In this document: positions 1 through 64,000 of the stretch, in pieces
Numbering within the stretch: the first letter of the stretch is position 1
Layout: each line of letters starts with the position of its first letter
Assembly (NCBI RefSeq): GCF_014205165.1
Contig: NZ_JACHMZ010000001.1
Location: 5,934,501-5,998,500, forward strand
Direction: 5' to 3'
Length of the DNA stretch: 64,000 bases
DNA from: Micromonospora carbonacea
GTDB lineage: Bacteria > Actinomycetota > Actinomycetes > Mycobacteriales > Micromonosporaceae
Notes under the pieces: generated by a model
The model's database searches: none
The model's input: only the letters and a program-made list of their open reading frames with translations
What the model was told of the DNA's origin: nothing
Made by a program: the position numbers and the translations under genes

Positions 1-518
1 GTCAGCACCTCGCTGCCGGCCGGGTCGACCTTCTCGAAGTCGAAGCCCAGGTTGCGGTTGCCCTTGATCCGGCTCTGGTCGAGGTGCTGGTACTTGCCGA
101 GGTTGAGGCCCTGCACGCCGGGCAGCTTGGCCGCCTGGCCGCCGAGGTCGAGCTTGACCCAGCTGTCCGGCTTGAGGTGCACCAGGTCGAGCTTCATCGA
201 GACGTCCGAGGAGGCGTCGCCGATGCTCAGCTTGATCTGGGCGCTCTGGCTGGGCTGGTGCACCTGCCCCTCGGCGGTGGTGCCGACGCCGGTCATGGTG
301 AACCGGAAGTTGCCGTTGCGGATCTCGTTCGTGGAGTTCAGCAGGGCCTGCTTGGCGTCGGCCGTGCCGGGCGAGGCGCTGCCGGGGGCCGCGCTGCCGG
401 AGACCGTGGGGGACGCGGAGGCCCCCGACTCGCCGGTCCCGGTGCTGTCGCAGGCCGCCAGACCAGGAGTGAGCAGCGTCGCGGCGAAGACCGCCGCGCT
501 GAAGCGTCGAATGGTCAC
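1..518 (-). CDS. Secreted lipoprotein, LppX/LprAFG-like (3' end outside window)
   Basis: Predicted exported lipoprotein, paralogue of the gene at 683-1501. The visible protein starts MTIRRFSAAVFAATLL and has a lipobox LAAC about 20 residues in, then a Ser/Pro/Ala linker and a beta-rich domain with the same phrases as its neighbour (GNFRF, SWVKLDL, KYQHLDQS, DPAGSE). Such LolA-like folds carry lipid or glycolipid across the envelope in mycobacterial LprG/LppX; that function is inferred here. GTG at 518 is chosen because GGAGAG lies 6 nt upstream; a GTG at 524 would sit too close. The C-terminus runs off the left edge, so length and stop are unknown. Confidence 0.8.
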   Translation of the reverse strand, partial: MTIRRFSAAVFAATLLTPGLAACDSTGTGESGASASPTVSGSAAPGSASPGTADAKQALLNSTNEIRNGNFRFTMTGVGTTAEGQVHQPSQSAQIKLSIGDASSDVSMKLDLVHLKPDSWVKLDLGGQAAKLPGVQGLNLGKYQHLDQSRIKGNRNLGFDFEKVDPAGSEVL

Positions 519-560
519 GTGCACCTCTCCAAGTGGGTCGTCCGGTCCGCGTGGGCGCCG

Positions 561-588
561 GAAGGGAACGTCTGCTTCCGTTCCCTTC
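561..588. terminator. Hairpin between the two lipoprotein genes
   Basis: Perfect 10-bp inverted repeat GAAGGGAACG / CGTTCCCTTC with an 8-nt loop, lying about 95 nt after the stop of the 683-1501 gene and 43 nt before the next start. It could end the upstream transcript or structure the leader of the downstream gene. There is no U-tract, which is usual in actinomycetes. Confidence 0.5.
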
Positions 589-682
589 TGTTCCCTGTCG
601 CCGGGTTCCGCAATCCCCGCCCGGTCCGGCCGACCCGCCGTCCGTCGGTGGGGACGGCGGACGCCGCCCCCACCACGCCGGA

Positions 683-1501
683 TCAGCCCTTGAACATCTC
701 GTAGACGTCGTCGGAGGCCTCGACCACCAGGTTCGCCGGCGGCTGCGGCACGGCGGTGGCGGCACCGTAGTCGGCGTACGTGACCTTCAGGTCCTGTGCC
801 TTGGCGGAGCCGGCGGCCGGCACCTTGACGAGGAACTCGACGAGCCGGCCCTGCGCGTCGAGCTTCGCGGTGAACGGCACGGCGCCGGCCTTGTCCGCCA
901 GGCCCTTGACGATGTCGGCGTCGAGCACGTCCGAGTCGGTGACCTTGGTCGCGTCGAGGGTGCCCTCGTACGTGCCCTCGCCCGTCTTCCTGACGTCGGT
1001 GACCGCCTTGGTCAGCGCCTCGCTGCCGGCCGGGTCGACGTCGGAGAAGTCGAACTGGAGGTCCTTGGCGTCCTTGATCTTCGAGCGGTCGAGGTGCTGG
1101 TACTTGCCCTTGCGCTCCTTCGCGCCGGGGATCGCGTCGACCATCGGGCCCGTCAGGTCCAGCTTCACCCAGCTCTCGGTGTCGATGAAGACGAGGTGCA
1201 TGTCCATCGAGAAGTCCTCGGTGGCGGCGTCGCCCCCGGTCATCTTCATCTCGGCGCTCTTCGACGGCATGTGCACCGTGCCGCTGCCGTCGAACTCGCC
1301 GCCGCTGATGGCGAAGGTGAAGTTGCCCTTGCTCAGCTCCCTGGTGGAGGCGAGCAGCGCCTCCTTGGGGTCGGCGGGCGCGGCCGGGGCGGCGGCCCCA
1401 CCGGCGGCCGGCTCGGCGGCCGGCGAGTTGTTGCAGGCGGTCAGGCCGGGGACGAAAAGGGCGGCGGCGAGGACGCCGGCGCTCCACCGTCGAATGATCA
1501 C
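683..1501 (-). CDS. Secreted lipoprotein, LppX/LprAFG-like
   Basis: 272-residue exported lipoprotein. N-terminus MIIRRWSAGVLAAALFVPG is a type II signal peptide followed by the lipobox LTAC, so the mature Cys is near residue 23 and the protein should be anchored outside the membrane. An Ala/Pro-rich linker (to about residue 45) precedes a beta-rich domain of about 220 residues. The fold resembles LppX/LprAFG or LolA-like lipid carriers; substrate unknown. GTG start at 1501 is preceded by GGAAAG. It lies tandem with a close paralogue at 1-518, evidence of local duplication. No enzyme motif is visible. Confidence 0.82.
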   Translation of the reverse strand: MIIRRWSAGVLAAALFVPGLTACNNSPAAEPAAGGAAAPAAPADPKEALLASTRELSKGNFTFAISGGEFDGSGTVHMPSKSAEMKMTGGDAATEDFSMDMHLVFIDTESWVKLDLTGPMVDAIPGAKERKGKYQHLDRSKIKDAKDLQFDFSDVDPAGSEALTKAVTDVRKTGEGTYEGTLDATKVTDSDVLDADIVKGLADKAGAVPFTAKLDAQGRLVEFLVKVPAAGSAKAQDLKVTYADYGAATAVPQPPANLVVEASDDVYEMFKG

Positions 1502-1864
1502 GTCGTTCTCTTTCCGGAAAGGCTGCCCGGCCGTATCGCGCGGCCGGGGTCGAGCCGGGGCAGCCTAACGGAAAGGTCGGACGCTCGCCGTCCCCCGCCG
1601 ACCCCGGCCCGCCGCCCCGATCGAATCACTTTCCGTGACAGCCGCCTCGTCGTCCAGGGCGAGCGGTCGAGCTGGACCACTCTGCGTGACGCGCGCTCGT
1701 CGGTGGCGCGGACCAGGTCGAGCCCGGAGTGCCGCTGCCGGGGACCGAACGGCACGGCAGCACAGCACGGCAGGCCAAGAGGGCCCGCGCACCGCGGACG
1801 GGCGCGACACGGCGCGGCGCTAGGTGGCGCGGTGTGGCGGGTGTGGCGCGGTGCCGTGGCCTGG
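1502..1864. other. Intergenic leader region, no gene seen
   Basis: 363 bases between the DUF4245 gene and the lipoprotein gene. Near the lipoprotein start there is a 12-bp palindrome CTTTCCGGAAAG (1510-1521) that contains the likely ribosome binding site, then an 8-bp hairpin CCCGGCCG/CGGCCGGG (1526-1548). The far end (about 1815-1860) is GT-rich with repeated GGTGTGGCG. I see no convincing reading frame. Confidence 0.5.
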
Positions 1865-2512
1865 CTAGCGCACCGCGTCGGCGAGCCGCCGCAGCTCGTT
1901 CTCCCGGGCGTCCCCGACGACGATCACCGTGCGGCCCGGTTCGAGCAGCACCAGGGCCTGCTCGTTGCCCCGGGCGGTGTAGCGCTGCCAGTTGCGCCCG
2001 CCCACCTCGGTCGGGCCCTGGGGTTGCCCCTCGGCCGTCAGCTCCGCCGGCAGCAGCCGCTCCGGCGGCACGTTGCTCTGCACCAGCTGGGCGCCCCGCC
2101 CCTCCGGGGTCAGGTAACCGATCCGCAGGTTCGACCCGCCCTCCACCGTGCGGTAGCTCGCGCTGACCGTCCGCCAGTCGTCGTCGAGCCCGGCCGGCTG
2201 GCTCACCGGGAACGCGTTGGCCGCCCGGGCCTGCTCCACGGCGGGGGCCGGGTCGACGGTGCTCGGCTGGTCGCCGCCGAGGAAGCCCCGGTAGAAGGCG
2301 AGCAGCAGGGCGATCGGGACGAGCAGGACCAGCAGGGAGATCGCCATGTCCTTCGGCGACCGCTCCGACCGGGCCTTCTCCCGACCGGGCGGGCCCGGTG
2401 TCGGCTGGCTCTGCGTCGCCGGGCCCGGTGTCGGCTCGCTCTGCGTCGGCTGGCTCGGCGTCGACGGCGTCGGCTCGGCGGGGCTGGGCTCGGCGGGCTG
2501 GGCGGGATCCAC
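1865..2512 (-). CDS. DUF4245 membrane protein
   Basis: About 215 residues: a Pro/Ser/Thr/Glu-rich cytoplasmic N-terminus (about 65 residues, repeats of SQPTPGP type), one membrane span (MAISLLVLLVPIALLLAFY) and an extracytoplasmic domain ending GRTVIVVGDARENELRRLADAV. This matches the DUF4245 family, of unknown function, which in mycobacteria (Rv1100) sits beside glpX exactly as here. The gene is divergent from glpX. Start is uncertain: GTG at 2512 is used, but the frame stays open to another GTG at 2587; neither has a good ribosome binding site. Confidence 0.75.
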   Translation of the reverse strand: MDPAQPAEPSPAEPTPSTPSQPTQSEPTPGPATQSQPTPGPPGREKARSERSPKDMAISLLVLLVPIALLLAFYRGFLGGDQPSTVDPAPAVEQARAANAFPVSQPAGLDDDWRTVSASYRTVEGGSNLRIGYLTPEGRGAQLVQSNVPPERLLPAELTAEGQPQGPTEVGGRNWQRYTARGNEQALVLLEPGRTVIVVGDARENELRRLADAVR

Positions 2513-2728
2513 CCGGCCATTGTTCCAGCCCCGGGTCGCCCCGCCGCGAACCGCCACCGCGGGAGTGACCGGGGTGATACGTCCCACGCCCGGTTGCCGG
2601 GAAGGTGGCCACCAGCGCCCCGGCCCGGCGATAGGTTGATCAGCGTGTGAGGATCAGCGGCAGAGCCGGCGGCGGCGACGGCCGCAGGCCGCCGGTCCAC
2701 CCCGCAACGTCGCGAGGAGGAGGCCGTC

Positions 2729-3760
2729 ATGACGAGCACGAGGACGCGTACCCCCCAGGATCTCGACCGCAACCTCGCCCTCGACCTGGTCCGGGTCACC
2801 GAGGCGGCGGCGATGGCCGCCGGCCGGTGGGTCGGGCGGGGTGACAAGGAGGGCGGCGACGGGGCAGCCGTCGACGCCATGCGCAAGCTGATCAACTCGA
2901 TCCCGATGCGGGGCGTCGTGGTGATCGGCGAGGGCGAGAAGGACAACGCGCCGATGCTCTTCAACGGCGAGGAGGTCGGCGACGGCACGGGCCCCGAGGT
3001 CGACGTCGCGGTCGACCCGATCGACGGCACCACCCTGATGAGCAAGGGCATGCCCAACGCGCTCGCCGTCCTCGCGGTGGCCGAGCGGGGGGCGATGTTC
3101 GACCCGAGCGCCGTCTTCTACATGGAGAAGCTGGCCGTCGGCCAGGCCTACGCCGACGTGGTCGACATCAACGCCGGGGTGGCCGAGAACCTGCGCCGGA
3201 TCGCCAAGGTCAAGGGCACCGACGTGTCCGAGGTCACCGTCTGCGTGCTGGACCGGTCCCGCCACGACGACCTGGTCACCCAGATCCGCCGCACGGGGGC
3301 GGGCATCCGGTTCATCTCCGACGGCGACATCGCGGGCGCGATCGCCGCCGCCCGGGGCGAGTCGGACGTCGACGTGCTCATGGGCATCGGCGGCACCCCG
3401 GAGGGGATCACCGCCGCCTGCGCCCTCAAGTGCATGGGCGGCGTCATGCAGGCCAAGCTCTGGCCGCGCGACGCGCAGGAGCGGGAGAAGGCCCTCGCCG
3501 CCGGGCACGACCTGGACCGCGTGCTGTTCACCGACGACCTGGTCACCGGCGACAACTGCTTCTTCGTGGCGACCGGGGTCACCTCCGGCGACCTGCTGCG
3601 GGGCGTGAGCTACCGGGCCGGCGGGGCGTACACCCAGTCGATCGTCATGCGCTCGAAGAGCGGCACGATCCGGGTGATCGACTCGTACCACCGGCTGGAG
3701 AAGCTGGCGCTGTACTCGGCCGTCGACTTCGACGGCCGCCCGCTCGCCGAGCAGGAGTGA
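2729..3760 (+). CDS. glpX: Class II fructose-1,6-bisphosphatase
   Basis: 343 residues, full length for GlpX. It hydrolyses fructose 1,6-bisphosphate to fructose 6-phosphate, the committed step of gluconeogenesis, in the cytoplasm. Seen: the metal-site motifs [11 protein letters not shown] (about residues 70-80) and DPIDGTT (about 95-101), and the glycine-rich GIGGTPEGI near residue 215. ATG at 2729 has GAGGAGG close upstream. The gene overlaps the following transporter gene by four bases, so the two are probably co-translated. The divergent DUF4245 neighbour is the usual actinobacterial context. Confidence 0.96.
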
Positions 3761-4728
3761 CGGCCACCGGGACCGCGTCCCCGCCGACCCTGCCGACCGC
3801 CCGCCGGATCACGGGCGTCGGGTTGGCCACCGCTTCCGGGGTCGCCGTCGCCGTGCAGTCGCGGATCAACGGCGAGCTGGGCGTACGCCTGGCCGACGGG
3901 ATCGCCGCCGCCGTGCTCTCGTTCGGCGTGGGCCTGCTGGTGCTGCTGGTGCTGGTGCCGGCCACCCCCGCCGGGCGGCGGGGCCTGGTCGCGCTGCGGG
4001 CGGGCCTGGCCGACGGTGCGCTGCGGCCGTGGCAGTGCCTCGGCGGCGCGTGCGGGGCGCTCTTCGTGGCCGCCCAGGGGCTGACCGTCGGCGCGCTCGG
4101 CGTGGCGGTGTTCACCGTGGCGGCGGTCGCCGGGCAGTCCGGCAGCAGCCTGCTGGTCGACCGGGCCGGGCTCGGCCCCGCCGGCCGGCAGCCGGTCACC
4201 CCGAACCGCCTGGTGGGCGCGGCGCTGACCGTGCTGGCCGTGGTGCTGGCCGTCGGCGGCCGGCTCGGCGACCCGGGCACGCTGGGCCTGGCGCTGCTGC
4301 CACTGCTGGCCGGGGTGGGCGTCGCCTGGCAGCAGGCGATGAACGGCCGGGTCCGGGCAACCACCGGCAGCGCCCTGGCCGCGACGCTCGTCAACTTCGC
4401 CGTCGGCACCGCGGTGCTGCTCGCCGCGTTCGTGGTGGAGGTGGCCGTCCGGGGCCTGCCGGGCGGCGGCCTCCCGGCCGAGCCGTGGCTCTACCTGGGC
4501 GGCCCGGTCGGCATCGTCTTCATCGCGGTGGCCGCCGCCGTCGTGCGGTTCACCGGGGTGCTGCTGCTCGGCCTGGCCACCATCGCCGGGCAGGTAGTCG
4601 GGGCCGCCCTGCTGGACGTGGCGCTGCCGACCACGGCGTCGCACCCGGGGGTGCACACGCTGCTGGGGGCCGCGCTCACCCTGTTCGCCGCGCTGCTGGC
4701 CGCCCTCGGCCCTCCGGCCCGGGGGTAA
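3757..4728 (+). CDS. DMT-family transporter (DUF606/YdcZ-like)
   Basis: 323-residue integral membrane protein made of two similar halves (each with about five hydrophobic spans), as in the EamA/DUF606 branch of the drug/metabolite transporter superfamily. Each half begins with a conserved polar patch: [11 protein letters not shown] early in half one and [11 protein letters not shown] in half two, the latter spotted about residue 190. The GTG start at 3757 overlaps the glpX stop (GTGA), giving translational coupling. Substrate is not predictable. The stop codon TAA at 4726-4728 is itself the first bases of a dispersed repeat element. Confidence 0.82.
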
Positions 4729-4777
4729 GGAAGGGCCCCCTGTTAACGCCTACGGTAGAGAGGGGCACCCTTCTCAC
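4727..4777 (+). repeat. Dispersed 3'-end hairpin element, copy A
   Basis: Copy of a roughly 50-bp element: arm 1 AAGGAAGGGCCCCCTG, core TTAACGCCTACGG, arm 2 containing CACCCTTCTCAC. The transporter stop codon overlaps the first two bases. Subtype I (arm 2 ends CTTCTCAC). Confidence 0.85.
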
Positions 4778-4808
4778 CGCAGCGGGCCCGCTCAGCGCAG
4801 CAGCCCGC

Positions 4809-5753
4809 TCAGCGCAGCGGGCGACGGTTGCCGGGGGCGGCGCGTAGGGCGGCGGCGGTCTGCGCGAGAGCGCTGCCCAGCGGGGTCGGCTCGATGCCCA
4901 GCGTAGCGGTGGCCGCGGTCGAGTCCATCAGGAAGGGCCGGTCGAACTGGTACGCCGTCTCCCGCAACTCCCGCACGAACGGGTTGACCAGCCCGCCCAG
5001 CCACAGCGCCGGGTACGGCAGCCGGGTGAGCCTGGGGGCGGGGGCGTCGGCCAGGGCGGCGGCCCGCACGGCCAGCTCACGCGCGGAGACGGCGGGCGGG
5101 CTGGGCACGTGCCAGGCCCGTCCCCAGGCGCGCTCGACGGCGGCGGCCCGCACGAGGGTGCGCGCGACGTCGTCGACGTACGTCCAGGTGTGCGGGGCGT
5201 CGAAGTCGACGGGCAGCACCACCCGGCGTCCGTCGAGCACCCGGGGCAGCAGCATCATCGGCACCGACAGCGCGCCGACGCCGAGGTAGTCGGAGCCGCG
5301 CACCTCGGTCACCCGGACCCGCCCCGCCCGGTGGGCGGCGACCGCCTCGGCCCACATCCGGTTGCGGACCTGCCCCTTCGTGCCGCCCGCCGACGTCGGG
5401 GTGTCCTCGGTCATCGGCCCGTCGACCGGCCCGTACCCGTAGAGGTTGCCGACCGTGGCGAGCACGGCCCCGGCGCGCCCGGCGGCGGTGAGCAGCGCGG
5501 CGGCCAGCGGCGGCCAGTCCGTCGCCCAGCGGTGGTAGGCCGGGTTGGCGCAGTTGTAGAGGGCGACCGCGCCGTCGGCGAGCGCGGCGAGCCGGTCCGG
5601 GTCGGCGGCGTCGGCCGCGACCCGCTCGACGGCCGGGTGCTCCGGGCCGGTGCCGCGCCGGGTGACCACCCGGACCCGCTCGCCGGCGGCCGCGAGGAGG
5701 TGGGCGGTGGCGGTGCCGACGGGTCCGGCGCCGACGATCACATGCAGCGACAT
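4809..5753 (-). CDS. NAD-dependent epimerase/dehydratase (extended SDR)
   Basis: About 314 residues. Seen: N-terminal Rossmann fingerprint HVIVGAGPVGTATAHLLA with GAGPVG as the nucleotide loop, LYNCANPAYHRW in the strand-4 region, and GNLYGYGPVDGPMTEDTP with a YGYG patch typical of atypical extended SDRs in actinobacteria. It probably acts on a nucleotide-sugar or other small hydroxyl substrate in the cytoplasm; substrate unknown. ATG at 5753 is used; a GTG three bases earlier is equally placed relative to AAAGG. It is divergent from the TetR gene at 5898, with two identical-type palindromes between them, so TetR control is likely. Confidence 0.85.
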   Translation of the reverse strand: MSLHVIVGAGPVGTATAHLLAAAGERVRVVTRRGTGPEHPAVERVAADAADPDRLAALADGAVALYNCANPAYHRWATDWPPLAAALLTAAGRAGAVLATVGNLYGYGPVDGPMTEDTPTSAGGTKGQVRNRMWAEAVAAHRAGRVRVTEVRGSDYLGVGALSVPMMLLPRVLDGRRVVLPVDFDAPHTWTYVDDVARTLVRAAAVERAWGRAWHVPSPPAVSARELAVRAAALADAPAPRLTRLPYPALWLGGLVNPFVRELRETAYQFDRPFLMDSTAATATLGIEPTPLGSALAQTAAALRAAPGNRRPLR

Positions 5754-5785
5754 CACAGGTCACCTTTCGAAGCAGGGGTACGAAA

Positions 5786-5803
5786 CAAGAGCAGCGCTCT
5801 CGA
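5786..5803. promoter_or_regulatory. Probable TetR operator, site 1
   Basis: CAAGAGCAGCGCTCTCGA, an interrupted palindrome (arms AGAGC/GCTCT), 32 bp before the SDR start. It matches site 2 (5843-5860) at 16 of 18 positions. Confidence 0.7.
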
Positions 5804-5842
5804 TCTGGCCCACCCAGCATGACGCCTCGGAGGGATCGCCGT

Positions 5843-5860
5843 CAAGAGCACTGCTCTCGA
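5843..5860. promoter_or_regulatory. Probable TetR operator, site 2
   Basis: CAAGAGCACTGCTCTCGA, a better palindrome (arms AGAGCA/TGCTCT), 37 bp before the TetR start. The near-symmetric placement of the two sites suggests autoregulation plus control of the divergent SDR gene. Confidence 0.72.
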
Positions 5861-5897
5861 AATTGATCCGCGCTCTCCGGCGTGGCAGAGTGGGGGC

Positions 5898-6590
5898 ATG
5901 CCCGCCCCCTCGATCCGCGCCCGCGTACGCGCCGAGATGCTCGACGAGATCAAGGCCGTCGCCCGCCGCCACCTCGCCACCGACGGCGGCAACCTCAGCC
6001 TGCGCGCGGTCGCCCGGGACATGGGCATGGTCTCCTCGGCCCTCTACCGCTACTTCCCGAGCCGGGACGACCTGCTCACCGCGCTGATCGTCGAGGCGTA
6101 CGACGCGCTGGGAGCCGCCGTGGAGGCGGCCGACGCGGGCGCGGACCGGCTCGACCCGCGCGGGCGCTGGCACGCCGCCTGCCGGGCGGCGCGGGGCTGG
6201 GCCCTGGCCCACCCCGCCGAGTACGCCCTGCTCTACGGCAGTCCGGTGCCCGGGTACGCCGCGCCGGACGACACGCTCGGGCCGGCGATGCGCCCGCCGG
6301 CAGTGCTGCTCGGCATCGTCCGCGACGGGCTGGCCGCCGGCCGCATCGCCGCCCCCGACCCCGGCGAGCTGCCCGAGCCGCTGCGGGCGGACCTCGCGGA
6401 GATCGCCGCCGCACTCGCCCCGGGGCTGCCCGAGGCGCTGCTCGCCCGCTGCCTGGCCGGCTGGACGCAGCTGTTCGGGCTGATCAGCTTCGAGCTGTTC
6501 GGCCGGATCGACCGCACCCTGCCGCACCGCGCCGAGTATTTCGAGCACCAGACCGGCCTGCTGGCCGACCTCATCGGCCTGCCCCGCTGA
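5898..6590 (+). CDS. TetR/AcrR-family regulator
   Basis: 230-residue DNA-binding repressor. The N-terminal helix-turn-helix is clear at about residues 30-65 (GGNLSLRAVARDMGMVSS then ALYRYFPSRDDLLTALI). The C-terminal ligand domain contains YALLYGSPVPGYAAPDDT, the signature of the WHG-type TetR C-terminal domain. ATG at 5898. Divergent from the SDR gene; two near-identical palindromes in between are the likely operators. The stop codon lies inside a GCCCCG/CGGGGC hairpin. Confidence 0.9.
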   Translation: MPAPSIRARVRAEMLDEIKAVARRHLATDGGNLSLRAVARDMGMVSSALYRYFPSRDDLLTALIVEAYDALGAAVEAADAGADRLDPRGRWHAACRAARGWALAHPAEYALLYGSPVPGYAAPDDTLGPAMRPPAVLLGIVRDGLAAGRIAAPDPGELPEPLRADLAEIAAALAPGLPEALLARCLAGWTQLFGLISFELFGRIDRTLPHRAEYFEHQTGLLADLIGLPR

Positions 6591-6597
6591 CCGGGGC
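6581..6597. terminator. Hairpin over the TetR stop codon
   Basis: GCCCCG-CTGAC-CGGGGC, perfect 6-bp arms spanning the TGA. It sits between convergent genes only 11 bp apart and could serve both. Confidence 0.45.
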
Positions 6598-6601
6598 GCG
6601 G

Positions 6602-7570
6602 TCAGGGTGCGTCGGAGGAGTGGCCCGGGAAGAGGTGGGCGGACGGGTCGATGGCGACGGCGGCGTTGTTGACCGCCGTGGCGGCCTCCCCGAAGCCCGT
6701 GGCGATGAGCCGCACCTTGCCCGGGTATTCGGTGATGTCCCCGGCGGCGAAGACCCGGGGCAGGTTCGTCGCCATCGCGCTGTCCACCAGGATGTGCCGG
6801 CGGTCCAGCCGCAGCCCCCACTCGGCGATCGGGCCGAGGTCGGCGGTGAATCCGAGGGCGGCCACCACCGTGTCCACGGGCAGCGTCTCGGGCGGTGCCC
6901 CCTTCACGGTGATCTCCGCGGCGGTCACCGCGCTGTCGCCGTGCAGCCGGGTGACCTCGGCGTTGACGACGATCCGCACGGCCGACCGCTGCACCCGGGC
7001 GACGGTCGCGGCGTGCGCGCGGAACCGCTCCCGCCGGTGCACCAGGGTCACCGAGCGGGCCAGCGGCTCCAGCGCCAGCGCCCAGTCGAACGCGGAGTCG
7101 CCCCCGCCGACGATCAGCACGTCCCGGTCGGCGAGCGCGGCCGGCTCCGGCACGAAGTAGACGATCCCGGAGCCGGTGAAGCTGTCGGCGACCGGCAGCG
7201 GACGCGGGGTGAAGCTGCCCAGGCCGCCGGTGACGACCACCGCCCCGCAGCTGAGCTGCTCGCCACCGGCGAGGCCGAGCACCGGCCCGCCGTCGGTGTG
7301 CGACAGCTTCTCGGCCCGGGTGCCGAGCAGGTATCTCGGCTGGAACGGCGCGGCCTGGGCGACGAGGTTGGCCACCAGGTCCCGCCCCTTGACGGCCGGG
7401 AACCCGGCCACGTCGAGGATCAGCTTCTCCGGGTACATCGCGGTGATCTGGCCGCCGGCCTCGGGCAGGGCGTCGACCACGGCGACGGAGAGCCCCCGGA
7501 ACCCGGCGTAGTACGCGGCGAAGAGCCCCGTCGGCCCCGCACCGATCACTGCGACATCGACCTCGGGCAT
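6602..7570 (-). CDS. Ferredoxin/flavodoxin-NADP+ reductase, thioredoxin-reductase-like
   Basis: 322-residue FAD/NADPH flavoprotein of the type 2 FNR (YumC-like) family. Seen: FAD motif DVAVIGAGPTGLFAAYYAG at the N-terminus, PEAGGQITAMYPEK, NADPH motif VLIVGGGDSAFDWAL near residue 150, and the C-terminal FAAGDITEYPGKVRLIATG. There is no CxxC between the domains, so it is not a thioredoxin reductase; it should pass NADPH electrons to ferredoxin or flavodoxin. ATG at 7570 puts the FAD motif at the terminus; an upstream GTG at 7594 lacks a ribosome binding site. Convergent with the TetR gene. Confidence 0.88.
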   Translation of the reverse strand: MPEVDVAVIGAGPTGLFAAYYAGFRGLSVAVVDALPEAGGQITAMYPEKLILDVAGFPAVKGRDLVANLVAQAAPFQPRYLLGTRAEKLSHTDGGPVLGLAGGEQLSCGAVVVTGGLGSFTPRPLPVADSFTGSGIVYFVPEPAALADRDVLIVGGGDSAFDWALALEPLARSVTLVHRRERFRAHAATVARVQRSAVRIVVNAEVTRLHGDSAVTAAEITVKGAPPETLPVDTVVAALGFTADLGPIAEWGLRLDRRHILVDSAMATNLPRVFAAGDITEYPGKVRLIATGFGEAATAVNNAAVAIDPSAHLFPGHSSDAP

Positions 7571-7693
7571 GGCGTACCGTCGCTTTCCGCTCACGGATCA
7601 ACGCGTGCTGAAGCCGACGGTAGGCGCGCGCCGGGTCCGGATCAAGCACCGTCCCACGTCGAACGCGGGCCGGGCGCGGCCGCCCGGCGGCGG

Positions 7694-7744
7694 GTGAGAA
7701 GGACGCCCTTCTCTGCCGCAGGCGTTGACAGGGGGCCCTTCCTT
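7694..7744 (-). repeat. Dispersed 3'-end hairpin element, copy B
   Basis: Read on the minus strand: AAGGAAGGGCCCCCTG, core TCAACGCC, arm 2 GTCCTTCTCAC (subtype I). The rhomboid stop codon TAA (7743-7745) overlaps its first bases, as in copy A. Confidence 0.85.
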
Positions 7745-8399
7745 ACGCCCGCAGGGGTGGGGTGTCCAGGTCGTACGGGTCGTCCTCGGCCCGGCGTCGC
7801 CGGAACAGGATCGCGGCGACCACGCCGCCGACCAGCCCAAACAGGTGGCCCTGCCAGGAGATCTGCTCGTCGGTGGGGAGGATCCCGAGCAGCTGCCAGC
7901 CGTAGAGCAGGCCGACCAGCAGCACGACGGCGAAGTTCCACCAGCTCCGCTCGACCACGCCCCGGGTGAGCAGGACGCCCAGGTAGCCGAAGATGACGCC
8001 GCTGGCCCCGACCACGACCGAGTTGGGTGAGCCGGTGAACCACACGCCCAGCCCGCTGACCAGCACGATGACCAGGGTGGACCACATGAACCGGCGGAAT
8101 CCGGCGGCGAGCACGAAGGTGCCGAGCAGGATCAGCGGCACGCTGTTGCTGTAGAGGTGGTTGAAGTCGGCGTGCAGGAACGGCGAGAAGAGCACCCCGT
8201 CGAGCCCGTCGATGTGCCGCGGGATGATGCCGCCGGCCAGGTCGAGGTCGATGCCGAGACCGGCGTCGAGGGCCTCGACCAGGAAGAGCACCGGCACGAC
8301 GGCGCACATGGCGACGAAGGCCCGGCCGATCGAGGCGTAGAAGGCCTCGGTGCCGAAGCGTCGCGGGTCGCCGCCCGGGGGGCCGTCGTGCAGGGTCAT
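7743..8399 (-). CDS. Rhomboid intramembrane serine protease
   Basis: 218 residues with about six hydrophobic spans. Seen: HADFNHLYSNSVPL in an early span, the catalytic serine motif VVGASGVIFGYLGV (GASG, about residue 130), and the catalytic histidine in WQGHLFGLVGG near the end. This is the Ser-His dyad of active rhomboids, which cut membrane proteins within or near the bilayer. ATG at 8399 is preferred to a TTG two codons earlier. C-terminal tail is short and charged. Substrate unknown. Confidence 0.92.
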   Translation of the reverse strand: MTLHDGPPGGDPRRFGTEAFYASIGRAFVAMCAVVPVLFLVEALDAGLGIDLDLAGGIIPRHIDGLDGVLFSPFLHADFNHLYSNSVPLILLGTFVLAAGFRRFMWSTLVIVLVSGLGVWFTGSPNSVVVGASGVIFGYLGVLLTRGVVERSWWNFAVVLLVGLLYGWQLLGILPTDEQISWQGHLFGLVGGVVAAILFRRRRAEDDPYDLDTPPLRA

Positions 8400-8463
8400 G
8401 CCCAAACAGCTATCAGCATTCCCGCCCGACCGCCACCCGGGCGGCGGGACCGTCGGGAAACGA

Positions 8464-8506
8464 CGACGGCGGGGTGGGCGCCGGGGAGGCGCCCGCCCCG
8501 CCGTCG
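8464..8506 (-). terminator. Strong stem-loop terminator
   Basis: 19-bp arms (8464-8482 and 8488-8506) around a 5-nt loop, with one G-U type mismatch. It lies 30 nt after the stop of the wall hydrolase gene, between it and the rhomboid gene on the same strand. Confidence 0.8.
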
Positions 8507-8535
8507 CGGTGCGCGGTCGAGCGGTGCTCAGCGGA

Positions 8536-9234
8536 TCAGTACCAGCCCTCGCTCTGCGACTGGCTCCACGCCGAGCACGGCGAGCTGTAGCGGCCCTTGA
8601 TGTAGCCGAGGCCCCACTTGATCTGGGTGGCCGGGTTGGTCTCCCAGTCGTCGCCGACCGAGGCCATCTTGCTGCCCGGCACCGCCTGCGGGATGCCGTG
8701 CGCGCCGGAGGAGGAGTTGTGCGCCTTGGGGTTCCAGCCGCTCTCCTTGGTCCAGAGCTTGTCCAGGCACGGGAACTGGTCGATGCCGAAGCCGGCGTCG
8801 ATCATCAGCGCGCAGCCGATCTTCCGGTTGCCGCCGTACTCGTTGCACGAGGCGGGGATCGGGCCGTCGTACGGCTTGCTCGCCTTGGCCGCCGCCTTCT
8901 CGGCGGCCTTCTTCGCCGCGGCCTCGCGCTCGCGCTTGCGGGACGCCGCCTCGGCCTCGCGGGCCCGGTCGGCGGCCTCCTTGGCCGCCGCGGCGGCCCG
9001 CTTCTCGGCCTGGTACTCGGCGGCCCGCTTCTCGGCGGAGACGATCCGGTGCTGGGCCTGCCGCTCGCGCTGGTAGTCGAACTCGGCCTGGTCCACCTGG
9101 AGGCCGACCTGCGCGGTCAGGCCCTGTTGCTGGGTTTCCCGGTCTTCGCCCAGATAGAAGCCGCCGGCAACGCCCACGGAGAGCAGCGCGACGGCGGCGG
9201 TACGGGCGCCGAACCGGCTCCACAGCCGACTCAC
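8536..9234 (-). CDS. Secreted lytic transglycosylase-like wall hydrolase
   Basis: 232 residues. Seen: short cytoplasmic start, one hydrophobic signal/anchor (TAAVALLSVGVAGGFYLG), a long Ala/Lys/Glu/Arg coiled-coil stretch (about residues 40-125), then an SLT-type domain with LWTKESGWNPKAHNSSSGAH (Glu as likely catalytic acid) and WETNPATQIKWGLGYIKGRY. It should cleave peptidoglycan at the cell surface. GTG at 9234 has GAAGGGA 7 nt upstream. The 230-nt leader is GC-rich and foldable and starts near a Crp-like site; a strong terminator follows, so it is transcribed alone. Confidence 0.88.
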   Translation of the reverse strand: MSRLWSRFGARTAAVALLSVGVAGGFYLGEDRETQQQGLTAQVGLQVDQAEFDYQRERQAQHRIVSAEKRAAEYQAEKRAAAAAKEAADRAREAEAASRKREREAAAKKAAEKAAAKASKPYDGPIPASCNEYGGNRKIGCALMIDAGFGIDQFPCLDKLWTKESGWNPKAHNSSSGAHGIPQAVPGSKMASVGDDWETNPATQIKWGLGYIKGRYSSPCSAWSQSQSEGWY

Positions 9235-9460
9235 GAAGTGGTCCCTTCGTCGGGGGCAAGGACACGGCGCGACCCTGGCCCGAGGAGGGACCCGGCCCGC
9301 GCCGTGAGCGCCCCGACCCTGCCGGTCGCAGCCGACGCACTCGCCCGAGCCGCTCCCCGCCGTCGGGTGCCCGACGGGAGCGGATGATCTTGGCGGTGCG
9401 TGGACGCTCGATGGACACCATTGCGCACAGTGAGGCTGATGGGAAACCACCAGCCCCAAT

Positions 9461-9476
9461 TGTGATCTGGGCCACA
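9461..9476. promoter_or_regulatory. Crp/Fnr-like binding site
   Basis: TGTGATCTGGGCCACA matches the TGTGA-N6-TCACA consensus at 9 of 10 fixed positions. It lies upstream of the wall hydrolase gene. A related sequence, TGTGATCTAGGGCAAC, lies upstream of the GH25 lysozyme at 27870-27885. Confidence 0.45.
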
Positions 9477-9519
9477 GGCAGAATCACGCTAAAGGGTGAC
9501 TAGACAGGCATGATCTCGG

Positions 9520-10929
9520 TCAGAACGGGATCTCCTCCAACAGATCCGTCACCATCGCCGCGATCGGCGACCGCTCCGAGCGGTTGAGCGTGACGTGCGC
9601 GAACAGGGGGTGCCCCTTCAGGGTCTCGATCACCGCGGTCACGCCGTCGTGCCGGCCCACCCGCAGGTTGTCCCGCTGGGCGACGTCGTGGGTGAGCACC
9701 ACCCGCGAGCCCTGGCCGATCCGGGAGAGCACGGTGAGCAGCACGCCCCGCTCCAACGACTGGGCCTCGTCCACGATGACGAAGGCGTCGTGGAGGCTGC
9801 GGCCCCGGATGTGGGTGAGCGGCAGGACCTCCAGGATCCCCCGGGCCATGACCTCCTCCAGCACGTTCTCGTGCACCACCGCGCCGAGGGTGTCGAAGAC
9901 GGCCTGCGCCCAGGGCGACATCTTCTCCGTCTCGGAGCCGGGGAGGTAGCCGAGCTCCTGGCCGCCGACGGCGTACAGCGGGCGGAAGACGATCACCTTC
10001 TTGTGCCGGCGACGCTCCATCACCGCCTCCAGGCCCGCGCACAGCGCCAGCGCCGACTTGCCGGTGCCGGCCCGCCCGCCCAGCGAGACGATCCCGATCG
10101 ACTCGTCCAGCAGCAGGTCGAGGGCGACCCGCTGCTCGGCCGAGCGGCCGTGCACGCCGAACGCCTCCCGGTCGCCCCGGACCAGCCGGACCGTCTTGTC
10201 GGGCAGCACCCGGCCGAGGGCGGAGCCGCGCCCGGAGTGCAGCACCAGACCGGTGTGGCAGGGCAGCCCCGCCGCGCCGTCCAGGTCGAGGGTCTCGCCG
10301 GCGTAGAGCGCGGAGATCTCCTCGTCGCCCAGCGCCAGCTCGGACATCCCCGTCCAGGTCGGGTCGCTGGCCTGGCCGTGCCGGTACTCGTCGGCGCGCA
10401 GCCCGACCGAGGCCGCCTTGACCCGCAGCGGCATGTCCTTGCTCACCAGGGTCACGTCGCGCCCCTCGGCGGCCAGGTTGAGCGCCACCGAGAGGATCCG
10501 GGCGTCGTTGGACTCGTTGCGGAAGCCGGGAGGCAGCACGCCGTCGTCGGTGTGGTTGAGCTCCACCCGCAGGCTGCCGCCGGCGTCGTTGGCGGGCACC
10601 GGCCGGTCCAGCCGGCCGTGGCGCACGCGCAGCTCGTCCAGCATGCGCAGGGACTGCCGGGCGAACCAGCCGAGCTCGGGGTGGTGCCGCTTGCCCTCCA
10701 GCTCGGAGATCACCACGAGGGGCAGGACCACCTCGTGCTCGGCGAACCGGTGGAAGGCCGCCGGGTCCGAGAGCAGGACCGACGTGTCCAGGACGAACGC
10801 CTGGCCGGCTGGTCGGGGCTCCTCGGGCTCGACCGGGGTCGCCGCGCGGCGGCTCCGGGTGGCACGGCGGGTCGTGGCAGTCGCGGCCGGGGTCTGGTCG
10901 GCACCGGCGGGGGTACGGCGAGTCGTCAC
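9520..10929 (-). CDS. PhoH-family ATPase with N-terminal PIN domain
   Basis: 469 residues, the PhoH2 (PIN-PhoH) architecture. After an Ala/Thr/Arg-rich tail, the PIN nuclease domain starts at [18 protein letters not shown] (about residue 50). The C-terminal PhoH ATPase has Walker [15 protein letters not shown] and Walker [10 protein letters not shown]. Family members are RNA helicase/ribonucleases. GTG at 10929 has GGAG 10 nt upstream; the open frame continues further up but without family-like sequence. M. tuberculosis PhoH2 lies in the same neighbourhood (glpX side), supporting orthology. Confidence 0.92.
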
Positions 10930-11156
10930 AGGCCTGCTCCGGCGGATGGGCACCCGGCCACCCGCGTTCCGCCTCGTCCGGTGCCCGGGGACACGGGGTC
11001 GGATGCGGGCCCCGTGCGCGAGGTCGCAGATCCGGGCTGGCCGGCTGGCCCGGGGGAGATCCCGCGCCATGACTAGACGCTAGCCCCGCCACGGCGTCCC
11101 GGCTAGAGGTTGACCCGTGGATCTCGGGAGTCGGACCGGTGAACGGGCACGGCGGA

Positions 11157-11195
11157 CCGGCCGGGATGCATGCCCCCTGCGCGCATCCCGGCCGG
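11157..11195. terminator. Hairpin, 13-bp perfect stem
   Basis: CCGGCCGGGATGC and GCATCCCGGCCGG around a 13-nt loop, downstream of the gene ending at 11276. Confidence 0.6.
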
Positions 11196-11230
11196 TGGCA
11201 CCACCGTCACCGGTCTGAGGTGGCCCCCGA

Positions 11231-11260
11231 CGGTGCGCGTCCGCCGCGGACGGCGCACCG
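11231..11260 (-). terminator. Hairpin after the 11276 stop
   Basis: GGTGCGCGTCCG pairs with CGGACGGCGCACC (one bulge), 15 nt beyond the stop codon on the minus strand. Confidence 0.6.
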
Positions 11261-11275
11261 GGTCCGTCGGCCGGC

Positions 11276-11686
11276 TCAGTTCTGCCAGCGGACCAGGACG
11301 GCCGGTTGCCGCCCGCGGACCGCCGCCGGGGCCCCGGTCGCCGCCCGGACGCCGGCGCTCGCCGTGGCCGCGACGACGCCGGCCGGGCTCGCCGGCGGGC
11401 CGGGGACGGGCGCGGCGGAGGCGGCGAAGGCGGAGCCGGTGTACGTGGTGCCCTGCCGCGCGCTCGGCCCGGAGCGGACGGCCGGCGGTGGGCCGGCGAG
11501 GGCCGAGGCGATGGCGGCCTGGGCCTCGCGGCGGCGGTTCCAGGCGCCCCGGTCGCCGTCGAAGTAGCCCTGCCGGTAGCCGAACCGGTAGCCGATGCGG
11601 TAGCTGAGCTGGCCGTGCAGCCGCCCGGCGGCGTAGCTGGCCGAGCCGAGGACGAGGACGAGGACGACCGCGACGAAGGGGCTCAC
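11276..11686 (-). CDS. Unknown single-span membrane protein
   Basis: 136 residues, not recognised. One N-terminal membrane span (FVAVVLVLVLGSASYAAG) is followed by a striking aromatic Gly/Tyr/Arg patch (SYRIGYRFGYRQGYFDGD) and then an Ala/Pro-rich tail of about 90 residues. The GTG start overlaps the stop of the upstream gene by four bases (GTGA), so the two form a translationally coupled pair. Two hairpins follow. No function can be assigned. Confidence 0.65.
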   Translation of the reverse strand: MSPFVAVVLVLVLGSASYAAGRLHGQLSYRIGYRFGYRQGYFDGDRGAWNRRREAQAAIASALAGPPPAVRSGPSARQGTTYTGSAFAASAAPVPGPPASPAGVVAATASAGVRAATGAPAAVRGRQPAVLVRWQN

Positions 11687-12084
11687 CGCTCCTCCGGCCC
11701 GGTCCCGGAGGGGTCGGCGTCGGTGTGGTCGGTGCCGGCCTCAGTGGGATCGGCTCCGGCGCCGGCGGGGTCGGCGACCAGGAGCCGCTCCAGGTCGTCC
11801 GTGCTGACCTCCTCGACCAGCTCGACGCTGATCCGGCAGCCGTCCAGCACGAGCTCGGCGACGGAGCAGCGCCGGATCTCGCCACCGGCGTCGTAGACCC
11901 GGACGCTGAGCTCCGGGCAGTTGAGGTGGGTCCGCCAGGCGTCCCACTCCGCCCGGTCGCCCACGTTGAGCGACAGGTAGCGGCAGCCGCGGGCGAGGTA
12001 GAGCCGCCAGGGGGCGCTCAGTCCCGCGGCCACTCCCTCCGCGACCAGGCCGAACGCCTGCTCACGGGTGGCGAGTTCGGTCAC
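11683..12084 (-). CDS. Unknown small protein, first gene of a pair
   Basis: 133 residues, family not recognised. The N-terminal two thirds look globular (EQAFGLVAEGVAAGLS, then LARGCRYLSLNVGDRAEW) and the C-terminus is an acidic Asp/Thr/Pro/Gly tail. No membrane span or signal peptide. GTG at 12084 is preceded by a G-rich stretch; the frame extends further but without support. It is coupled to the 11276-11686 gene and divergent from the HTH regulator at 12350, so that regulator may control it. Confidence 0.65.
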   Translation of the reverse strand: MTELATREQAFGLVAEGVAAGLSAPWRLYLARGCRYLSLNVGDRAEWDAWRTHLNCPELSVRVYDAGGEIRRCSVAELVLDGCRISVELVEEVSTDDLERLLVADPAGAGADPTEAGTDHTDADPSGTGPEER

Positions 12085-12137
12085 CGCGCCCCCCTGAGGA
12101 CGGGGAAGGGACGCAGGCGAGCACCAGTCGTCTCGTG

Positions 12138-12176
12138 CACGTGACACACGGTAAACTGTCCCATGGGCGTGACAGT
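12138..12176. promoter_or_regulatory. Candidate operator of the divergent HTH regulator
   Basis: Contains CACGTGACA (12138-12146, repeated at 12291-12299), CGTGACA again at 12168-12174, and an inverted repeat ACTGTC/GACAGT (12155-12160, 12171-12176). The repeated words flank the divergent intergenic region, but the binding protein is inferred. Confidence 0.4.
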
Positions 12177-12349
12177 ATCAGCTTTTCGTCCCATTACCCC
12201 GACACTGACGCACTCCTATCCTACCCAGGTGATACGCCGTGGAACCGCCCTCACGAACGGCCGCTGGCGACCGGTTACGCGTGTCTCATTCACGTGACAT
12301 TGGCGTGCCCGGCGTCCCCAGTGGATCCGACTGGCCGTACCGTCACGGG

Positions 12350-12790
12350 GTGACCGAGAGCGCTCACGCCCGGAAGATCGCCTTCGCCGCCTTCGTCCGC
12401 CGGGCCCTCGACGACGCCCGGGCCATGCGCGCCTGGAGCGGCACCGAGGTCTCCCGCCGCACCGGGGTCTCCCGGCAGACCATCAACCGCTGGGTGCGCG
12501 GCGACTGGGCCAGCGACCCCGAGGCCGAGCGGGTGGTCGCCTTCTGCGAGGGGCTCGGGCTCAACCCGACGACCGCCTTCGCGGCGCTGGGCTGGGAGCG
12601 CGCCGCCACCCAGCGGGCGGCCACCGCGCCGCCCCCGATGGACCCGGACGTCGAGGCGCTGCTGCGCCGGCTCGTCGACCCGAACGTCTCGGACGCGGAG
12701 AAGTTCCACATCCGGGAAACCATCAGATACCTCGCGTATCGCCCAAGTCTCCCGACAGATGTCCGAAAAAGGGGTAATCGGGCGGGCTAG
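12350..12790 (+). CDS. HTH (XRE-type) transcriptional regulator
   Basis: 146 residues. The N-terminal half is a helix-turn-helix (SGTEVSRRTGVSRQTINRWV, about residues 28-47) followed by the conserved FCEGLGLNPTTAFAALGW of XRE-like proteins. The C-terminal quarter (SDAEKFHIRETIRYLA) may dimerise. It resembles small actinobacterial phage-type or housekeeping regulators; no ligand domain. GTG at 12350 gives the compact family start. Divergent from 11683-12084, with repeated CGTGACA words in between. Confidence 0.82.
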   Translation: MTESAHARKIAFAAFVRRALDDARAMRAWSGTEVSRRTGVSRQTINRWVRGDWASDPEAERVVAFCEGLGLNPTTAFAALGWERAATQRAATAPPPMDPDVEALLRRLVDPNVSDAEKFHIRETIRYLAYRPSLPTDVRKRGNRAG

Positions 12791-12950
12791 TTCCTCAGAT
12801 GGCGAAAGAACGGCGACCCGTACCCAATCGTTTCGCTCCGGGGCCGGAACGGGCACGCTAGCGTCCTATCCGTACTGCTTGGGCTCGTCATCGGCGGGGG
12901 GCGGGACAAGGCCGAACCCAGCCCTGCGGGACAGAAGGAGGGGTCTGTCC

Positions 12951-13304
12951 ATGACCCTGAAGTGGTTCGCAGTCGTGGTCGCGGCGGTCGCGCTGACCTC
13001 GGCCCTGACCGGCAACGTGGTGATCGGCGTCGTCGGCGGCGGGGAGCTTCCCGTGGTCGCCAACCTCCTCGCCCTCACCACCGCCGGCACCGCGGTCGTC
13101 CTGGCCGTCGTCGCCGAGCTGCACGAACGACTCAACGACCGGGTCAGCGCGCTCACCGAGTTCCTGGTGGCCCGGCTCACCGAGATCGAGACGCGCACCG
13201 GCGACCGCAACGCCGGATTCGTGGAGGGTTACCTGCTCAGCCACGGTCAGGACGCCGACGTCCTGCCGTTCGGACGCCGGGGCCGGGGGGCCGCCGAACG
13301 CTGA
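12951..13304 (+). CDS. Unknown two-span membrane protein
   Basis: 117 residues, not recognised. Two hydrophobic spans (FAVVVAAVALTSALTGNVV and LLALTTAGTAVVLAVVAEL), then an amphipathic, charged stretch (RLNDRVSALTEFLVARLTEI) likely to form a coiled coil, and a basic end. ATG at 12951 has AAGGAGGGG upstream. It stands alone between the HTH gene and otsB. Confidence 0.7.
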   Translation: MTLKWFAVVVAAVALTSALTGNVVIGVVGGGELPVVANLLALTTAGTAVVLAVVAELHERLNDRVSALTEFLVARLTEIETRTGDRNAGFVEGYLLSHGQDADVLPFGRRGRGAAER

Positions 13305-13360
13305 CCTGTTCCTGGCCGTAGCGCCCCGTCTCGACCACGAATGAGTGGCCCGCGCCGGGG

Positions 13361-13366
13361 TACGCT
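13361..13366 (+). promoter_or_regulatory. -10 box, leaderless otsB
   Basis: TACGCT, 7 nt before the GTG at 13374; no ribosome binding site is present. Confidence 0.5.
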
Positions 13367-13373
13367 GTCGCGC

Positions 13374-14198
13374 GTGCCGCCGTTGAATCTGGGCAACCAA
13401 CAGCCGAAGACCCCGCTGGATGCCGACCAGGCCTGGCAGGCGACCGCCGGCCGGGCGTCCGACACCGTCCTCTTCTTCGACTTCGACGGCACACTCGCGC
13501 CCGTCGACGACGACCCGACCGCCGTGCAGCCCGCGCCGAAGGTGCTGGCCGCGATCGAGGCCCTCGCGCCGCTCGTGCGCCGGGTCGCCATCGTCTCCGC
13601 CCGCCCGGTGGAGTTCCTCCGCGACCACCTCGGCGGGCTGGCCGGCGTCGACCTCTACGGCCTCTACGGCCTGGAGCACAGCCACTCCGGCGGCGAGACC
13701 GTCACCGAGCCCGCGGCGCTGCCCTGGGTGCCGACCATGCAGGAGCTGGCCGACCTCGCCCGCGCGGAGCTGCCGCCGGGCGCGCTGGTGGAGTTCAAGC
13801 GGCTCTCCGTGGCGCTGCACTGGCGCACCGCGCCCCAGCTCCGCGAGGTCGTGCAGGAGTGGGGCGAGGCCCAGGCCGAGCGGCTCGGGCTGCGCGTGCA
13901 GGCCGGGCGGATGGTGCTGGAGATCAAGCCCCCGGTCGACCGCGACAAGGGCATGGTGATCGGCGAGGTGGTCCGGGACGCCGGCGGGGCCTGGTACTTC
14001 GGCGACGACGTCTCCGACATCAAGGCGTTCGCGGCACTACGCGCCCGGTCGGCGGCGGACCCGGAGTTCCTCGGGGTCTGCGTCGCGGTGGCCAACCCGG
14101 AGACCGGCCACGAGGTCGCCGAGGCCGCCGACCTGACCATCGACTCCCCCGCCGCCCTCGGCGACTTCCTCACCGAGGCCCTCCCCCGGCTCAGGTGA
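13374..14198 (+). CDS. otsB: Trehalose-6-phosphate phosphatase
   Basis: 274 residues, a HAD-superfamily phosphatase that makes trehalose from trehalose 6-phosphate in the cytoplasm. Seen: motif I FFDFDGTLAPV (nucleophile Asp, about residue 35), motif II region VAIVSARPVEFLRDHLGG, the trehalose-binding cap with YGLEHS, and motif IV WYFGDDVSDIKAF near residue 205. GTG at 13374 fits a leaderless transcript; an ATG at 13341 is also in frame. No trehalose-phosphate synthase lies in the window. The stop codon sits in a perfect 10-bp palindrome shared with the convergent prenyltransferase gene. Confidence 0.93.
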   Translation: MPPLNLGNQQPKTPLDADQAWQATAGRASDTVLFFDFDGTLAPVDDDPTAVQPAPKVLAAIEALAPLVRRVAIVSARPVEFLRDHLGGLAGVDLYGLYGLEHSHSGGETVTEPAALPWVPTMQELADLARAELPPGALVEFKRLSVALHWRTAPQLREVVQEWGEAQAERLGLRVQAGRMVLEIKPPVDRDKGMVIGEVVRDAGGAWYFGDDVSDIKAFAALRARSAADPEFLGVCVAVANPETGHEVAEAADLTIDSPAALGDFLTEALPRLR

Positions 14199-14205
14199 GC
14201 CGGGG
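14184..14205. terminator. Bidirectional terminator palindrome
   Basis: CCCCGGCTCA then TGAGCCGGGG separated by GG, a perfect 22-bp palindrome covering the otsB stop codon between two convergent genes. Confidence 0.7.
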
Positions 14206-14238
14206 CCGCCCGGTCGGGGCGGGCACCGGGGGGCCGGG

Positions 14239-15009
14239 TCAGACTCCGAAGCGGCGCTGCCGGGTGGCATACGAGCGCAGGGCGCGCAGGAAGTCGACCC
14301 GGCGGAAGTCGGGCCAGTTCAGCTCGCAGAAGTAGAACTCCGAGTGGGCCGACTGCCAGAGCATGAAGCCCGACAGGCGCTGCTCGCCGCTGGTCCGGAT
14401 GATCAGATCCGGGTCGGGCAGGCCCCGGGTGTAGAGGTGCTCGGAGATGTGGTCGACGTCGAGGGTCTCGGCCAGCTCCTCGATGGTGCCGCCGGCCGCC
14501 GCGTGCTCGTGCAGCAACGAGCGGACGGCGTCGGCGATCTCGCGCCGGCCGCCGTATCCGACGGCGATGTTGACCTGCGCGCCGCCGGTGCGCTGCCGGG
14601 TGCGTTCCTCGGCGGCCTTGAGCGCCGTCGCGTGGTGCGCCGGGAGCACGTCGAGCGCGCCGACCATGCGCAGCCGCCAGGGGTTGCCCTCCTCGGCCAG
14701 CTCGGTCGACAGGTCCTCGATGATCTGCAACAGCGGGTCCAGCTCCTCCGCCGGGCGGGACAGGTTGTCCGTCGACAGCAGCCACAGCGTCACGTGGCCC
14801 ACGCCGGCGGCGTCGCACCAGCGCAGCAGCTCCTTGATCCGCTCCGCGCCCATGCGGTGCCCGTCGTTCGGGTCGACGAAGCCCATCTCCCGAGCCCAGC
14901 GGCGGTTTCCGTCGCACATGACGCCCACGTGCCGGGGCACCGGCTTGCCCGCGAGCGTGGCCGTCAGCCGCCGCTCGTACACGGAGTAGAGGAGATTCCG
15001 CAGAGTCAT
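14239..15009 (-). CDS. uppS: cis-Prenyltransferase (isoprenyl diphosphate synthase)
   Basis: 256 residues. It condenses isopentenyl diphosphate in cis onto an allylic primer. Seen: HVGVMCDGNRRWAREMGF (catalytic Asp, about residue 30), DGHRMGAERIKELLRWC, LSTDNLSRPAEEL, and the C-terminal PDLIIRTSGEQRLSGFMLWQ plus ELNWPDFRRVDFLRAL. Its closest setting is M. tuberculosis Rv1086, a short-chain (Z,E-farnesyl) synthase near glpX and phoH2, so short product length is possible but not shown. ATG at 15009 has AAGG just upstream. The next gene upstream is a geranylgeranyl-reductase-type enzyme, which fits isoprenoid lipid metabolism. Confidence 0.93.
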   Translation of the reverse strand: MTLRNLLYSVYERRLTATLAGKPVPRHVGVMCDGNRRWAREMGFVDPNDGHRMGAERIKELLRWCDAAGVGHVTLWLLSTDNLSRPAEELDPLLQIIEDLSTELAEEGNPWRLRMVGALDVLPAHHATALKAAEERTRQRTGGAQVNIAVGYGGRREIADAVRSLLHEHAAAGGTIEELAETLDVDHISEHLYTRGLPDPDLIIRTSGEQRLSGFMLWQSAHSEFYFCELNWPDFRRVDFLRALRSYATRQRRFGV

Positions 15010-15040
15010 CACCTTGCAGAGTAGCGACCCCGCGCGCGCT

Positions 15041-16183
15041 TCAGCCCTCCGGTGGCCGATGCCGCGCCGAGAGACCGGCACCGATCATCGCGAGGGTCCG
15101 CGCGTCCAGCCGGCCGTCGCCGAGGCCCAACTCGACGACGGTGCCGAAGACCCGCTCGTCGCGCCGGGCCGCCCGCACCGCCGCGTCGACGACCCACCGG
15201 CGGCGGGCCAGCCAGGCCGCGGCCGAGCTGTGCCGCAGGTGTACGCCGAGGCGGCGGCGCAGCGCGGCGGCGTAGCCGGCGGCGGCGTGGGCGGGGTCGC
15301 CGGCCGCCGCCGCGCCGGCCAGCGCGCCGGAGAGCAGCGCGTAGAAGATGCCCTCCCCGGTGAACGGATTGATCAGCGACAGCGCGTCCCCGGCGAGCAG
15401 CAGCCGCCCCCGGCCGGGCGGCGGGCGGTGCGTGGACAGCGGCAGGTGGTGGGCGCGCAGCCCGGTCACCGTCGCCGGATCGGTGCCGGGCAGCAACGCG
15501 GCCAGCCGGTCCACCAGGTGCGCCCGGGTCAGCGGCTCGCCGCGCAGCACCTCCCCGTACCCGACGTTCGCCCGCCCGTCGCCGATCGGGAACGACCAGG
15601 CGTACGCCGGCCAGCGCGGGCCGAAGGTGACGATGAGCTGCTCGGGCGGGCCGGGGCGGGCCGGCGCGTACCCCCGGATCGCCAGGGCCAGGTGGCGGTC
15701 CGGGTTCACCGGGTGGCCGAGCGCCCGCCGCACGACCGACGCCGCGCCGTCCGCCCCGACCACGGCCCGCGCGGCGATCTCGCCGTCGAGCACCACCCGC
15801 CCGCCGCGCGGCTCGACCCGCCGCACGGCGTGCCGGCGCAGCTCCGCGCCGGCCGCGACCGCCGCCGCCACCAGCCGGGCGTCGAACACCTCCCGGGGCA
15901 CCGTGTACGCGGGCCGGGGCAGCGCCCGCGCCACCGCGTCGCCGCCGGGGCCGACCAGCCGGATCCGGGGCAGCGGGGCGTACCCGTCGACGGCCCCGGC
16001 GACGCCCAGCCGGGCGAGGACGTCCAGCGCGTGCGCGGCGACGCCGTCCCCGCACGCCTTGTCCCGGGGGAAGTCGGCCCGGTCCAGCAGCAGCACCCGG
16101 GCGCCGGCCCGGCGGGCGGCCAGCGCGGCGGCCGCGCCGGCGGGTCCCGCCCCGACCACCGCCACGTCGTACTCGTCTCCCAC
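15041..16183 (-). CDS. Geranylgeranyl-reductase-family FAD enzyme
   Basis: 380 residues. Seen: FAD Rossmann motif DVAVVGAGPAGAAAALAARR, DRADFPRDKACGDGV (the family DKxCGDG motif), VGADGAASVVRRALG, and RLLLAGDALSLINPFTGEGI for FAD binding near residue 280. Members hydrogenate isoprenoid chains of menaquinone, geranylgeranyl lipids or similar compounds; the mycobacterial menaquinone reductase MenJ is one. GTG at 16183 has GGGGGAGA upstream. Its place just before a cis-prenyltransferase suggests an isoprenoid substrate. Membrane association is likely, though no span is obvious. Confidence 0.88.
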   Translation of the reverse strand: MGDEYDVAVVGAGPAGAAAALAARRAGARVLLLDRADFPRDKACGDGVAAHALDVLARLGVAGAVDGYAPLPRIRLVGPGGDAVARALPRPAYTVPREVFDARLVAAAVAAGAELRRHAVRRVEPRGGRVVLDGEIAARAVVGADGAASVVRRALGHPVNPDRHLALAIRGYAPARPGPPEQLIVTFGPRWPAYAWSFPIGDGRANVGYGEVLRGEPLTRAHLVDRLAALLPGTDPATVTGLRAHHLPLSTHRPPPGRGRLLLAGDALSLINPFTGEGIFYALLSGALAGAAAAGDPAHAAAGYAAALRRRLGVHLRHSSAAAWLARRRWVVDAAVRAARRDERVFGTVVELGLGDGRLDARTLAMIGAGLSARHRPPEG

Positions 16184-16208
16184 GGCGTCTCCCCCTGTCC
16201 CGCGCGGC

Positions 16209-17072
16209 TCAGCCCGGCGTCGGCGTGGCCTCCGCCCGGCCGGCGCGCCACAACCCGTACAACGCCAGGACGGCGGCGGCGAGCAACGGGGCGCCGTCGC
16301 GGACCACGCCGTCGACGCCGAGCAGCCACCAGCACAGCGGCAGGTCCACCGCGAGCACGCCGAGGGTGATCGCCACCAGCAGGCGACGGGCCCAGCGCCG
16401 GCCGCGCAGCAGGAAGGCGGTGCAGAGCAGCACGGCGTAGCTGACGGCGATCCCGGCGGCGAACCAGAACAGCACGGCGGGGACGACGGCCGGCCGGCCG
16501 TCGAACACGACGCCGACGGCCACCAGGGCCGGGACGAGCATCAGCGGGCTGTACGTGAACGCGGCGGCCCGGCTGGTGAGCAGCCAGCCGGTGACCGGGG
16601 GCCGCTTCGGGGCGACCTCCCGCCAGGCGATCGTCCCGCCCTCGACGACGAGGCCCCTACGGTGCCGGACCAGGTGGCCGGCGACGGCGTCGGAGCGGTA
16701 GAGCAGCCAGACGACGGCCACGCAGAGCCCGGTGAGCAGGGCGAAGCCGAGCAGCCCCGGCAGCGGCGGCACGCCCTGCCTCGGCACGACCAGGCGGCCG
16801 ACGGCGAAGACGGTGGTGACGGCGAGGATCAGCCCGAACGGCCGGGCCAGGGCGCGGCCCCGGCGCACGTGCCCGATCAGCAGCAGGAAGCCCAGCGAGC
16901 GCAGCATCGCCCAGCCGGTGCGCACGGCCAGGCCGAAGCCCTGCTCCGGGGCGTACCACCAGTTGAGCAGCTCGACCACGACGGTGGCCGCCGCCGTGAC
17001 GGCCAGCAGGGTGGTCAGGGCCCGGACGGCGGACGGCCGCCGGACCTCGGTGGTCGCGGCGGCCGTCCTCAT
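16209..17072 (-). CDS. Unknown polytopic membrane protein
   Basis: 287 residues with about eight hydrophobic spans (for example LTTLLAVTAAATVVVELL, LILAVTTVFAVGRLVV, LLVAITLGVLAVDLPLCWWL). A soluble loop near the middle (GLVVEGGTIAWREVAPKRPP) is the only polar section of note. Not assigned to a family. It lies 25 bp upstream of the reductase gene on the same strand and may be transcribed with it. Confidence 0.78.
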   Translation of the reverse strand: MRTAAATTEVRRPSAVRALTTLLAVTAAATVVVELLNWWYAPEQGFGLAVRTGWAMLRSLGFLLLIGHVRRGRALARPFGLILAVTTVFAVGRLVVPRQGVPPLPGLLGFALLTGLCVAVVWLLYRSDAVAGHLVRHRRGLVVEGGTIAWREVAPKRPPVTGWLLTSRAAAFTYSPLMLVPALVAVGVVFDGRPAVVPAVLFWFAAGIAVSYAVLLCTAFLLRGRRWARRLLVAITLGVLAVDLPLCWWLLGVDGVVRDGAPLLAAAVLALYGLWRAGRAEATPTPG

Positions 17073-17109
17073 GGCATCCGATGGTGCCCGGTGCGGGCAA
17101 GGGTCACAC

Positions 17110-18954
17110 CTACCGGCGGGGCTGTTCCTGGTCGAGCCGGGCGCGCAGCGCGTCGAGCTCGGCCCACAGGACGCCGGGCAGCTTGTCGCCGAACTTCTCG
17201 AACCACTCGGTGACCAGCGGCAGCTCCTCGCGCCACTCGTCCGGGTCGACCTTCAGGGCGATCCGGACGTCCTCCGGGGTCATGTCGAGGCCGTCGACGT
17301 CCAGCGCGTCCTGCGCCGGCACCATGCCGATCGGGGTCTCGACGGCGTCGGCGCGGCCCTCGATCCGCTCGATGATCCACTTGAGCACCCGGGAGTTCTC
17401 GCCGAAGCCCGGCCAGAGGAAGTTGCCCTCGGCATCCTTGCGGAACCAGTTGACATAGTAGATCTTGGGCAGCTTGGCCTCGTCGCCGTCGGTGCCCTTG
17501 CCCATCTCGATCCAGTGCCGGAAGTAGTCGCCGGCGTGGTAGCCGATGAACGGCAGCATCGCCATCGGGTCGCGGCGCACCACGCCGACCGCGCCGGACG
17601 CGGCGGCGGTGGTCTCCGAGGACAGGGTCGCGCCCAGGTAGACGCCGTGCACCCAGTCCCGGGCCTCGGTGACCAGCGGAATGGTGTCCCGCCGCCGGCC
17701 GCCGAACAGGATCGCGTCGATCGGCACCCCGTTGGGGTCGTAGTAGTCGTCGGCGAGGATCGGGCACTGCGTGATCGGGGTGCAGAACCGGCTGTTCGCG
17801 TGCGAGGAGAGGCTTTCGCTCTGCGGCGTCCAGTCGTTGCCCTTCCAGTCGACCAGGTGCGCCGGCGGCTCGCCCATGCCCTCCCACCAGATGTCGCCGT
17901 CGTCGGTGAGGGCGACGTTGGTGAAGATGGAGTTGCCCCGGTCCAGCGTGCGCATCGCGTTCGCGTTGGTCTTCCAGTCGGTGCCCGGGGCGACGCCGAA
18001 CAGGCCATACTCCGGGTTGACCGCGTAGAGCCGGCCGTCCGGGCCGAACCGCATCCAGGCGATGTCGTCGCCGATGGTCTCGACCTTCCAGCCGGGGACG
18101 GTCGGCTCCAGCATGGCCAGGTTGGTCTTGCCGCAGGCCGACGGGAACGCCCCGGCGACGTGGTAGACCTTCCCCTCCGGCGAGGTGATCTTGAGGATCA
18201 GCATGTGCTCGGCGAGCCAGCCCTCGTCCCGGCCCATCACGCTGGCGATCCGCAGCGAGTAGCACTTCTTGCCGAGCAGCGAGTTGCCGCCGTAGCCGGA
18301 GCCGTAGGACCAGATCTCCCGGGTCTCCGGGAAGTGCGAGATGTACTTCGTCTCGTTGCACGGCCACGCCACGTCCTGCTGGCCGGGCGCGAGCGGGGCG
18401 CCGATCGAGTGCAGGGCGTGCACGAACTCCGCGTCGTCACCCATCGCCGCCAGGACCTTCGCGCCCATCCGGGTCATGATGCGCATCGAGGCCACCACGT
18501 ACGGGCTGTCGGTGATCTCGACGCCGAACATGGGGTTCTCGGCCTCGACCGGGCCCATGCAGAACGGGATGACGTACATGGTGCGGCCGCGCATGCAGCC
18601 GCGGTAGAGCTGCGTCATCGTCCGCTTCATCTCGGCCGGCGCCATCCAGTTGTTGGTGGGGCCGGCGTCCGCGGAGTCCACCGAGCAGATGAACGTGCGC
18701 TCCTCGACACGGGCGACGTCGGAGGGGTCGGTGCGGGCGTAGAACGAGTTCGGCTTCTTCTCCGGGTTGAGCCGGATCAGGGTGCCGTTGGCGACGAGTT
18801 CGTCGGTGAGGCGACGCCACTCCTCGTCGGACCCGTCCACCCAGACGACCCGGTCGGGAGTGGTCAGTTCCGCTACCTCACGAACCCAGGTGAGCAGTTT
18901 GGGGTGGGACGTCGGGGCCTGATCGATCCCCCGAACGGTGGCCGGAGCAACCAT
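17110..18954 (-). CDS. pckG: Phosphoenolpyruvate carboxykinase (GTP)
   Basis: 614 residues, full length. It converts oxaloacetate and GTP to phosphoenolpyruvate, CO2 and GDP, the entry to gluconeogenesis. Seen: the P-loop with hyper-reactive cysteine [13 protein letters not shown] (about residues 275-287), substrate loop [19 protein letters not shown], guanine-site region [19 protein letters not shown] and [20 protein letters not shown] at 18954 has AAGGAGA 7 nt upstream. A TACGCT -10 box about 97 nt upstream suggests a leadered transcript. It pairs functionally with glpX in this window. Confidence 0.97.
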
Positions 18955-19433
18955 GACACATCTCCTTGTGGTCGACGCTGACCGGTCTGTGGCATGCACG
19001 AGTGGTGACGGCGCGAGGCGTCGCCTTCGTGGAAACCTGGGATTGGCCTCAGCGTAAACCGGGCGACGTCGCGAGTCAGTGGGACTGGTTGTGAAGAACT
19101 GCACAAGGTGCGGTCACGCTGCGGCATCGCGATCTGATACCCGCTTTCACGCGCAGTTTCACGCAAATTCCTCCGCGACCTTCGCCGAGGTCCGGGCCCT
19201 ACGGGAACCGGCGGGCCGGGCGCGACGGGTGGTGCTGATGAGAGTTGCGGTGACAACGGCGAACCGGCGACGGAATGCGCGAAACTGTGCGCGGATGCGC
19301 ATTCCCGAAACGATCCGCGAGTAACGGCCCGAGCGGTTACGCTCCGTTCGCTCCCGGCCCGCCCCGGCACGCCACCGCCGCCGCCCGGTCGCAGCTACCC
19401 GCCCGCGCAGCGGGCAACCGGTACGCTCAGCGG
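18955..19433. other. Divergent regulatory region pckG / gtrA
   Basis: 479 bases without a gene, noticeably less GC-rich than its flanks around 19080-19320. It holds a TACGCT -10 for pckG (19051-19056, minus strand), two TTTCACGC words 12 bp apart (19145-19152, 19157-19164), and GCGCAGTTTCACGCA whose inverted relative lies near 19276-19292 (GCGCACAGTTTCGCGCA on the minus strand). These may bind a regulator of pckG; none is identified. Confidence 0.5.
19422..19427 (+). promoter_or_regulatory. -10 box, leaderless gtrA-like gene
   Basis: TACGCT, 6 nt before the GTG at 19434; no ribosome binding site. Confidence 0.5.
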
Positions 19434-20006
19434 GTGGCCGCGACGATGACCGGTGACCAATCAGGGTCCCCGCCGACCCGACCCGGCATCGTCCGTGCCC
19501 TCATCGACCGCTTCGGTCACCTGATCCGCGAGCTGAGCAAGTTCGCCACCGTGGGCAGCGTCGCGTTCGTCGTCGACATCGCACTGTTCAACTACCTCGC
19601 CAACGCCAGGGGCATCGAGCAGGTCACCGCGAAGACGATCTCCACGGTGATCGCCGCGAGCGTGGCCTTCCTCGGCAACCGGTTCTGGACGTGGCGGCAC
19701 CGCCAGCGCTCCAACCCCGCGCGCGAGTACGCGCTGTTCTTCTTCTTCAATGGGGTGGGCATGGGCATCGCGGTGGCCTGCCTCGCCATCAGCCGGTACG
19801 GCCTGGGCGCCATCTGGCCCGGGGTCTTCCAGACCCCGTTCGCCGACAACATCGCCAGCTTCGTCGTGGGCACCGGGCTCGGCACGCTGTTCCGGTTCTG
19901 GTCGTACCGACGGTTCGTCTTCGCCGAAGCGGGAACCCCGAAGGTCGCGGAAGCGGGAACCCGGACGGCCACGGAGGCGGCGACCGACCGGGATCCACCG
20001 GCGTGA
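19434..20006 (+). CDS. GtrA-family membrane protein 1
   Basis: 190 residues with four membrane spans, as in GtrA/DPMS-like proteins thought to help move polyprenyl-linked sugars across the membrane for wall glycosylation. Seen: FATVGSVAFVVDIALFNYL, GNRFWTWRHRQRSNPAREYA (the family NR(F/H)WT(W/Y)R motif) and TLFRFWSYRRFVF. GTG at 19434 fits a leaderless promoter; an ATG four codons later is possible. It is followed after 62 bp by a second GtrA gene with matching motifs, a local duplication or heteromeric pair. M. tuberculosis has one such gene (Rv3277) upstream of birA. Confidence 0.87.
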   Translation: MAATMTGDQSGSPPTRPGIVRALIDRFGHLIRELSKFATVGSVAFVVDIALFNYLANARGIEQVTAKTISTVIAASVAFLGNRFWTWRHRQRSNPAREYALFFFFNGVGMGIAVACLAISRYGLGAIWPGVFQTPFADNIASFVVGTGLGTLFRFWSYRRFVFAEAGTPKVAEAGTRTATEAATDRDPPA

Positions 20007-20068
20007 CCCGCCGCCCATCTCGTCCGGCCGGACCGGCCCGGCCCGCCCACTCGCCTAAGGTGTTGCGC

Positions 20069-20812
20069 ATGCGTCTTGTCCGTCTGCTGCCTGAGCGCTG
20101 GCAGAAGTTCATCCACGAGGCGCTCAAATTCGGCGTCGTCGGCGGCATCAACACCGCCATCAATTACGCGGTGTTCAACGCGCTGGCACTTACGGTGTTC
20201 CGCGACGGCCAACTCAAGGCGACCGTCGTCGCCACCGTCGTCGCGACGATCACGTCGTATCTGATGAACAGGCACTGGACGTACCGGGACCGCCCGAAAT
20301 CGGCGCTGCGGCGCGAATACGCCCTTTTCTTCCTGTTCAACGCGACCGGCCTGCTCATCGAGCTCGGTGTCCTCGCGGCGGCCAAGTACGGCCTCGGCAT
20401 GACCAGCCTGCTCGCCCTCAACGTGGCGAAGACCGGCGGCGTGCTGCTGGCCACCCTGTTCCGCTTCTGGTCCTACCGGACGTTCGTCTTCCAGCCCGCC
20501 CCCGCCGAACCGGCGGCCGACACCTGGCACACCATCCCGCGCGACGAGTGGGACACGATGGCCGAGCTGGACCCGGTGGCCGAGCTGGCCGAGTCCGTCA
20601 CCGAGCTGGAGGAGGCCGAGCCGAAGCCGGGCCCCGCCGGGCGACGGCCGCCGGTCCACCCCGACGAGCCCGCCACCGCGTACGGGGTCCCGACACCCGC
20701 CCAGGGCCGGCCCGCGCCGGCCGACGCGGCGCTCGGCAACGCGCTCGACGGCGACCTGGCGGCCGAACTCGCCGAGGAGCTGCACGCCGGCGCCCGCCGA
20801 CGCCGGCGGTGA
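20069..20812 (+). CDS. GtrA-family membrane protein 2 with acidic C-terminal tail
   Basis: 247 residues. The first 140 form the four-span GtrA domain (GVVGGINTAINYAVFNALAL, MNRHWTYRDRPKSALRREYA, TLFRFWSYRTFVF). Unlike the first copy it carries an extra roughly 105-residue acidic, Pro/Glu/Ala-rich cytoplasmic tail that ends in RRRRR and lacks any recognisable domain. ATG at 20069 has TAAGG upstream. The stop overlaps the next gene's GTG start (GTGA), so this protein and the MaoC-like protein should be co-translated. Confidence 0.87.
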   Translation: MRLVRLLPERWQKFIHEALKFGVVGGINTAINYAVFNALALTVFRDGQLKATVVATVVATITSYLMNRHWTYRDRPKSALRREYALFFLFNATGLLIELGVLAAAKYGLGMTSLLALNVAKTGGVLLATLFRFWSYRTFVFQPAPAEPAADTWHTIPRDEWDTMAELDPVAELAESVTELEEAEPKPGPAGRRPPVHPDEPATAYGVPTPAQGRPAPADAALGNALDGDLAAELAEELHAGARRRRR

Positions 20813-21756
20813 GTGAGGTGACCGAGGTGACCGAGATGACGACCGCGACCGCTGCTCCCGAGCCGACCGCAGCCCCGGAGCCGACCGCAGCCCCGGGACT
20901 GACAGCGGTACCCGCACCGGACACAGCGCCCGCACGGAACGCGGCTCCCGCACCGGGCCCGGCTCCCGCAGCGAGCGTGGCTCCCGCACCGGTCACGGTT
21001 GCCCCGCCGGCCGTGGCTGCCCCGCAGGCCATGACTGCCCCGCAGGCCGTGGCTGCCGCAGCGGCCACGGTTCCCGCGCCGAGCGCAGCCGCCGGGCCGG
21101 CGGGCCCAGGCGGGCCGGCGGGCACGAACGGACCAGCCAGCGCCAACGGCCCGGCAGGAACGAACGGCCCGGCAGGCGCGAACGGGCCGGCCAGCGCGAA
21201 CGGCCCGGCGGGAACGAACGGGCCGGCAGGCGCGAACGGGCCGGCGGGACCGCCGGAGGTGACCGGGCCGGCCCGGTCGGGCACCGGCGCGCCGGCCGAG
21301 CTCTTCTTCGAGGACCTGACGCCTGGGCGCACCTTCGACCTCGGCGAGGTGCGCGTCGACGGCGCCGAGATGGTCGCCTTCGCCCGCCGGTTCGACCCGC
21401 AGTGGTACCACGTCGACGCCGAGCGCGCCGCCGCGAGCCACCACGGCGGGCTGATCGCCAGCGGCTTCTACACGGTCAGCCTCTTCATGCGCGCGTACGT
21501 CGACCACGTGCTCGCCCGGGCCGCAGCGGACGCCTCCCCCGGCCTGGAGGAGCTGCGCTGGCTGGCCCCGGTCCGCGCCGGCGACCGCCTGGCGGCCCGC
21601 CTGGACGTGATGGGCGCCCGCCCCTCCACCGCCCGCCCCGGGCTCGGCACCGTCAGCCTCAGCGGCACCATGTTCCGCCTCGGCCCCGACGGCCAGCCGG
21701 CCCAGGAGGTGCTGCGCACCCGCTTCCGCGGCTGGTTCACCCTCCGGCCCGGCTGA
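20809..21756 (+). CDS. MaoC-like dehydratase with collagen-like N-terminal repeats
   Basis: 315 residues. The C-terminal 150 form a hot-dog MaoC domain (LFFEDLTPGRTFDLGEVRVD, RFDPQWYHVDAERA, HHGGLIASGFYTVSLFMRAY), related to R-specific enoyl-CoA hydratases; the usual D-x5-H site is covered by FDPQWYHVD. The first 160 residues are low-complexity: Ala/Pro/Thr, then seven hexapeptides of type GPAGTN/GPAGAN/GPASAN encoded by 18-bp repeats (21112-21237). The GTG start at 20809 overlaps the GtrA stop; an ATG lies nine codons in. The repeat section is in frame and Gly-x-y patterned, so it is probably translated. Confidence 0.8.
   Translation: MSEVTEVTEMTTATAAPEPTAAPEPTAAPGLTAVPAPDTAPARNAAPAPGPAPAASVAPAPVTVAPPAVAAPQAMTAPQAVAAAAATVPAPSAAAGPAGPGGPAGTNGPASANGPAGTNGPAGANGPASANGPAGTNGPAGANGPAGPPEVTGPARSGTGAPAELFFEDLTPGRTFDLGEVRVDGAEMVAFARRFDPQWYHVDAERAAASHHGGLIASGFYTVSLFMRAYVDHVLARAAADASPGLEELRWLAPVRAGDRLAARLDVMGARPSTARPGLGTVSLSGTMFRLGPDGQPAQEVLRTRFRGWFTLRPG
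21112..21237 (+). repeat. Seven in-frame 18-bp tandem repeats
   Basis: Units such as GGCCCGGCAGGAACGAAC. They are arranged as one leading unit plus a 54-bp block of three units repeated twice (21130-21183 and 21184-21237). They encode the hexapeptide repeat of the MaoC-like protein. Confidence 0.9.
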
Positions 21757-21777
21757 CCGTCCCGCGGCCGTCACGGT

Positions 21778-21827
21778 CTGCCCGTCACGCGCCCAGCGCG
21801 GCCTGCCCGTCACGCGCCCAGCGCGGC
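21778..21827. repeat. Tandem 25-bp direct repeat
   Basis: Two identical 25-bp copies back to back (21778-21802, 21803-21827), beginning CTGCCCGTCACGCG, in the gap after the MaoC-like gene. Noncoding as far as I can see. Confidence 0.8.
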
Positions 21828-21884
21828 CCGGCCGTCCCGCGACCGGGCCGGCCTGGCCGTCCTGTCTCCCGTGCGGCGGCGGGG

Positions 21885-22457
21885 TCAGGCCGACGGGTCG
21901 CGCAGCGGCTTGCCCTCGCGCATGTCCGCGAGGATCTCGCGCATCTCGCCGTCGCCGAGGGAGTGCTTGTCGTGGTGCGCCTCGACCAGCTCGTACAGCT
22001 TGGTCTGGACCTTGTCGACGTGCGGGACGTCGGTGAGCACCGACTGCCCCCGCTCGCCGGCCGACTCGATGGTCAGGGTGCCGCAGCCGAGCAGCCGCTC
22101 GACGAAACGCTGGCTCATCGCGTGGTCGTTGATCCGGGTGAGCGGGATGTCCCGCCGGTCCCGGGAGAGGACGCCCTGCTGGAGCAGCACCCGTTCGTTG
22201 GTGAACAGGTAGTGGGTGCTGCGCCAGACCAGGAACGGCCAGAGCCCGAGCCAGAGCACCAGCACCGCCGCCAGCCCCGCGAGGACGTACAGCGCGACGG
22301 TCGCGGCGTCGCCGTCCGGGAGCAGGATCCAGCCCGCCACCACCGCCGCGACGGCGAGCACCAGCACCAGGACCGGACGCACCACGGCCTTCCAGTGCGG
22401 GTGCAGGTGCAACACGACGTGCTCGTCCTCAGTGAGCACGTCTTCGGGAAACGCCAC
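21885..22457 (-). CDS. Bacterial PH-domain membrane protein
   Basis: 190 residues. Two adjacent membrane spans (about residues 25-45 and 55-80) are followed by a bacterial PH (bPH2/YdbT-like) domain: STHYLFTNERVLLQQGVLSR, DIPLTRINDHAMSQRFVERL, CGTLTIESAGERGQSVLTDV. GTG at 22457 has GAGGAGG upstream. The role of these proteins is unknown; they may sense or scaffold at the membrane. The place next to birA and accD matches M. tuberculosis Rv3278c. Confidence 0.88.
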   Translation of the reverse strand: MAFPEDVLTEDEHVVLHLHPHWKAVVRPVLVLVLAVAAVVAGWILLPDGDAATVALYVLAGLAAVLVLWLGLWPFLVWRSTHYLFTNERVLLQQGVLSRDRRDIPLTRINDHAMSQRFVERLLGCGTLTIESAGERGQSVLTDVPHVDKVQTKLYELVEAHHDKHSLGDGEMREILADMREGKPLRDPSA

Positions 22458-22596
22458 GCCGAACCTCCTCGCCAGAAACGGACGAGCTGACCGTAGCGGG
22501 TCGACGCCCCCGCGCGGATCAACCGGTGCGGTGGTTCCCGCGCGTGCCGCGCGGCGACCGTCTGCGGTGGGGCCTGCGGCCCCCGCCGGCCCGGGT

Positions 22597-22647
22597 GTGA
22601 GAAGGGAACCCTTCTCTACCGTAGGCGTTAACAAGGGGCCCTTCCTT
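22597..22647 (-). repeat. Dispersed 3'-end hairpin element, copy C
   Basis: Minus strand: AAGGAAGGGCCCCTTG, core TTAACGCCTACGG, arm 2 GAGAAGGGTTCCCTTCTC, which is itself a perfect inverted repeat (subtype I). It starts one base after the birA stop codon. Confidence 0.88.
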
Positions 22648-23523
22648 TCACCGCAGGTGCAGGACGTCGCCCGCCGCCAGGGTGCGTGGGCCGGCCGGCG
22701 TGTCGACCAGCAGCCGGCCGTCGGCGTCCACGCCGGTCGCGGTGCCGGTCACCTCCTGCCCGCCGGGCAGTAGCACCCGCACCGACCGGCCGACCGTCGC
22801 GCAGGCCGCCACGTACGCCTCGCGCAGGCCGCTGGCCACCGCGTCGCCACCGGCGCAGCGCCAACGGTCGTACCAGTCGGCGACGGAGCGCAGCAGGGCG
22901 CGCAGCAGCGGGTCCCGGTCGGTGGCGGCGGCACCGGCGAGCTGGAGCGAGGTGGCCGGCAGGCCGGTCGGGTTCGCCGGCAGCTCGTCGGCGCGCAGGG
23001 TGACGTTGAGGCCGATGCCGAGGACGATCGCCGAGGGCTGCTCCAGCGTCGGGCCGGGCACCGCCTCGGCCAGGATGCCGGCGCACTTGGCGTCGCCGAT
23101 CAGCAGGTCGTTGGGCCACTTGAGGGCGGCGTCCAGCTCGGCGAGCCGGGCCACCGCCTCGACGAGCGCGACGCCGGCGAGCAGCGGCAGCCAGCCGTAC
23201 CCGGTGGCGGGGACCGCCGGCCAGCCGCGCTCCGCGACGGCCTCGCCGGGCCGCAGCAGCACGCTGGCCGCGATGCCGGCGCGGGCCGGCGACTGCCAGA
23301 CCCGGTCGCGTCGCCCCCGACCTGCGGTCTGCCGCTCGGCGACCACCACGAGGCCCTCCGGCTCGCCGGACCGGGCCGCCTCCGCCACGTCCGCGTTGGT
23401 CGATCCGGTCTCGGCGCGCAGCTCCAGGCGGGCCCACGGGCCGTGCGGGGCGGTCAGCGCGCGGCGTAGCCGGGCCGCCGACAGCGGCGGGCGGTCCAGG
23501 TCGGTGTACGGCGAGCCGGGCAT
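22648..23523 (-). CDS. birA: Biotin-[acetyl-CoA-carboxylase] ligase
   Basis: 291 residues. It activates biotin as biotinyl-AMP and attaches it to the lysine of biotin carboxyl carrier domains, here most likely the AccA protein at 39208. Seen: ETGSTNADVAE, the biotin-loop motif GRGRRDRVW, and LKWPNDLLIGDAK. There is no N-terminal HTH, so it is a group I ligase and not the biotin repressor. ATG at 23523. It is divergent from accD, the same order as in mycobacteria. Confidence 0.95.
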   Translation of the reverse strand: MPGSPYTDLDRPPLSAARLRRALTAPHGPWARLELRAETGSTNADVAEAARSGEPEGLVVVAERQTAGRGRRDRVWQSPARAGIAASVLLRPGEAVAERGWPAVPATGYGWLPLLAGVALVEAVARLAELDAALKWPNDLLIGDAKCAGILAEAVPGPTLEQPSAIVLGIGLNVTLRADELPANPTGLPATSLQLAGAAATDRDPLLRALLRSVADWYDRWRCAGGDAVASGLREAYVAACATVGRSVRVLLPGGQEVTGTATGVDADGRLLVDTPAGPRTLAAGDVLHLR

Positions 23524-23733
23524 CCCGCCAGCCTACGGCCCGCGTGCCCACTGCGGCGGACGCCGCCCGCCCGACGGCCGGCGCCGCCGGCCGCGTCCGG
23601 TGGTAGCTTCCCGCTCGCTCGGCGGCGGGTGCTGGCCTCGCTCGGCGGCGGGTGGCGGCTTCGCTGGGTGGCGGGCCTGGTCCGGCGCGGTTACTGAGGC
23701 GTACTGCACACCGTCGGCCACCTGAACCATCGT

Positions 23734-23739
23734 TATATT
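23734..23739 (+). promoter_or_regulatory. -10 box, leaderless accD
   Basis: TATATT, 6 nt before the GTG at 23746; no ribosome binding site. Confidence 0.55.
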
Positions 23740-23745
23740 CCGTGG

Positions 23746-25329
23746 GTGACCAACGAGACCGGGATCAACATCCACAGCACGGCGGGCAAGCTGGCGGACC
23801 TGGAGCGACGGGTCGACGAGGCGGTGCACGCCGGGTCGGCGCGCGCGGTCTCCAAGCAGCACGCCCGGGGTAAGAAGACGGCACGGGAGCGGATCGAGCT
23901 GCTGCTCGACGAGGGGTCCTTCGTCGAGCTGGACGAGTTCGCCCGGCACCGGTCTACCAACTTCGGCCTGGACCGCACCCGCCCGTACGGCGACGGGGTG
24001 ATCACCGGCTACGGCACGGTCGACGGCCGGCAGGTCTGCGTCTTCGCGCAGGACTTCACGGTCTTCGGCGGCTCCCTCGGTGAGGTCTTCGGCGAGAAGA
24101 TCGTCAAGGTGATGGACCTCGCCATGAAGATCGGCTGCCCGGTGATCGGCATCAACGACTCGGGCGGGGCCCGCATCCAGGAGGGCGTGGCGTCCCTCGG
24201 GCTCTACGGCGAGATCTTCTTCCGCAACGTGCGGGCCAGCGGCGTCATCCCGCAGGTCTCCCTGATCATGGGCCCGTGCGCGGGCGGCGCGGTCTACTCC
24301 CCGGCGGTCACCGACTTCACCGTGATGGTCGACCAGACCTCGCACATGTTCATCACCGGCCCCGACGTGATCAAGACGGTCACCGGCGAGGACGTGGGCA
24401 TGGAGGAGCTGGGCGGGGCGCGCACCCACAACGCGCGCAGCGGCAACGCGCACTACCTCGGCGCGGACGAGGACGACGCGATCGAGTACGTCAAGGCGCT
24501 GCTGTCGTACCTGCCGTCGAACAACCTGGACGAGCCGCCGGTCGTCGACGCCCCGGCCGACCTGGCGGTGAGCGACGCCGACCGGGAGCTGGACACGCTG
24601 ATCCCCGACTCGGCCAACCAGCCGTACGACATGCACCGGGTCGTCGAGCACGTCCTCGACGACGGGGAGTTCCTGGAGGTCCAACCGCTGTACGCGCAGA
24701 ACATGGTGGTCGGCTTCGGCCGCGTCGAGGGCCGCCCGGTCGGCGTGGTGGCCAACCAGCCGATGCACTTCGCCGGCACCCTCGACATCGCCGCGTCGGA
24801 GAAGGCCGCCCGATTCGTGCGCACCTGCGACGCGTTCAACATCCCCGTGCTGACCTTCGTGGACGTCCCCGGTTTCCTGCCCGGCACCGGCCAGGAGTGG
24901 GACGGCATCATCCGCCGGGGCGCGAAGCTCATCTACGCGTACGCCGAGGCGACCGTCCCGAAGGTCACCGTGATCACCCGCAAGGCGTACGGCGGGGCGT
25001 ACGACGTGATGGGCTCCAAGCACCTCGGCGCGGACCTGAACTTCGCCTGGCCGACCGCGCAGATCGCGGTGATGGGCGCGCAGGGCGCGGTGAACATCCT
25101 GTACCGGCAGGAGCTGACCGCCGCCGAGGACCCGGCCGCCGTGCGCGCCGAGAAGATCGCCGAGTACGAGGACACCCTCGCCAACCCGTACATCGCCGCC
25201 GAGCGGGGGTACGTCGACTCGGTGATCCCGCCGCACGAGACGCGTACCCAGATCGTCCGGGCGCTGCGGGTGCTGCGCACCAAGCGCGAGACGCTCCCGC
25301 CGAAGAAGCACGGCAACATCCCGCTCTAG
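23746..25329 (+). CDS. accD: Acyl-CoA carboxylase beta (carboxyltransferase) subunit
   Basis: 527 residues, typical of actinobacterial AccD/PccB. It moves the carboxyl group from carboxybiotin to acyl-CoA (propionyl- and/or acetyl-CoA). Seen: N-terminal [20 protein letters not shown], oxyanion-hole motifs [11 protein letters not shown] and (second half) [20 protein letters not shown], and [19 protein letters not shown]. Position matches accD5 of M. tuberculosis; the Asp that sets propionyl preference would need alignment. Here accE and accA are displaced by inserts (6.3 and 13.9 kb downstream). Confidence 0.95.
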
Positions 25330-25333
25330 ATGC

Positions 25334-25387
25334 AAGGAAGGGCCCCCTGTTAACGCATTCTGCATAGCAGGGGCCCCTTCCAAACGC
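25334..25387 (+). repeat. Dispersed 3'-end hairpin element, copy D
   Basis: AAGGAAGGGCCCCCTG, core TTAACGCATTCTGCATA, arm 2 CAGGGGCCCCTTCC (subtype II). The arms pair at 13 of 14 positions. It begins 4 bases after the accD stop codon. Confidence 0.88.
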
Positions 25388-25442
25388 CCGGCCCGGAGAG
25401 GCGGCGGCCCGGAGAGGCGGCGGGGCAGCGCGGCGGCGGTCG

Positions 25443-26375
25443 TCAGCAGGCCGGGTTGGCGGCGAGGCACATCCGGCGGGCGGCCGTCCGGCCCAGGTCG
25501 AGCAGCTCGGCGTCACTCGTCCAACGGTCGCCCTCCGGCCCGTCGACGCCCAGCGCGCTCCCCGGCACGATCACGGTGACCAGGTCGCCGACCCTGACCA
25601 GCAGCTTGGTCTCCCTCGACGCCTTCCACTCAAGCGGCTTCGCCGTCGCCACCTCCACCGGCGTGGACCCGGTGTGGCGGAGCAGGACGGCCTGATCGCC
25701 GGCGAAGTCTCGCGCGACCGTCTGCCAGGTGTGCGTTACCGAGACGGTGACGGGTTGACCGGCACGGTGGAGCGGCGCCACCTCGCGCCAGCCGACGCAG
25801 GCCGTCACCATCTCGTTCAGGTCGAGAAACAGCCGGCTGGCTGCCCTCGGGGAGACGCGGTAGACGTCCTGGGTGAAGACCCACAGGCCGCCCGGCTGGT
25901 CCTGCTCCGGCGCGGCCCGCTGGAACAGCGTCTGCGACCGGGAGTAACGGGACACCGGCGTGTCCACCTCCAGCCCTTGTGCCCCGGCGCACGACTGGAG
26001 CAGCGGGTCGATCCGGATCGGCTCCTGGAGTCCCGAGTCGCCCAGCCGCACGTTGCTCGGCGCGCCCAGGTCGGCCCGGTCCAGCAGGGCCTCCTGTGGG
26101 ATCTCGGCCCGGCCGGCCGGCTCCGCGCCGTCCGAGGAGAGCCGCTGGCCCGCCGGTGGCGCGAGGGGCCCGGCCCGCCCGCCGGCCGCCACGGCGAAGG
26201 CCGAGAGCACGGCCAGCACGGCGGTCGCCGCCGCCAGCGCCGTACGCCGGCTGCGGCGGCGGGCCCGGGCGCGGATCTCCGCCGGTTCGAGCCAGCGTAC
26301 GTCCCGCAGGTCCCGCCGCATCCGTTCGACGAACGCCAGGTCGGCCAGGTGGTCCACGTCGTGGTCGTCACGCAT
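25443..26375 (-). CDS. Membrane protein, probable anti-sigma partner
   Basis: 310 residues: a cytoplasmic N-terminus of about 50 residues (DDHDVDHLADLAFVERMRRD), one membrane span (RTALAAATAVLAVLSAFAVA, about residues 45-65) and a 240-residue extracytoplasmic domain with several Trp and three Cys, ending in CLAANPAC. The ATG lies inside the last codons of the sigma-factor gene (8-bp overlap), the normal arrangement for a sigma/anti-sigma pair. It lacks the HxxxCxxC zinc anti-sigma motif, so the assignment rests on context. Confidence 0.72.
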   Translation of the reverse strand: MRDDHDVDHLADLAFVERMRRDLRDVRWLEPAEIRARARRRSRRTALAAATAVLAVLSAFAVAAGGRAGPLAPPAGQRLSSDGAEPAGRAEIPQEALLDRADLGAPSNVRLGDSGLQEPIRIDPLLQSCAGAQGLEVDTPVSRYSRSQTLFQRAAPEQDQPGGLWVFTQDVYRVSPRAASRLFLDLNEMVTACVGWREVAPLHRAGQPVTVSVTHTWQTVARDFAGDQAVLLRHTGSTPVEVATAKPLEWKASRETKLLVRVGDLVTVIVPGSALGVDGPEGDRWTSDAELLDLGRTAARRMCLAANPAC

Positions 26376-26868
26376 CGGCGGCCTCCTCGAGGTCAGAGAC
26401 GGCGAGCAGCCCGGCGAGCGCGGTGCGCCCCCGGGAGAGTCGGGCCTTCACGGTGCCGACCGGGGCGGCGGTCTCCCGCGCCACCTCGGTGACGGGCATG
26501 CCGAGCAGGTAGTACAGGGCGAGGGCGGTGCGCTGCTCCTCCGGGAGCTGACGCAGCGCGGCCACCACCGCGACGGTGTCGGTGCTCGGCGCGGGCGTGC
26601 TGTCGTCGACGCCGTGCCGCAGGTACGCCCGCGCGCGGCTGCGCAGGCTGCGCCACCGGCTGACCGCTATGCGGGAGGCGACGACACGGACCCAGGCCTC
26701 GGGGTCGTCGTAGCCGGCCACCGTGGACCAGCGTTGCCACGCCCGGATGTACGCCTCCTGCACGGCGTCCTGCGCCTCGGCGAGGTTGCCGGTGAGCGCG
26801 TAGACGAAGCCGAGCAGCCGTTGCCGGCTGCCCCGGTAGAACTCGTCGAACCCGTCGACTTCCGGCAT
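26368..26868 (-). CDS. SigE-family ECF RNA polymerase sigma factor
   Basis: 166 residues. Region 2 is seen at FDEFYRGSRQRLLGFVYALT to EAQDAVQEAYIRAWQRWS, and region 4 at LPEEQRTALALYYLLGMPVT to APVGTVKARLSRGRTAL. The DxVQEAxIRAW and APxGTVKxRLSRGR motifs are those of the SigE family (SACE_1697-like) common in streptomycetes and micromonosporas. ATG at 26868 has GGGGAGAC upstream. Coupled to the membrane protein 25443-26375; an M50 protease gene lies just upstream on the same strand. Confidence 0.93.
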   Translation of the reverse strand: MPEVDGFDEFYRGSRQRLLGFVYALTGNLAEAQDAVQEAYIRAWQRWSTVAGYDDPEAWVRVVASRIAVSRWRSLRSRARAYLRHGVDDSTPAPSTDTVAVVAALRQLPEEQRTALALYYLLGMPVTEVARETAAPVGTVKARLSRGRTALAGLLAVSDLEEAADA

Positions 26869-27050
26869 TCGTTGTCTCCCCCGCGTCCTGTCGCAGGGGA
26901 CACGCGCGGGACGGGTCGGTCGGTTGCCCGGGTCGGCCCACCGGTTCCCGGCGGCCCAGCGCCCGGTCGGCCCGCCCGTTCCCGGCGGCCCGCCGCCCCG
27001 GTCGACCCGCCCGTTACCGGCGGTGCGCCTCCCCCGGTCGGGTCGGGCCG

Positions 27051-27794
27051 TCAGACGGTCAGGCCGGCGTCGGTGAGGATCGGGCCGGCCAGCAGCGCCG
27101 CGCCGACGGCCAGCGCCAGCAGGTTCACCAGCGCGAACAGCGCGACCCAGAACAGGGGCGGGAACGGGGTGAGCCGGGCCAGTTGGTCGGCGTCGGACTC
27201 CGGCATCCGGCCCCGGGAGCGCAGCCGCTGGAGCTCGACGACGGGTCGTACGCCGCCGAGGAGCAGGAACCACACCGACGTCCAGGCGAAGGCGGCCTGG
27301 ACGTCCGGCGAGGCGTACCAGGAGACGGCGAGCACCACCCCGCCGGTGGCCAGCAGCGACACCACGCCGAAGGCGTTGCGGACCATGACCAGCATGGCCA
27401 GCAGCAGCGCCACGGCGATCCAGAGCAGCAGGGTGATCCGGTTGCCGCCGAGCAGCCAGGCGCCGGCGAGGCCGACCAGCGACGGCGCGACGTAGCCGGC
27501 GAGCAGGGTGAGGATCATGCCGGGGCCGGTGGGGCGACCGGCGGAGAGGGTCAGCCCGGAGGTGTCCGAGTGCAGCCGGATGCCGTGCAGCCGGCGGCCG
27601 GTCAGCAGGGCGGCGAGGGCGTGTCCGCCCTCGTGGGCGATGGTGACGGCGTTGCGGGCGATCCGCCAGGGTAGCCGGGTGGCGACCACGGCCAGCGCCA
27701 CCGCGGCGGTGACGACGACGAGGAGCGGCGGCGGGTCGGGCTGCGCGGAGAACAGCTTGTCCCAGAGCGTGCCCAGCTCGTCGATCGCCACCAT
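27051..27794 (-). CDS. M50B-like membrane metallopeptidase
   Basis: 247 residues, about seven spans. The zinc motif HEGGH is visible (TIAHEGGHALAALLTGRRLH, about residue 54), and later GMILTLLAGYVAPSLVGLAG matches the AGY-x-PS/GP patch of the Peptidase_M50B family. Site-2-type proteases cut membrane-bound regulators. The family's classical NxPDG second motif is not seen, so the third zinc ligand is unclear. It lies about 180 bp upstream of a sigma/anti-sigma pair on the same strand, which invites a regulated-proteolysis hypothesis. Confidence 0.85.
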   Translation of the reverse strand: MVAIDELGTLWDKLFSAQPDPPPLLVVVTAAVALAVVATRLPWRIARNAVTIAHEGGHALAALLTGRRLHGIRLHSDTSGLTLSAGRPTGPGMILTLLAGYVAPSLVGLAGAWLLGGNRITLLLWIAVALLLAMLVMVRNAFGVVSLLATGGVVLAVSWYASPDVQAAFAWTSVWFLLLGGVRPVVELQRLRSRGRMPESDADQLARLTPFPPLFWVALFALVNLLALAVGAALLAGPILTDAGLTV

Positions 27795-27869
27795 GGGGCG
27801 CGAGCCTACCGGCCCCGGCCGGGTCCGGGTCGCACCGCGCGGCAGGGTGAAACTTTCCTTTGGACACCT

Positions 27870-27885
27870 TGTGATCTAGGGCAAC
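27870..27885. promoter_or_regulatory. Half-matching Crp-like motif before the lysozyme gene
   Basis: TGTGATCTAGGGCAAC shares TGTGATCT-GG with the site at 9461-9476, but its right half is poor (2 of 5 against TCACA). It lies 50-65 nt before the GH25 start, near the expected -35 region. Confidence 0.3.
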
Positions 27886-27934
27886 TAGCTCCAAAGATGG
27901 ATGTCAATCGAATGGCGTCCCTCTGGAGGAACCC

Positions 27935-28687
27935 ATGATCCGTACCGGATTCACGCTGCGCCGACTGATCGCGGCGGGGATCACCGCCGTAGCGGCAGCG
28001 GCCACCGCCCTCGTCGCCACGACGGGCCCGGCGGCCGCCGCCACCACCGCCGGCGTCGACGTCTCCCACTACCAGGGGTCGATCAACTGGACGAGCGTCC
28101 GCAACGCGGGCATCGAGTTCGCGTTCATCAAGGCCACCGAGGGCACGAGCTACAAGGACCCGAACTTCAACGCCAACTACGTCAACTCCTACAACGCCGG
28201 CGTGATCCGGGGGGCGTACCACTTCGCCCGGCCGAACATCTCCTCCGGCGCCACCCAGGCCAACTACCTGGCCAGCAACGGCGGCGCGTGGTCGGCGGAC
28301 AGCCGCACCCTGCCGGCCGCGCTGGACGTCGAGGCCAACCCGTACAGCGGCGGCACCTGCTACGGCCTCAGCACGTCGGGGATGCGAAGCTGGATCCAGG
28401 ACTTCCTGAACACCTACCGGTCGCGCACCGGCCGGTACGCGGTCATCTACACCACCACGAGCTGGTGGAACCAGTGCACCGGCAGCTGGACCGGCCCGTG
28501 GGCGAACCACCCGCTGTGGCTCGCCCGCTGGTCGAGCACCCCCGGCACCCTGCCGGCCGGCGCGCCGGTCTGGAGCTTCTGGCAGTACACCGCGTCCGGC
28601 AGCGTCTCCGGCATCAGCGGCAACGTCGACCGCAACTACTGGAACGGCGACCGCAGCCGGCTCATCGCCCTGGCCAACAACACCTGA
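27935..28687 (+). CDS. Secreted GH25 lysozyme
   Basis: 250 residues. Sec signal peptide (twin-Arg-free, LRRLIAAGITAVAAAATALV then ATTGPAAAA) followed by a single GH25 domain: GVDVSHYQGSINWTSVRNAG (catalytic-site Asp), FAFIKATEGTSYKDPNF, ALDVEANPYSG (the DxE catalytic pair, about residues 131-133) and WSFWQYT near the end. It cleaves the MurNAc-GlcNAc bond in peptidoglycan outside the cell. No binding domain is attached. ATG at 27935 has CTGGAGGAA upstream. A strong hairpin follows. Confidence 0.95.
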   Translation: MIRTGFTLRRLIAAGITAVAAAATALVATTGPAAAATTAGVDVSHYQGSINWTSVRNAGIEFAFIKATEGTSYKDPNFNANYVNSYNAGVIRGAYHFARPNISSGATQANYLASNGGAWSADSRTLPAALDVEANPYSGGTCYGLSTSGMRSWIQDFLNTYRSRTGRYAVIYTTTSWWNQCTGSWTGPWANHPLWLARWSSTPGTLPAGAPVWSFWQYTASGSVSGISGNVDRNYWNGDRSRLIALANNT

Positions 28688-28724
28688 TCCGCACGACTGG
28701 TCGCGGCACGCCCGTGGCGGTGGT

Positions 28725-28781
28725 CGGCGGCAGCGGGATCGACTGCGACCGTACGGTCGACGGTCGGTCCGGCTGCCGCCG
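28725..28781 (+). terminator. Stem-loop after the lysozyme gene
   Basis: CGGCGGCAGC (28725-28734) pairs with GCTGCCGCCG (28772-28781); the loop contains a second palindrome GACCGTACGGTC. Confidence 0.6.
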
Positions 28782-28831
28782 GCTCGTCACTTCCCGGCGT
28801 TCACGATCGGCGCTCGCCTCCCGGCCGGGGT

Positions 28832-29077
28832 CTACACCCGGCGCGCGTCTACCAGGCGCGGGTTGACGGTTCGCGCCGGCATCGCGTCCTCCCGGGCCAC
28901 CGTGGCCCGCCGCGTCAGGCGCCAGGCGGCCACCCCGGCGACGGCGGCCGCCACGACGCCCACCGTCACGAACAGCACCGGAAGGCCCGCGCTGACCAGC
29001 AGCAGCACCACGTCACCGAGCGCGACGAGCATCCACAGTGCCAGCCGGGGCCGCGCGTCCCTGCGTCGGTATCCCAT
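28832..29077 (-). CDS. Small two-span membrane protein
   Basis: 81 residues, not recognised. Basic N-terminus (MGYRRRDARPRL), two hydrophobic spans (ALWMLVALGDVVLLLVSAGL and VLFVTVGVVAAAVAGVAAW) and a basic C-terminus. ATG at 29077 has a perfect ribosome binding site AAGGAGGTG, which makes the short gene convincing. It follows the kinase gene 29209-31566 on the same strand after 131 bp and may be co-transcribed. Confidence 0.75.
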   Translation of the reverse strand: MGYRRRDARPRLALWMLVALGDVVLLLVSAGLPVLFVTVGVVAAAVAGVAAWRLTRRATVAREDAMPARTVNPRLVDARRV

Positions 29078-29208
29078 GTCGCACCTCCTTGCGTCGTCCG
29101 GGATCAGATACCCCGTTCGATGCAAGGTCATGCGAGCGACCTTCACGGCGGCGGGAATCACCCGCTCAGCGGGCCGGGTCGGCCAATGGACCCGCCACGG
29201 CCGGGCGC

Positions 29209-31566
29209 TCAGTCCTTCCGGTCCGGCTCGAAGCCCTTGGCGATCCGGTCGAAGTCGGCCAGCCGCGCCTGCCAGTCCTTGTTGGCCACCTCCCAGCGGA
29301 AGGCGTACCCCCGGTTCTTGGCCGTGACGAAGCCCCGGTTGCGGACGTGGATGCGGGTGTTGTCGCGGGTTTCCAGCCACTCCCAGTCCGCGCACGTCTT
29401 GTAGTAGTCGCAGCGCTTGATGCTGAGATACTGGTAGTCGTTGACGTAGTTCTTCCGGGCCGGCTCCTTCGCCTTCCAGTCGGCGTAGGCGTCGTCCAGC
29501 GGGGTGCTCGTCCACTGCACCAGCAGCTCGCCCACCCCGTCGCGCTCGTCGAACACGATGGTGTTCTGCCCGACGCTGCGCCGCACCCAGCCCTTCGGCA
29601 GGGGCAGCGAGAAGCCCGCCGGGTCCTTGTGCAGGACCCAACCCTCGGGCAGAGCATTCGGGTCGACCGACGGGCTCGCCGACGGCGTCGGGCTGGGCGG
29701 CGCGGCGCTGCTGCTGGCCGGCGAGGACGGGGCGGCGGCCGACGGCGTCGCCGTGGACAGGCCCGCCTGCGGGTCGCCGGGCCCCGGGTCGTCGTCGCCG
29801 CCCCGGCCGAGCAGCGGCACCGCCACCAGCAGGCCGAGCAGCAGCACCGCGACGAGCGCGCCGACCAGCAGGCTGCGGCGGCGGCGCTCGGGCTTCGTAC
29901 CCGAAACGACCGCGGCCCTGCCCGTCGACGAGGGTGCCGGGCCGGCGGCCGCCGGCAGCACCGACGTCGGCGTGCCCCGCCCGCGGGCCCGGTCGGCCCA
30001 CTCGCGCGACGGACCGGCCTTCTCGCGCGGCGACCCGGTGTCCTCCGGCGGCCGGTCGGCCGGGGCGTCGGAGGCGTCGGCCTGGTCGCCGGAGGACCCG
30101 GCCCGCTCCACGGACGATGCCGGCGACGCGGACGACGCAGGCGACATGGGGGGCGATGCGGGCGACACGGGCACGGCGGGGCCCGGGTCGACCCGGGTGT
30201 CGTCGACCTGCCCGGCCGGGGCGGCGTTGACCCCGTCGACCGCGCCGCCGGTGTCCGTGACCTCGCCGGAACCGGCCTCGTCGGCCTCCTCGGCCGGTGG
30301 CTCCTCGCCCCCGTCGACCGACGCCCCCGCGACCCGGTCGGTGCCGGTCGCAGCGACCGGACCGGGAAGCTTCGCCGTCGCATCGGCCGCCCGCGCGCCG
30401 GTGTCCGCGACCTTCGCCGTCGGCGCGGCGTCCGTGCCCGACGCCGGCGGGTCGACCTTCGCCGTCGGCGCGGCGTCCACTCCGGGCGAGGGGACCTTCG
30501 CGGTCGGCGCGGCGTCCGTGCTCGGCGGGGAGACCTTCGCGGTCGCGTCGTCGCCGGCCACGCCGGACACCGCCGCGCCGCCCGCGACCAGGCCACCTCC
30601 GGGGGTACGCGGCGCAGGCGGCACGACCGGCCGGCTCGTGCGCTGCTCGGCGGGGCGCGGTGCGGGCACCACCGGCGGTCGCGGCTCGCGCGGCCCGTTG
30701 GGCCCCGGCCGGCGTACGCCGTCGAGCAGCGAGATCGTCCTGGAGCGCCGCCCGGCGGCCTTCCGCAGCAGCCGCTCGGCCACCTCGGCGTCGATCCGTT
30801 CGGCCGGATCCTTGCGGAGCAGCCCGTTGAGCACCGGCTTCAGCGGGCCGGCGTTCCTCGGCGGCGGCATCGGCTCGGTCGCCAGCGCCGCCAGGGTGGC
30901 GATCGCCGACGGCCGGGCGTACGGCGACTTGCCCTCCACCGCCGCGTAGAGCGTCGCGCCCAGCGACCAGAGGTCGGCCTCCGGCCCCGCCGTGCCGTCA
31001 CGCGCCCGCTCCGGGGCAATGTACGCCGGGGAGCCCAGCACCATGCCGGTGCGCGTCACGTTCGGGTCGCCCGGGATCGTCGCCAGGCCGAAGTCGGTCA
31101 GCACCACCCGGCCGTCCGTGCCGAGCAGCACGTTGCCCGGCTTGACGTCCCGGTGCATCACGCCGGCCTTGTGCGCCGCGTTCAGCGCGCCCAGCACTCC
31201 CAGGCCGATCTCGACCGCCTTGGCCGGCGACACCGGCCCGTCCTCGGCGAGAGTGTCCTGAAGGGACTTCGACGCCACGTACTCCATGACGATCCACGGG
31301 TCGCCGTCGGTGCGCAGCACGTCGAAGATGCGCACCACGTTGACGTGGTTGAGCCGCGCGATCGCGCGGGCCTCCCGCAGCGAGCGCTCCCGCATCTCGC
31401 GGCGCTCCTCGGGGGTGAGGCTGGGCGGCGGGACCAGTTCCTTGATCGCCACGTCCCGGTGCAGCACCTCGTCGCGCGCCTTCCACACCCGACCCATGCC
31501 GCCCTGGCCGAGCGGCGAAAGGAGCCGGTACCGGTCGGCGACAAGTTGGGGAAGCGCGTTCGACAT
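29209..31566 (-). CDS. Membrane Ser/Thr protein kinase 1 (PsbP-like sensor, TAKV repeats)
   Basis: 785 residues. Kinase domain at about 10-275: glycine loop LGQGGMGRVWKARD, VAIKELV, HRDVKPGNVLL, LTDFGLA and YIAPERA, so it should be active. A roughly 280-residue Pro/Ala/Asp linker follows, containing DATAKV, three copies of DAAPTAKV and DATAKL (about residues 338-397). One span (LLVGALVAVLLLGLLVAVPL, about 565) leads to an outer domain (GFSLPLPKGWVRRSVGQNTI, two Cys) homologous to that of the kinase at 59952; PASTA repeats are absent. Signal unknown. Divergent from accE. Confidence 0.93.
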   Translation of the reverse strand: MSNALPQLVADRYRLLSPLGQGGMGRVWKARDEVLHRDVAIKELVPPPSLTPEERREMRERSLREARAIARLNHVNVVRIFDVLRTDGDPWIVMEYVASKSLQDTLAEDGPVSPAKAVEIGLGVLGALNAAHKAGVMHRDVKPGNVLLGTDGRVVLTDFGLATIPGDPNVTRTGMVLGSPAYIAPERARDGTAGPEADLWSLGATLYAAVEGKSPYARPSAIATLAALATEPMPPPRNAGPLKPVLNGLLRKDPAERIDAEVAERLLRKAAGRRSRTISLLDGVRRPGPNGPREPRPPVVPAPRPAEQRTSRPVVPPAPRTPGGGLVAGGAAVSGVAGDDATAKVSPPSTDAAPTAKVPSPGVDAAPTAKVDPPASGTDAAPTAKVADTGARAADATAKLPGPVAATGTDRVAGASVDGGEEPPAEEADEAGSGEVTDTGGAVDGVNAAPAGQVDDTRVDPGPAVPVSPASPPMSPASSASPASSVERAGSSGDQADASDAPADRPPEDTGSPREKAGPSREWADRARGRGTPTSVLPAAAGPAPSSTGRAAVVSGTKPERRRRSLLVGALVAVLLLGLLVAVPLLGRGGDDDPGPGDPQAGLSTATPSAAAPSSPASSSAAPPSPTPSASPSVDPNALPEGWVLHKDPAGFSLPLPKGWVRRSVGQNTIVFDERDGVGELLVQWTSTPLDDAYADWKAKEPARKNYVNDYQYLSIKRCDYYKTCADWEWLETRDNTRIHVRNRGFVTAKNRGYAFRWEVANKDWQARLADFDRIAKGFEPDRKD

Positions 31567-31646
31567 CGGTGGAGACGGTACCCGGCGGTTGCCCGCCGCA
31601 CACCGCCGGCACGCCACTGTGCGACGAAGGTCAAGTTCGCGACGCG

Positions 31647-31652
31647 TACGCT
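31647..31652 (+). promoter_or_regulatory. -10 box before accE
   Basis: TACGCT, 7 nt before ATG 31660. The intervening GGAGGGC could alternatively act as a ribosome binding site of a longer transcript. Confidence 0.45.
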
Positions 31653-31659
31653 GGAGGGC

Positions 31660-31872
31660 ATGTCTGCCGATGAGTCGCTGTTCCGGGTGACCCGGGGCGT
31701 GCCGACCGCCGAGGAACTGGCCGCGCTGGTCGGCGTCATCGTCGCCCGGACCCGCCCCACCGCCGCCCCCGAGCCGGCCGTGCCGTCGGCCTGGGCCCGC
31801 AGCGGCCGCCCCCGTGGCGCGGCGCTCGCCGCCGGGCCGGGCGCCTGGCGCGCCTCCGGTCTGCCCCGCTGA
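31660..31872 (+). CDS. accE: Acyl-CoA carboxylase epsilon subunit
   Basis: 70 residues. The short N-terminal helix motif LFRVTRGVPTAEELAALVGV is the hallmark of actinobacterial AccE/PccE, which bridges the biotin carboxylase and carboxyltransferase subunits. The middle is a disordered Arg/Ala/Pro stretch and the end has the conserved WARSGRPRG and WRASGLPR. In other actinobacteria it follows accD directly; here 6.3 kb of other genes intervene. Confidence 0.87.
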   Translation: MSADESLFRVTRGVPTAEELAALVGVIVARTRPTAAPEPAVPSAWARSGRPRGAALAAGPGAWRASGLPR

Positions 31873-31982
31873 TCCTCCGGCCGCCCTGCCGCGCGCCCCG
31901 CCGCCGTCGGGGACTCCCGGAGGTCGTCGACACCGGTTAGCCTCACTCAGGGAAACGGTGTCGTGACGGGTCGGGAGGGCCG

Positions 31983-32444
31983 ATGATCCCCGAGGAGGAC
32001 CGCCCAGCGCCCTGGTTGAGCGGCTACGGCAGCATCGAGGCCGACATCCGCCAGATGCGCGAGTTCGCCGACAAGCTCCAGGCGGAGGTCGAACGGAACT
32101 ACGCTCCGCACCTGTCGTACATCGCGGACGACATGAAGGCGCAGATCCCCAACCCCGCCGACGCCTTCGTCGAGCTGGTGCAGTTCCTCAAGGCGCACAA
32201 CGAGACCCAGCAGGCCACCGCCACGATGGTCTGGTCCGTCGGCGGGGCCACCGGCCACCTGGCCGCCGCAGCCGGCCGGATCGCCACGCAGTACGCCGAC
32301 TCCGACGCCTTCTCGGCCGCCCGCGTCTCCGACGTGGAACGGGCCCTCGCCAACCCCGGCGGGACCGGACAGGGCCGACCCAGGCCAGCGCTGCCCGATC
32401 CGACCGGCCCGGACAGCGGGCCGGGGCGGGCGGTGCTGCCATGA
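31983..32444 (+). CDS. Helical protein, candidate type VII secretion substrate
   Basis: 153 residues, family not recognised. Mostly alpha-helical (SIEADIRQMREFADKLQAEV, PADAFVELVQFLKAHNE), followed by QYADSDAF: YADSD fits the YxxxD/E type VII secretion signal at about residues 104-108. The C-terminal 35 residues are Pro/Gly-rich. No WxG turn is obvious (WSVG is nearest). ATG at 31983 has GGGAGGG just upstream. The stop overlaps the next start (ATGA). Size, position and neighbours suit an Esx/Esp-like partner of the following protein; this is inference. Confidence 0.68.
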   Translation: MIPEEDRPAPWLSGYGSIEADIRQMREFADKLQAEVERNYAPHLSYIADDMKAQIPNPADAFVELVQFLKAHNETQQATATMVWSVGGATGHLAAAAGRIATQYADSDAFSAARVSDVERALANPGGTGQGRPRPALPDPTGPDSGPGRAVLP

Positions 32445-33799
32445 TCGAGCGGGGCAGCGGCCGGACGTCCGGCCTCACCGACTGGCGACTGATGGACCTA
32501 CTGAGCATGTGGGCCTGCATCCAGGACCACGACACCGCCGGGCACTGGAAACAGGTCGCCGGCTGGCGCAAGGTCTGCGACCTCGCGCAGGCACACCTGG
32601 GTCGGCTCAAGGAATACCGGCGCGGCCTCGCCGAGGCGTGGCCCCCGGCGACCAACGCCGCCGCCCGGGCGTACCTCGGCGAGTTGGACGACCTCATCGA
32701 CAAGGTGCAGCGCACCCACGACGCGGCAGCCGCGAACTACGACGCCCTCGCCGCCGCCACCCGGGCGATCAGCAGCGCGCGCACCGAGCTGAAACCGCTG
32801 CACGACGAGTACGTGGAGAAACTCCAGCAGAAGCGGACGTACGAGGCGACCGCCGCCGACCCGAAGGCGGCGATGGGCGCCCGCGTGCCGGACAAGCCGG
32901 TGACCGACGCCGACCTGGAGCGCCTCAACGTCCAGGCCCGGAACCTGATGTACGGGTTAAGCGGCGAACTACAACAGGCCCAAGTAATGCTCCGCCAACC
33001 TCCGCCCTCACCCAAGACACCTCGACAGCCAGATAATCCTGACATTTATGTCGACAGCGCGCCCATTATTCCACCAGTAGTGCCAGTCCCCCTAACAGCC
33101 TCAAGGCCAGAAATAACCCACAAATCCATCAATAGAGCAGCCCTCTCATTTCCGACACCTCCAGGCATAGGCCCTGTGCTTGGTGGAACGACTTCCCCCT
33201 CGACCTTGAACAATCAAACCTTGCCTCAAGGAACATCGAATAAGCCAGCCAGTTCACCACATTCTGTTGGAGTACCGCCCACCCTCCCATCCGCCCCAGC
33301 CCCCCTTAGGTTCGACCCAACTAGAAGTGGACCCGGACAGTTCAGCGTTCCAGCTCGCCCGACCACCGGAGGAGCCGGCAGCAATCCGCCCACGAGCCCG
33401 AATCGCCCCCTACCCCCTAGCGGACTCATAGGGGGCATGCCGGGGGCGCATACCGGACAGTCCGGAGGAAGCTCCGCTTCTCGCAGAGTCAACCCTATCG
33501 GCGGTGTGATCGGAGGCGGCGGCGCTGGCACCACTCCGACAGGAGCAGCGGGCTCTAGGCCCGGAGGCGGTCGCGGCACTCAGATTGCAGGCATGCGTAG
33601 CCTGACCAACCCCGACAGCGGCACTCAACCCTTCGGAACTACACCTCGGCAGGAGGGCACCCGAAGAAGCCCCGAGGGAGATCGAGCCTGGGACCCCGAT
33701 CACCCCTGGGAGACCAAGAATGGCGTTCGACCCGTCGTTAGACCGACAGATGATGATGGGCCAATAGATCCCGGTCCAGCTATCGGCCTTGATCGGTGA
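32441..33799 (+). CDS. PPE-like protein with Pro/Gly-rich variable tail
   Basis: 452 residues. The first 180 are a helical hairpin domain (WKQVAGWRKVCDLAQAHLGR, LAEAWPPATNAAARAYLGEL), which resembles the WxG/PPE-type N-terminal domain of type VII substrates. The rest is Pro/Ser/Gly/Thr-rich without a fold. Codon use switches sharply at about 32950: the head is about 75% GC, the tail about 53% in the part I counted (33061-33180). A TTA leucine codon (32957-32959) marks the junction. The gene overlaps both neighbours by four bases. No core secretion genes are in the window. Confidence 0.7.
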   Translation: MIERGSGRTSGLTDWRLMDLLSMWACIQDHDTAGHWKQVAGWRKVCDLAQAHLGRLKEYRRGLAEAWPPATNAAARAYLGELDDLIDKVQRTHDAAAANYDALAAATRAISSARTELKPLHDEYVEKLQQKRTYEATAADPKAAMGARVPDKPVTDADLERLNVQARNLMYGLSGELQQAQVMLRQPPPSPKTPRQPDNPDIYVDSAPIIPPVVPVPLTASRPEITHKSINRAALSFPTPPGIGPVLGGTTSPSTLNNQTLPQGTSNKPASSPHSVGVPPTLPSAPAPLRFDPTRSGPGQFSVPARPTTGGAGSNPPTSPNRPLPPSGLIGGMPGAHTGQSGGSSASRRVNPIGGVIGGGGAGTTPTGAAGSRPGGGRGTQIAGMRSLTNPDSGTQPFGTTPRQEGTRRSPEGDRAWDPDHPWETKNGVRPVVRPTDDDGPIDPGPAIGLDR

Positions 33800-34610
33800 A
33801 TCGCCACATGGCAGCCGGCTTAACACTGGCATTGGCAATGATTGGTGGCACAGCACCAGCCCTCACTGACAAGGCAGAGGCAGACGCCATCCCGGATGGA
33901 GTAAATCGGATCAGGAGTGATCAGTGGCACCTGCGCTTCCTGAAAGCCACCGAAGCCCATAAAATCACTCAGGGATCTGGAGTCATTGTCGCCGTTCCCG
34001 ACACCGGAGTAGATCCCCATCCCGACCTTGAGCGAAACCTGTTACCCGGGACAGATATATCAAAAGACGGAGATGGCCGCGTAGACAACGACAGTCACGG
34101 TACGGCTATGGCTGGACTCATCGCAGCACACGGGCAGATAACAGGAGTTGGCGCCCTCGGCATCGCCCCGGAAGCCAAGATTCTCCCTATACGATCGAAG
34201 CAGATTGGCGGCAAGGGCGACACCGAGGACCTAGCCATCAGCATCGAATGGGCCAGCCGCCACGGCGCTGACGTAATCAGCATCTCCGCAGTTGCCGGCG
34301 CCAGCCAGCGACTTCAGCGGGCCATCCGAGCCGCGCTTCAAGCAGATATCGTTATTGTCGCCGCCGCCGGCAACAAGCCATTCGATATCGGCGTCGGCTA
34401 TCCCGCTTCAGAGGAGGGCGTTCTAGCAGTAGGCGGCATTGACATGGCAGGGAATATTGCAGCGGTGTCGGTTGCAGGATCCGCCATCGACATTACCGCC
34501 CCAGCAGTAGACATTTACAGCACCAGCTATGAGGGGAAGTACTCCAAAGGGACGGGCACCTCCAGTGCCACTGCGATAGTCGCGGGGGCCGCTGCTCTTG
34601 TCCGGTCCAA
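32950..34610. other. Low-GC mosaic block across the PPE-like/mycosin boundary
   Basis: Over this stretch third-position A/T rises and GC falls to roughly 53-62% in rows I counted, against 70-75% on both sides. The block begins inside the PPE-like gene and ends inside the mycosin gene, while the outer parts of both genes look native. Edges are by eye, within about 50 bp. Confidence 0.7.
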
Positions 34611-34959
34611 GTACCCCGACCTGCCGGCCTCTGAGGTCGTCCACCGCCTCACCGCCACCGCCGTCGACAAGGGGCCGCCCGGTCGTGACGACGAGTACGG
34701 CTACGGCGTCGTCGACCTGGTCGCGGCGCTCACGGCAGACGTACCCCCGGTGGGTTTCGAGTCGGCGACGGCGGGTGCGCCGGGCGCGACCGGGCCGACC
34801 ACGGCGGCGGTCGCGGAGCCGGCCGGCGGGGACGACGGCGGGGCGACGGCGCGTGGACTGGCCACGTTGGGGGTCATCGTGGCTGCTGCGGGAGCCTGGG
34901 CGCTGGTCGCGCGACGGCGGCGGTCGAGTGACGACCCGCCACCGCGGATGAGCCGCTGA
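33796..34959 (+). CDS. Mycosin-like subtilisin protease (type VII-associated)
   Basis: 387 residues. Signal peptide (MAAGLTLALAMIGGTAPAL), then an S8 domain with Asp in VIVAVPDTGVDPHPDL, His in DNDSHGTAMAGLIAAHG, Asn in IVAAAGN and Ser in GTGTSSATAIVAGAAALV, and a C-terminal span (LATLGVIVAAAGAWALVA) plus basic tail RRRRSS. This is the mycosin (MycP) plan: an outer-face protease anchored at its C-terminus that serves type VII secretion. GTG at 33796 overlaps the upstream stop (GTGA); an ATG follows four codons later. TTA codons occur at 33820 and 34042. The last quarter returns to high GC. Confidence 0.9.
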   Translation: MNRHMAAGLTLALAMIGGTAPALTDKAEADAIPDGVNRIRSDQWHLRFLKATEAHKITQGSGVIVAVPDTGVDPHPDLERNLLPGTDISKDGDGRVDNDSHGTAMAGLIAAHGQITGVGALGIAPEAKILPIRSKQIGGKGDTEDLAISIEWASRHGADVISISAVAGASQRLQRAIRAALQADIVIVAAAGNKPFDIGVGYPASEEGVLAVGGIDMAGNIAAVSVAGSAIDITAPAVDIYSTSYEGKYSKGTGTSSATAIVAGAAALVRSKYPDLPASEVVHRLTATAVDKGPPGRDDEYGYGVVDLVAALTADVPPVGFESATAGAPGATGPTTAAVAEPAGGDDGGATARGLATLGVIVAAAGAWALVARRRRSSDDPPPRMSR

Positions 34960-34976
34960 GCCGTGAGCGGTGACGC

Positions 34977-35033
34977 CATGTCGGCGACATGGGGGTATCC
35001 CACCCGCGCTGATACCGCCATGTCGCCGACATG
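34977..35033. terminator. Large stem-loop after the mycosin gene
   Basis: 23-bp arms (34977-34999 and 35011-35033) pair at 22 positions around an 11-nt loop. Each arm itself starts with a near-palindrome CATGTCGGCGACATG, so cruciform or two smaller hairpins are also possible. Confidence 0.7.
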
Positions 35034-35072
35034 AAGTCGATCAAGGCGGCCGACATGAAGTCGGTCAAGGCG
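35025..35072. repeat. Tandem 24-bp direct repeat
   Basis: Two copies (35025-35048, 35049-35072) differing at one base, each starting GCCGACATGAAGTCG. The first overlaps the right arm of the stem-loop, so the repeat and the hairpin share the word GCCGACATG. Confidence 0.8.
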
Positions 35073-35120
35073 ATGGAGGGGGTCACGGCCAGCCAGCGGC
35101 GGCGCAGGTGAGGGAGGCGG

Positions 35121-35126
35121 TAGCGT
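35121..35126 (+). promoter_or_regulatory. -10 box, leaderless maf
   Basis: TAGCGT, 7 nt before GTG 35134; no ribosome binding site between them. Confidence 0.5.
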
Positions 35127-35133
35127 CGGCGGC

Positions 35134-35802
35134 GTGTCGAACTCGATTGCGCTCCGACTCGTGCTCGCGTCGGCGAGCCCTGCCCGCCGCAAGCTTCTCC
35201 ATGCCGCCGGCATCGAACCCGACGTGCTGGTCAGTGGGGTCGACGAGTCACAGGTGGTCAGCGAACGGGCCGAGGAGCTGTGCCTGGAGCTGGCCCGCCT
35301 GAAGGCACAGGCGGTCGTCGGCCGGCTGCGGCCCACCGCCGACGAGCGGACGCTGGTGCTCGGCTGCGACTCGGTGCTCGCCTTCGACGGCGAGATCCTC
35401 GGCAAGCCCGCCGACGAGGCCGACGCGACGCGGCGTTGGGAGCGGATGCGGGGGCGCAGCGGGGTGCTGCACACCGGGCACTGCCTGATCGACGTCATCC
35501 ACGAGACGCGCGCCGAGGCGGTCGCTTCGACCACCGTGCGGTTCGCCGAGGTCAGCGACGACGAGATCGCGGCGTACGTCGCGACGGGCGAGCCGCTCGC
35601 GGTGGCCGGCGCGTTCACCATCGACGGGTTGGGCGGGGCGTTCCTGGAGGGGATCGACGGCGATCCGGGCACGGTGGTCGGGCTCTCCCTGCCGCTGCTG
35701 CGTCGTCTTCTCGGTGAGCTGGACCTGCGGATCATCGACCTGTGGACGAAGGTCGCGCCGGGCGGCCAGGAGGTCGAGGCGCTGGGTACGGTCCGGTCAT
35801 GA
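35134..35802 (+). CDS. maf: Maf nucleoside triphosphate pyrophosphatase
   Basis: 222 residues. It hydrolyses non-canonical or excess dTTP/UTP-type nucleotides to the monophosphate, a house-cleaning role. Seen: RLVLASASPARRKLLHAAGI at the N-terminus (family SxSPRR motif), LGCDSVLAFDGEILGKP (catalytic Asp region) and GAFTIDGLGGAFLEGIDGDP near the end. Its position between accE and accA matches actinobacterial synteny. The stop overlaps the next start (ATGA). Confidence 0.94.
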   Translation: MSNSIALRLVLASASPARRKLLHAAGIEPDVLVSGVDESQVVSERAEELCLELARLKAQAVVGRLRPTADERTLVLGCDSVLAFDGEILGKPADEADATRRWERMRGRSGVLHTGHCLIDVIHETRAEAVASTTVRFAEVSDDEIAAYVATGEPLAVAGAFTIDGLGGAFLEGIDGDPGTVVGLSLPLLRRLLGELDLRIIDLWTKVAPGGQEVEALGTVRS

Positions 35803-36452
35803 CGACGAAGTCGCTGCCGCTGACCCCGGAACTGCACGCGTACGTGGTGGCCCACGGATCGGCCCCGGACGAGGTGATGCGGGACCTGGTCGAGGAGACC
35901 CTCGCCGCGCTGCCCGCCGAGGCGAGGATGCAGGTGGCCCCCGAGCAGGCCGCGTTCCTGACGTTCCTCACCCGGTTGGTGGGGGCGCGGCGGGCGGTGG
36001 AGGTGGGCACCTTCACCGGCATGTCCTCGCTGGCGATCGCGCGGGGGCTGGCCGAGGGCGGGCGGTTGACCTGCTTCGACATCTCGGCGGAGTACACGGA
36101 CGTGGCGCGGCGGTACTGGGCGCGGGCCGGGGTCGACGACCGGATCGAGCTGCGGATCGGGCCAGCCGGGGACACGCTGCGCGAGTTGCCGCACGAGCGG
36201 CACCTGGACTTCGCGTTCATCGACGCGGACAAGGTCGGCTACCCGGTCTACTGGGCGGAGCTGGTGCCGCGCATGCGCCCGGGCGGCGTCGTCGCGGTGG
36301 ACAACACGCTGCGCGGTGGTCGGGTGCTCGCCCCGAGCAACGCCGACGACCGGGCCGTCGCCGCGTTCAACGACGAGGTGATGGCCGACGTCCGGGTGGA
36401 ACCGGTGCTGCTGCCGATCGCCGACGGGCTGACCCTGGCCCGGGTGCGCTGA
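35799..36452 (+). CDS. Class I SAM O-methyltransferase
   Basis: 217 residues of the catechol/caffeoyl-CoA O-methyltransferase type (Methyltransf_3). Seen: SAM motif I VEVGTFTGMSSLAIARGLAE, GRLTCFDISAEYTDVARRYW, the metal-binding DFAFIDADKVGYPVYW, and VAVDNTLRGGRV. It methylates a hydroxyl of a small molecule with Mg2+ help; substrate unknown. ATG overlaps the maf stop by four bases. A very strong stem-loop follows. Confidence 0.92.
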   Translation: MTTKSLPLTPELHAYVVAHGSAPDEVMRDLVEETLAALPAEARMQVAPEQAAFLTFLTRLVGARRAVEVGTFTGMSSLAIARGLAEGGRLTCFDISAEYTDVARRYWARAGVDDRIELRIGPAGDTLRELPHERHLDFAFIDADKVGYPVYWAELVPRMRPGGVVAVDNTLRGGRVLAPSNADDRAVAAFNDEVMADVRVEPVLLPIADGLTLARVR

Positions 36453-36496
36453 CGGGCGGGCTTCCGCCCGAACGCTCACCCGCACGGGCGCTGGGC

Positions 36497-36537
36497 TGCC
36501 CCGCCGCGCCCCGATCACGGTGGGGCGCGGCGGGGCA
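36497..36537. terminator. Perfect 16-bp stem-loop between convergent genes
   Basis: TGCCCCGCCGCGCCCC and its exact complement around a 9-nt loop, 44 nt after the methyltransferase stop; serves at least the plus strand. Confidence 0.85.
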
Positions 36538-36541
36538 GGCT

Positions 36542-36593
36542 GTTTGGAGGGGGCCCCTCCTATACCGAAAGCGTTAACAAGGGGCCCTTCCTT
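36542..36593 (-). repeat. Dispersed 3'-end hairpin element, copy E
   Basis: Minus strand: AAGGAAGGGCCCCTTG, core TTAACGCTTTCGGTATAG, arm 2 GAGGGGCCCCCTCC (subtype II). It starts 18 bases after the ABC permease stop, the widest gap of the seven copies. Confidence 0.85.
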
Positions 36594-36611
36594 GCACCGC
36601 GGGCGCGCGGC

Positions 36612-37367
36612 TCAGCGGACGCTGCGGGCGAACTGGCGGGCGGCCCAGGCGACGCCGGCGGCGGCCAGCACCGCGATGATGCCGAGGCCCTGCCAGACCT
36701 TGTCGTTGCCGAGGTCGCCGGCGAACAGGGCCCGGGTGCCGTCGACGGCCCAGGAGAACGGGTTCCACTCGGCGATGCCCTGGAGCCAGCCGGGGGCGAA
36801 GGTGAGCGGCAGCAGGATGCCGGAGAGCAGCAGCACCGGCTGGGCGACGGTGTTCATCAGCGGGGCGAGCGCGTCCTCGCTCTTGACCTTGAGCGCGACG
36901 CCGTAGGAGACGGCCGAGGTCATCAGCGCGATGAGGGCGAGCATCAGGTACGCCAGCAGCAGGTCGCCGATGAACACGCGCAGCTCGAACAGGAGCGCGA
37001 GCACGGTGATGATGACGGCCTGGGCGAGCAGGGACACGACGTCGCGCAGGGACCGGCCGAGCAGCAGCGCGAGCCGGCTGACCGGGGTGACCCGGGACCG
37101 TTCGATGACCCCGGCGCGCAGCTCGGCGATCAGGCCGAAGCCCTGGAAGAGGCCGCCGAAGATGGCCAGCAGGACCAGCAGGCCGGGCACGAAGATCTTG
37201 TACGCCTCGGCCTGGGTCGGCGCGTTCAGCGCCGGCTTGAGCAGCGGGGCGAAGAGGAGCAGGTACATCACCGGCTGGAAGACTCCGACGAAGACCCAGA
37301 CCGGGTTGCGGAGCAGGAGCCGCGTCTGGCGTTGGAAGACGAGCCAGGTGTCGCGGGCGAACTTCAT
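36612..37367 (-). CDS. ABC-2 type exporter permease
   Basis: 251 residues, six spans, DrrB-like. Seen: RNPVWVFVGVFQPVMYLLLF in the first span, the cytoplasmic ERSRVTPVSRLALLLGRSLR coupling helix, and the conserved SGILLPLTFAPGWLQGIAEW and NPFSWAVDGTRALFAGD. It pairs with the ATPase 17 bp upstream to export a drug or lipid. ATG at 37367 has GGAG 8 nt upstream. Followed by repeat copy E. Confidence 0.92.
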   Translation of the reverse strand: MKFARDTWLVFQRQTRLLLRNPVWVFVGVFQPVMYLLLFAPLLKPALNAPTQAEAYKIFVPGLLVLLAIFGGLFQGFGLIAELRAGVIERSRVTPVSRLALLLGRSLRDVVSLLAQAVIITVLALLFELRVFIGDLLLAYLMLALIALMTSAVSYGVALKVKSEDALAPLMNTVAQPVLLLSGILLPLTFAPGWLQGIAEWNPFSWAVDGTRALFAGDLGNDKVWQGLGIIAVLAAAGVAWAARQFARSVR

Positions 37368-37384
37368 GATCGACTCCGGGGAGG

Positions 37385-38344
37385 TCAGGACTCGCGCAGC
37401 GAGCGGCCGGTCTTGGTGAGGAAGACGTCGTCGAGGCTGGGGCGGTGCAGCTCGATGGAGTTGAGCGCGACGCCGGCGTGGTCGAGTCGGCGCAGGACCT
37501 GCGGAATGGCGGTCGCCCCCTCGTCGACGGTCAGCCGCAGGCCGCCGCCGTCGACGGTCTCCAGCTTGACGATGTACGGCTCGACGTCGAGCAGTTGGGC
37601 GGCCTGCGGGGTGGCGGCGACGTCGAGCCCGACGAGCAGCACCTCGCCGGAGATCTCGTGCTTCAGGCCCGTCGGGGTGCCCTCGGCGACCACCTCGCCG
37701 TGGTCCATGATCGCGATCCGGTCGCAGAGCGCGTCGGCCTCGTCGAGGTAGTGCGTGGTGATGAAGACGGTCATCCCCTCGGCGCGCAGCCGGCGGATCT
37801 CGTCCCACATGTAGGCGCGGCTCTGCGGGTCGAGGCCGGTGGTCGGCTCGTCGAGAAAGACGATGCGCGGGTCGTGGATGATGCCGAGGGCGATCTCGAC
37901 GCGGCGGCGCTGGCCGCCGGAGTAGGTCTTGCACTTGCGGTCGGCGTACTCGGTGAGCTGGAAGGCGGCGAGGGCGCGTTCGGCGCGGCGGCGGGCGTCG
38001 GCCTTGCCGATGCCGTACATCCGGGCGTGCAGGACCAGTTCCTCGCGGGCGGTGGAGTCGTCCCAGGTGCTGCCGCCCTGGGCGACGTAGCCGATCCGGC
38101 GGCGCACCTCGGCGGGGTCGCGCAGCAGGTCGGCCCCGGCGATGGTGGCCTGGCCGCCGTCGGGGGCGATGAGGGTGGCCAGCATCCGCAGGGTGGTGGT
38201 CTTGCCGGCGCCGTTCGGGCCGAGGAACCCGAAGATCTCCCCCTCGGCGACGTCCAGGTCGACGCCGCGGACGGCGTCGACGGTCTTGTGCTGTCGACCG
38301 GCACGGGAGCGGAACGACTTCCGCAGCCCTCTGGTCTCGATCAT
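37385..38344 (-). CDS. ABC-2 exporter ATP-binding protein (DrrA-type)
   Basis: 319 residues. Seen: Walker A LGPNGAGKTTTLRMLATLI, Q-loop YVAQGGSTWDD, signature YSGGQRRRVEIALG, Walker B IVFLDEPTTGLD, and H-loop VFITTHYLDEADAL; the C-terminal DUF4162-like domain (RPSLDDVFLTKTGRSL) is typical of DrrA. Energises the permease next door. ATG at 38344 has AGGAG upstream. Its promoter region ends in a perfect 18-bp palindrome at 38452-38469, the likely PadR operator. Confidence 0.95.
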   Translation of the reverse strand: MIETRGLRKSFRSRAGRQHKTVDAVRGVDLDVAEGEIFGFLGPNGAGKTTTLRMLATLIAPDGGQATIAGADLLRDPAEVRRRIGYVAQGGSTWDDSTAREELVLHARMYGIGKADARRRAERALAAFQLTEYADRKCKTYSGGQRRRVEIALGIIHDPRIVFLDEPTTGLDPQSRAYMWDEIRRLRAEGMTVFITTHYLDEADALCDRIAIMDHGEVVAEGTPTGLKHEISGEVLLVGLDVAATPQAAQLLDVEPYIVKLETVDGGGLRLTVDEGATAIPQVLRRLDHAGVALNSIELHRPSLDDVFLTKTGRSLRES

Positions 38345-38451
38345 CTTTGCTCCTGGTCGTCCTTGGCCGGACGGGCCGGCTTCCCCCCGGGGACGCCACG
38401 CCACACGGGTGACCCCGACACTCCCGGCGAGGCTAACGCGATATAGCTTTT

Positions 38452-38469
38452 ATAGTCAACTTTGACTAT
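38452..38469. promoter_or_regulatory. Probable PadR operator before the ABC exporter
   Basis: ATAGTCAACTTTGACTAT, a perfect palindrome (8-bp arms, 2-bp centre). The padR stop codon lies inside it. A degenerate copy lies in the padR promoter (39090-39107). Confidence 0.75.
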
Positions 38470-39077
38470 CGCGGCTCGTCCGCTCCCTCCCCGAGGTGCC
38501 AGTCGTCCCGTCCGGCCAGCCCCTCCGGCAGGTACGGCACGCCGGCCTCGATCCGGTCGGCGACCCGCTCGCACCAGTCCGCCTCGGCCTCGCCCTTGGC
38601 GATCCACAGCTCGTACGTCCAGCTCACGCCCGCCGGCTTGGAGTCGCGGATCCAGGCCGACGCCATCGAGGCGCGCATGCTCTCCACGCCGGCCCGCAGC
38701 ACCTGCCCCCGACTGCGCAGCGCGGCCGCCGCCTCCGGCCTGGGCAGCGCCGGCAGGAACGCGAACGCCGCCATGAACGGGTCGTTCGTCTGATGATTGC
38801 CCCACCACAGGTCGCGCAGCAGGGTCTCGAACTCGTCGACCCCCTTCGGGGTGATCTCGTACGTCGTCCGGGCCGGCCGGACGCCGACCTGCTCGGTGGC
38901 GACCTCGCGCAGCAGTCCCTCCTCGCCGAGCTTGCGCAGCGCGTGGTAGATCGAGCCGGGCTGCACGTTGGCCCACTTGTCGGCGCCCCAACTGAGCAGC
39001 TCGCGGCGGACGTCGTAGCCGTGCACCGGCTGCATCCACTTGACCAGGCCGAGAATCATCATCCGAGTGGCAGACAC
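38466..39077 (-). CDS. PadR-family transcriptional regulator
   Basis: 203 residues. Winged-helix N-terminus: MMILGLVKWMQPVHGYDVRR, WANVQPGSIYHALRKLGEEG and RTTYEITPKGVDEFETLL are standard PadR/Vir motifs. The C-terminal half (FMAAFAFLPALPRPEAAAAL onward) is the helical dimerisation domain. It presumably represses the exporter and itself through the ATAGTCAA/TTGACTAT sites. GTG at 39077, with TACGCT 6 nt upstream, fits a leaderless message. Confidence 0.92.
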   Translation of the reverse strand: MSATRMMILGLVKWMQPVHGYDVRRELLSWGADKWANVQPGSIYHALRKLGEEGLLREVATEQVGVRPARTTYEITPKGVDEFETLLRDLWWGNHQTNDPFMAAFAFLPALPRPEAAAALRSRGQVLRAGVESMRASMASAWIRDSKPAGVSWTYELWIAKGEAEADWCERVADRIEAGVPYLPEGLAGRDDWHLGEGADEPR

Positions 39078-39083
39078 CGGAAA

Positions 39084-39089
39084 AGCGTA
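39084..39089 (-). promoter_or_regulatory. -10 box, leaderless padR
   Basis: TACGCT on the minus strand, 6 nt before GTG 39077; overlapped on its upstream side by the operator-like site. Confidence 0.5.
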
Positions 39090-39107
39090 TTAGGCAAGTT
39101 TGACTAT
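39090..39107. promoter_or_regulatory. Probable PadR operator at its own promoter
   Basis: TTAGGCAAGTTTGACTAT keeps one perfect half (TTGACTAT) and 6 of 8 bases in the other, directly upstream of the padR -10 box, so binding would block transcription. Confidence 0.6.
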
Positions 39108-39207
39108 GGGCGGCGGGACAGTGCCGCATCCCACACTGAGCGATCGTTAGGGCCGCGACCTCGGCCGATAAACTCCCCGTCAGTAACATCCCGGGAGGAG
39201 CCACCAG

Positions 39208-40959
39208 GTGCGCAAGGTACTCATCGCCAACCGAGGCGAGATCGCCGTCCGCGTCATCCGCGCCTGCCGCGACGCCGGCCTGGGCAGCGTCGCCGTCTAC
39301 GCCGACTCCGACCGGGACGCGCTGCACGCCACCCTGGCCGACGAGGCGTACGCCCTGGGCGGCGACACCGCCGCCGAGACGTACCTGCGGATCGACAAGC
39401 TGATCGCCATCGCCGCGCAGGCCGGCGCGGACGCCGTCCACCCCGGGTACGGCTTCCTCTCCGAGAACGCCGACTTCGCCCAGGCCGTCCTCGACGCGGG
39501 CCTGACCTGGATCGGCCCGACCCCGCAGGCGATCCGCGACCTCGGCGACAAGGTCACCGCCCGGCACATCGCCCAGCGGGCCGGCGCGCCCCTGGTCCCC
39601 GGCACCCCGGACCCGGTCGCCGGCCACGACGAGGTGACCGCGTTCGCGGTCGAGCACGGCCTGCCCGTGGCCATCAAGGCCGCCTTCGGCGGCGGCGGTC
39701 GCGGCCTCAAGGTGGCCCGCACCCTGGAGGAGATCCCGCACCTGTTCGAGTCGGCCACCCGCGAGGCGGTCGCCGCGTTCGGCCGGGGCGAGTGCTTCGT
39801 CGAGCGGTACCTCGACCAGCCCCGGCACGTCGAGGCGCAGGTCCTCGCCGACCAGCACGGCAACGTGATCGTCGTCGGCACCCGGGACTGCTCGCTCCAG
39901 CGCCGGCACCAGAAGCTCGTCGAGGAGGCGCCCGCGCCGTTCCTCACCGACGCCCAGCGCGCCCAGATCCACGACAGCGCCAAGGCGATCTGCCGGGAGG
40001 CCGGCTACCACGGCGCGGGCACGGTGGAATACCTGGTCGGCGCGGACGGCACGATCTCCTTCCTGGAGGTCAACACCCGCCTCCAGGTCGAGCACCCGGT
40101 CACCGAGGAGACCGCCGGCATCGACCTGGTCCGCGAGCAGTTCCGCATCGCCGACGGCGAGCGGCTGCGGCTGACCGAGGACCCGACGCCGCGCGGGCAC
40201 GCCATCGAGTTCCGGATCAACGGCGAGGACCCGGGCCGCAACTTCCTGCCCGCACCCGGCACGGTCACCGCACTGCGGCTGCCCACCGGCCCCGGCGTCC
40301 GGGTGGACGCCGGCATCTCGGCCGGCGACGTGATCGGCGGCAACTTCGACTCGCTGTTGGCCAAGGTGATCGTGACCGGCGAGACCCGCACCGAGGCCCT
40401 GGAGCGGGCCCGGCGGGCGCTGGACGAGATGGTCGTCGAGGGGATGGCCACGGCGCTGCCGTTCCACCGCCTCGTGGTCCGCGACCCCGCGTTCACCGCC
40501 GCGCCGTTCACCGTGCACACCCGGTGGATCGAGACCGAGTTCGACAACACCGTGCCGCCGTTCACCGCCGTCGCCGGCCCCGCCGAGGGCCCGGCCGAAC
40601 GCGAGACGGTCGTGGTCGAGGTGGGCGGCAAGCGGCTGGAGGTGACGCTGCCCGCCGGCCTCGGCGCGGGCACGGTCGCCGCCGCGCCCGCCGCGCGGAA
40701 GGCGGCCCGCCGGGTCGGCGGGGCCAAGGCCGGCGCGGCGGTCGACGGCGACGCGCTCACCTCGCCGATGCAGGGCACGATCGTGAAGATCGCCGTCGCC
40801 GACGGGGACACCGTCGCCGAGGGCGACCTGGTCGTCGTGCTGGAGGCGATGAAGATGGAGCAGCCGCTGCACGCGCACAAGGCGGGCACGGTCAGCGGGC
40901 TGTCCGCCGAGGTCGGCGCGGTCATCACCGCCGGCGCCCCCATCTGCACGATCGCCTGA
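39208..40959 (+). CDS. accA: Acyl-CoA carboxylase alpha: biotin carboxylase + BCCP
   Basis: 583 residues. The biotin carboxylase domain (1-450) shows [36 protein letters not shown], the glycine loop [14 protein letters not shown], and [17 protein letters not shown] short linker leads to the biotinyl domain, [13 protein letters not shown] and [17 protein letters not shown], with the biotin lysine in AMKME. It carboxylates biotin with bicarbonate and ATP for AccD. GTG at 39208 has GGGAGGAG upstream. Position matches accA3 of M. tuberculosis. Confidence 0.96.
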
Positions 40960-40964
40960 GGCGT

Positions 40965-42579
<1,615 letters not shown>

Positions 42580-42641
42580 CCCGCGTTCCTTCCGCCCGCG
42601 TGCCCGATCGATTACTTGGCGAGCAGACTGTTGCCGGATGC

Positions 42642-42647
42642 TAACTT
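42642..42647 (+). promoter_or_regulatory. -10 box, leaderless MarR gene
   Basis: TAACTT, 6 nt before ATG 42654; no ribosome binding site. Confidence 0.5.
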
Positions 42648-42653
42648 TTACCC

Positions 42654-43274
42654 ATGGAGCACGTTTCGCCCGCCTTGCCGGCGGGCGCTGGCGTGCCGGG
42701 GGCCCCGGCGAGCCCGGCGGACGGCGCGACGCCGGGCAACGGGGCTGCGGACCGGCAGCCGGTGGACGGTGGGACGCCGGGCAACGGGGCTGCGGGCCCG
42801 CAGGCGGCGGACAGCGAGACGGTGGCGGCCCTGCGCGACGTGCTCCGGGTCGCCGGGGACATCCGCGCCGCGCTGGGCCGGCGGCTGGGCGTCGGGGCGA
42901 CCGACGCCGCCGCGATCGACCACCTCGTCGCCAGCACGGAGCCGCTCGGCCCCGTGGAGCTGGGCAACCGGCTGGGCATCCGGTCGGCGTCGGCGACCAC
43001 CCTGGTCGACCGGCTGGTGCAGGCCGGGCACGTGGCGCGCGCCCCGCATCCGCGCGACCGGCGGAGGCTGTGTCTCCAGGTGACCGACCACGCCGCCGCG
43101 CAGGTGGTCGAGGCGCTGCGGCCGATGCTCGCCGGGGTGGAGCGGGCGGTCGATCGGCTCTCCCCGGAGCAGGCGGCGGCGACCGCCGCGTTCCTGCGGG
43201 AGACGGCCGAGGTGATGCGCGAGTACGCCGACGGCACCCCGGCCGAGCCGACGCAGCGCCGCGCTCCGCGCTGA
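42654..43274 (+). CDS. MarR-family regulator with low-complexity N-terminus
   Basis: 206 residues. The first 55 are Ala/Gly/Pro-rich and include TPGNGAA twice, from a 22-bp direct DNA repeat. The winged-helix domain follows: LRVAGDIRAALGRRLGVGAT, LGPVELGNRLGIRSASATTL, DRLVQAGHVARAPHPRDRRR, typical MarR recognition helix and wing. No ligand is predictable. Probable leaderless ATG at 42654. Convergent with the TetR gene 43354-43911; it has no obvious target gene beside it. Confidence 0.87.
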   Translation: MEHVSPALPAGAGVPGAPASPADGATPGNGAADRQPVDGGTPGNGAAGPQAADSETVAALRDVLRVAGDIRAALGRRLGVGATDAAAIDHLVASTEPLGPVELGNRLGIRSASATTLVDRLVQAGHVARAPHPRDRRRLCLQVTDHAAAQVVEALRPMLAGVERAVDRLSPEQAAATAAFLRETAEVMREYADGTPAEPTQRRAPR

Positions 43275-43353
43275 GCCGGGGCACCGGCACGCTCTGCGCC
43301 GGGCCGACGTCAGCGAAGGAGCCGACGTCAACCGACGAGCCACCGGGCCGGCG

Positions 43354-43911
43354 TCAGTCGAAGAGGCGGCGGATGACCGTGCGGGCGGCGGCTTCCGGGT
43401 CCGGGCCGGTGCGGGGCGGCAGCGCGCCGGCCAGCCAGAGGGTCGCGAATCCGTGCACGATCGACCAGGCGGCGAGGGCGTCCGAGTCCTGGTCCGGGGC
43501 GGTGGCGTCGCGCGGGAGTGCGGCCACGCCGGCCCGCAGCGCCGCGCCGGCCCGCTCGCGGGCGGCGGCCACCTCGGGGTCGTCGTGCCGGTAGAGCTCC
43601 GGGCGGAACATCACCTCGAAGTGGGCCCGGTGCCCGACCGCGAAGCGGACGTACGCGACGCCGGCGTCGAGCAGGTCGCCGGCCCCGCGTAGCGCTGCGG
43701 CCAGCAGGTCGAAGCCCTCGACGGCGAGCGCGGTGAGCAGCCCCGCCTTGTCGCCGAAGTGGTGGGCGGGGGCGGCGTGCGAGACCCCGGCCCGGCGGGC
43801 CAGGTCGCGCAGGCTCAGGGCCGCCGGCCCGGCCTCGGTGATCGCCTCGACGGCGGCGGCGAGCAGGGTGCGGCGCAGGTCACCGTGATGGTAGCCACGG
43901 GGTCCGGTCAT
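43354..43911 (-). CDS. TetR-family regulator of the DoxX gene
   Basis: 185 residues. HTH at the N-terminus: GYHHGDLRRTLLAAAVEAIT, LSLRDLARRAGVSHAAPAHH, FGDKAGLLTALAVEG. The C-terminal WHG-type ligand domain includes FEVMFRPELYRHDDPE and AAWSIVHGFATLWLAGAL. ATG at 43911. Divergent from a DoxX-family gene; a perfect palindrome CTTGTCATTGACAAG and a weaker copy lie between them, so autoregulation and control of doxX are likely. Confidence 0.93.
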   Translation of the reverse strand: MTGPRGYHHGDLRRTLLAAAVEAITEAGPAALSLRDLARRAGVSHAAPAHHFGDKAGLLTALAVEGFDLLAAALRGAGDLLDAGVAYVRFAVGHRAHFEVMFRPELYRHDDPEVAAARERAGAALRAGVAALPRDATAPDQDSDALAAWSIVHGFATLWLAGALPPRTGPDPEAAARTVIRRLFD

Positions 43912-43924
43912 GGGCGAAGCCTAA

Positions 43925-43939
43925 CTTGTCATTGACAAG
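43925..43939. promoter_or_regulatory. Probable TetR operator, primary
   Basis: CTTGTCATTGACAAG, a perfect palindrome with 7-bp arms, 13 bp before the TetR start codon. Confidence 0.75.
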
Positions 43940-43958
43940 ATAGCGAGCCCGGCGCAAT

Positions 43959-43973
43959 CTAGTCAGCGACAAG
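43959..43973. promoter_or_regulatory. Probable TetR operator, secondary
   Basis: CTAGTCAGCGACAAG, a degenerate relative of 43925-43939 (12 of 15 identical), 34 bp away and 22 bp before the DoxX start. Confidence 0.5.
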
Positions 43974-43995
43974 TTCCCCTGACCGAGGAGGCCTC

Positions 43996-44439
43996 ATGGC
44001 ACCCCTGATCGCTCTCGTCGCCGGCTTCGCCGCGGCCCGGCTGGCCGGGCTGCTCGGCGTGGCCGCCCTGGACGGCTGGCACCCCGCGCTGCGGGTCGGG
44101 CTGGCGACCCTGTTCGCGCTCACCGCGTCCGCCCACTTCACCGCCCGCCGGGCGGACCTGGTCGCCATGGTGCCGCCCCGGCTGCCCCGCCCGGAGCTGC
44201 TGGTGACCGTCACCGGCGTCCTGGAACTGGCCGGGGCCGTCGCGCTGCTCGTGCCGGCCACGGCGGGGTGGGCGGCGGCCGGGCTGGGGCTGCTGCTGCT
44301 CGCCATGTTCCCGGCCAACGTCTCGGCCGCCCGGCGCGGGCTGACCCTCGCCGGCCGGCCGGTGACCCCGCTCGTTCCTCGCGCGTTGCTCCAGGTGGCC
44401 TTCCTCACCGCCGCTGCCGCCATTTCGTTTGGGGCCTGA
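43996..44439 (+). CDS. DoxX-family membrane protein
   Basis: 147 residues, four spans. Seen: LRVGLATLFALTASAHFTAR, ELLVTVTGVLELAGAVALLV and LGLLLLAMFPANVSAARRGL, the DoxX-like pattern with the conserved MFPAN. Family members are linked to redox balance or envelope stress in mycobacteria, but no reaction is established. ATG at 43996 has GAGGAGG upstream. Expected to be controlled by the divergent TetR protein. Confidence 0.88.
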   Translation: MAPLIALVAGFAAARLAGLLGVAALDGWHPALRVGLATLFALTASAHFTARRADLVAMVPPRLPRPELLVTVTGVLELAGAVALLVPATAGWAAAGLGLLLLAMFPANVSAARRGLTLAGRPVTPLVPRALLQVAFLTAAAAISFGA

Positions 44440-44451
44440 CTATCAGGGAGC

Positions 44452-44457
44452 TAACAT
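44452..44457 (+). promoter_or_regulatory. -10 box, leaderless MarR-ABC operon
   Basis: TAACAT, 6 nt before ATG 44464; starts 12 nt after the doxX stop. Confidence 0.45.
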
Positions 44458-44463
44458 GAGCGC

Positions 44464-44946
44464 ATGGACCTGATCGGGCTGGGGGACGTGCCGCTGGGCC
44501 GGCTGTTGGTGACCGCCGGCCACGTCGTCGGCCAGCGGTGGAACCGCTACCTCGCCGAGGAGCACGGTCTGACCCAGGCGGGCATGGTCACCCTGCTGAC
44601 CCTGGCCCGCCACGGCGAGCTGCCCCTCCGGGCGGTCGCCGAGGCGGGCTTCATCCGCCCGGCCACCCTCACCGGCATCGTCGACACGCTGGAGCGCGAC
44701 GGCCTGGTCGAGCGGCAGCGCGACGACGCCGACCGGCGCAGCGTGCGGCTCGGCCTCACCCCCGCCGGCCGGGAACGCATCGCCGCGCTCACCACACTCA
44801 TGCAGTCCGGACGACCGCTGACCTCGGTCGACGCCGATCCGGCGAAGGCGGCCGTGATCCGGCAGTTCCTGCTGGAGGTCATCGGCAGTGGAGAGGAACC
44901 AGACATGACGAACCCCGACACGAGACCGGAGACCTCTGCGTGCTGA
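44464..44946 (+). CDS. MarR-family regulator of an ABC exporter operon
   Basis: 160 residues. Winged helix: QRWNRYLAEEHGLTQAGMVT, LPLRAVAEAGFIRPATLTGI, DTLERDGLVERQRDDADRRS, then LTPAGRERIAAL. The stop overlaps the start of the first ABC gene by 7 bases, and that gene overlaps the second, giving a tight three-gene operon. MarR proteins in this setting repress drug exporters and are released by ligand. Inducer unknown. Confidence 0.93.
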   Translation: MDLIGLGDVPLGRLLVTAGHVVGQRWNRYLAEEHGLTQAGMVTLLTLARHGELPLRAVAEAGFIRPATLTGIVDTLERDGLVERQRDDADRRSVRLGLTPAGRERIAALTTLMQSGRPLTSVDADPAKAAVIRQFLLEVIGSGEEPDMTNPDTRPETSAC

Positions 44947-46675
44947 TCCGGCTGCTCCGCGCGTACCTGCGCCCCTATCGCCGGCCGCTGGCGGCGGTGC
45001 TGGCGCTCCAGTTCGTCGGCACCATGGCCTCGCTCTACCTGCCGAGCCTCAATGCCGACATCATCGACCAGGGCGTCACCCGGGGCGACACCGGCTACAT
45101 CATGCGCACCGGCGGCTGGATGCTGCTGGTCAGCCTGGCGCAGATCGCCTGCTCCATCGCCGCGGTCTACCTCGGTGCGCGCACGGCGATGGGCTTCGGC
45201 CGGGACGTCCGCGCCGAGATCTTCGCCCACGTCAACCGGTTCTCCGCCCGCGAGGTGGCCCGCTTCGGCGCGCCCTCGCTGATCACCCGCAACACCAACG
45301 ACGTGCAGCAGGTGCAGATGCTCGTGCTGATGAGCTGCACCGTCCTGGTCGCCGCGCCGATCATGAGCGTCGGCGGGGTGGTGATGGCGCTGCGCGAGGA
45401 CATCGGGCTGTCCTGGCTGCTGCTGGTCAGCGTCCCGGTGCTGGCGCTCGCGCTCGCGCTCGCCCTGATCATCCGGCGGATGGTGCCCGGGTTCCGGCTG
45501 ATGCAGACCCGCATCGACGTGGTCAACCGCGTGCTGCGGGAGCAGATCACCGGCATCCGGGTGGTCCGGGCGTTCGTCCGGGAGCCGTACGAGACGGAGC
45601 GCTTCGACCGCGCGAACGCCGACCTCACGGCGACCGCCCTGCGCACCGGCCGGCTGACGGCCCTGGTCTTCCCCATCGCCTTGCTGGTGCTCAACGTCTC
45701 CAGCATCGCCGTGCTCTGGTTCGGCGCGGCACCCGTCGACGCCGGCCAGGTCCAGGTCGGCGCGCTCACCGCCTTCCTGCAATACCTCATGCAGATCCTG
45801 ATGGCCGTCATGATGGCGGCCCTCATGATGATGATGATCCCCCGCGCCGCGGTCTGCGCCGAGCGGGTCGTCGAGGTGCTGGACACCGAATCGACGGTCG
45901 TCCCCCCGGCCGCGCCGGTGACCGAGGTGCCCAGCCGGGGCTCGCTGGAGCTGCGCGGCGTCCGGTTCCAGTATCCGGGGGCGAGCGCGCCGGTGCTGCA
46001 CGACATCTCGTTCACGGTGACCGCCGGGCGCACCACGGCCGTCATCGGCAGCACGGGGGCCGGCAAGACCACCCTGCTCACGCTGGTCCCCCGGCTGGTC
46101 GACGCCACGGCCGGGGCGGTGCTGGTCGACGGGGTGGACGTGCGCGACCTCGCCCCGGACGAGCTGTGGCGGCGGATCGGGTTGGTGCCGCAGCGGCCGT
46201 ACCTGTTCAGCGGCACGATCGCCAGCAACCTGCGGTACGGCAACCCGGAGGCCACCGACGCCGAGCTCTGGGCCGCCCTGGAGGTCGCCCAGGCGCGCGA
46301 CTTCGTCGCCGAGCTGCCCAAGGGGCTGGACGCCCCGATCGCGCAGGGCGGCACCAACGTCTCCGGCGGGCAGCGGCAGCGCCTCGCGATCGCCCGCGCC
46401 CTGGTGCGCAAGCCGGAGATCTACCTGTTCGACGACTCGTTCTCGGCGCTCGACCTCGGCACCGACGCCCGGCTGCGGGCGGCGCTGCGGCCGGTCACCA
46501 GGGACGCGGCGGTGGTGATCGTGGCCCAGCGGGTCTCCACGATCGTCGACGCCGACCAGATCATCGTGCTTGAGGACGGGGGCATCGTCGGGATGGGCCG
46601 GCACGCCGAACTACTGGAGAACTGCCCGACGTACGCGGAGATCGTCGCGTCCCAGCAGACCGCGGAGGTGCCGGC

Positions 46676-46679
<4 letters not shown>
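44940..46679 (+). CDS. ABC exporter half-transporter 1 (degenerate catalytic site)
   Basis: 579 residues: six-span exporter domain (about 1-310) and an ATPase domain. Walker A is [12 protein letters not shown], the signature [16 protein letters not shown] is canonical, but Walker B reads [12 protein letters not shown] with Asp where the catalytic Glu should be. That is the non-catalytic subunit pattern of heterodimeric exporters (TM287/288, BmrCD, LmrCD types). GTG at 44940 has GGAG 9 nt upstream and overlaps the MarR gene. Confidence 0.93.
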
Positions 46680-48715
<2,036 letters not shown>

Positions 48716-48731
48716 GCGTCGTGACATTGGC

Positions 48732-48762
48732 GGGCCGCCGGCACGGGACCTGCCGGCGGCCC
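48732..48762 (+). terminator. Stem-loop after the ABC exporter operon
   Basis: GGGCCGCCGGCA and TGCCGGCGGCCC, perfect 12-bp arms with a 7-nt loop, 17 nt past the stop. Confidence 0.8.
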
Positions 48763-48985
48763 TGGCGGCCCGGACGTCGGGAACGAGGGCCCGACGTGCG
48801 GGGCCGCGCCCCGACAACGGTACGCCGCTCGTCACGGACGCGCCGACCGCCTCCACCCGTTCGGGGAGGTTACCGGCCCGCCGGCCGTGTCGGCGGTCAC
48901 CCGCGGCCGGGGTGGGCTGCGGTGACGTCGGGCAGGCCGGCAGGCTCGGTGCATCCGATCGGCCGGACCCGGCGAGGTGGGAGTC

Positions 48986-49594
48986 GTGCCTGAGCTGCTG
49001 ACCAACGTCGCCTCGCCGCTCTGGGCCTATCTGGTCCTGCTCGGCCTGCTGGCGGTCGACGCCTTCGTGCCGGTCGTACCCACGCAGGTCTTGATGATCA
49101 CCGGCGGCGCGCTCACCGTGTACGGCGGGCTGAGCCTGCCGGTGACCATCGGCGTCGGCGCCCTCGGCGTCTTCGTCGGCGACCTCGCCTGCTACCTGCT
49201 GGGCCGGCGCGCGCCGGACCGCCGGCCGGCGACGACCACCGCGCCCGGCCGGGCCCGCCGGATCGCCGGCCGGGTGACCCGGGGGCTGCGCCAACCGGGG
49301 CCGCTGGTGATCCTGCTCTGCCGCTTCGTGCCCGGCGGCCGGATGGCCGCCTGCTTCGCCGCCGGCCGCAGCCGGTACCCCTACCGGCTGTTCATCACGT
49401 ACGAGGCGCTGGCTGCGGCCGGCTGGGCCACCTACGGGACGCTGATCGGGCACCTCGGCGGCACGGCGCTGACCGAGTCGGCGTGGCAGCTGCTGGTGAT
49501 CGCCGGGGCGGCGGCGGCCGGCTTCGCGGCGGCCGGCTGGGCGATGACCGCCTTCGGCACCCGCCGCGCCCGCCCCGAACCCCCGACCGACTGA
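48986..49594 (+). CDS. DedA-family membrane protein
   Basis: 202 residues. Seen: the DedA core pattern VDAFVPVVPTQVLMITGGAL, GVFVGDLACYLLGRR and RFVPGGRMAACFAAGRSRYP (the conserved RF-x-PGxR motif), with about five spans. Family members flip undecaprenyl phosphate or other lipids; the exact substrate is unknown here. GTG at 48986 has GAGGTGGGAG directly upstream and is preferred over the GTG nine bases earlier. Confidence 0.88.
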   Translation: MPELLTNVASPLWAYLVLLGLLAVDAFVPVVPTQVLMITGGALTVYGGLSLPVTIGVGALGVFVGDLACYLLGRRAPDRRPATTTAPGRARRIAGRVTRGLRQPGPLVILLCRFVPGGRMAACFAAGRSRYPYRLFITYEALAAAGWATYGTLIGHLGGTALTESAWQLLVIAGAAAAGFAAAGWAMTAFGTRRARPEPPTD

Positions 49595-49626
49595 CCTGGC
49601 GCGGGGTGCCGGGAGAGCCGGCTCGG

Positions 49627-51030
49627 CTACTCCAGCTCGTGGAGCATGAGCTGACGGGCCGCCTCGGTGATCGAGCCCGACAGGCTCGGATAGATGGTGA
49701 TGGTCTGGGCCAGCTCGTTGACCGTGAGGTTGTTCTCCACCGCCATCGTGATCGGCAGGATCAGCTCGCTGGCCTTCGGGGCCACCACCACGCCGCCGAT
49801 CACCTGGCCGCTGGCCGGGCGGCAGAACAGCTTCACGAAGCCGTCGGCGAGGTCGTCCATCTTCGCCCGCGCGTTGCCCGACAGCGGCAGCATCACCTGA
49901 CGGGCCGGGGTCCGGCCCGCGTCCACCTCGTCCTGGGAGACGCCGACGGTGGCCAGCTCCGGGTCGGTGAAGACGTTCGCGGCGACCGTACGCAGCCGCA
50001 GCGGCCGGACCGCCTCGCCGAGCGCGTGCCACATCGCGATCCGGCCCTGCATCGCGGCGACGCTGGCCAGCGGCAGCACGCCCGTGCAGTCGCCGGCCGC
50101 GTAGACGCCGGGGACGTTGGTGCGCGACACCCGGTCGACGGTGACGTAGCCGCCCCGGGCCAGCTCCACGCCGTATTCCGCGAGGCCGAGGCCCGCGGTG
50201 TTGGGGATCGAGCCGACCGCGATGAGCGCGTGCGAGCCCTGCACCAGCCGGCCATCGGCCAGCTCCACCTCCACCCCGTCGGCGGTACGCCGCACGCCCT
50301 CGGCGCGGGAGTTGTTGAGGATCGTCATGCCCCGGGACCGGAACACCCGCTCGATCGCCATGGCGGCGTCGGCGTCCTCGTGCGGCATCACCCGGTCCCG
50401 GCTGGAGACGAGGGTGACCGGGACCCCCATCGCCAGGTACGCGCTGGCGAACTCGGCGCCGGTGACGCCGGAGCCGACCACGATCAGGTGCTCGGGCAGC
50501 TCGGGCAGGTCGTACACCTGCCGCCAGGTCAGGATGCGCTCGCCGTCGGGCACGGCCGTGGGAAGCTGGCGCGGGGTGGCGCCGGTGGCGACCAGCACGG
50601 TCGACGCGTCGATCGAGTGCTTCCCGGAGCCGTCGGCCGGGGTGACGACGACGCGGTGGGTGTGGCCCAGCATGTCCTCGCCGAGCCGGGCCGTGCCGGC
50701 GACGAAGGTGACGCCGGCCTTGACCAGCTTCGCGTGGATGTCGGCGGACTGGGCCAGGGCGAGCCGCTTGACCCGCTCGTGCACGGTCCGCGCGTCGACG
50801 GTGACCGCCTCCAGCCCGTCGGAGTGCACCCCGAACTCCTCGGTGTCCCGGTATCCGGTGACCACCTCGGAGCTGGCGATGAACGTCTTCGACGGTACGC
50901 AGTCGGACAGCACGCACGCGCCGCCGGCCCCCTCGGCCTCCACCACGGTGACATCGGCGTCCAACTGGGCGGCGACCAGGGCCGCCTCGTACCCGGCCGG
51001 CCCACCGCCGATGATCACGATCTGGCTCAC
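49627..51030 (-). CDS. lpdA: NAD(P)H-quinone dehydrogenase, flavoprotein disulfide reductase family
   Basis: 467 residues. Seen: FAD motif IVIIGGGPAGYEAALVAAQL, GGACVLSDCVPSKTFIAS (a widely spaced Cys pair, C-V-L-S-D-C, in place of the CxxxxC of lipoamide dehydrogenase), the NAD(P) motif LIVVGSGVTGAEFASAYLAM, and VYAAGDCTGVLPLASVAAMQ. The C-terminal dimer domain lacks the His-Glu lipoamide dyad. This matches the LpdA/Rv3303c type that reduces quinones. GTG at 51030. Divergent from the cyclotransferase gene, as in M. tuberculosis. Confidence 0.93.
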   Translation of the reverse strand: MSQIVIIGGGPAGYEAALVAAQLDADVTVVEAEGAGGACVLSDCVPSKTFIASSEVVTGYRDTEEFGVHSDGLEAVTVDARTVHERVKRLALAQSADIHAKLVKAGVTFVAGTARLGEDMLGHTHRVVVTPADGSGKHSIDASTVLVATGATPRQLPTAVPDGERILTWRQVYDLPELPEHLIVVGSGVTGAEFASAYLAMGVPVTLVSSRDRVMPHEDADAAMAIERVFRSRGMTILNNSRAEGVRRTADGVEVELADGRLVQGSHALIAVGSIPNTAGLGLAEYGVELARGGYVTVDRVSRTNVPGVYAAGDCTGVLPLASVAAMQGRIAMWHALGEAVRPLRLRTVAANVFTDPELATVGVSQDEVDAGRTPARQVMLPLSGNARAKMDDLADGFVKLFCRPASGQVIGGVVVAPKASELILPITMAVENNLTVNELAQTITIYPSLSGSITEAARQLMLHELE

Positions 51031-51123
51031 AGCTGTCGCCCCTCGTCCATGCTCACAGTGACTTTCTTCTCCCCGACACGTCCGACACGCACCGTCGTAT
51101 TCTCCCCCACCCGTCCGCCGGGC

Positions 51124-51129
51124 TATCGT
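51124..51129 (+). promoter_or_regulatory. -10 box, leaderless cyclotransferase
   Basis: TATCGT, 7 nt before GTG 51137; no ribosome binding site. Confidence 0.5.
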
Positions 51130-51136
51130 CATCGCC

Positions 51137-51592
51137 GTGCGTCATTACGCCGCCTACGGCTCAAACCTGGATCCCGCCCGGATGCGCGCCTACTGCCCGC
51201 ACTCCCCGATGGTCGGCGTCGGCTGGCTGGAGGGCTGGCGGCTCACCTTCGCCGGCGAGGGTGTGATCGGCTGGGAGGGCGCGGTCAGCACCGTCGTCGA
51301 GTCCCCCGGCGACCGGGTGTTCGTGGCGCTCTACGACATCCACCCCTACGACGCCGCCCAGCTCGACGAGATCGAGGGGGTGACCTCCGGGACGTACCGG
51401 AAGCTGCACGTCCGGGTCTCCACCCTCGACGGGGACGTGACCGCCTGGGTCTACGTCTTCGACGGCTACGAGGGCGGCCTGCCGACGGCCTGGTACCTGT
51501 CGGAGATCGCCAACGCCGCCGAGAAGGCGGGCGCGCCCGACGACTACGTCAGCGAGCTGCGGTCCCGCCCCACCGGCACCGCGTCGGCATAG
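51137..51592 (+). CDS. Gamma-glutamylcyclotransferase-like (AIG2/GGCT fold)
   Basis: 151 residues. The N-terminal YAAYGSNLDPARMRAYCPHS is the classic YGSNL substrate loop; ALYDIHPYDAAQLDEIEGVT carries the likely catalytic Glu (DEIEG); VYVFDGYEGGLPTAWYLSEI follows. Family enzymes release 5-oxoproline from gamma-glutamyl compounds; actinobacterial substrate unproven. Position next to lpdA equals Rv3304. Confidence 0.9.
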   Translation: MRHYAAYGSNLDPARMRAYCPHSPMVGVGWLEGWRLTFAGEGVIGWEGAVSTVVESPGDRVFVALYDIHPYDAAQLDEIEGVTSGTYRKLHVRVSTLDGDVTAWVYVFDGYEGGLPTAWYLSEIANAAEKAGAPDDYVSELRSRPTGTASA

Positions 51593-51630
51593 CGCGTCTC
51601 CCACGCCTCCAAGTCTGCTCTGTCCCGGAT

Positions 51631-51649
51631 CGGGCCGCACGGCGGCCCG
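51631..51649. terminator. Stem-loop after the cyclotransferase gene
   Basis: CGGGCCGC-ACG-GCGGCCCG, perfect 8-bp arms, 38 nt past the stop and between convergent genes. Confidence 0.6.
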
Positions 51650-51751
51650 GCACCGGGTCGCCTGGCCCACACCGCCGGGCCGCCCGTCACCCGGCGGCGG
51701 CGGGCCCGTCACACAGCGGCGGGGTTCCTGCCCGGGGGCGGCCGGTTCCCG

Positions 51752-52714
51752 TCACGCGGCGGCGGCGGGGACAGTGCGCTCGTACATGTCGGCCCAGTGC
51801 TGCTCACGCAGCCCCACGGAGTGGTAGAGCGTCGCCGGGGAGGTCGGGTTGGCCAGGTCCACGCCGAGGCCGGCGCGCCGCCGCCCCTTGGCCGCGTAGA
51901 CCGCGAAGGCCCGCCGCAGCAGCGCGGCCCCCACGCCGCGCCGCCGGTGCGCCGGCAGCACCGACAGGGTGCGCACCCAGCCCATGTCCTGCGCCAACGC
52001 CTGGTCGGACGACTGCAACGCGCCGGCCGGCTCACCGTCGACCTCGGCGACGAACCACTCGTCCCAGGTCCTGGCGTACGCGGGCAGGTGCTCGCGCCAC
52101 TGGTCGTACCCGACCGGCTCGTAGTCCAGGGTGTCCCGGAACGCCGTGTCGAAGATCCGGTGGAACAGCCGCAGGTCCGCCTCGTCGTCGGCGCGCAGCG
52201 GACGGACCGTCACCCCCGGCGGCAGCGGCGGCTCGGCGGGCAGGTCGGCCAGCTCCCGGCTCATCCGCAGATACCGCTTCACCAGGGTGAACCCGGCCCC
52301 GGCCAGCTCGGCCGCCCACCGGGTCTCCGGCCGGTACGCCGAGACGCGGACGGTCAGCGCGGGCAGGCCCCGCTCGGCGGCCCGCTCGGCGACCCGGTCC
52401 AGCATCCGGGCGAGCAGCGGGGCGCGGACCGCCGCGCCGTGCTCCGGGTCGACGAGGACGTCGACGAACTCCCGGCCGACCCCGGTCGGGTTGTCCACCA
52501 GGGACCAGGCGACGAGCCGCCCCTGCGGGTCGCTGACCAGCCAGGAGTCGCGCGCCGGGTCGAAGTGGGGTGCCGTCAGCGCGGCCTCGACGTCCTCGGC
52601 GTCGAAGTCCGGGTGGCCGATCGAGAAGGTGTCGGCGGCGTGCACGACCGCGAGGATCGCGGGTACGTCGTCGAGGGTGGGGCGGCGTGCCGCCCAGCCG
52701 GCGGGAAGGGTCAC
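51752..52714 (-). CDS. Tandem GNAT acetyltransferase
   Basis: 320 residues with two GNAT domains. The first (about 1-150) starts ARRPTLDDVPAILAVVHAAD. The second (about 165-315) has VRPLRADDEADLRLFHRIFD and an intact acetyl-CoA loop LSVLPAHRRRGVGAALLRRA (RRRGVG), followed by LANPTSPATLYHSVGL. The first domain has no clear Q/RxxGxG/A loop and may be structural. Acceptor substrate unknown; mycothiol synthase has the same two-domain plan but different motifs. GTG at 52714 is preceded by a GC-rich region without clear ribosome binding site. Confidence 0.85.
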   Translation of the reverse strand: MTLPAGWAARRPTLDDVPAILAVVHAADTFSIGHPDFDAEDVEAALTAPHFDPARDSWLVSDPQGRLVAWSLVDNPTGVGREFVDVLVDPEHGAAVRAPLLARMLDRVAERAAERGLPALTVRVSAYRPETRWAAELAGAGFTLVKRYLRMSRELADLPAEPPLPPGVTVRPLRADDEADLRLFHRIFDTAFRDTLDYEPVGYDQWREHLPAYARTWDEWFVAEVDGEPAGALQSSDQALAQDMGWVRTLSVLPAHRRRGVGAALLRRAFAVYAAKGRRRAGLGVDLANPTSPATLYHSVGLREQHWADMYERTVPAAAA

Positions 52715-52846
52715 GGGGCGATCCTGGCAGCCACCCCGGGGCCCACGCCCCCCATTTTCTCTCCCCCGGCTCCCCCTGACGCGTCGACGCCGGGCCTCGC
52801 CCGCCGCGCCTCATCCCGCCGCATCCGCCGCGCCGCGCTCGGCGTG

Positions 52847-52897
52847 GTGAGAAGGGGACCGTTCTCTACCTCAGGCGTTAGGAAGGGGCCCTTCCTT
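52847..52897 (-). repeat. Dispersed 3'-end hairpin element, copy G (inside a gene end)
   Basis: Minus strand: AAGGAAGGGGCCCCTTCC, core TAACGCCTGAGG, arm 2 CCCCTTCTCAC (subtype I). Unlike the other copies it overlaps a coding end: the last residues QGRAPS and the stop TAA of the 52878-53627 gene lie within it. Confidence 0.85.
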
Positions 52898-53627
52898 GCA
52901 CCTGGGTGTGTACGGCGGTCAGCAGGTCGAGCAGTTCGACGCCCTCGGCCGGGGTGAGGGCCCGGAAGCCGACCGACATCAGGCGGTCGGTCACCGCGTC
53001 GGCCCACAGCCGGCGGCGCACCAGGGACCCGACCGGGGGATACGGCGGCGGCCAGCCGCAGGCGAGCGCGGCGGACTCCCCCTCCGGGCCGGTCAGCATC
53101 GCCTCCAGCGGCGTCAGCCCGGCGGCCCGCGACGCCAGCAGGCACGCCCCGACGACGTGTTCCCGGAGCAGCAGCAGCCCGACGGCGGCGCGGGCGGCGG
53201 GTGAGTCGGCCGGCGGCGGCATGGCCCGCCAGGCGGCGAAGAGCGGCATCGCGCTGGCATCGGCCGCGTCGACCACCCGGTGCAGCAGCGTCGCCAGCCG
53301 GGTCGCCCCGGTCACGGCGGTCAGGTGCTCGGTGCCCCACCGGCAGCACTCGGCCAGGTATGCCGCCGCCACCTCCGGCGGGCGGAGCACCCGGACGGCG
53401 GCGTCCCACCCGTCGGCGACGGCGTCGGGGGCGACGAAGCCGAGGGCGGCGGTCACCGTGGCGGCCCGGACGTCGCCCAGCGCCCCGGCCCGACCGGCGA
53501 CGTGGAAGGCCCACCCGGGGATGCCGAGCCGGCCGGCCCGGCGCAGGGTGGCCGGGCAGCGGGTGAACGCCGCCCCGAGCCCCAGCACCAACGGCTTGCT
53601 CGCGGCGGCGACCTGCTCCGGCGTCAT
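52878..53627 (-). CDS. SCO6745-like protein of unknown function
   Basis: 249 residues, a helical single-domain protein similar to the SCO6745 family common in actinobacteria (pattern WAFHVAGRAGALGDVRAATV, TAALGFVAPDAVADGWDAAV, GFRALTPAEGVELLDLL). No membrane span and no catalytic motif known. The final residues VQGRAPS are encoded by repeat element G, so the native end was probably replaced. ATG at 53627 lies 5 bp after the coiled-coil gene's stop on the same strand; the frame is open much further upstream but that part overlaps real genes. Confidence 0.75.
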   Translation of the reverse strand: MTPEQVAAASKPLVLGLGAAFTRCPATLRRAGRLGIPGWAFHVAGRAGALGDVRAATVTAALGFVAPDAVADGWDAAVRVLRPPEVAAAYLAECCRWGTEHLTAVTGATRLATLLHRVVDAADASAMPLFAAWRAMPPPADSPAARAAVGLLLLREHVVGACLLASRAAGLTPLEAMLTGPEGESAALACGWPPPYPPVGSLVRRRLWADAVTDRLMSVGFRALTPAEGVELLDLLTAVHTQVQGRAPS

Positions 53628-53632
53628 CGGGT

Positions 53633-54721
53633 TCAGTCTGCCCCGCCGGGGCCCTCCGCCGCAGCCCCGTCCTCGGCGTCCACCGCCTCGATCGCGCCCT
53701 CGACCTCGCCGGTGCGGCGGCGGGCGGCGGTGACGGCCCGCTCCGCCGCCCGGCGGGCCAGCTTCCGGCGGCTCAGTTCCTGTTCGGCCCGGGCGCGCCG
53801 CCGTTCCAGCTCGGCCAGCGCGCGTTCGATGCCGGCCAGTTCCTCGCCGCCGTCGTGCTCGGCCTCCGCCGCGCCGGCCAGCTCCGCCTCGGCCCGCTCC
53901 TGATCGGCACGTGCCCGCGTCAGTTCCCGCTCCAGCGCCCGGCGCTGCCGGGCCCGCTCGGCCCGCTCGGCCTCCCGGGTGGCACGGGCGGCGTCCCGCC
54001 CGGCACGGCCGGCCTTCCGAGCGGCACGCCCGGCGTGGTCGTCCTCGCGGGCGGCGTGGTCCGCCTCGCGGGCGGCCTGGTCGGCGTGATCGGCGCGGCC
54101 GGCCTTCCGGTCGGCCTGATCGGCGCGGCCGGTGCGCTCGGCACGACCCGTCCTCCGGTCGGCGGCGCGCCGCCCGGGGCCGGCGGTCGGGCCGGCGGGT
54201 GGCGGCTCCTCTCCGCCGGTGACCAGGCGGAGCTGGGGGCGGGGCACCTCGCCGAAGCCGGCGTAGCTGGCGGCCCGCAGCAGCCGGCCGGAACGCACCT
54301 GCCCGGCCACCTCCGCGTCGGAGAGCGCGGCGTTCAGGGTCGCCTCCACCTCGCCCAGCGGCAGCTTCCCGGCCGGCTGGCCGGCGTCGGCGGCCAGCCG
54401 GCGGGCCTCGGCGACCAGCGCGGCGACCGCCGCCCGCCGCTGGCCGGAGAGCTCCCGCAGCCGGGGGCCGCGCAGGTCGCGCTGGGCGGCGCGCAGCGCC
54501 TCGGCGAGCTGGGTCAGGTCGGCCACCAGCTCGGGGCGGCGCAGGGCGAGCAGGTTGACCAGCCAGGCGGCCACGGTGGGCCGGCGCAGCCGGGCGATCT
54601 CGCGGGCCGTGGCCGGGTCGCCGGCGCGCCGGGCCTCGGCGACGGCGGCGTCGCGGGTGGCGACGAACGCCTCCGGCGGCTCGGTGTAGAGCCGCCGGAG
54701 GAGATCCTGCGGGAGCGGCAT
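53633..54721 (-). CDS. Coiled-coil protein of unknown function with RAD-rich repeats
   Basis: 362 residues. The first 170 form a helical domain (EIARLRRPTVAAWLVNLLAL, EATLNAALSDAEVAGQVRSG, RAASYAGFGEVP). Then a Pro-rich hinge and a roughly 170-residue highly charged helix full of Arg/Ala/Asp/Glu/His (RTGRADQADRKAGRADHAD), a long coiled coil. No span or signal. This N-terminal domain recurs in actinobacterial proteins of unknown role. ATG at 54721; the gene starts 3 bp after the MBL gene's stop, so the three genes 52878-55354 form one operon. Confidence 0.8.
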   Translation of the reverse strand: MPLPQDLLRRLYTEPPEAFVATRDAAVAEARRAGDPATAREIARLRRPTVAAWLVNLLALRRPELVADLTQLAEALRAAQRDLRGPRLRELSGQRRAAVAALVAEARRLAADAGQPAGKLPLGEVEATLNAALSDAEVAGQVRSGRLLRAASYAGFGEVPRPQLRLVTGGEEPPPAGPTAGPGRRAADRRTGRAERTGRADQADRKAGRADHADQAAREADHAAREDDHAGRAARKAGRAGRDAARATREAERAERARQRRALERELTRARADQERAEAELAGAAEAEHDGGEELAGIERALAELERRRARAEQELSRRKLARRAAERAVTAARRRTGEVEGAIEAVDAEDGAAAEGPGGAD

Positions 54722-54724
54722 CGC

Positions 54725-55354
54725 TCAGGCGTCGAGCCGGCTGCCCGGCTCGAGGCGCTGGTAGTCGGTGCCGGAGAGGGCGGCGTACTGGCGGTCGAGG
54801 ACGGCGAGCCCGTTGTCGTTGAGCAGCCCGTCGTGCAGGGCGAAGGCGCGCCGCGGGGCGACCGCGCGGATGAAGTCGACGACCTCGGAGAACTTCGACC
54901 AGGGGGCGTGGACCGGCGCGAAGAGCGTGTCCACCTGGACGTCCCCGGGTGCCACCAGCGAGTCGCCGGGGTGGTAGACGACGTCGTCGAGCAGGTATCC
55001 GAGGTTGTCCACGACCGGGATGTCGGGGTGGATGACGGCGTGCCGGCCGCCGTAGGCGCGTACCGGCACGCCCGCCGCCGTGAACGACTGGCCGGGCGCG
55101 ACCGGCTCCAGGGCCTCGGCCACGTCGCCGAGGACGCCGGCGAGCGAGGCCGGGCCGTGGATGCGCAGCGGCCGGCGGTCGAGCTGCCGGGTGAGCGCCG
55201 CGACGTCCACGTGGTCGGGGTGCTCGTGGGTGATCAGCACCGCGTCCGCCCCGTCCAGCGCCGCCGGGTCGCTGAAGACGCCGGGGTCGACCACCAGCAC
55301 CCCGCCGTCGTGTTCGACCCTCAGACAGGAGTGGGCGTACTTGGTGAGCTGCAT
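54725..55354 (-). CDS. MBL-fold metal-dependent hydrolase
   Basis: 209 residues, UlaG/YtnP-like small metallo-beta-lactamase fold. Seen: TKYAHSCLRVEHDGGVLVVD, the zinc motif THEHPDHVD (HxHxDH), GGRHAVIHPDIPVVDN and YHPGDSLVAPG, with a late FALHDG as last ligand. It hydrolyses an ester or lactone bond of an unknown substrate. ATG at 55354. First gene of a three-gene operon with the coiled-coil and SCO6745-like proteins. Confidence 0.9.
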   Translation of the reverse strand: MQLTKYAHSCLRVEHDGGVLVVDPGVFSDPAALDGADAVLITHEHPDHVDVAALTRQLDRRPLRIHGPASLAGVLGDVAEALEPVAPGQSFTAAGVPVRAYGGRHAVIHPDIPVVDNLGYLLDDVVYHPGDSLVAPGDVQVDTLFAPVHAPWSKFSEVVDFIRAVAPRRAFALHDGLLNDNGLAVLDRQYAALSGTDYQRLEPGSRLDA

Positions 55355-55473
55355 CGTGACTCCTCGATTGATCGAATCGTGATGTCCCTGAGCGCAGTCT
55401 GCCGGAACCGGCCCGGTGCCGCGCCGCGTCTGACGTATCGCCCGACGGGGGGCGCAGACGATCGGAGCTGTTG

Positions 55474-56418
55474 ATGGACGGACACGATAGACGCAGGTGG
55501 TGGGCCGCGGTGGGCCTGGTGGCGCTGCTGGCGGTCGGCGGGTGCAGCGCCGACGGCGGCGACGGCGGCGCGCAGGACTCGGCGGCCGTCGCGCCGCAGC
55601 AGGAGGCCCCGGCCGGCGGGGCGAAGGCGGGGCCGGGGGCCGACGCCGGTGGGGCGCGCTCCGGCGCGGGGGGCGGGTCGCCGGACCTGCGGGTCGACCA
55701 GCGGTCGATCATCTACACCGGAACCATGCGGGTACGGGTGGACGACGTGGACGCCGCCGCCCGGTCGGCCGTCACGGCGGTCACCGGCGTCGGCGGCTTC
55801 GTCGGCGGCGACGAGCGCAGCAGCGGGGGAACCGCCAACGCCCGGGCGGAGCTGCAACTGCGGGTGCCGGCGGAGCGGTTCACGGCCGTGCTGGAGGAGT
55901 TGGCGCGGCTCGGCCGGCAGGAGCAGCGGGCGATCCGCACGGAGGACGTGACCGAGGAGACCGTGGACCTCGACGCGCGGATCGCCACCCAGCGGGCCCG
56001 GGTCGAGAGCGGCCGCAAGCTGCTGGCGCGGGCCACCTCGATCGGCGACCTGGTGACGCTGGAGAGCGAGGTGGCCCGCCGGGAGGCCGACCTCGCCTCA
56101 CTGGAGGCGAAGAAGCGCCGCCTGGCCGACCTGACGGCGCTCTCCACCATCACCGTCACCTTCGTGGGGCCGGAGGCGGACGTCCGGGACCCGGAGCCCG
56201 ACACCGGCTTCCTGGTCGGCCTGCGCGGCGGCTGGACGGCCTTCGTCGCCTCGCTCGGCGTGCTGCTCACGGTGCTCGGGGCGCTGCTGCCGTTCGCGGT
56301 GGCCATCGGCGTGCCGGTGGCCGTGCTGCTGACGGTGCTGAGGCGGCGTCGGCGACGGACGCCGACGCCGCCCGTCAGCGCGCCGCCGCCAGTGCCCGCA
56401 GCGCGGTCTGCACCATGA
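55474..56418 (+). CDS. DUF4349 lipoprotein
   Basis: 314 residues. Signal peptide with lipobox (VALLAVGGC, Cys about residue 26), Ala/Gly-rich linker, then the DUF4349 domain: RSIIYTGTMRVRVDDVDAAA, RVPAERFTAVLEELARLGRQ, a long helical hairpin (LVTLESEVARREADLASLEA) and a C-terminal membrane span (FVASLGVLLTVLGALLPFAV) with a basic tail. It is thus anchored at both ends with the coiled coil outside. Role unknown. ATG at 55474 has GGAG 7 nt upstream. Its last 44 bp overlap the convergent M20 gene. Confidence 0.9.
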   Translation: MDGHDRRRWWAAVGLVALLAVGGCSADGGDGGAQDSAAVAPQQEAPAGGAKAGPGADAGGARSGAGGGSPDLRVDQRSIIYTGTMRVRVDDVDAAARSAVTAVTGVGGFVGGDERSSGGTANARAELQLRVPAERFTAVLEELARLGRQEQRAIRTEDVTEETVDLDARIATQRARVESGRKLLARATSIGDLVTLESEVARREADLASLEAKKRRLADLTALSTITVTFVGPEADVRDPEPDTGFLVGLRGGWTAFVASLGVLLTVLGALLPFAVAIGVPVAVLLTVLRRRRRRTPTPPVSAPPPVPAARSAP

Positions 56419-57823
56419 CCCGGACGCCGACCGCGATGGCCCGCTCGTCGACGTCGAACGAGGCGCGGTGCAGGTCGACGTTCGGGCCGGCGCGGCCGAC
56501 GCCGAGCCGGGCCAGCGCGCCGGGGACGTGCTCCAGATACCAGCTGAAGTCCTCGCCGCCCATGCTCTGCGGGGTCTCGGCGACCCCGTCGGGGCCGAGC
56601 GCCGCGTGGGTCGCCGCGGTCAGCACCTGGATCGCCCTGGCGTCGTTGGTGACCGGGGGCCGGCCGCGCAGGTATTCCAGGTCGACGGTGGCGCCGGTGG
56701 GCGCGATGACGTCCCGCACCACCTGAGCGACGATCTTGGGGGCCTCGTCCCAGGTGTCGCGGTCCATCACCCGCAGGGTGCCGGACGCGGTCGCCTCGGA
56801 CGGGATCACGTTGTACCGGGTGCCGGCCGAGGCGTGGCCGAACACCAGCAGCAGCCCGCTGTTGGCCGGCACCCGGCGGCTGACCAGGGCGGGCACCTCG
56901 GTGACCAGCCGGCCGAGCGCGTCGACCAGGTCGACGGTCAGGTGCGGGCGGGCCGTGTGCCCGCCCGGGCCGGTGAGCCGCACGGTGACGTTGTCGGCGG
57001 CGGCGGTGATCGGGCCGACCCGCAGGCCGACCTTGCCGACGGGCTGGTTGGGGTCGCAGTGCAGCGCGAAGATCTGCACGACGTCGTCGAGGCCGCCGGC
57101 CTCGATGACCTCCAGCGAGCCGCAGGGCAGGATCTCCTCGGCCGGCTGGAAGATCAGCCGGACCCGGCCGTCCAGCTCGCCGAGGTCGGCGAGCTGGGCC
57201 AGCAGCATGCCGACGCCGAGCAGCACGGTGGTGTGCACGTCGTGGCCGCAGGCGTGGCAGACGCCGTCCTTCGTGGACCGGTAGGGCACGTCCTTGACGT
57301 CGGTCAGGGGCAGCGCGTCGATGTCGGCGCGCAGCGCGACCACCGGGCCGTCGGGGCGGCCGTCGATGTCGCAGATGACCCCGTTGCCCTTCGGCAGCAG
57401 GCGGGGACGCAGGCCGGCGAGGGACATCTCGCGGGCGATCAGGGCCGCCGTCTCGAACTCCTCGCCGGAAAGCTCCGGGTGGGAGTGGATGTGCCGGCGG
57501 GTGGCGACGAGGCCGGGCATCCGGAGGGCGAGCATATGGTCGAGCTCGAAGGGCAAAGGCTGCGACCCGGACGGCGACTCCGGCCAGGCCGACGACGCCA
57601 GGTGGCTGCCGTTGGGCAGCGTCAACGCACTCGTCACGTCGAAATCTCGATCACTAGGAATGGATGGATCTTCGGGGATGACAGCCGCCAGCCTAGACCT
57701 TCGACGGTGACTCTGTGCAACATCATTCCCGTAGTGATCGGACCGCGCAGCGTCACGAAAGCCCTGGTGGGAGGGCTCCATAATCTGCGGGACAGCAGGT
57801 AGATCGCGGTTGAACGCCGTCAT
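56375..57823 (-). CDS. M20-family amidohydrolase
   Basis: 482 residues. The catalytic part (from about residue 85) shows TRRHIHSHPELSGEEFETAA, the metal-site CHACGHDVHTTVLLGVGMLL, IFQPAEEILPCGSLEVIEAG and QSMGGEDFSWYLEHVPGALA: a full AmiA/AmiB-type hydrolase acting on N-acyl amino acids or similar. ATG at 57823 is chosen for an excellent ribosome binding site, TAGGAGGTGT, 7 nt upstream. This adds an unusual roughly 75-residue polar N-terminus of no known fold; a GTG at 57637 would give a more typical length. Overlaps the DUF4349 gene end. Confidence 0.88.
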   Translation of the reverse strand: MTAFNRDLPAVPQIMEPSHQGFRDAARSDHYGNDVAQSHRRRSRLAAVIPEDPSIPSDRDFDVTSALTLPNGSHLASSAWPESPSGSQPLPFELDHMLALRMPGLVATRRHIHSHPELSGEEFETAALIAREMSLAGLRPRLLPKGNGVICDIDGRPDGPVVALRADIDALPLTDVKDVPYRSTKDGVCHACGHDVHTTVLLGVGMLLAQLADLGELDGRVRLIFQPAEEILPCGSLEVIEAGGLDDVVQIFALHCDPNQPVGKVGLRVGPITAAADNVTVRLTGPGGHTARPHLTVDLVDALGRLVTEVPALVSRRVPANSGLLLVFGHASAGTRYNVIPSEATASGTLRVMDRDTWDEAPKIVAQVVRDVIAPTGATVDLEYLRGRPPVTNDARAIQVLTAATHAALGPDGVAETPQSMGGEDFSWYLEHVPGALARLGVGRAGPNVDLHRASFDVDERAIAVGVRVMVQTALRALAAAR

Positions 57824-58154
57824 CTGCCCCACACCTCCTACAACCCGTAACCGACTCGGCGGTCACGAAATCACCCTCGATCCGGGGCCGTCGCTACCGA
57901 ATTGTCGCATTAGTCGCTTCGGCTCACCGCCGCTCAGACAACTAACCGACCGCACTCGGCGGCCGGGCGACTCCCGACGGTGACACGACGGGCCGGCGTG
58001 CTCTCACACACGCTGTCCGTCCCGTTCACCCGGACGGGTTACCCACGGCCCCGGGCGGACACACACCGGGGCCGCCCCGGTTGGGCTCACACCGGCGACC
58101 CTAGACCCGCCCGGTTACGCTTTGCGACCCCTCAACCGACGGATCAGGGGTGGG
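57824..58154. other. Intergenic region, promoter of the M20 gene
   Basis: 331 bases, no gene seen. It holds the M20 ribosome binding site (57831-57840), a less GC-rich 60-bp stretch around 57880-57950 suited to a promoter, and the hairpin 58047-58073 after the mutase gene. Confidence 0.5.
58047..58073 (-). terminator. Stem-loop after the mutase gene
   Basis: GGCCCCGG and CCGGGGCC, perfect 8-bp arms with an 11-nt loop, about 80 nt past the mutase stop. Confidence 0.5.
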
Positions 58155-59738
<1,584 letters not shown>

Positions 59739-59951
59739 CCCCGGATGGTAGGACGTGCCGCCGCGCCGGAGGGTGAGGGATTCCGCACACCGGACCCCTG
59801 TCTTTCCCGGCGCCCTCGAGGGGTGAACACCTGGCCACGTAGGGTCCGGTTCGGTAAACGTCCGTCGCGTCGGGTTTCGCATCGGGCGTCGGAACCAGCA
59901 AGATAGGGGTGTTGTGTCCCAGCCCCCTCGATTTCCCCCGGTGGCTTTTCT

Positions 59952-62222
<2,271 letters not shown>

Positions 62223-62253
62223 CCCCGGCCGGGCGACCCGACGGCGGTCGGCT

Positions 62254-62276
62254 CGGGCCGGCGCGACACCGGCCCG
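62254..62276 (+). terminator. Stem-loop after kinase 2
   Basis: CGGGCCGG and CCGGCCCG, perfect 8-bp arms with a 7-nt loop, 31 nt after the stop. Confidence 0.55.
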
Positions 62277-62312
62277 GCCGGGCCGACGCGACGTGGTGAT
62301 CCGCCGCCGTGC

Positions 62313-62318
62313 TATCAA
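62313..62318 (+). promoter_or_regulatory. Possible -10 box, leaderless pmmB
   Basis: TATCAA, 5 nt before ATG 62324; weaker than the other leaderless promoters. Confidence 0.35.
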
Positions 62319-62323
62319 GAGCC

Positions 62324-64000
62324 ATGGCGGCGGAACCCACTGACCTTGACGAGACGCGCGACCGCGACGGCGCGCGCGGCCTCGACGACCTTCGCGACCA
62401 GGCCCGGCGGTGGCTCGACGACGACCCCGATCCGGCCACCCGCGACGAGCTCCAGGCCGTGCTCGACGAGCTGCCGGCGAGCGCGCCCGAGCTGGCCGAC
62501 CGGTTCGCCGGGCCGCTGACCTTCGGCACCGCCGGGCTGCGCGGCCCGCTGCGCGCCGGCCCCAACGGGATGAACCTGGCCGTCGTCACCCAGGCCGCGG
62601 CCGGGCTCGTCGCCTGGCTCGCCGCCCAGGACGCCACCGGCCCGCTGGTCATCGGGTACGACGCCCGGCACGGCTCGCGGGAGTTCGCCGAGCGCACCGC
62701 CCAGGTCGCCACCGGCGCGGGCCGCGCCGCGCTGCTGCTGCCCCGCCCGCTGCCCACCCCCGTGCTCGCGTACGCGGTGCGGCAGCTCGACGCGGCGGCC
62801 GGCGTGATGGTGACCGCCAGCCACAACCCGCCGCAGGACAACGGCTACAAGGTCTACCTCGGCGCGCAGCTCGGCGGCGAGCTGGGCGCGGGGGCGCAGA
62901 TCGTGCCGCCCGCCGACGCCGGCATCGAGGCCGCCATCCGGGCGGTCGGCCCCCTCGCCGACGTGCCGCTGGGCCCGGCCGGGCAGGTCGTCGGCGACGA
63001 CGTCGTCGTCTCGTACGTCGACCGGGCCGCCGCCGTGGTCGACCCGGCGGGGGCCCGGCGGCTGAAGGTGGCGTACACGCCGCTGCACGGCGTCGGCGCG
63101 GCCGTGCTGACCGCGGCCTTCGCCCGCGCCGGCTTCGGCATCCCCGGCGTGGTGCCCGAGCAGGCGGTGCCGGACCCGGACTTCCCGACCGTCAGCTTCC
63201 CCAACCCGGAGGAGCCGGGGGCGATCGACCGCCTCGTCGGCCTCGCCCGGCGCACCGACGCGGACCTGGCCATCGCCAACGACCCCGACGCGGACCGCTG
63301 CGCGGTGGCCGTCCGCGATCCCGCCACGACGGGCGCGGCGGGCGTCGCCGGCCCGGGCGCGAACGGATCCGGTGGCTGGCGGATGCTGCGCGGCGACGAG
63401 GTGGGCGTGCTGCTCGCCGACCACCTCATGCGCCGGGGCGTGCAGGGCCTCTACGCCACCACCATCGTGTCGTCCTCCCTGCTGCGGGCCATGTGCGCCG
63501 CCCGGGGCCTGCCCTACGACGAGACGCTCACCGGGTTCAAGTGGATCGTCCGGGCCGGCGGCGGCTCCGCCCCGCTCGTCTACGGCTACGAGGAGGCGCT
63601 GGGCTACTGCGTCGCCCCGGACCACGTCCGCGACAAGGACGGCATCACCGCCGCGCTGACCGTCGCCGAGCTGGCCGCCGGCCTGAAGGCGCAGGGGCGC
63701 ACCCTCACCGACCGGCTCGACGAGCTGGCCGCCGAGTTCGGCGTGCACCACACCGACCAGCTCTCCGTGCGGGTCGACGACCTGCGGATCATCGCCGACA
63801 CGATGGCCCGGGTGCGGGCGGCCACCCCGACGACGCTGCTCGGGCAGCCGGTGACCGAGGCGCGGGACCTGCTCCCCGAGGCGGACGTGGTGATCCTGCG
63901 CAACGAGGCGGCCCGGGTGGTGATCCGCCCGTCGGGCACCGAGCCGAAGCTGAAGGCGTACCTGGAGGTGGTGGAGCCGGTCGCGGACGACGACGTGCCA
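62324..64000 (+). CDS. pmmB: Phosphomannomutase/phosphoglucomutase (3' end outside window)
   Basis: 559 residues visible, end cut off. It interconverts hexose 1- and 6-phosphates through a phosphoserine. Seen: FGTAGLRGPLRAGPNGMN near residue 65, the phosphoserine loop VTASHNPPQDNGYKVY (about 163), metal-binding IANDPDADRCAVAV (about 318), EEALGYCV, and the phosphate-binding RPSGTEPKLKAYLEV near the end. ATG at 62324. Gene order lpdA-cyclotransferase-amidohydrolase-pmmB parallels Rv3303c-Rv3308, with the mutase and kinase genes inserted here. Confidence 0.93.
   Translation, partial: MAAEPTDLDETRDRDGARGLDDLRDQARRWLDDDPDPATRDELQAVLDELPASAPELADRFAGPLTFGTAGLRGPLRAGPNGMNLAVVTQAAAGLVAWLAAQDATGPLVIGYDARHGSREFAERTAQVATGAGRAALLLPRPLPTPVLAYAVRQLDAAAGVMVTASHNPPQDNGYKVYLGAQLGGELGAGAQIVPPADAGIEAAIRAVGPLADVPLGPAGQVVGDDVVVSYVDRAAAVVDPAGARRLKVAYTPLHGVGAAVLTAAFARAGFGIPGVVPEQAVPDPDFPTVSFPNPEEPGAIDRLVGLARRTDADLAIANDPDADRCAVAVRDPATTGAAGVAGPGANGSGGWRMLRGDEVGVLLADHLMRRGVQGLYATTIVSSSLLRAMCAARGLPYDETLTGFKWIVRAGGGSAPLVYGYEEALGYCVAPDHVRDKDGITAALTVAELAAGLKAQGRTLTDRLDELAAEFGVHHTDQLSVRVDDLRIIADTMARVRAATPTTLLGQPVTEARDLLPEADVVILRNEAARVVIRPSGTEPKLKAYLEVVEPVADDDVP

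Follow-up and report, generated by a model that had tools for sequence, protein, structure and literature searches.

The window analysed here, a 64,000-nucleotide stretch of the Micromonospora carbonacea genome, contains seven copies of a 54-base palindromic repeat that is present in approximately 200 copies in this genome (Table 1). The first-pass annotation of the window had reported these seven copies and two subtypes of the second arm; all seven proved real and lie where it had located them, and both subtypes (a and b) exist. As it had also noted, every copy in the window lies between -20 and +18 nt from a stop codon on the same strand, with arm 1 proximal to the gene.

Table 1. Copies of the palindromic repeat in the window, with their position relative to the preceding same-strand gene
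Copy	Subtype	Coordinates	Strand	Stop-to-element distance (nt)	Gene context	R1 (bits)
A	a	4727..4780	+	-2	After YdcZ-type exporter gene 3757-4728; TAA stop (4726-4728) overlaps left end	77.2
B	a	7691..7744	-	-2	Stop of rhomboid-domain gene overlaps left end	71.7
C	a	22594..22647	-	0	Directly 3' of birA-type gene 22648-23523 (TGA)	76.5
D	b	25334..25387	+	+4	Past TAG of carboxyltransferase (pccB-type) gene 23746-25329; next gene convergent	77.5
E	b	36540..36593	-	+18	Past stop of ABC-2 transporter gene 36612-37367; next gene convergent	72.4
F	b	40965..41018	+	+5	Past TGA of biotin carboxylase gene 39208-40959	75.9
G	a	52844..52897	-	-20	Frame of HTH_67 gene 52878-53627 ends on TAA inside element	71.5

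The seven copies align without gaps over 54 columns, with a mean column identity of 86%. The unit measures about 54 bp, or about 62 bp when the outer GYGY...AACRC ends are included, and is composed of an almost invariant left arm and loop (AAGGAAGGGCCCCYTGTTAACGC) followed by a variable right arm; arm 1 together with TTAACGC is nearly fixed, while arm 2 drifts. In the window, AAGGAAGGGSCCC with up to two mismatches was matched 12 times, some of these matches being right arms on the opposite strand, compared with 3.5 expected from shuffled sequences, and none of 100 shuffles reached 12. The 13-base left arm, AAGGAAGGGCCCC, had 184 exact matches in the genome, whereas the reversed-pattern control had one. 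In the search for other repeat families, direct patterns worked; k-mer counts taken across entire loci were dominated by coding sequence. Near-perfect and composite palindromes were found among the copies, and GTAG precedes arm 2 in 32 of the 90 ungapped copies, with GTAT in 24; a GTAG tetranucleotide at the hairpin foot is a feature of REP elements. No Rfam family matched the window at the gathering threshold, and a known RNA family was accordingly rejected as the identity of the repeat. The titles and abstract openings searched, drawn largely from outside the subscription journals, contained no description of the element.

The element is mostly located right at gene stop codons. In a 1.664 Mb sample of the M. 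carbonacea genome (G000), in which genes were called with our own prediction script, 93 elements were identified, and 64 of these start between -20 and +9 nt from a same-strand stop with arm 1 towards the gene. Random placement gave a mean of 5.5 and a maximum of 14 in 2000 simulations, so that a random distribution of most copies relative to stop codons, the outcome that the first-pass annotation had named as refuting its view, was not found. Among the 64 near-stop copies, 26 share bases with a TAA stop. The earlier statement that the copies lie always at gene 3' ends and in gene orientation stands as a strong bias but not as a rule: 19 of the 93 elements have no same-strand upstream gene (present for 74), six of them lying in divergent intergenic regions. 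In two other high-copy genomes, G035 and G020, 18 of 30 elements have a same-strand stop within -60 to +80 nt and 12 have none. Additionally, the end of arm 2 coincides with an opposite-strand stop in 10 of the 93 elements.

The two subtypes differ in predicted stability and in gene arrangement. Subtype b (61 copies) has a mean dG of -27.9 and a mean z of -4.4, with z below -2 in 51 copies, while subtype a (32 copies) has a mean dG of -21.1 and z of -1.8, with z below -2 in 12; copy D, for example, folds at about -31 kcal/mol. Among intergenic regions, elements occupy 40 of the 187 that are convergent, 43 of the 573 codirectional ones and 6 of the 234 divergent ones. The strong-hairpin subtype b accounts for 32 of 39 elements at convergent slots compared with 13 of 31 at codirectional slots (Fisher p 0.0009), and dG is lower at convergent slots (p 0.0002). 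Arm-arm covariation was looked for among the copies of this genome and not found, and the gene-sense RNA folds better than the antisense in 39 of 93 copies and worse in 54. Pairing in the mRNA is therefore not clearly what is selected, and arm covariation was dropped as a proof of selection on the RNA.

Among the genomes searched, the element was detected only in Micromonosporaceae, and the strict pattern was present in none of 391 other genomes of the class. Within 50 named genomes, the copy number was bimodal, with 68-245 matches of AAGGARGGGCMCC in 22 genomes and 0-22 in the other 28, and the sister species M. zingiberis and M. radicis carry 180 and 8 copies, respectively. On a six-protein tree, the high or low state of the 50 rows required 15 changes, against a shuffled mean of 16.6, with 136 of 500 shuffles as low. 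The first 1.2 Mb of the M. carbonacea genome shows no synteny to the initial 0.4 Mb of G020, G035 or G002, and the comparison of orthologous slots rests on the syntenic pair G035 and G020, G002 being left out with 1 and 3 orthologs. In this pair, 5 of 12 ortholog slots share the element and 7 do not, and one of the unshared slots resembles, by eye, the replacement of another hairpin. The five shared pairs are 0.66-0.85 identical over the variable part, a range of 0.68-0.83 being observed among mates from one genome, so that the pairs are no more alike. Genome dialects were also evident in the loop: CCTCCGGTAG is present in 9 of 13 copies of G020, 1 of 17 of G035 and 0 of 93 of G000, and a WTTCTG-type loop occurs in 31 of the 93 G000 copies and in none of G020 or G035. 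Mean copy identity within genomes (0.715, 0.819 and 0.773) exceeds that between genomes (0.699-0.776) by little. Read together, the bimodality, the sister-species difference, the dialects and the unshared slots strongly support turnover of the element.

After birA and after pccB, several species carry the element in the same position. At the birA slot, an intact copy stands at the same place in 12 related species and, among the closest relatives, looks inherited; decayed remnants were recognised by eye in five low-copy genomes. Strong-hairpin scores were obtained there at 1 of 17 element-bearing and 5 of 39 element-free loci, and since the slot has no strong hairpin tendency with or without the element, it need not be a terminator. 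At the pccB slot, a strong hairpin of another sequence was found at 29 of 43 element-free loci from genomes named Micromonospora or Verrucosispora, and these ordinary hairpins vary freely in sequence.

The abundance of these short palindromic extragenic repeats, above one hundred copies per genome, their preference for convergent genes, and the composite inverted pairs, genome-specific variants and turnover all resemble the REP/BIME systems associated with IS200/IS605-related RAYT transposases. They differ in that the element here is a two-arm unit in register with the stop codon, and in the transposase. Known REPs depend on a Y1 transposase, and no Y1 match was detected in 11 of the 12 high-copy Micromonospora genomes checked, while 11 of 25 other genomes had matches (Fisher p 0.058 for high- against low-copy genomes). 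In M. carbonacea, the sole Y1 match is an IS200/IS605-type tnpA adjoining a gene with Pfam OrfB_IS605 domains. The first-pass remark that no RAYT-type transposase is visible stands, and RAYT mobilisation was rejected on these searches. A transposon bounded by facing copies was likewise not supported: in facing pairs separated by 0.7-1.2 kb, the five intervening genes that were examined include no transposase and encode chromosomal-type Pfam domains (MOSC, EI24, squalene-hopene-cyclase-like and AbiEi_4, plus VTT in G020). Neither the Y1 searches nor these genes yielded a mobiliser. The element shares with MITEs its small size, lack of coding capacity, terminal inverted repeats and large changes in copy number; however, the regions read, which cover part of the genome, showed no parent transposon whose ends match those of the element.

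With moderate confidence, we read the element as a REP-like repeat, independent of RAYT, that settles at stop codons and acts as a terminator. The seven copies belong to one dispersed family, whose members would arrive at, or be rewritten at, a gene's stop codon with the left arm facing the gene, the arriving copy often supplying the stop codon itself. Once in place, the hairpin may terminate transcription of that gene or form its 3' end, above all between convergent genes, standing in for an ordinary terminator hairpin. A putative trans-acting factor would disperse or maintain the element, and its loss would leave the copies to decay; both this mobiliser and termination by the hairpin are what we infer. 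The terminator role is supported indirectly by the concentration of strong hairpins at convergent slots and by the pccB-slot hairpins of element-free loci. The element is probably a movable signal that ends genes, and the first-pass annotation, which had proposed either a mobile REP/MITE-like element or a spreading 3'-UTR terminator module, was right in part on each, the two alternatives probably being one thing. The almost invariant arm 1 and loop, not something a pure terminator would need, speak against this reading. So do the arms without covariation and the similar folding of sense and antisense RNA, the modest folding of subtype a, the weak hairpins at the birA slot and the apparent inheritance of its copy among the closest relatives, the copies off the stop-codon rule, the small excess of identity within genomes, the unshared slot that looks like a replaced hairpin, and the failure of the searches to yield a mobiliser.

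The turnover and dialects, the near-perfect and composite palindromes, the arms without covariation and the birA-slot remnants would also be accounted for by a REP/MITE-like repeat that is purely selfish, its mobiliser favouring gene ends or stop codons and its hairpin, without function for the host, persisting where it is least harmful. We regard it as unlikely, given that the strong-hairpin subtype concentrates at convergent slots and that the pccB-slot element stands where most element-free relatives carry other hairpins. The nearly fixed arm 1 and TTAACGC beside a drifting arm 2, together with bimodal copy number and decay, would also suit a sequence-specific signal for binding or uptake that is subject to molecular drive, similar to the Neisseria DUS. 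A receptor or binding protein particular to the lineage would then hold arm 1 and loop constant, and all copies would decay once it is lost. Neisseria DNA uptake sequences also occur as inverted repeats in terminators, and the DUS and the Pasteurellaceae USS resemble the element in their invariant core, gene-end inverted repeats and dialects. An over-representation in the core genome like theirs is only suggested here by chromosome position, copies being fewer away from the chromosome ends (among the first 100 left-arm matches listed, 83 fall within the first 2.1 Mb and 17 from there to 4.27 Mb), which also speaks for such a signal. The element is, however, a longer 54-bp cassette with gene-orientation bias, rather than a free 10-12-mer, and less numerous than the DUS, which makes a signal of this kind distinctly improbable.

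A role in stabilising mRNA 3' ends or as a site of RNase processing, in place of termination, would be consistent with a hairpin adjoining the stop codon and with the weaker subtype a being commoner at codirectional slots, but folding is alike on both strands and convergent enrichment fits termination better, so this role appears very improbable. Vertically inherited terminators, sharing their sequence merely by selection, were already disfavoured and are scarcely credible: they could explain the shared occupancy of the birA and pccB slots across several species, but not the genome dialects, the unshared slots, the divergence between the sister species or the free variation of ordinary pccB-slot hairpins. 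The intrinsic terminators of actinobacteria, called 'I-shaped', resemble the element in having a GC-rich hairpin after the stop codon without a U-run, and hold the same pccB slot in element-free species; they are unrelated hairpins, whereas the element is one repeat family. The stable hairpin expected shortly after the stop is seen in subtype b and is weak in subtype a.

If the favoured reading of a REP-like, terminating repeat is true, a family of bacteria exchanges the signals at its gene ends for a repeat that disperses, in stop-codon register and without a Y1 transposase. More tentatively, and with considerable doubt, Micromonosporaceae may possess a machinery, not described so far and independent of RAYT, that writes a stop-codon-plus-terminator cassette precisely at gene ends in gene orientation; its repeated loss would let copies decay jointly, by the hundreds, within single species. 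The sister pair would make the responsible factor findable by comparison of gene content, and the origin of RAYT-less REP-like repeats would then become testable. The element is also relevant to annotation: TAA ends only 80 of the 1408 predicted genes in the sample, and 26 of these 80 stops overlap an element.

The repeat is a genuine family with a strong stop-codon bias and fast turnover. The seven copies that the first-pass annotation had described in the window (A to G) were all present as described, each with a unit length of 54 bp, on a Micromonospora chromosome of 7.53 Mb. The left arm plus loop, AAGGAAGGGCCCCYTGTTAACGC, is followed by a short variable stretch and the right arm, for which the two subtypes proposed earlier were observed, namely a (GAGAAGGG..CCCTTCTCAC) and b (GGAAGGGGCCCCTTCCTAAC and relatives). 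An exact 13-mer of the left arm occurs 184 times genome-wide, with one occurrence of the reversed-pattern control, and in a genome search with a covariance model built from the seven copies the best 150 of 972 candidates all had E <= 1.1e-12. Within a 1.664-Mb sample (the first 1.2 Mb, 2.8-2.9 Mb, the window and 6.0-6.3 Mb), 118 matches gave 93 elements when overlapping matches on one palindrome were counted once. With 72 of the 13-mers falling in the sample, extrapolation to the whole genome yields about 238 elements, a rough figure given the uneven density, with 77 elements in the first 1.2 Mb and 6 in 6.0-6.3 Mb. By manual count, 83 of the first 100 13-mer places listed lie below 2.1 Mb and 17 at 2.1-4.27 Mb. 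Of the 93 elements, 90 align without gaps; in these, conservation reaches 89% or more at every position from 1 to 23 other than 6 and 14, and the right arm is variable. The flanks, judged by eye, carry a weak GYGY left of the unit and AACRC right of it. No Rfam family matched within the window. A composite form of about 80 bp was also observed, comprising arm 1, an inner hairpin and an inverted arm 1 at a spacing of 66-67 bp (see the table).

Gene prediction was performed with a script trained on the same genome. A same-strand gene lies upstream of 74 of the 93 elements and is absent for 19, so the placement at same-strand gene 3' ends, earlier claimed to be invariable, describes most copies and not all. 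Tabulating stop distances in the 1.664-Mb sample, as had been suggested for the genome, placed 64/93 elements at -20 to +9 from the stop, unlike random intergenic placement (mean 5.5, maximum 14 in 2000 simulations). Distances of -2 and +5 are commonest, with 21 and 18 copies, and five copies lie at -20. By the same measure, 10 elements have an opposite-strand stop at the arm-2 end. Where gene ends of this genome lack the element (samples of 120), strong hairpins begin at any distance between 0 and about 60 nt past the stop. A TAA stop, used by only 80 of 1408 predicted genes, overlaps the unit in 26 of the 64 near-stop copies. Elements occupy 40/187 convergent, 43/573 codirectional and 6/234 divergent intergenic regions 40 nt or longer; in codirectional regions, 31 follow the gene orientation versus 12 opposed (p 0.005).

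Folding is strong in subtype b (mean -27.9 kcal/mol, z -4.4) and weak in subtype a (mean -21.1 kcal/mol, z -1.8). Among 70 near-stop copies (-51 to +60), b accounts for 32/39 at convergent versus 13/31 at codirectional positions (p 0.0009). After the pccB-type carboxyltransferase gene, the slot of copy D, 29 of 43 element-free loci carry another strong hairpin and 19 have a fold z below -2, while six of 11 scored element-bearing loci have strong hairpins and nine a z below -2; the score (loop of at most 14, one mismatch allowed) may underrate the element. Because of the subtype b bias at convergent slots and the pccB-slot hairpins, the evidence points to a terminator where two transcripts meet, and the element probably acts like a portable terminator. 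At the birA slot (copy C), strong hairpins were scored in 5/39 element-free versus 1/17 element-bearing or decayed loci. A simple RNA reading is disfavoured, since copies within the genome show no arm covariation and no sense-strand folding advantage was found. Paired arm changes in other genera, such as GGGCACC with GGTGCCC in genome G109 (by eye), suggest that the palindrome itself is maintained over long times, as DNA or RNA.

At least one covariance-model match was found in 88 of 250 Micromonosporaceae genomes and 15 of 44 genera (with 23 candidates per genome scored), some genomes having just one to three weak matches among those listed. Six other genera, with one genome each, gave 101 to at least 150 unmerged matches and the same consensus; 16 of their 30 fetched loci were in reading orientation (by eye), nine of these with a long-open-frame stop at -20 to +9. 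Outside the family, an exact 22-base pattern, which divergent relatives would escape, occurred in 0/391 sampled class members, and a single 13-mer was found in one of 24 genomes from other families. Within the genus, 13-mer counts range from 0 to 198 across 36 relatives. Of 80 named genomes, 50 were counted; 22 had 68-245 matches (high-copy) and 28 had 0-22 (low-copy). In a rapidly built tree with 77 rows (branch support by SH-aLRT only, locus L161 left out), the high/low state of 50 rows, window included, requires 15 changes, of which well supported branches make 12 unavoidable; with labels shuffled, 16.6 changes were needed on average, and 136 of 500 shuffles needed as few as the observed 15.

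The birA stop carries an intact element in 12 named species, all within the 22 high-copy ones, and a decayed remnant (by eye) in five, all low-copy. At the pccB stop, the element was seen by eye in 13 species, all high-copy, one copy being degenerate with the stem largely retained. Two syntenic 400-kb stretches of the high-copy genomes G035 and G020 contain 17 and 13 elements, of which 18 have a same-strand stop within -60 to +80 and 12 have none. An ortholog is lacking for one stop-linked element, and the remaining 17 occupy 12 slots, of which five are shared and seven unshared; within the five shared pairs, similarity is no higher than between random copies of one genome. The loop dialect CCTCCGGTAG occurs in 9/13 G020, 1/17 G035 and 0/93 copies of the window's genome, and a WTTCTG-type loop in none, none and 31, respectively; mean identity of the variable part differs little within versus between genomes. 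This slot and dialect pattern is what re-insertion or conversion would give. The comparison of orthologous loci with and without the element, an earlier suggestion, supports turnover at the unshared slots; the birA copy looks inherited among the closest relatives (the window, ATCC 39149 and M. haikouensis, the nearest named relative at 95% identity over six proteins).

RAYT-driven spread was considered and rejected for the genomes checked. Among Micromonospora genomes, Y1 transposases were found in just one of the 12 high-copy ones (13-mer count of 50 or more) versus 11 of the 25 others, and the sole Y1 of the window's genome is a tnpA adjoining a gene with OrfB_IS605 domains, in agreement with the earlier remark that no RAYT-type transposase was visible. 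As far as tested, the element is not spread by a RAYT. It resembles REPs, for which the available parts of two papers describe an association with RAYTs (PMC2817692) and a convergent-gene preference (PMC1525189), but departs from them at their defining transposase. A terminator arrangement and core enrichment are described for DUS in the portion available of PMC2397512. Such a repeat is not mentioned in the accessible part of an Actinoplanes genome paper (PMC3364876), and no description was found in the literature searched, which included few subscription papers.

Positions of composite elements, the transposase gene pair and other palindromic families (G000:C1, contig of the window's genome; L, fetched loci)
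Feature	Location	Description
Composite element, ~80 bp	G000:C1 334944-335023	
Composite element, ~80 bp	G000:C1 824461-824539	
Composite element, ~80 bp	G000:C1 6032372-6032450	
IS200/IS605-type pair	L111 1486-3163, G000:C1 ~6.098 Mb	Y1 transposase and divergent OrfB_IS605/TnpB-type gene
Second-family copies	near 10.9 kb in L114, L117, L119, L126, L149, L157, L162, L191 and others	
Third-family copies	near 7.2-8.3 kb in L114, L116, L129, L191	

Other palindromes were observed at the same slots. A second family, CGCGATCTTGCACTT...AAGTGCAAGATCGCG, occupies the post-stop birA slot in other Micromonospora species, with counts of its 12-mer ranging from 0 to 107 across 37 genomes (36 in the window's own). 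A third family, GATCCGCGCAACTTCAGGGAA...TTCCCTGAAGTTGCGCGGATC, follows pccB in some species. In the pccB slot of three Asanoa loci (L165, L169, L178), a near-perfect palindrome with GTTAGGAA ends is perhaps a divergent relative of the element. An intergenic 12-mer, GAGCCTACCGGC, possibly a regulatory motif, was found at 37 places in 26 of the 80 loci L112-L191 and is repeated within 11 of them.
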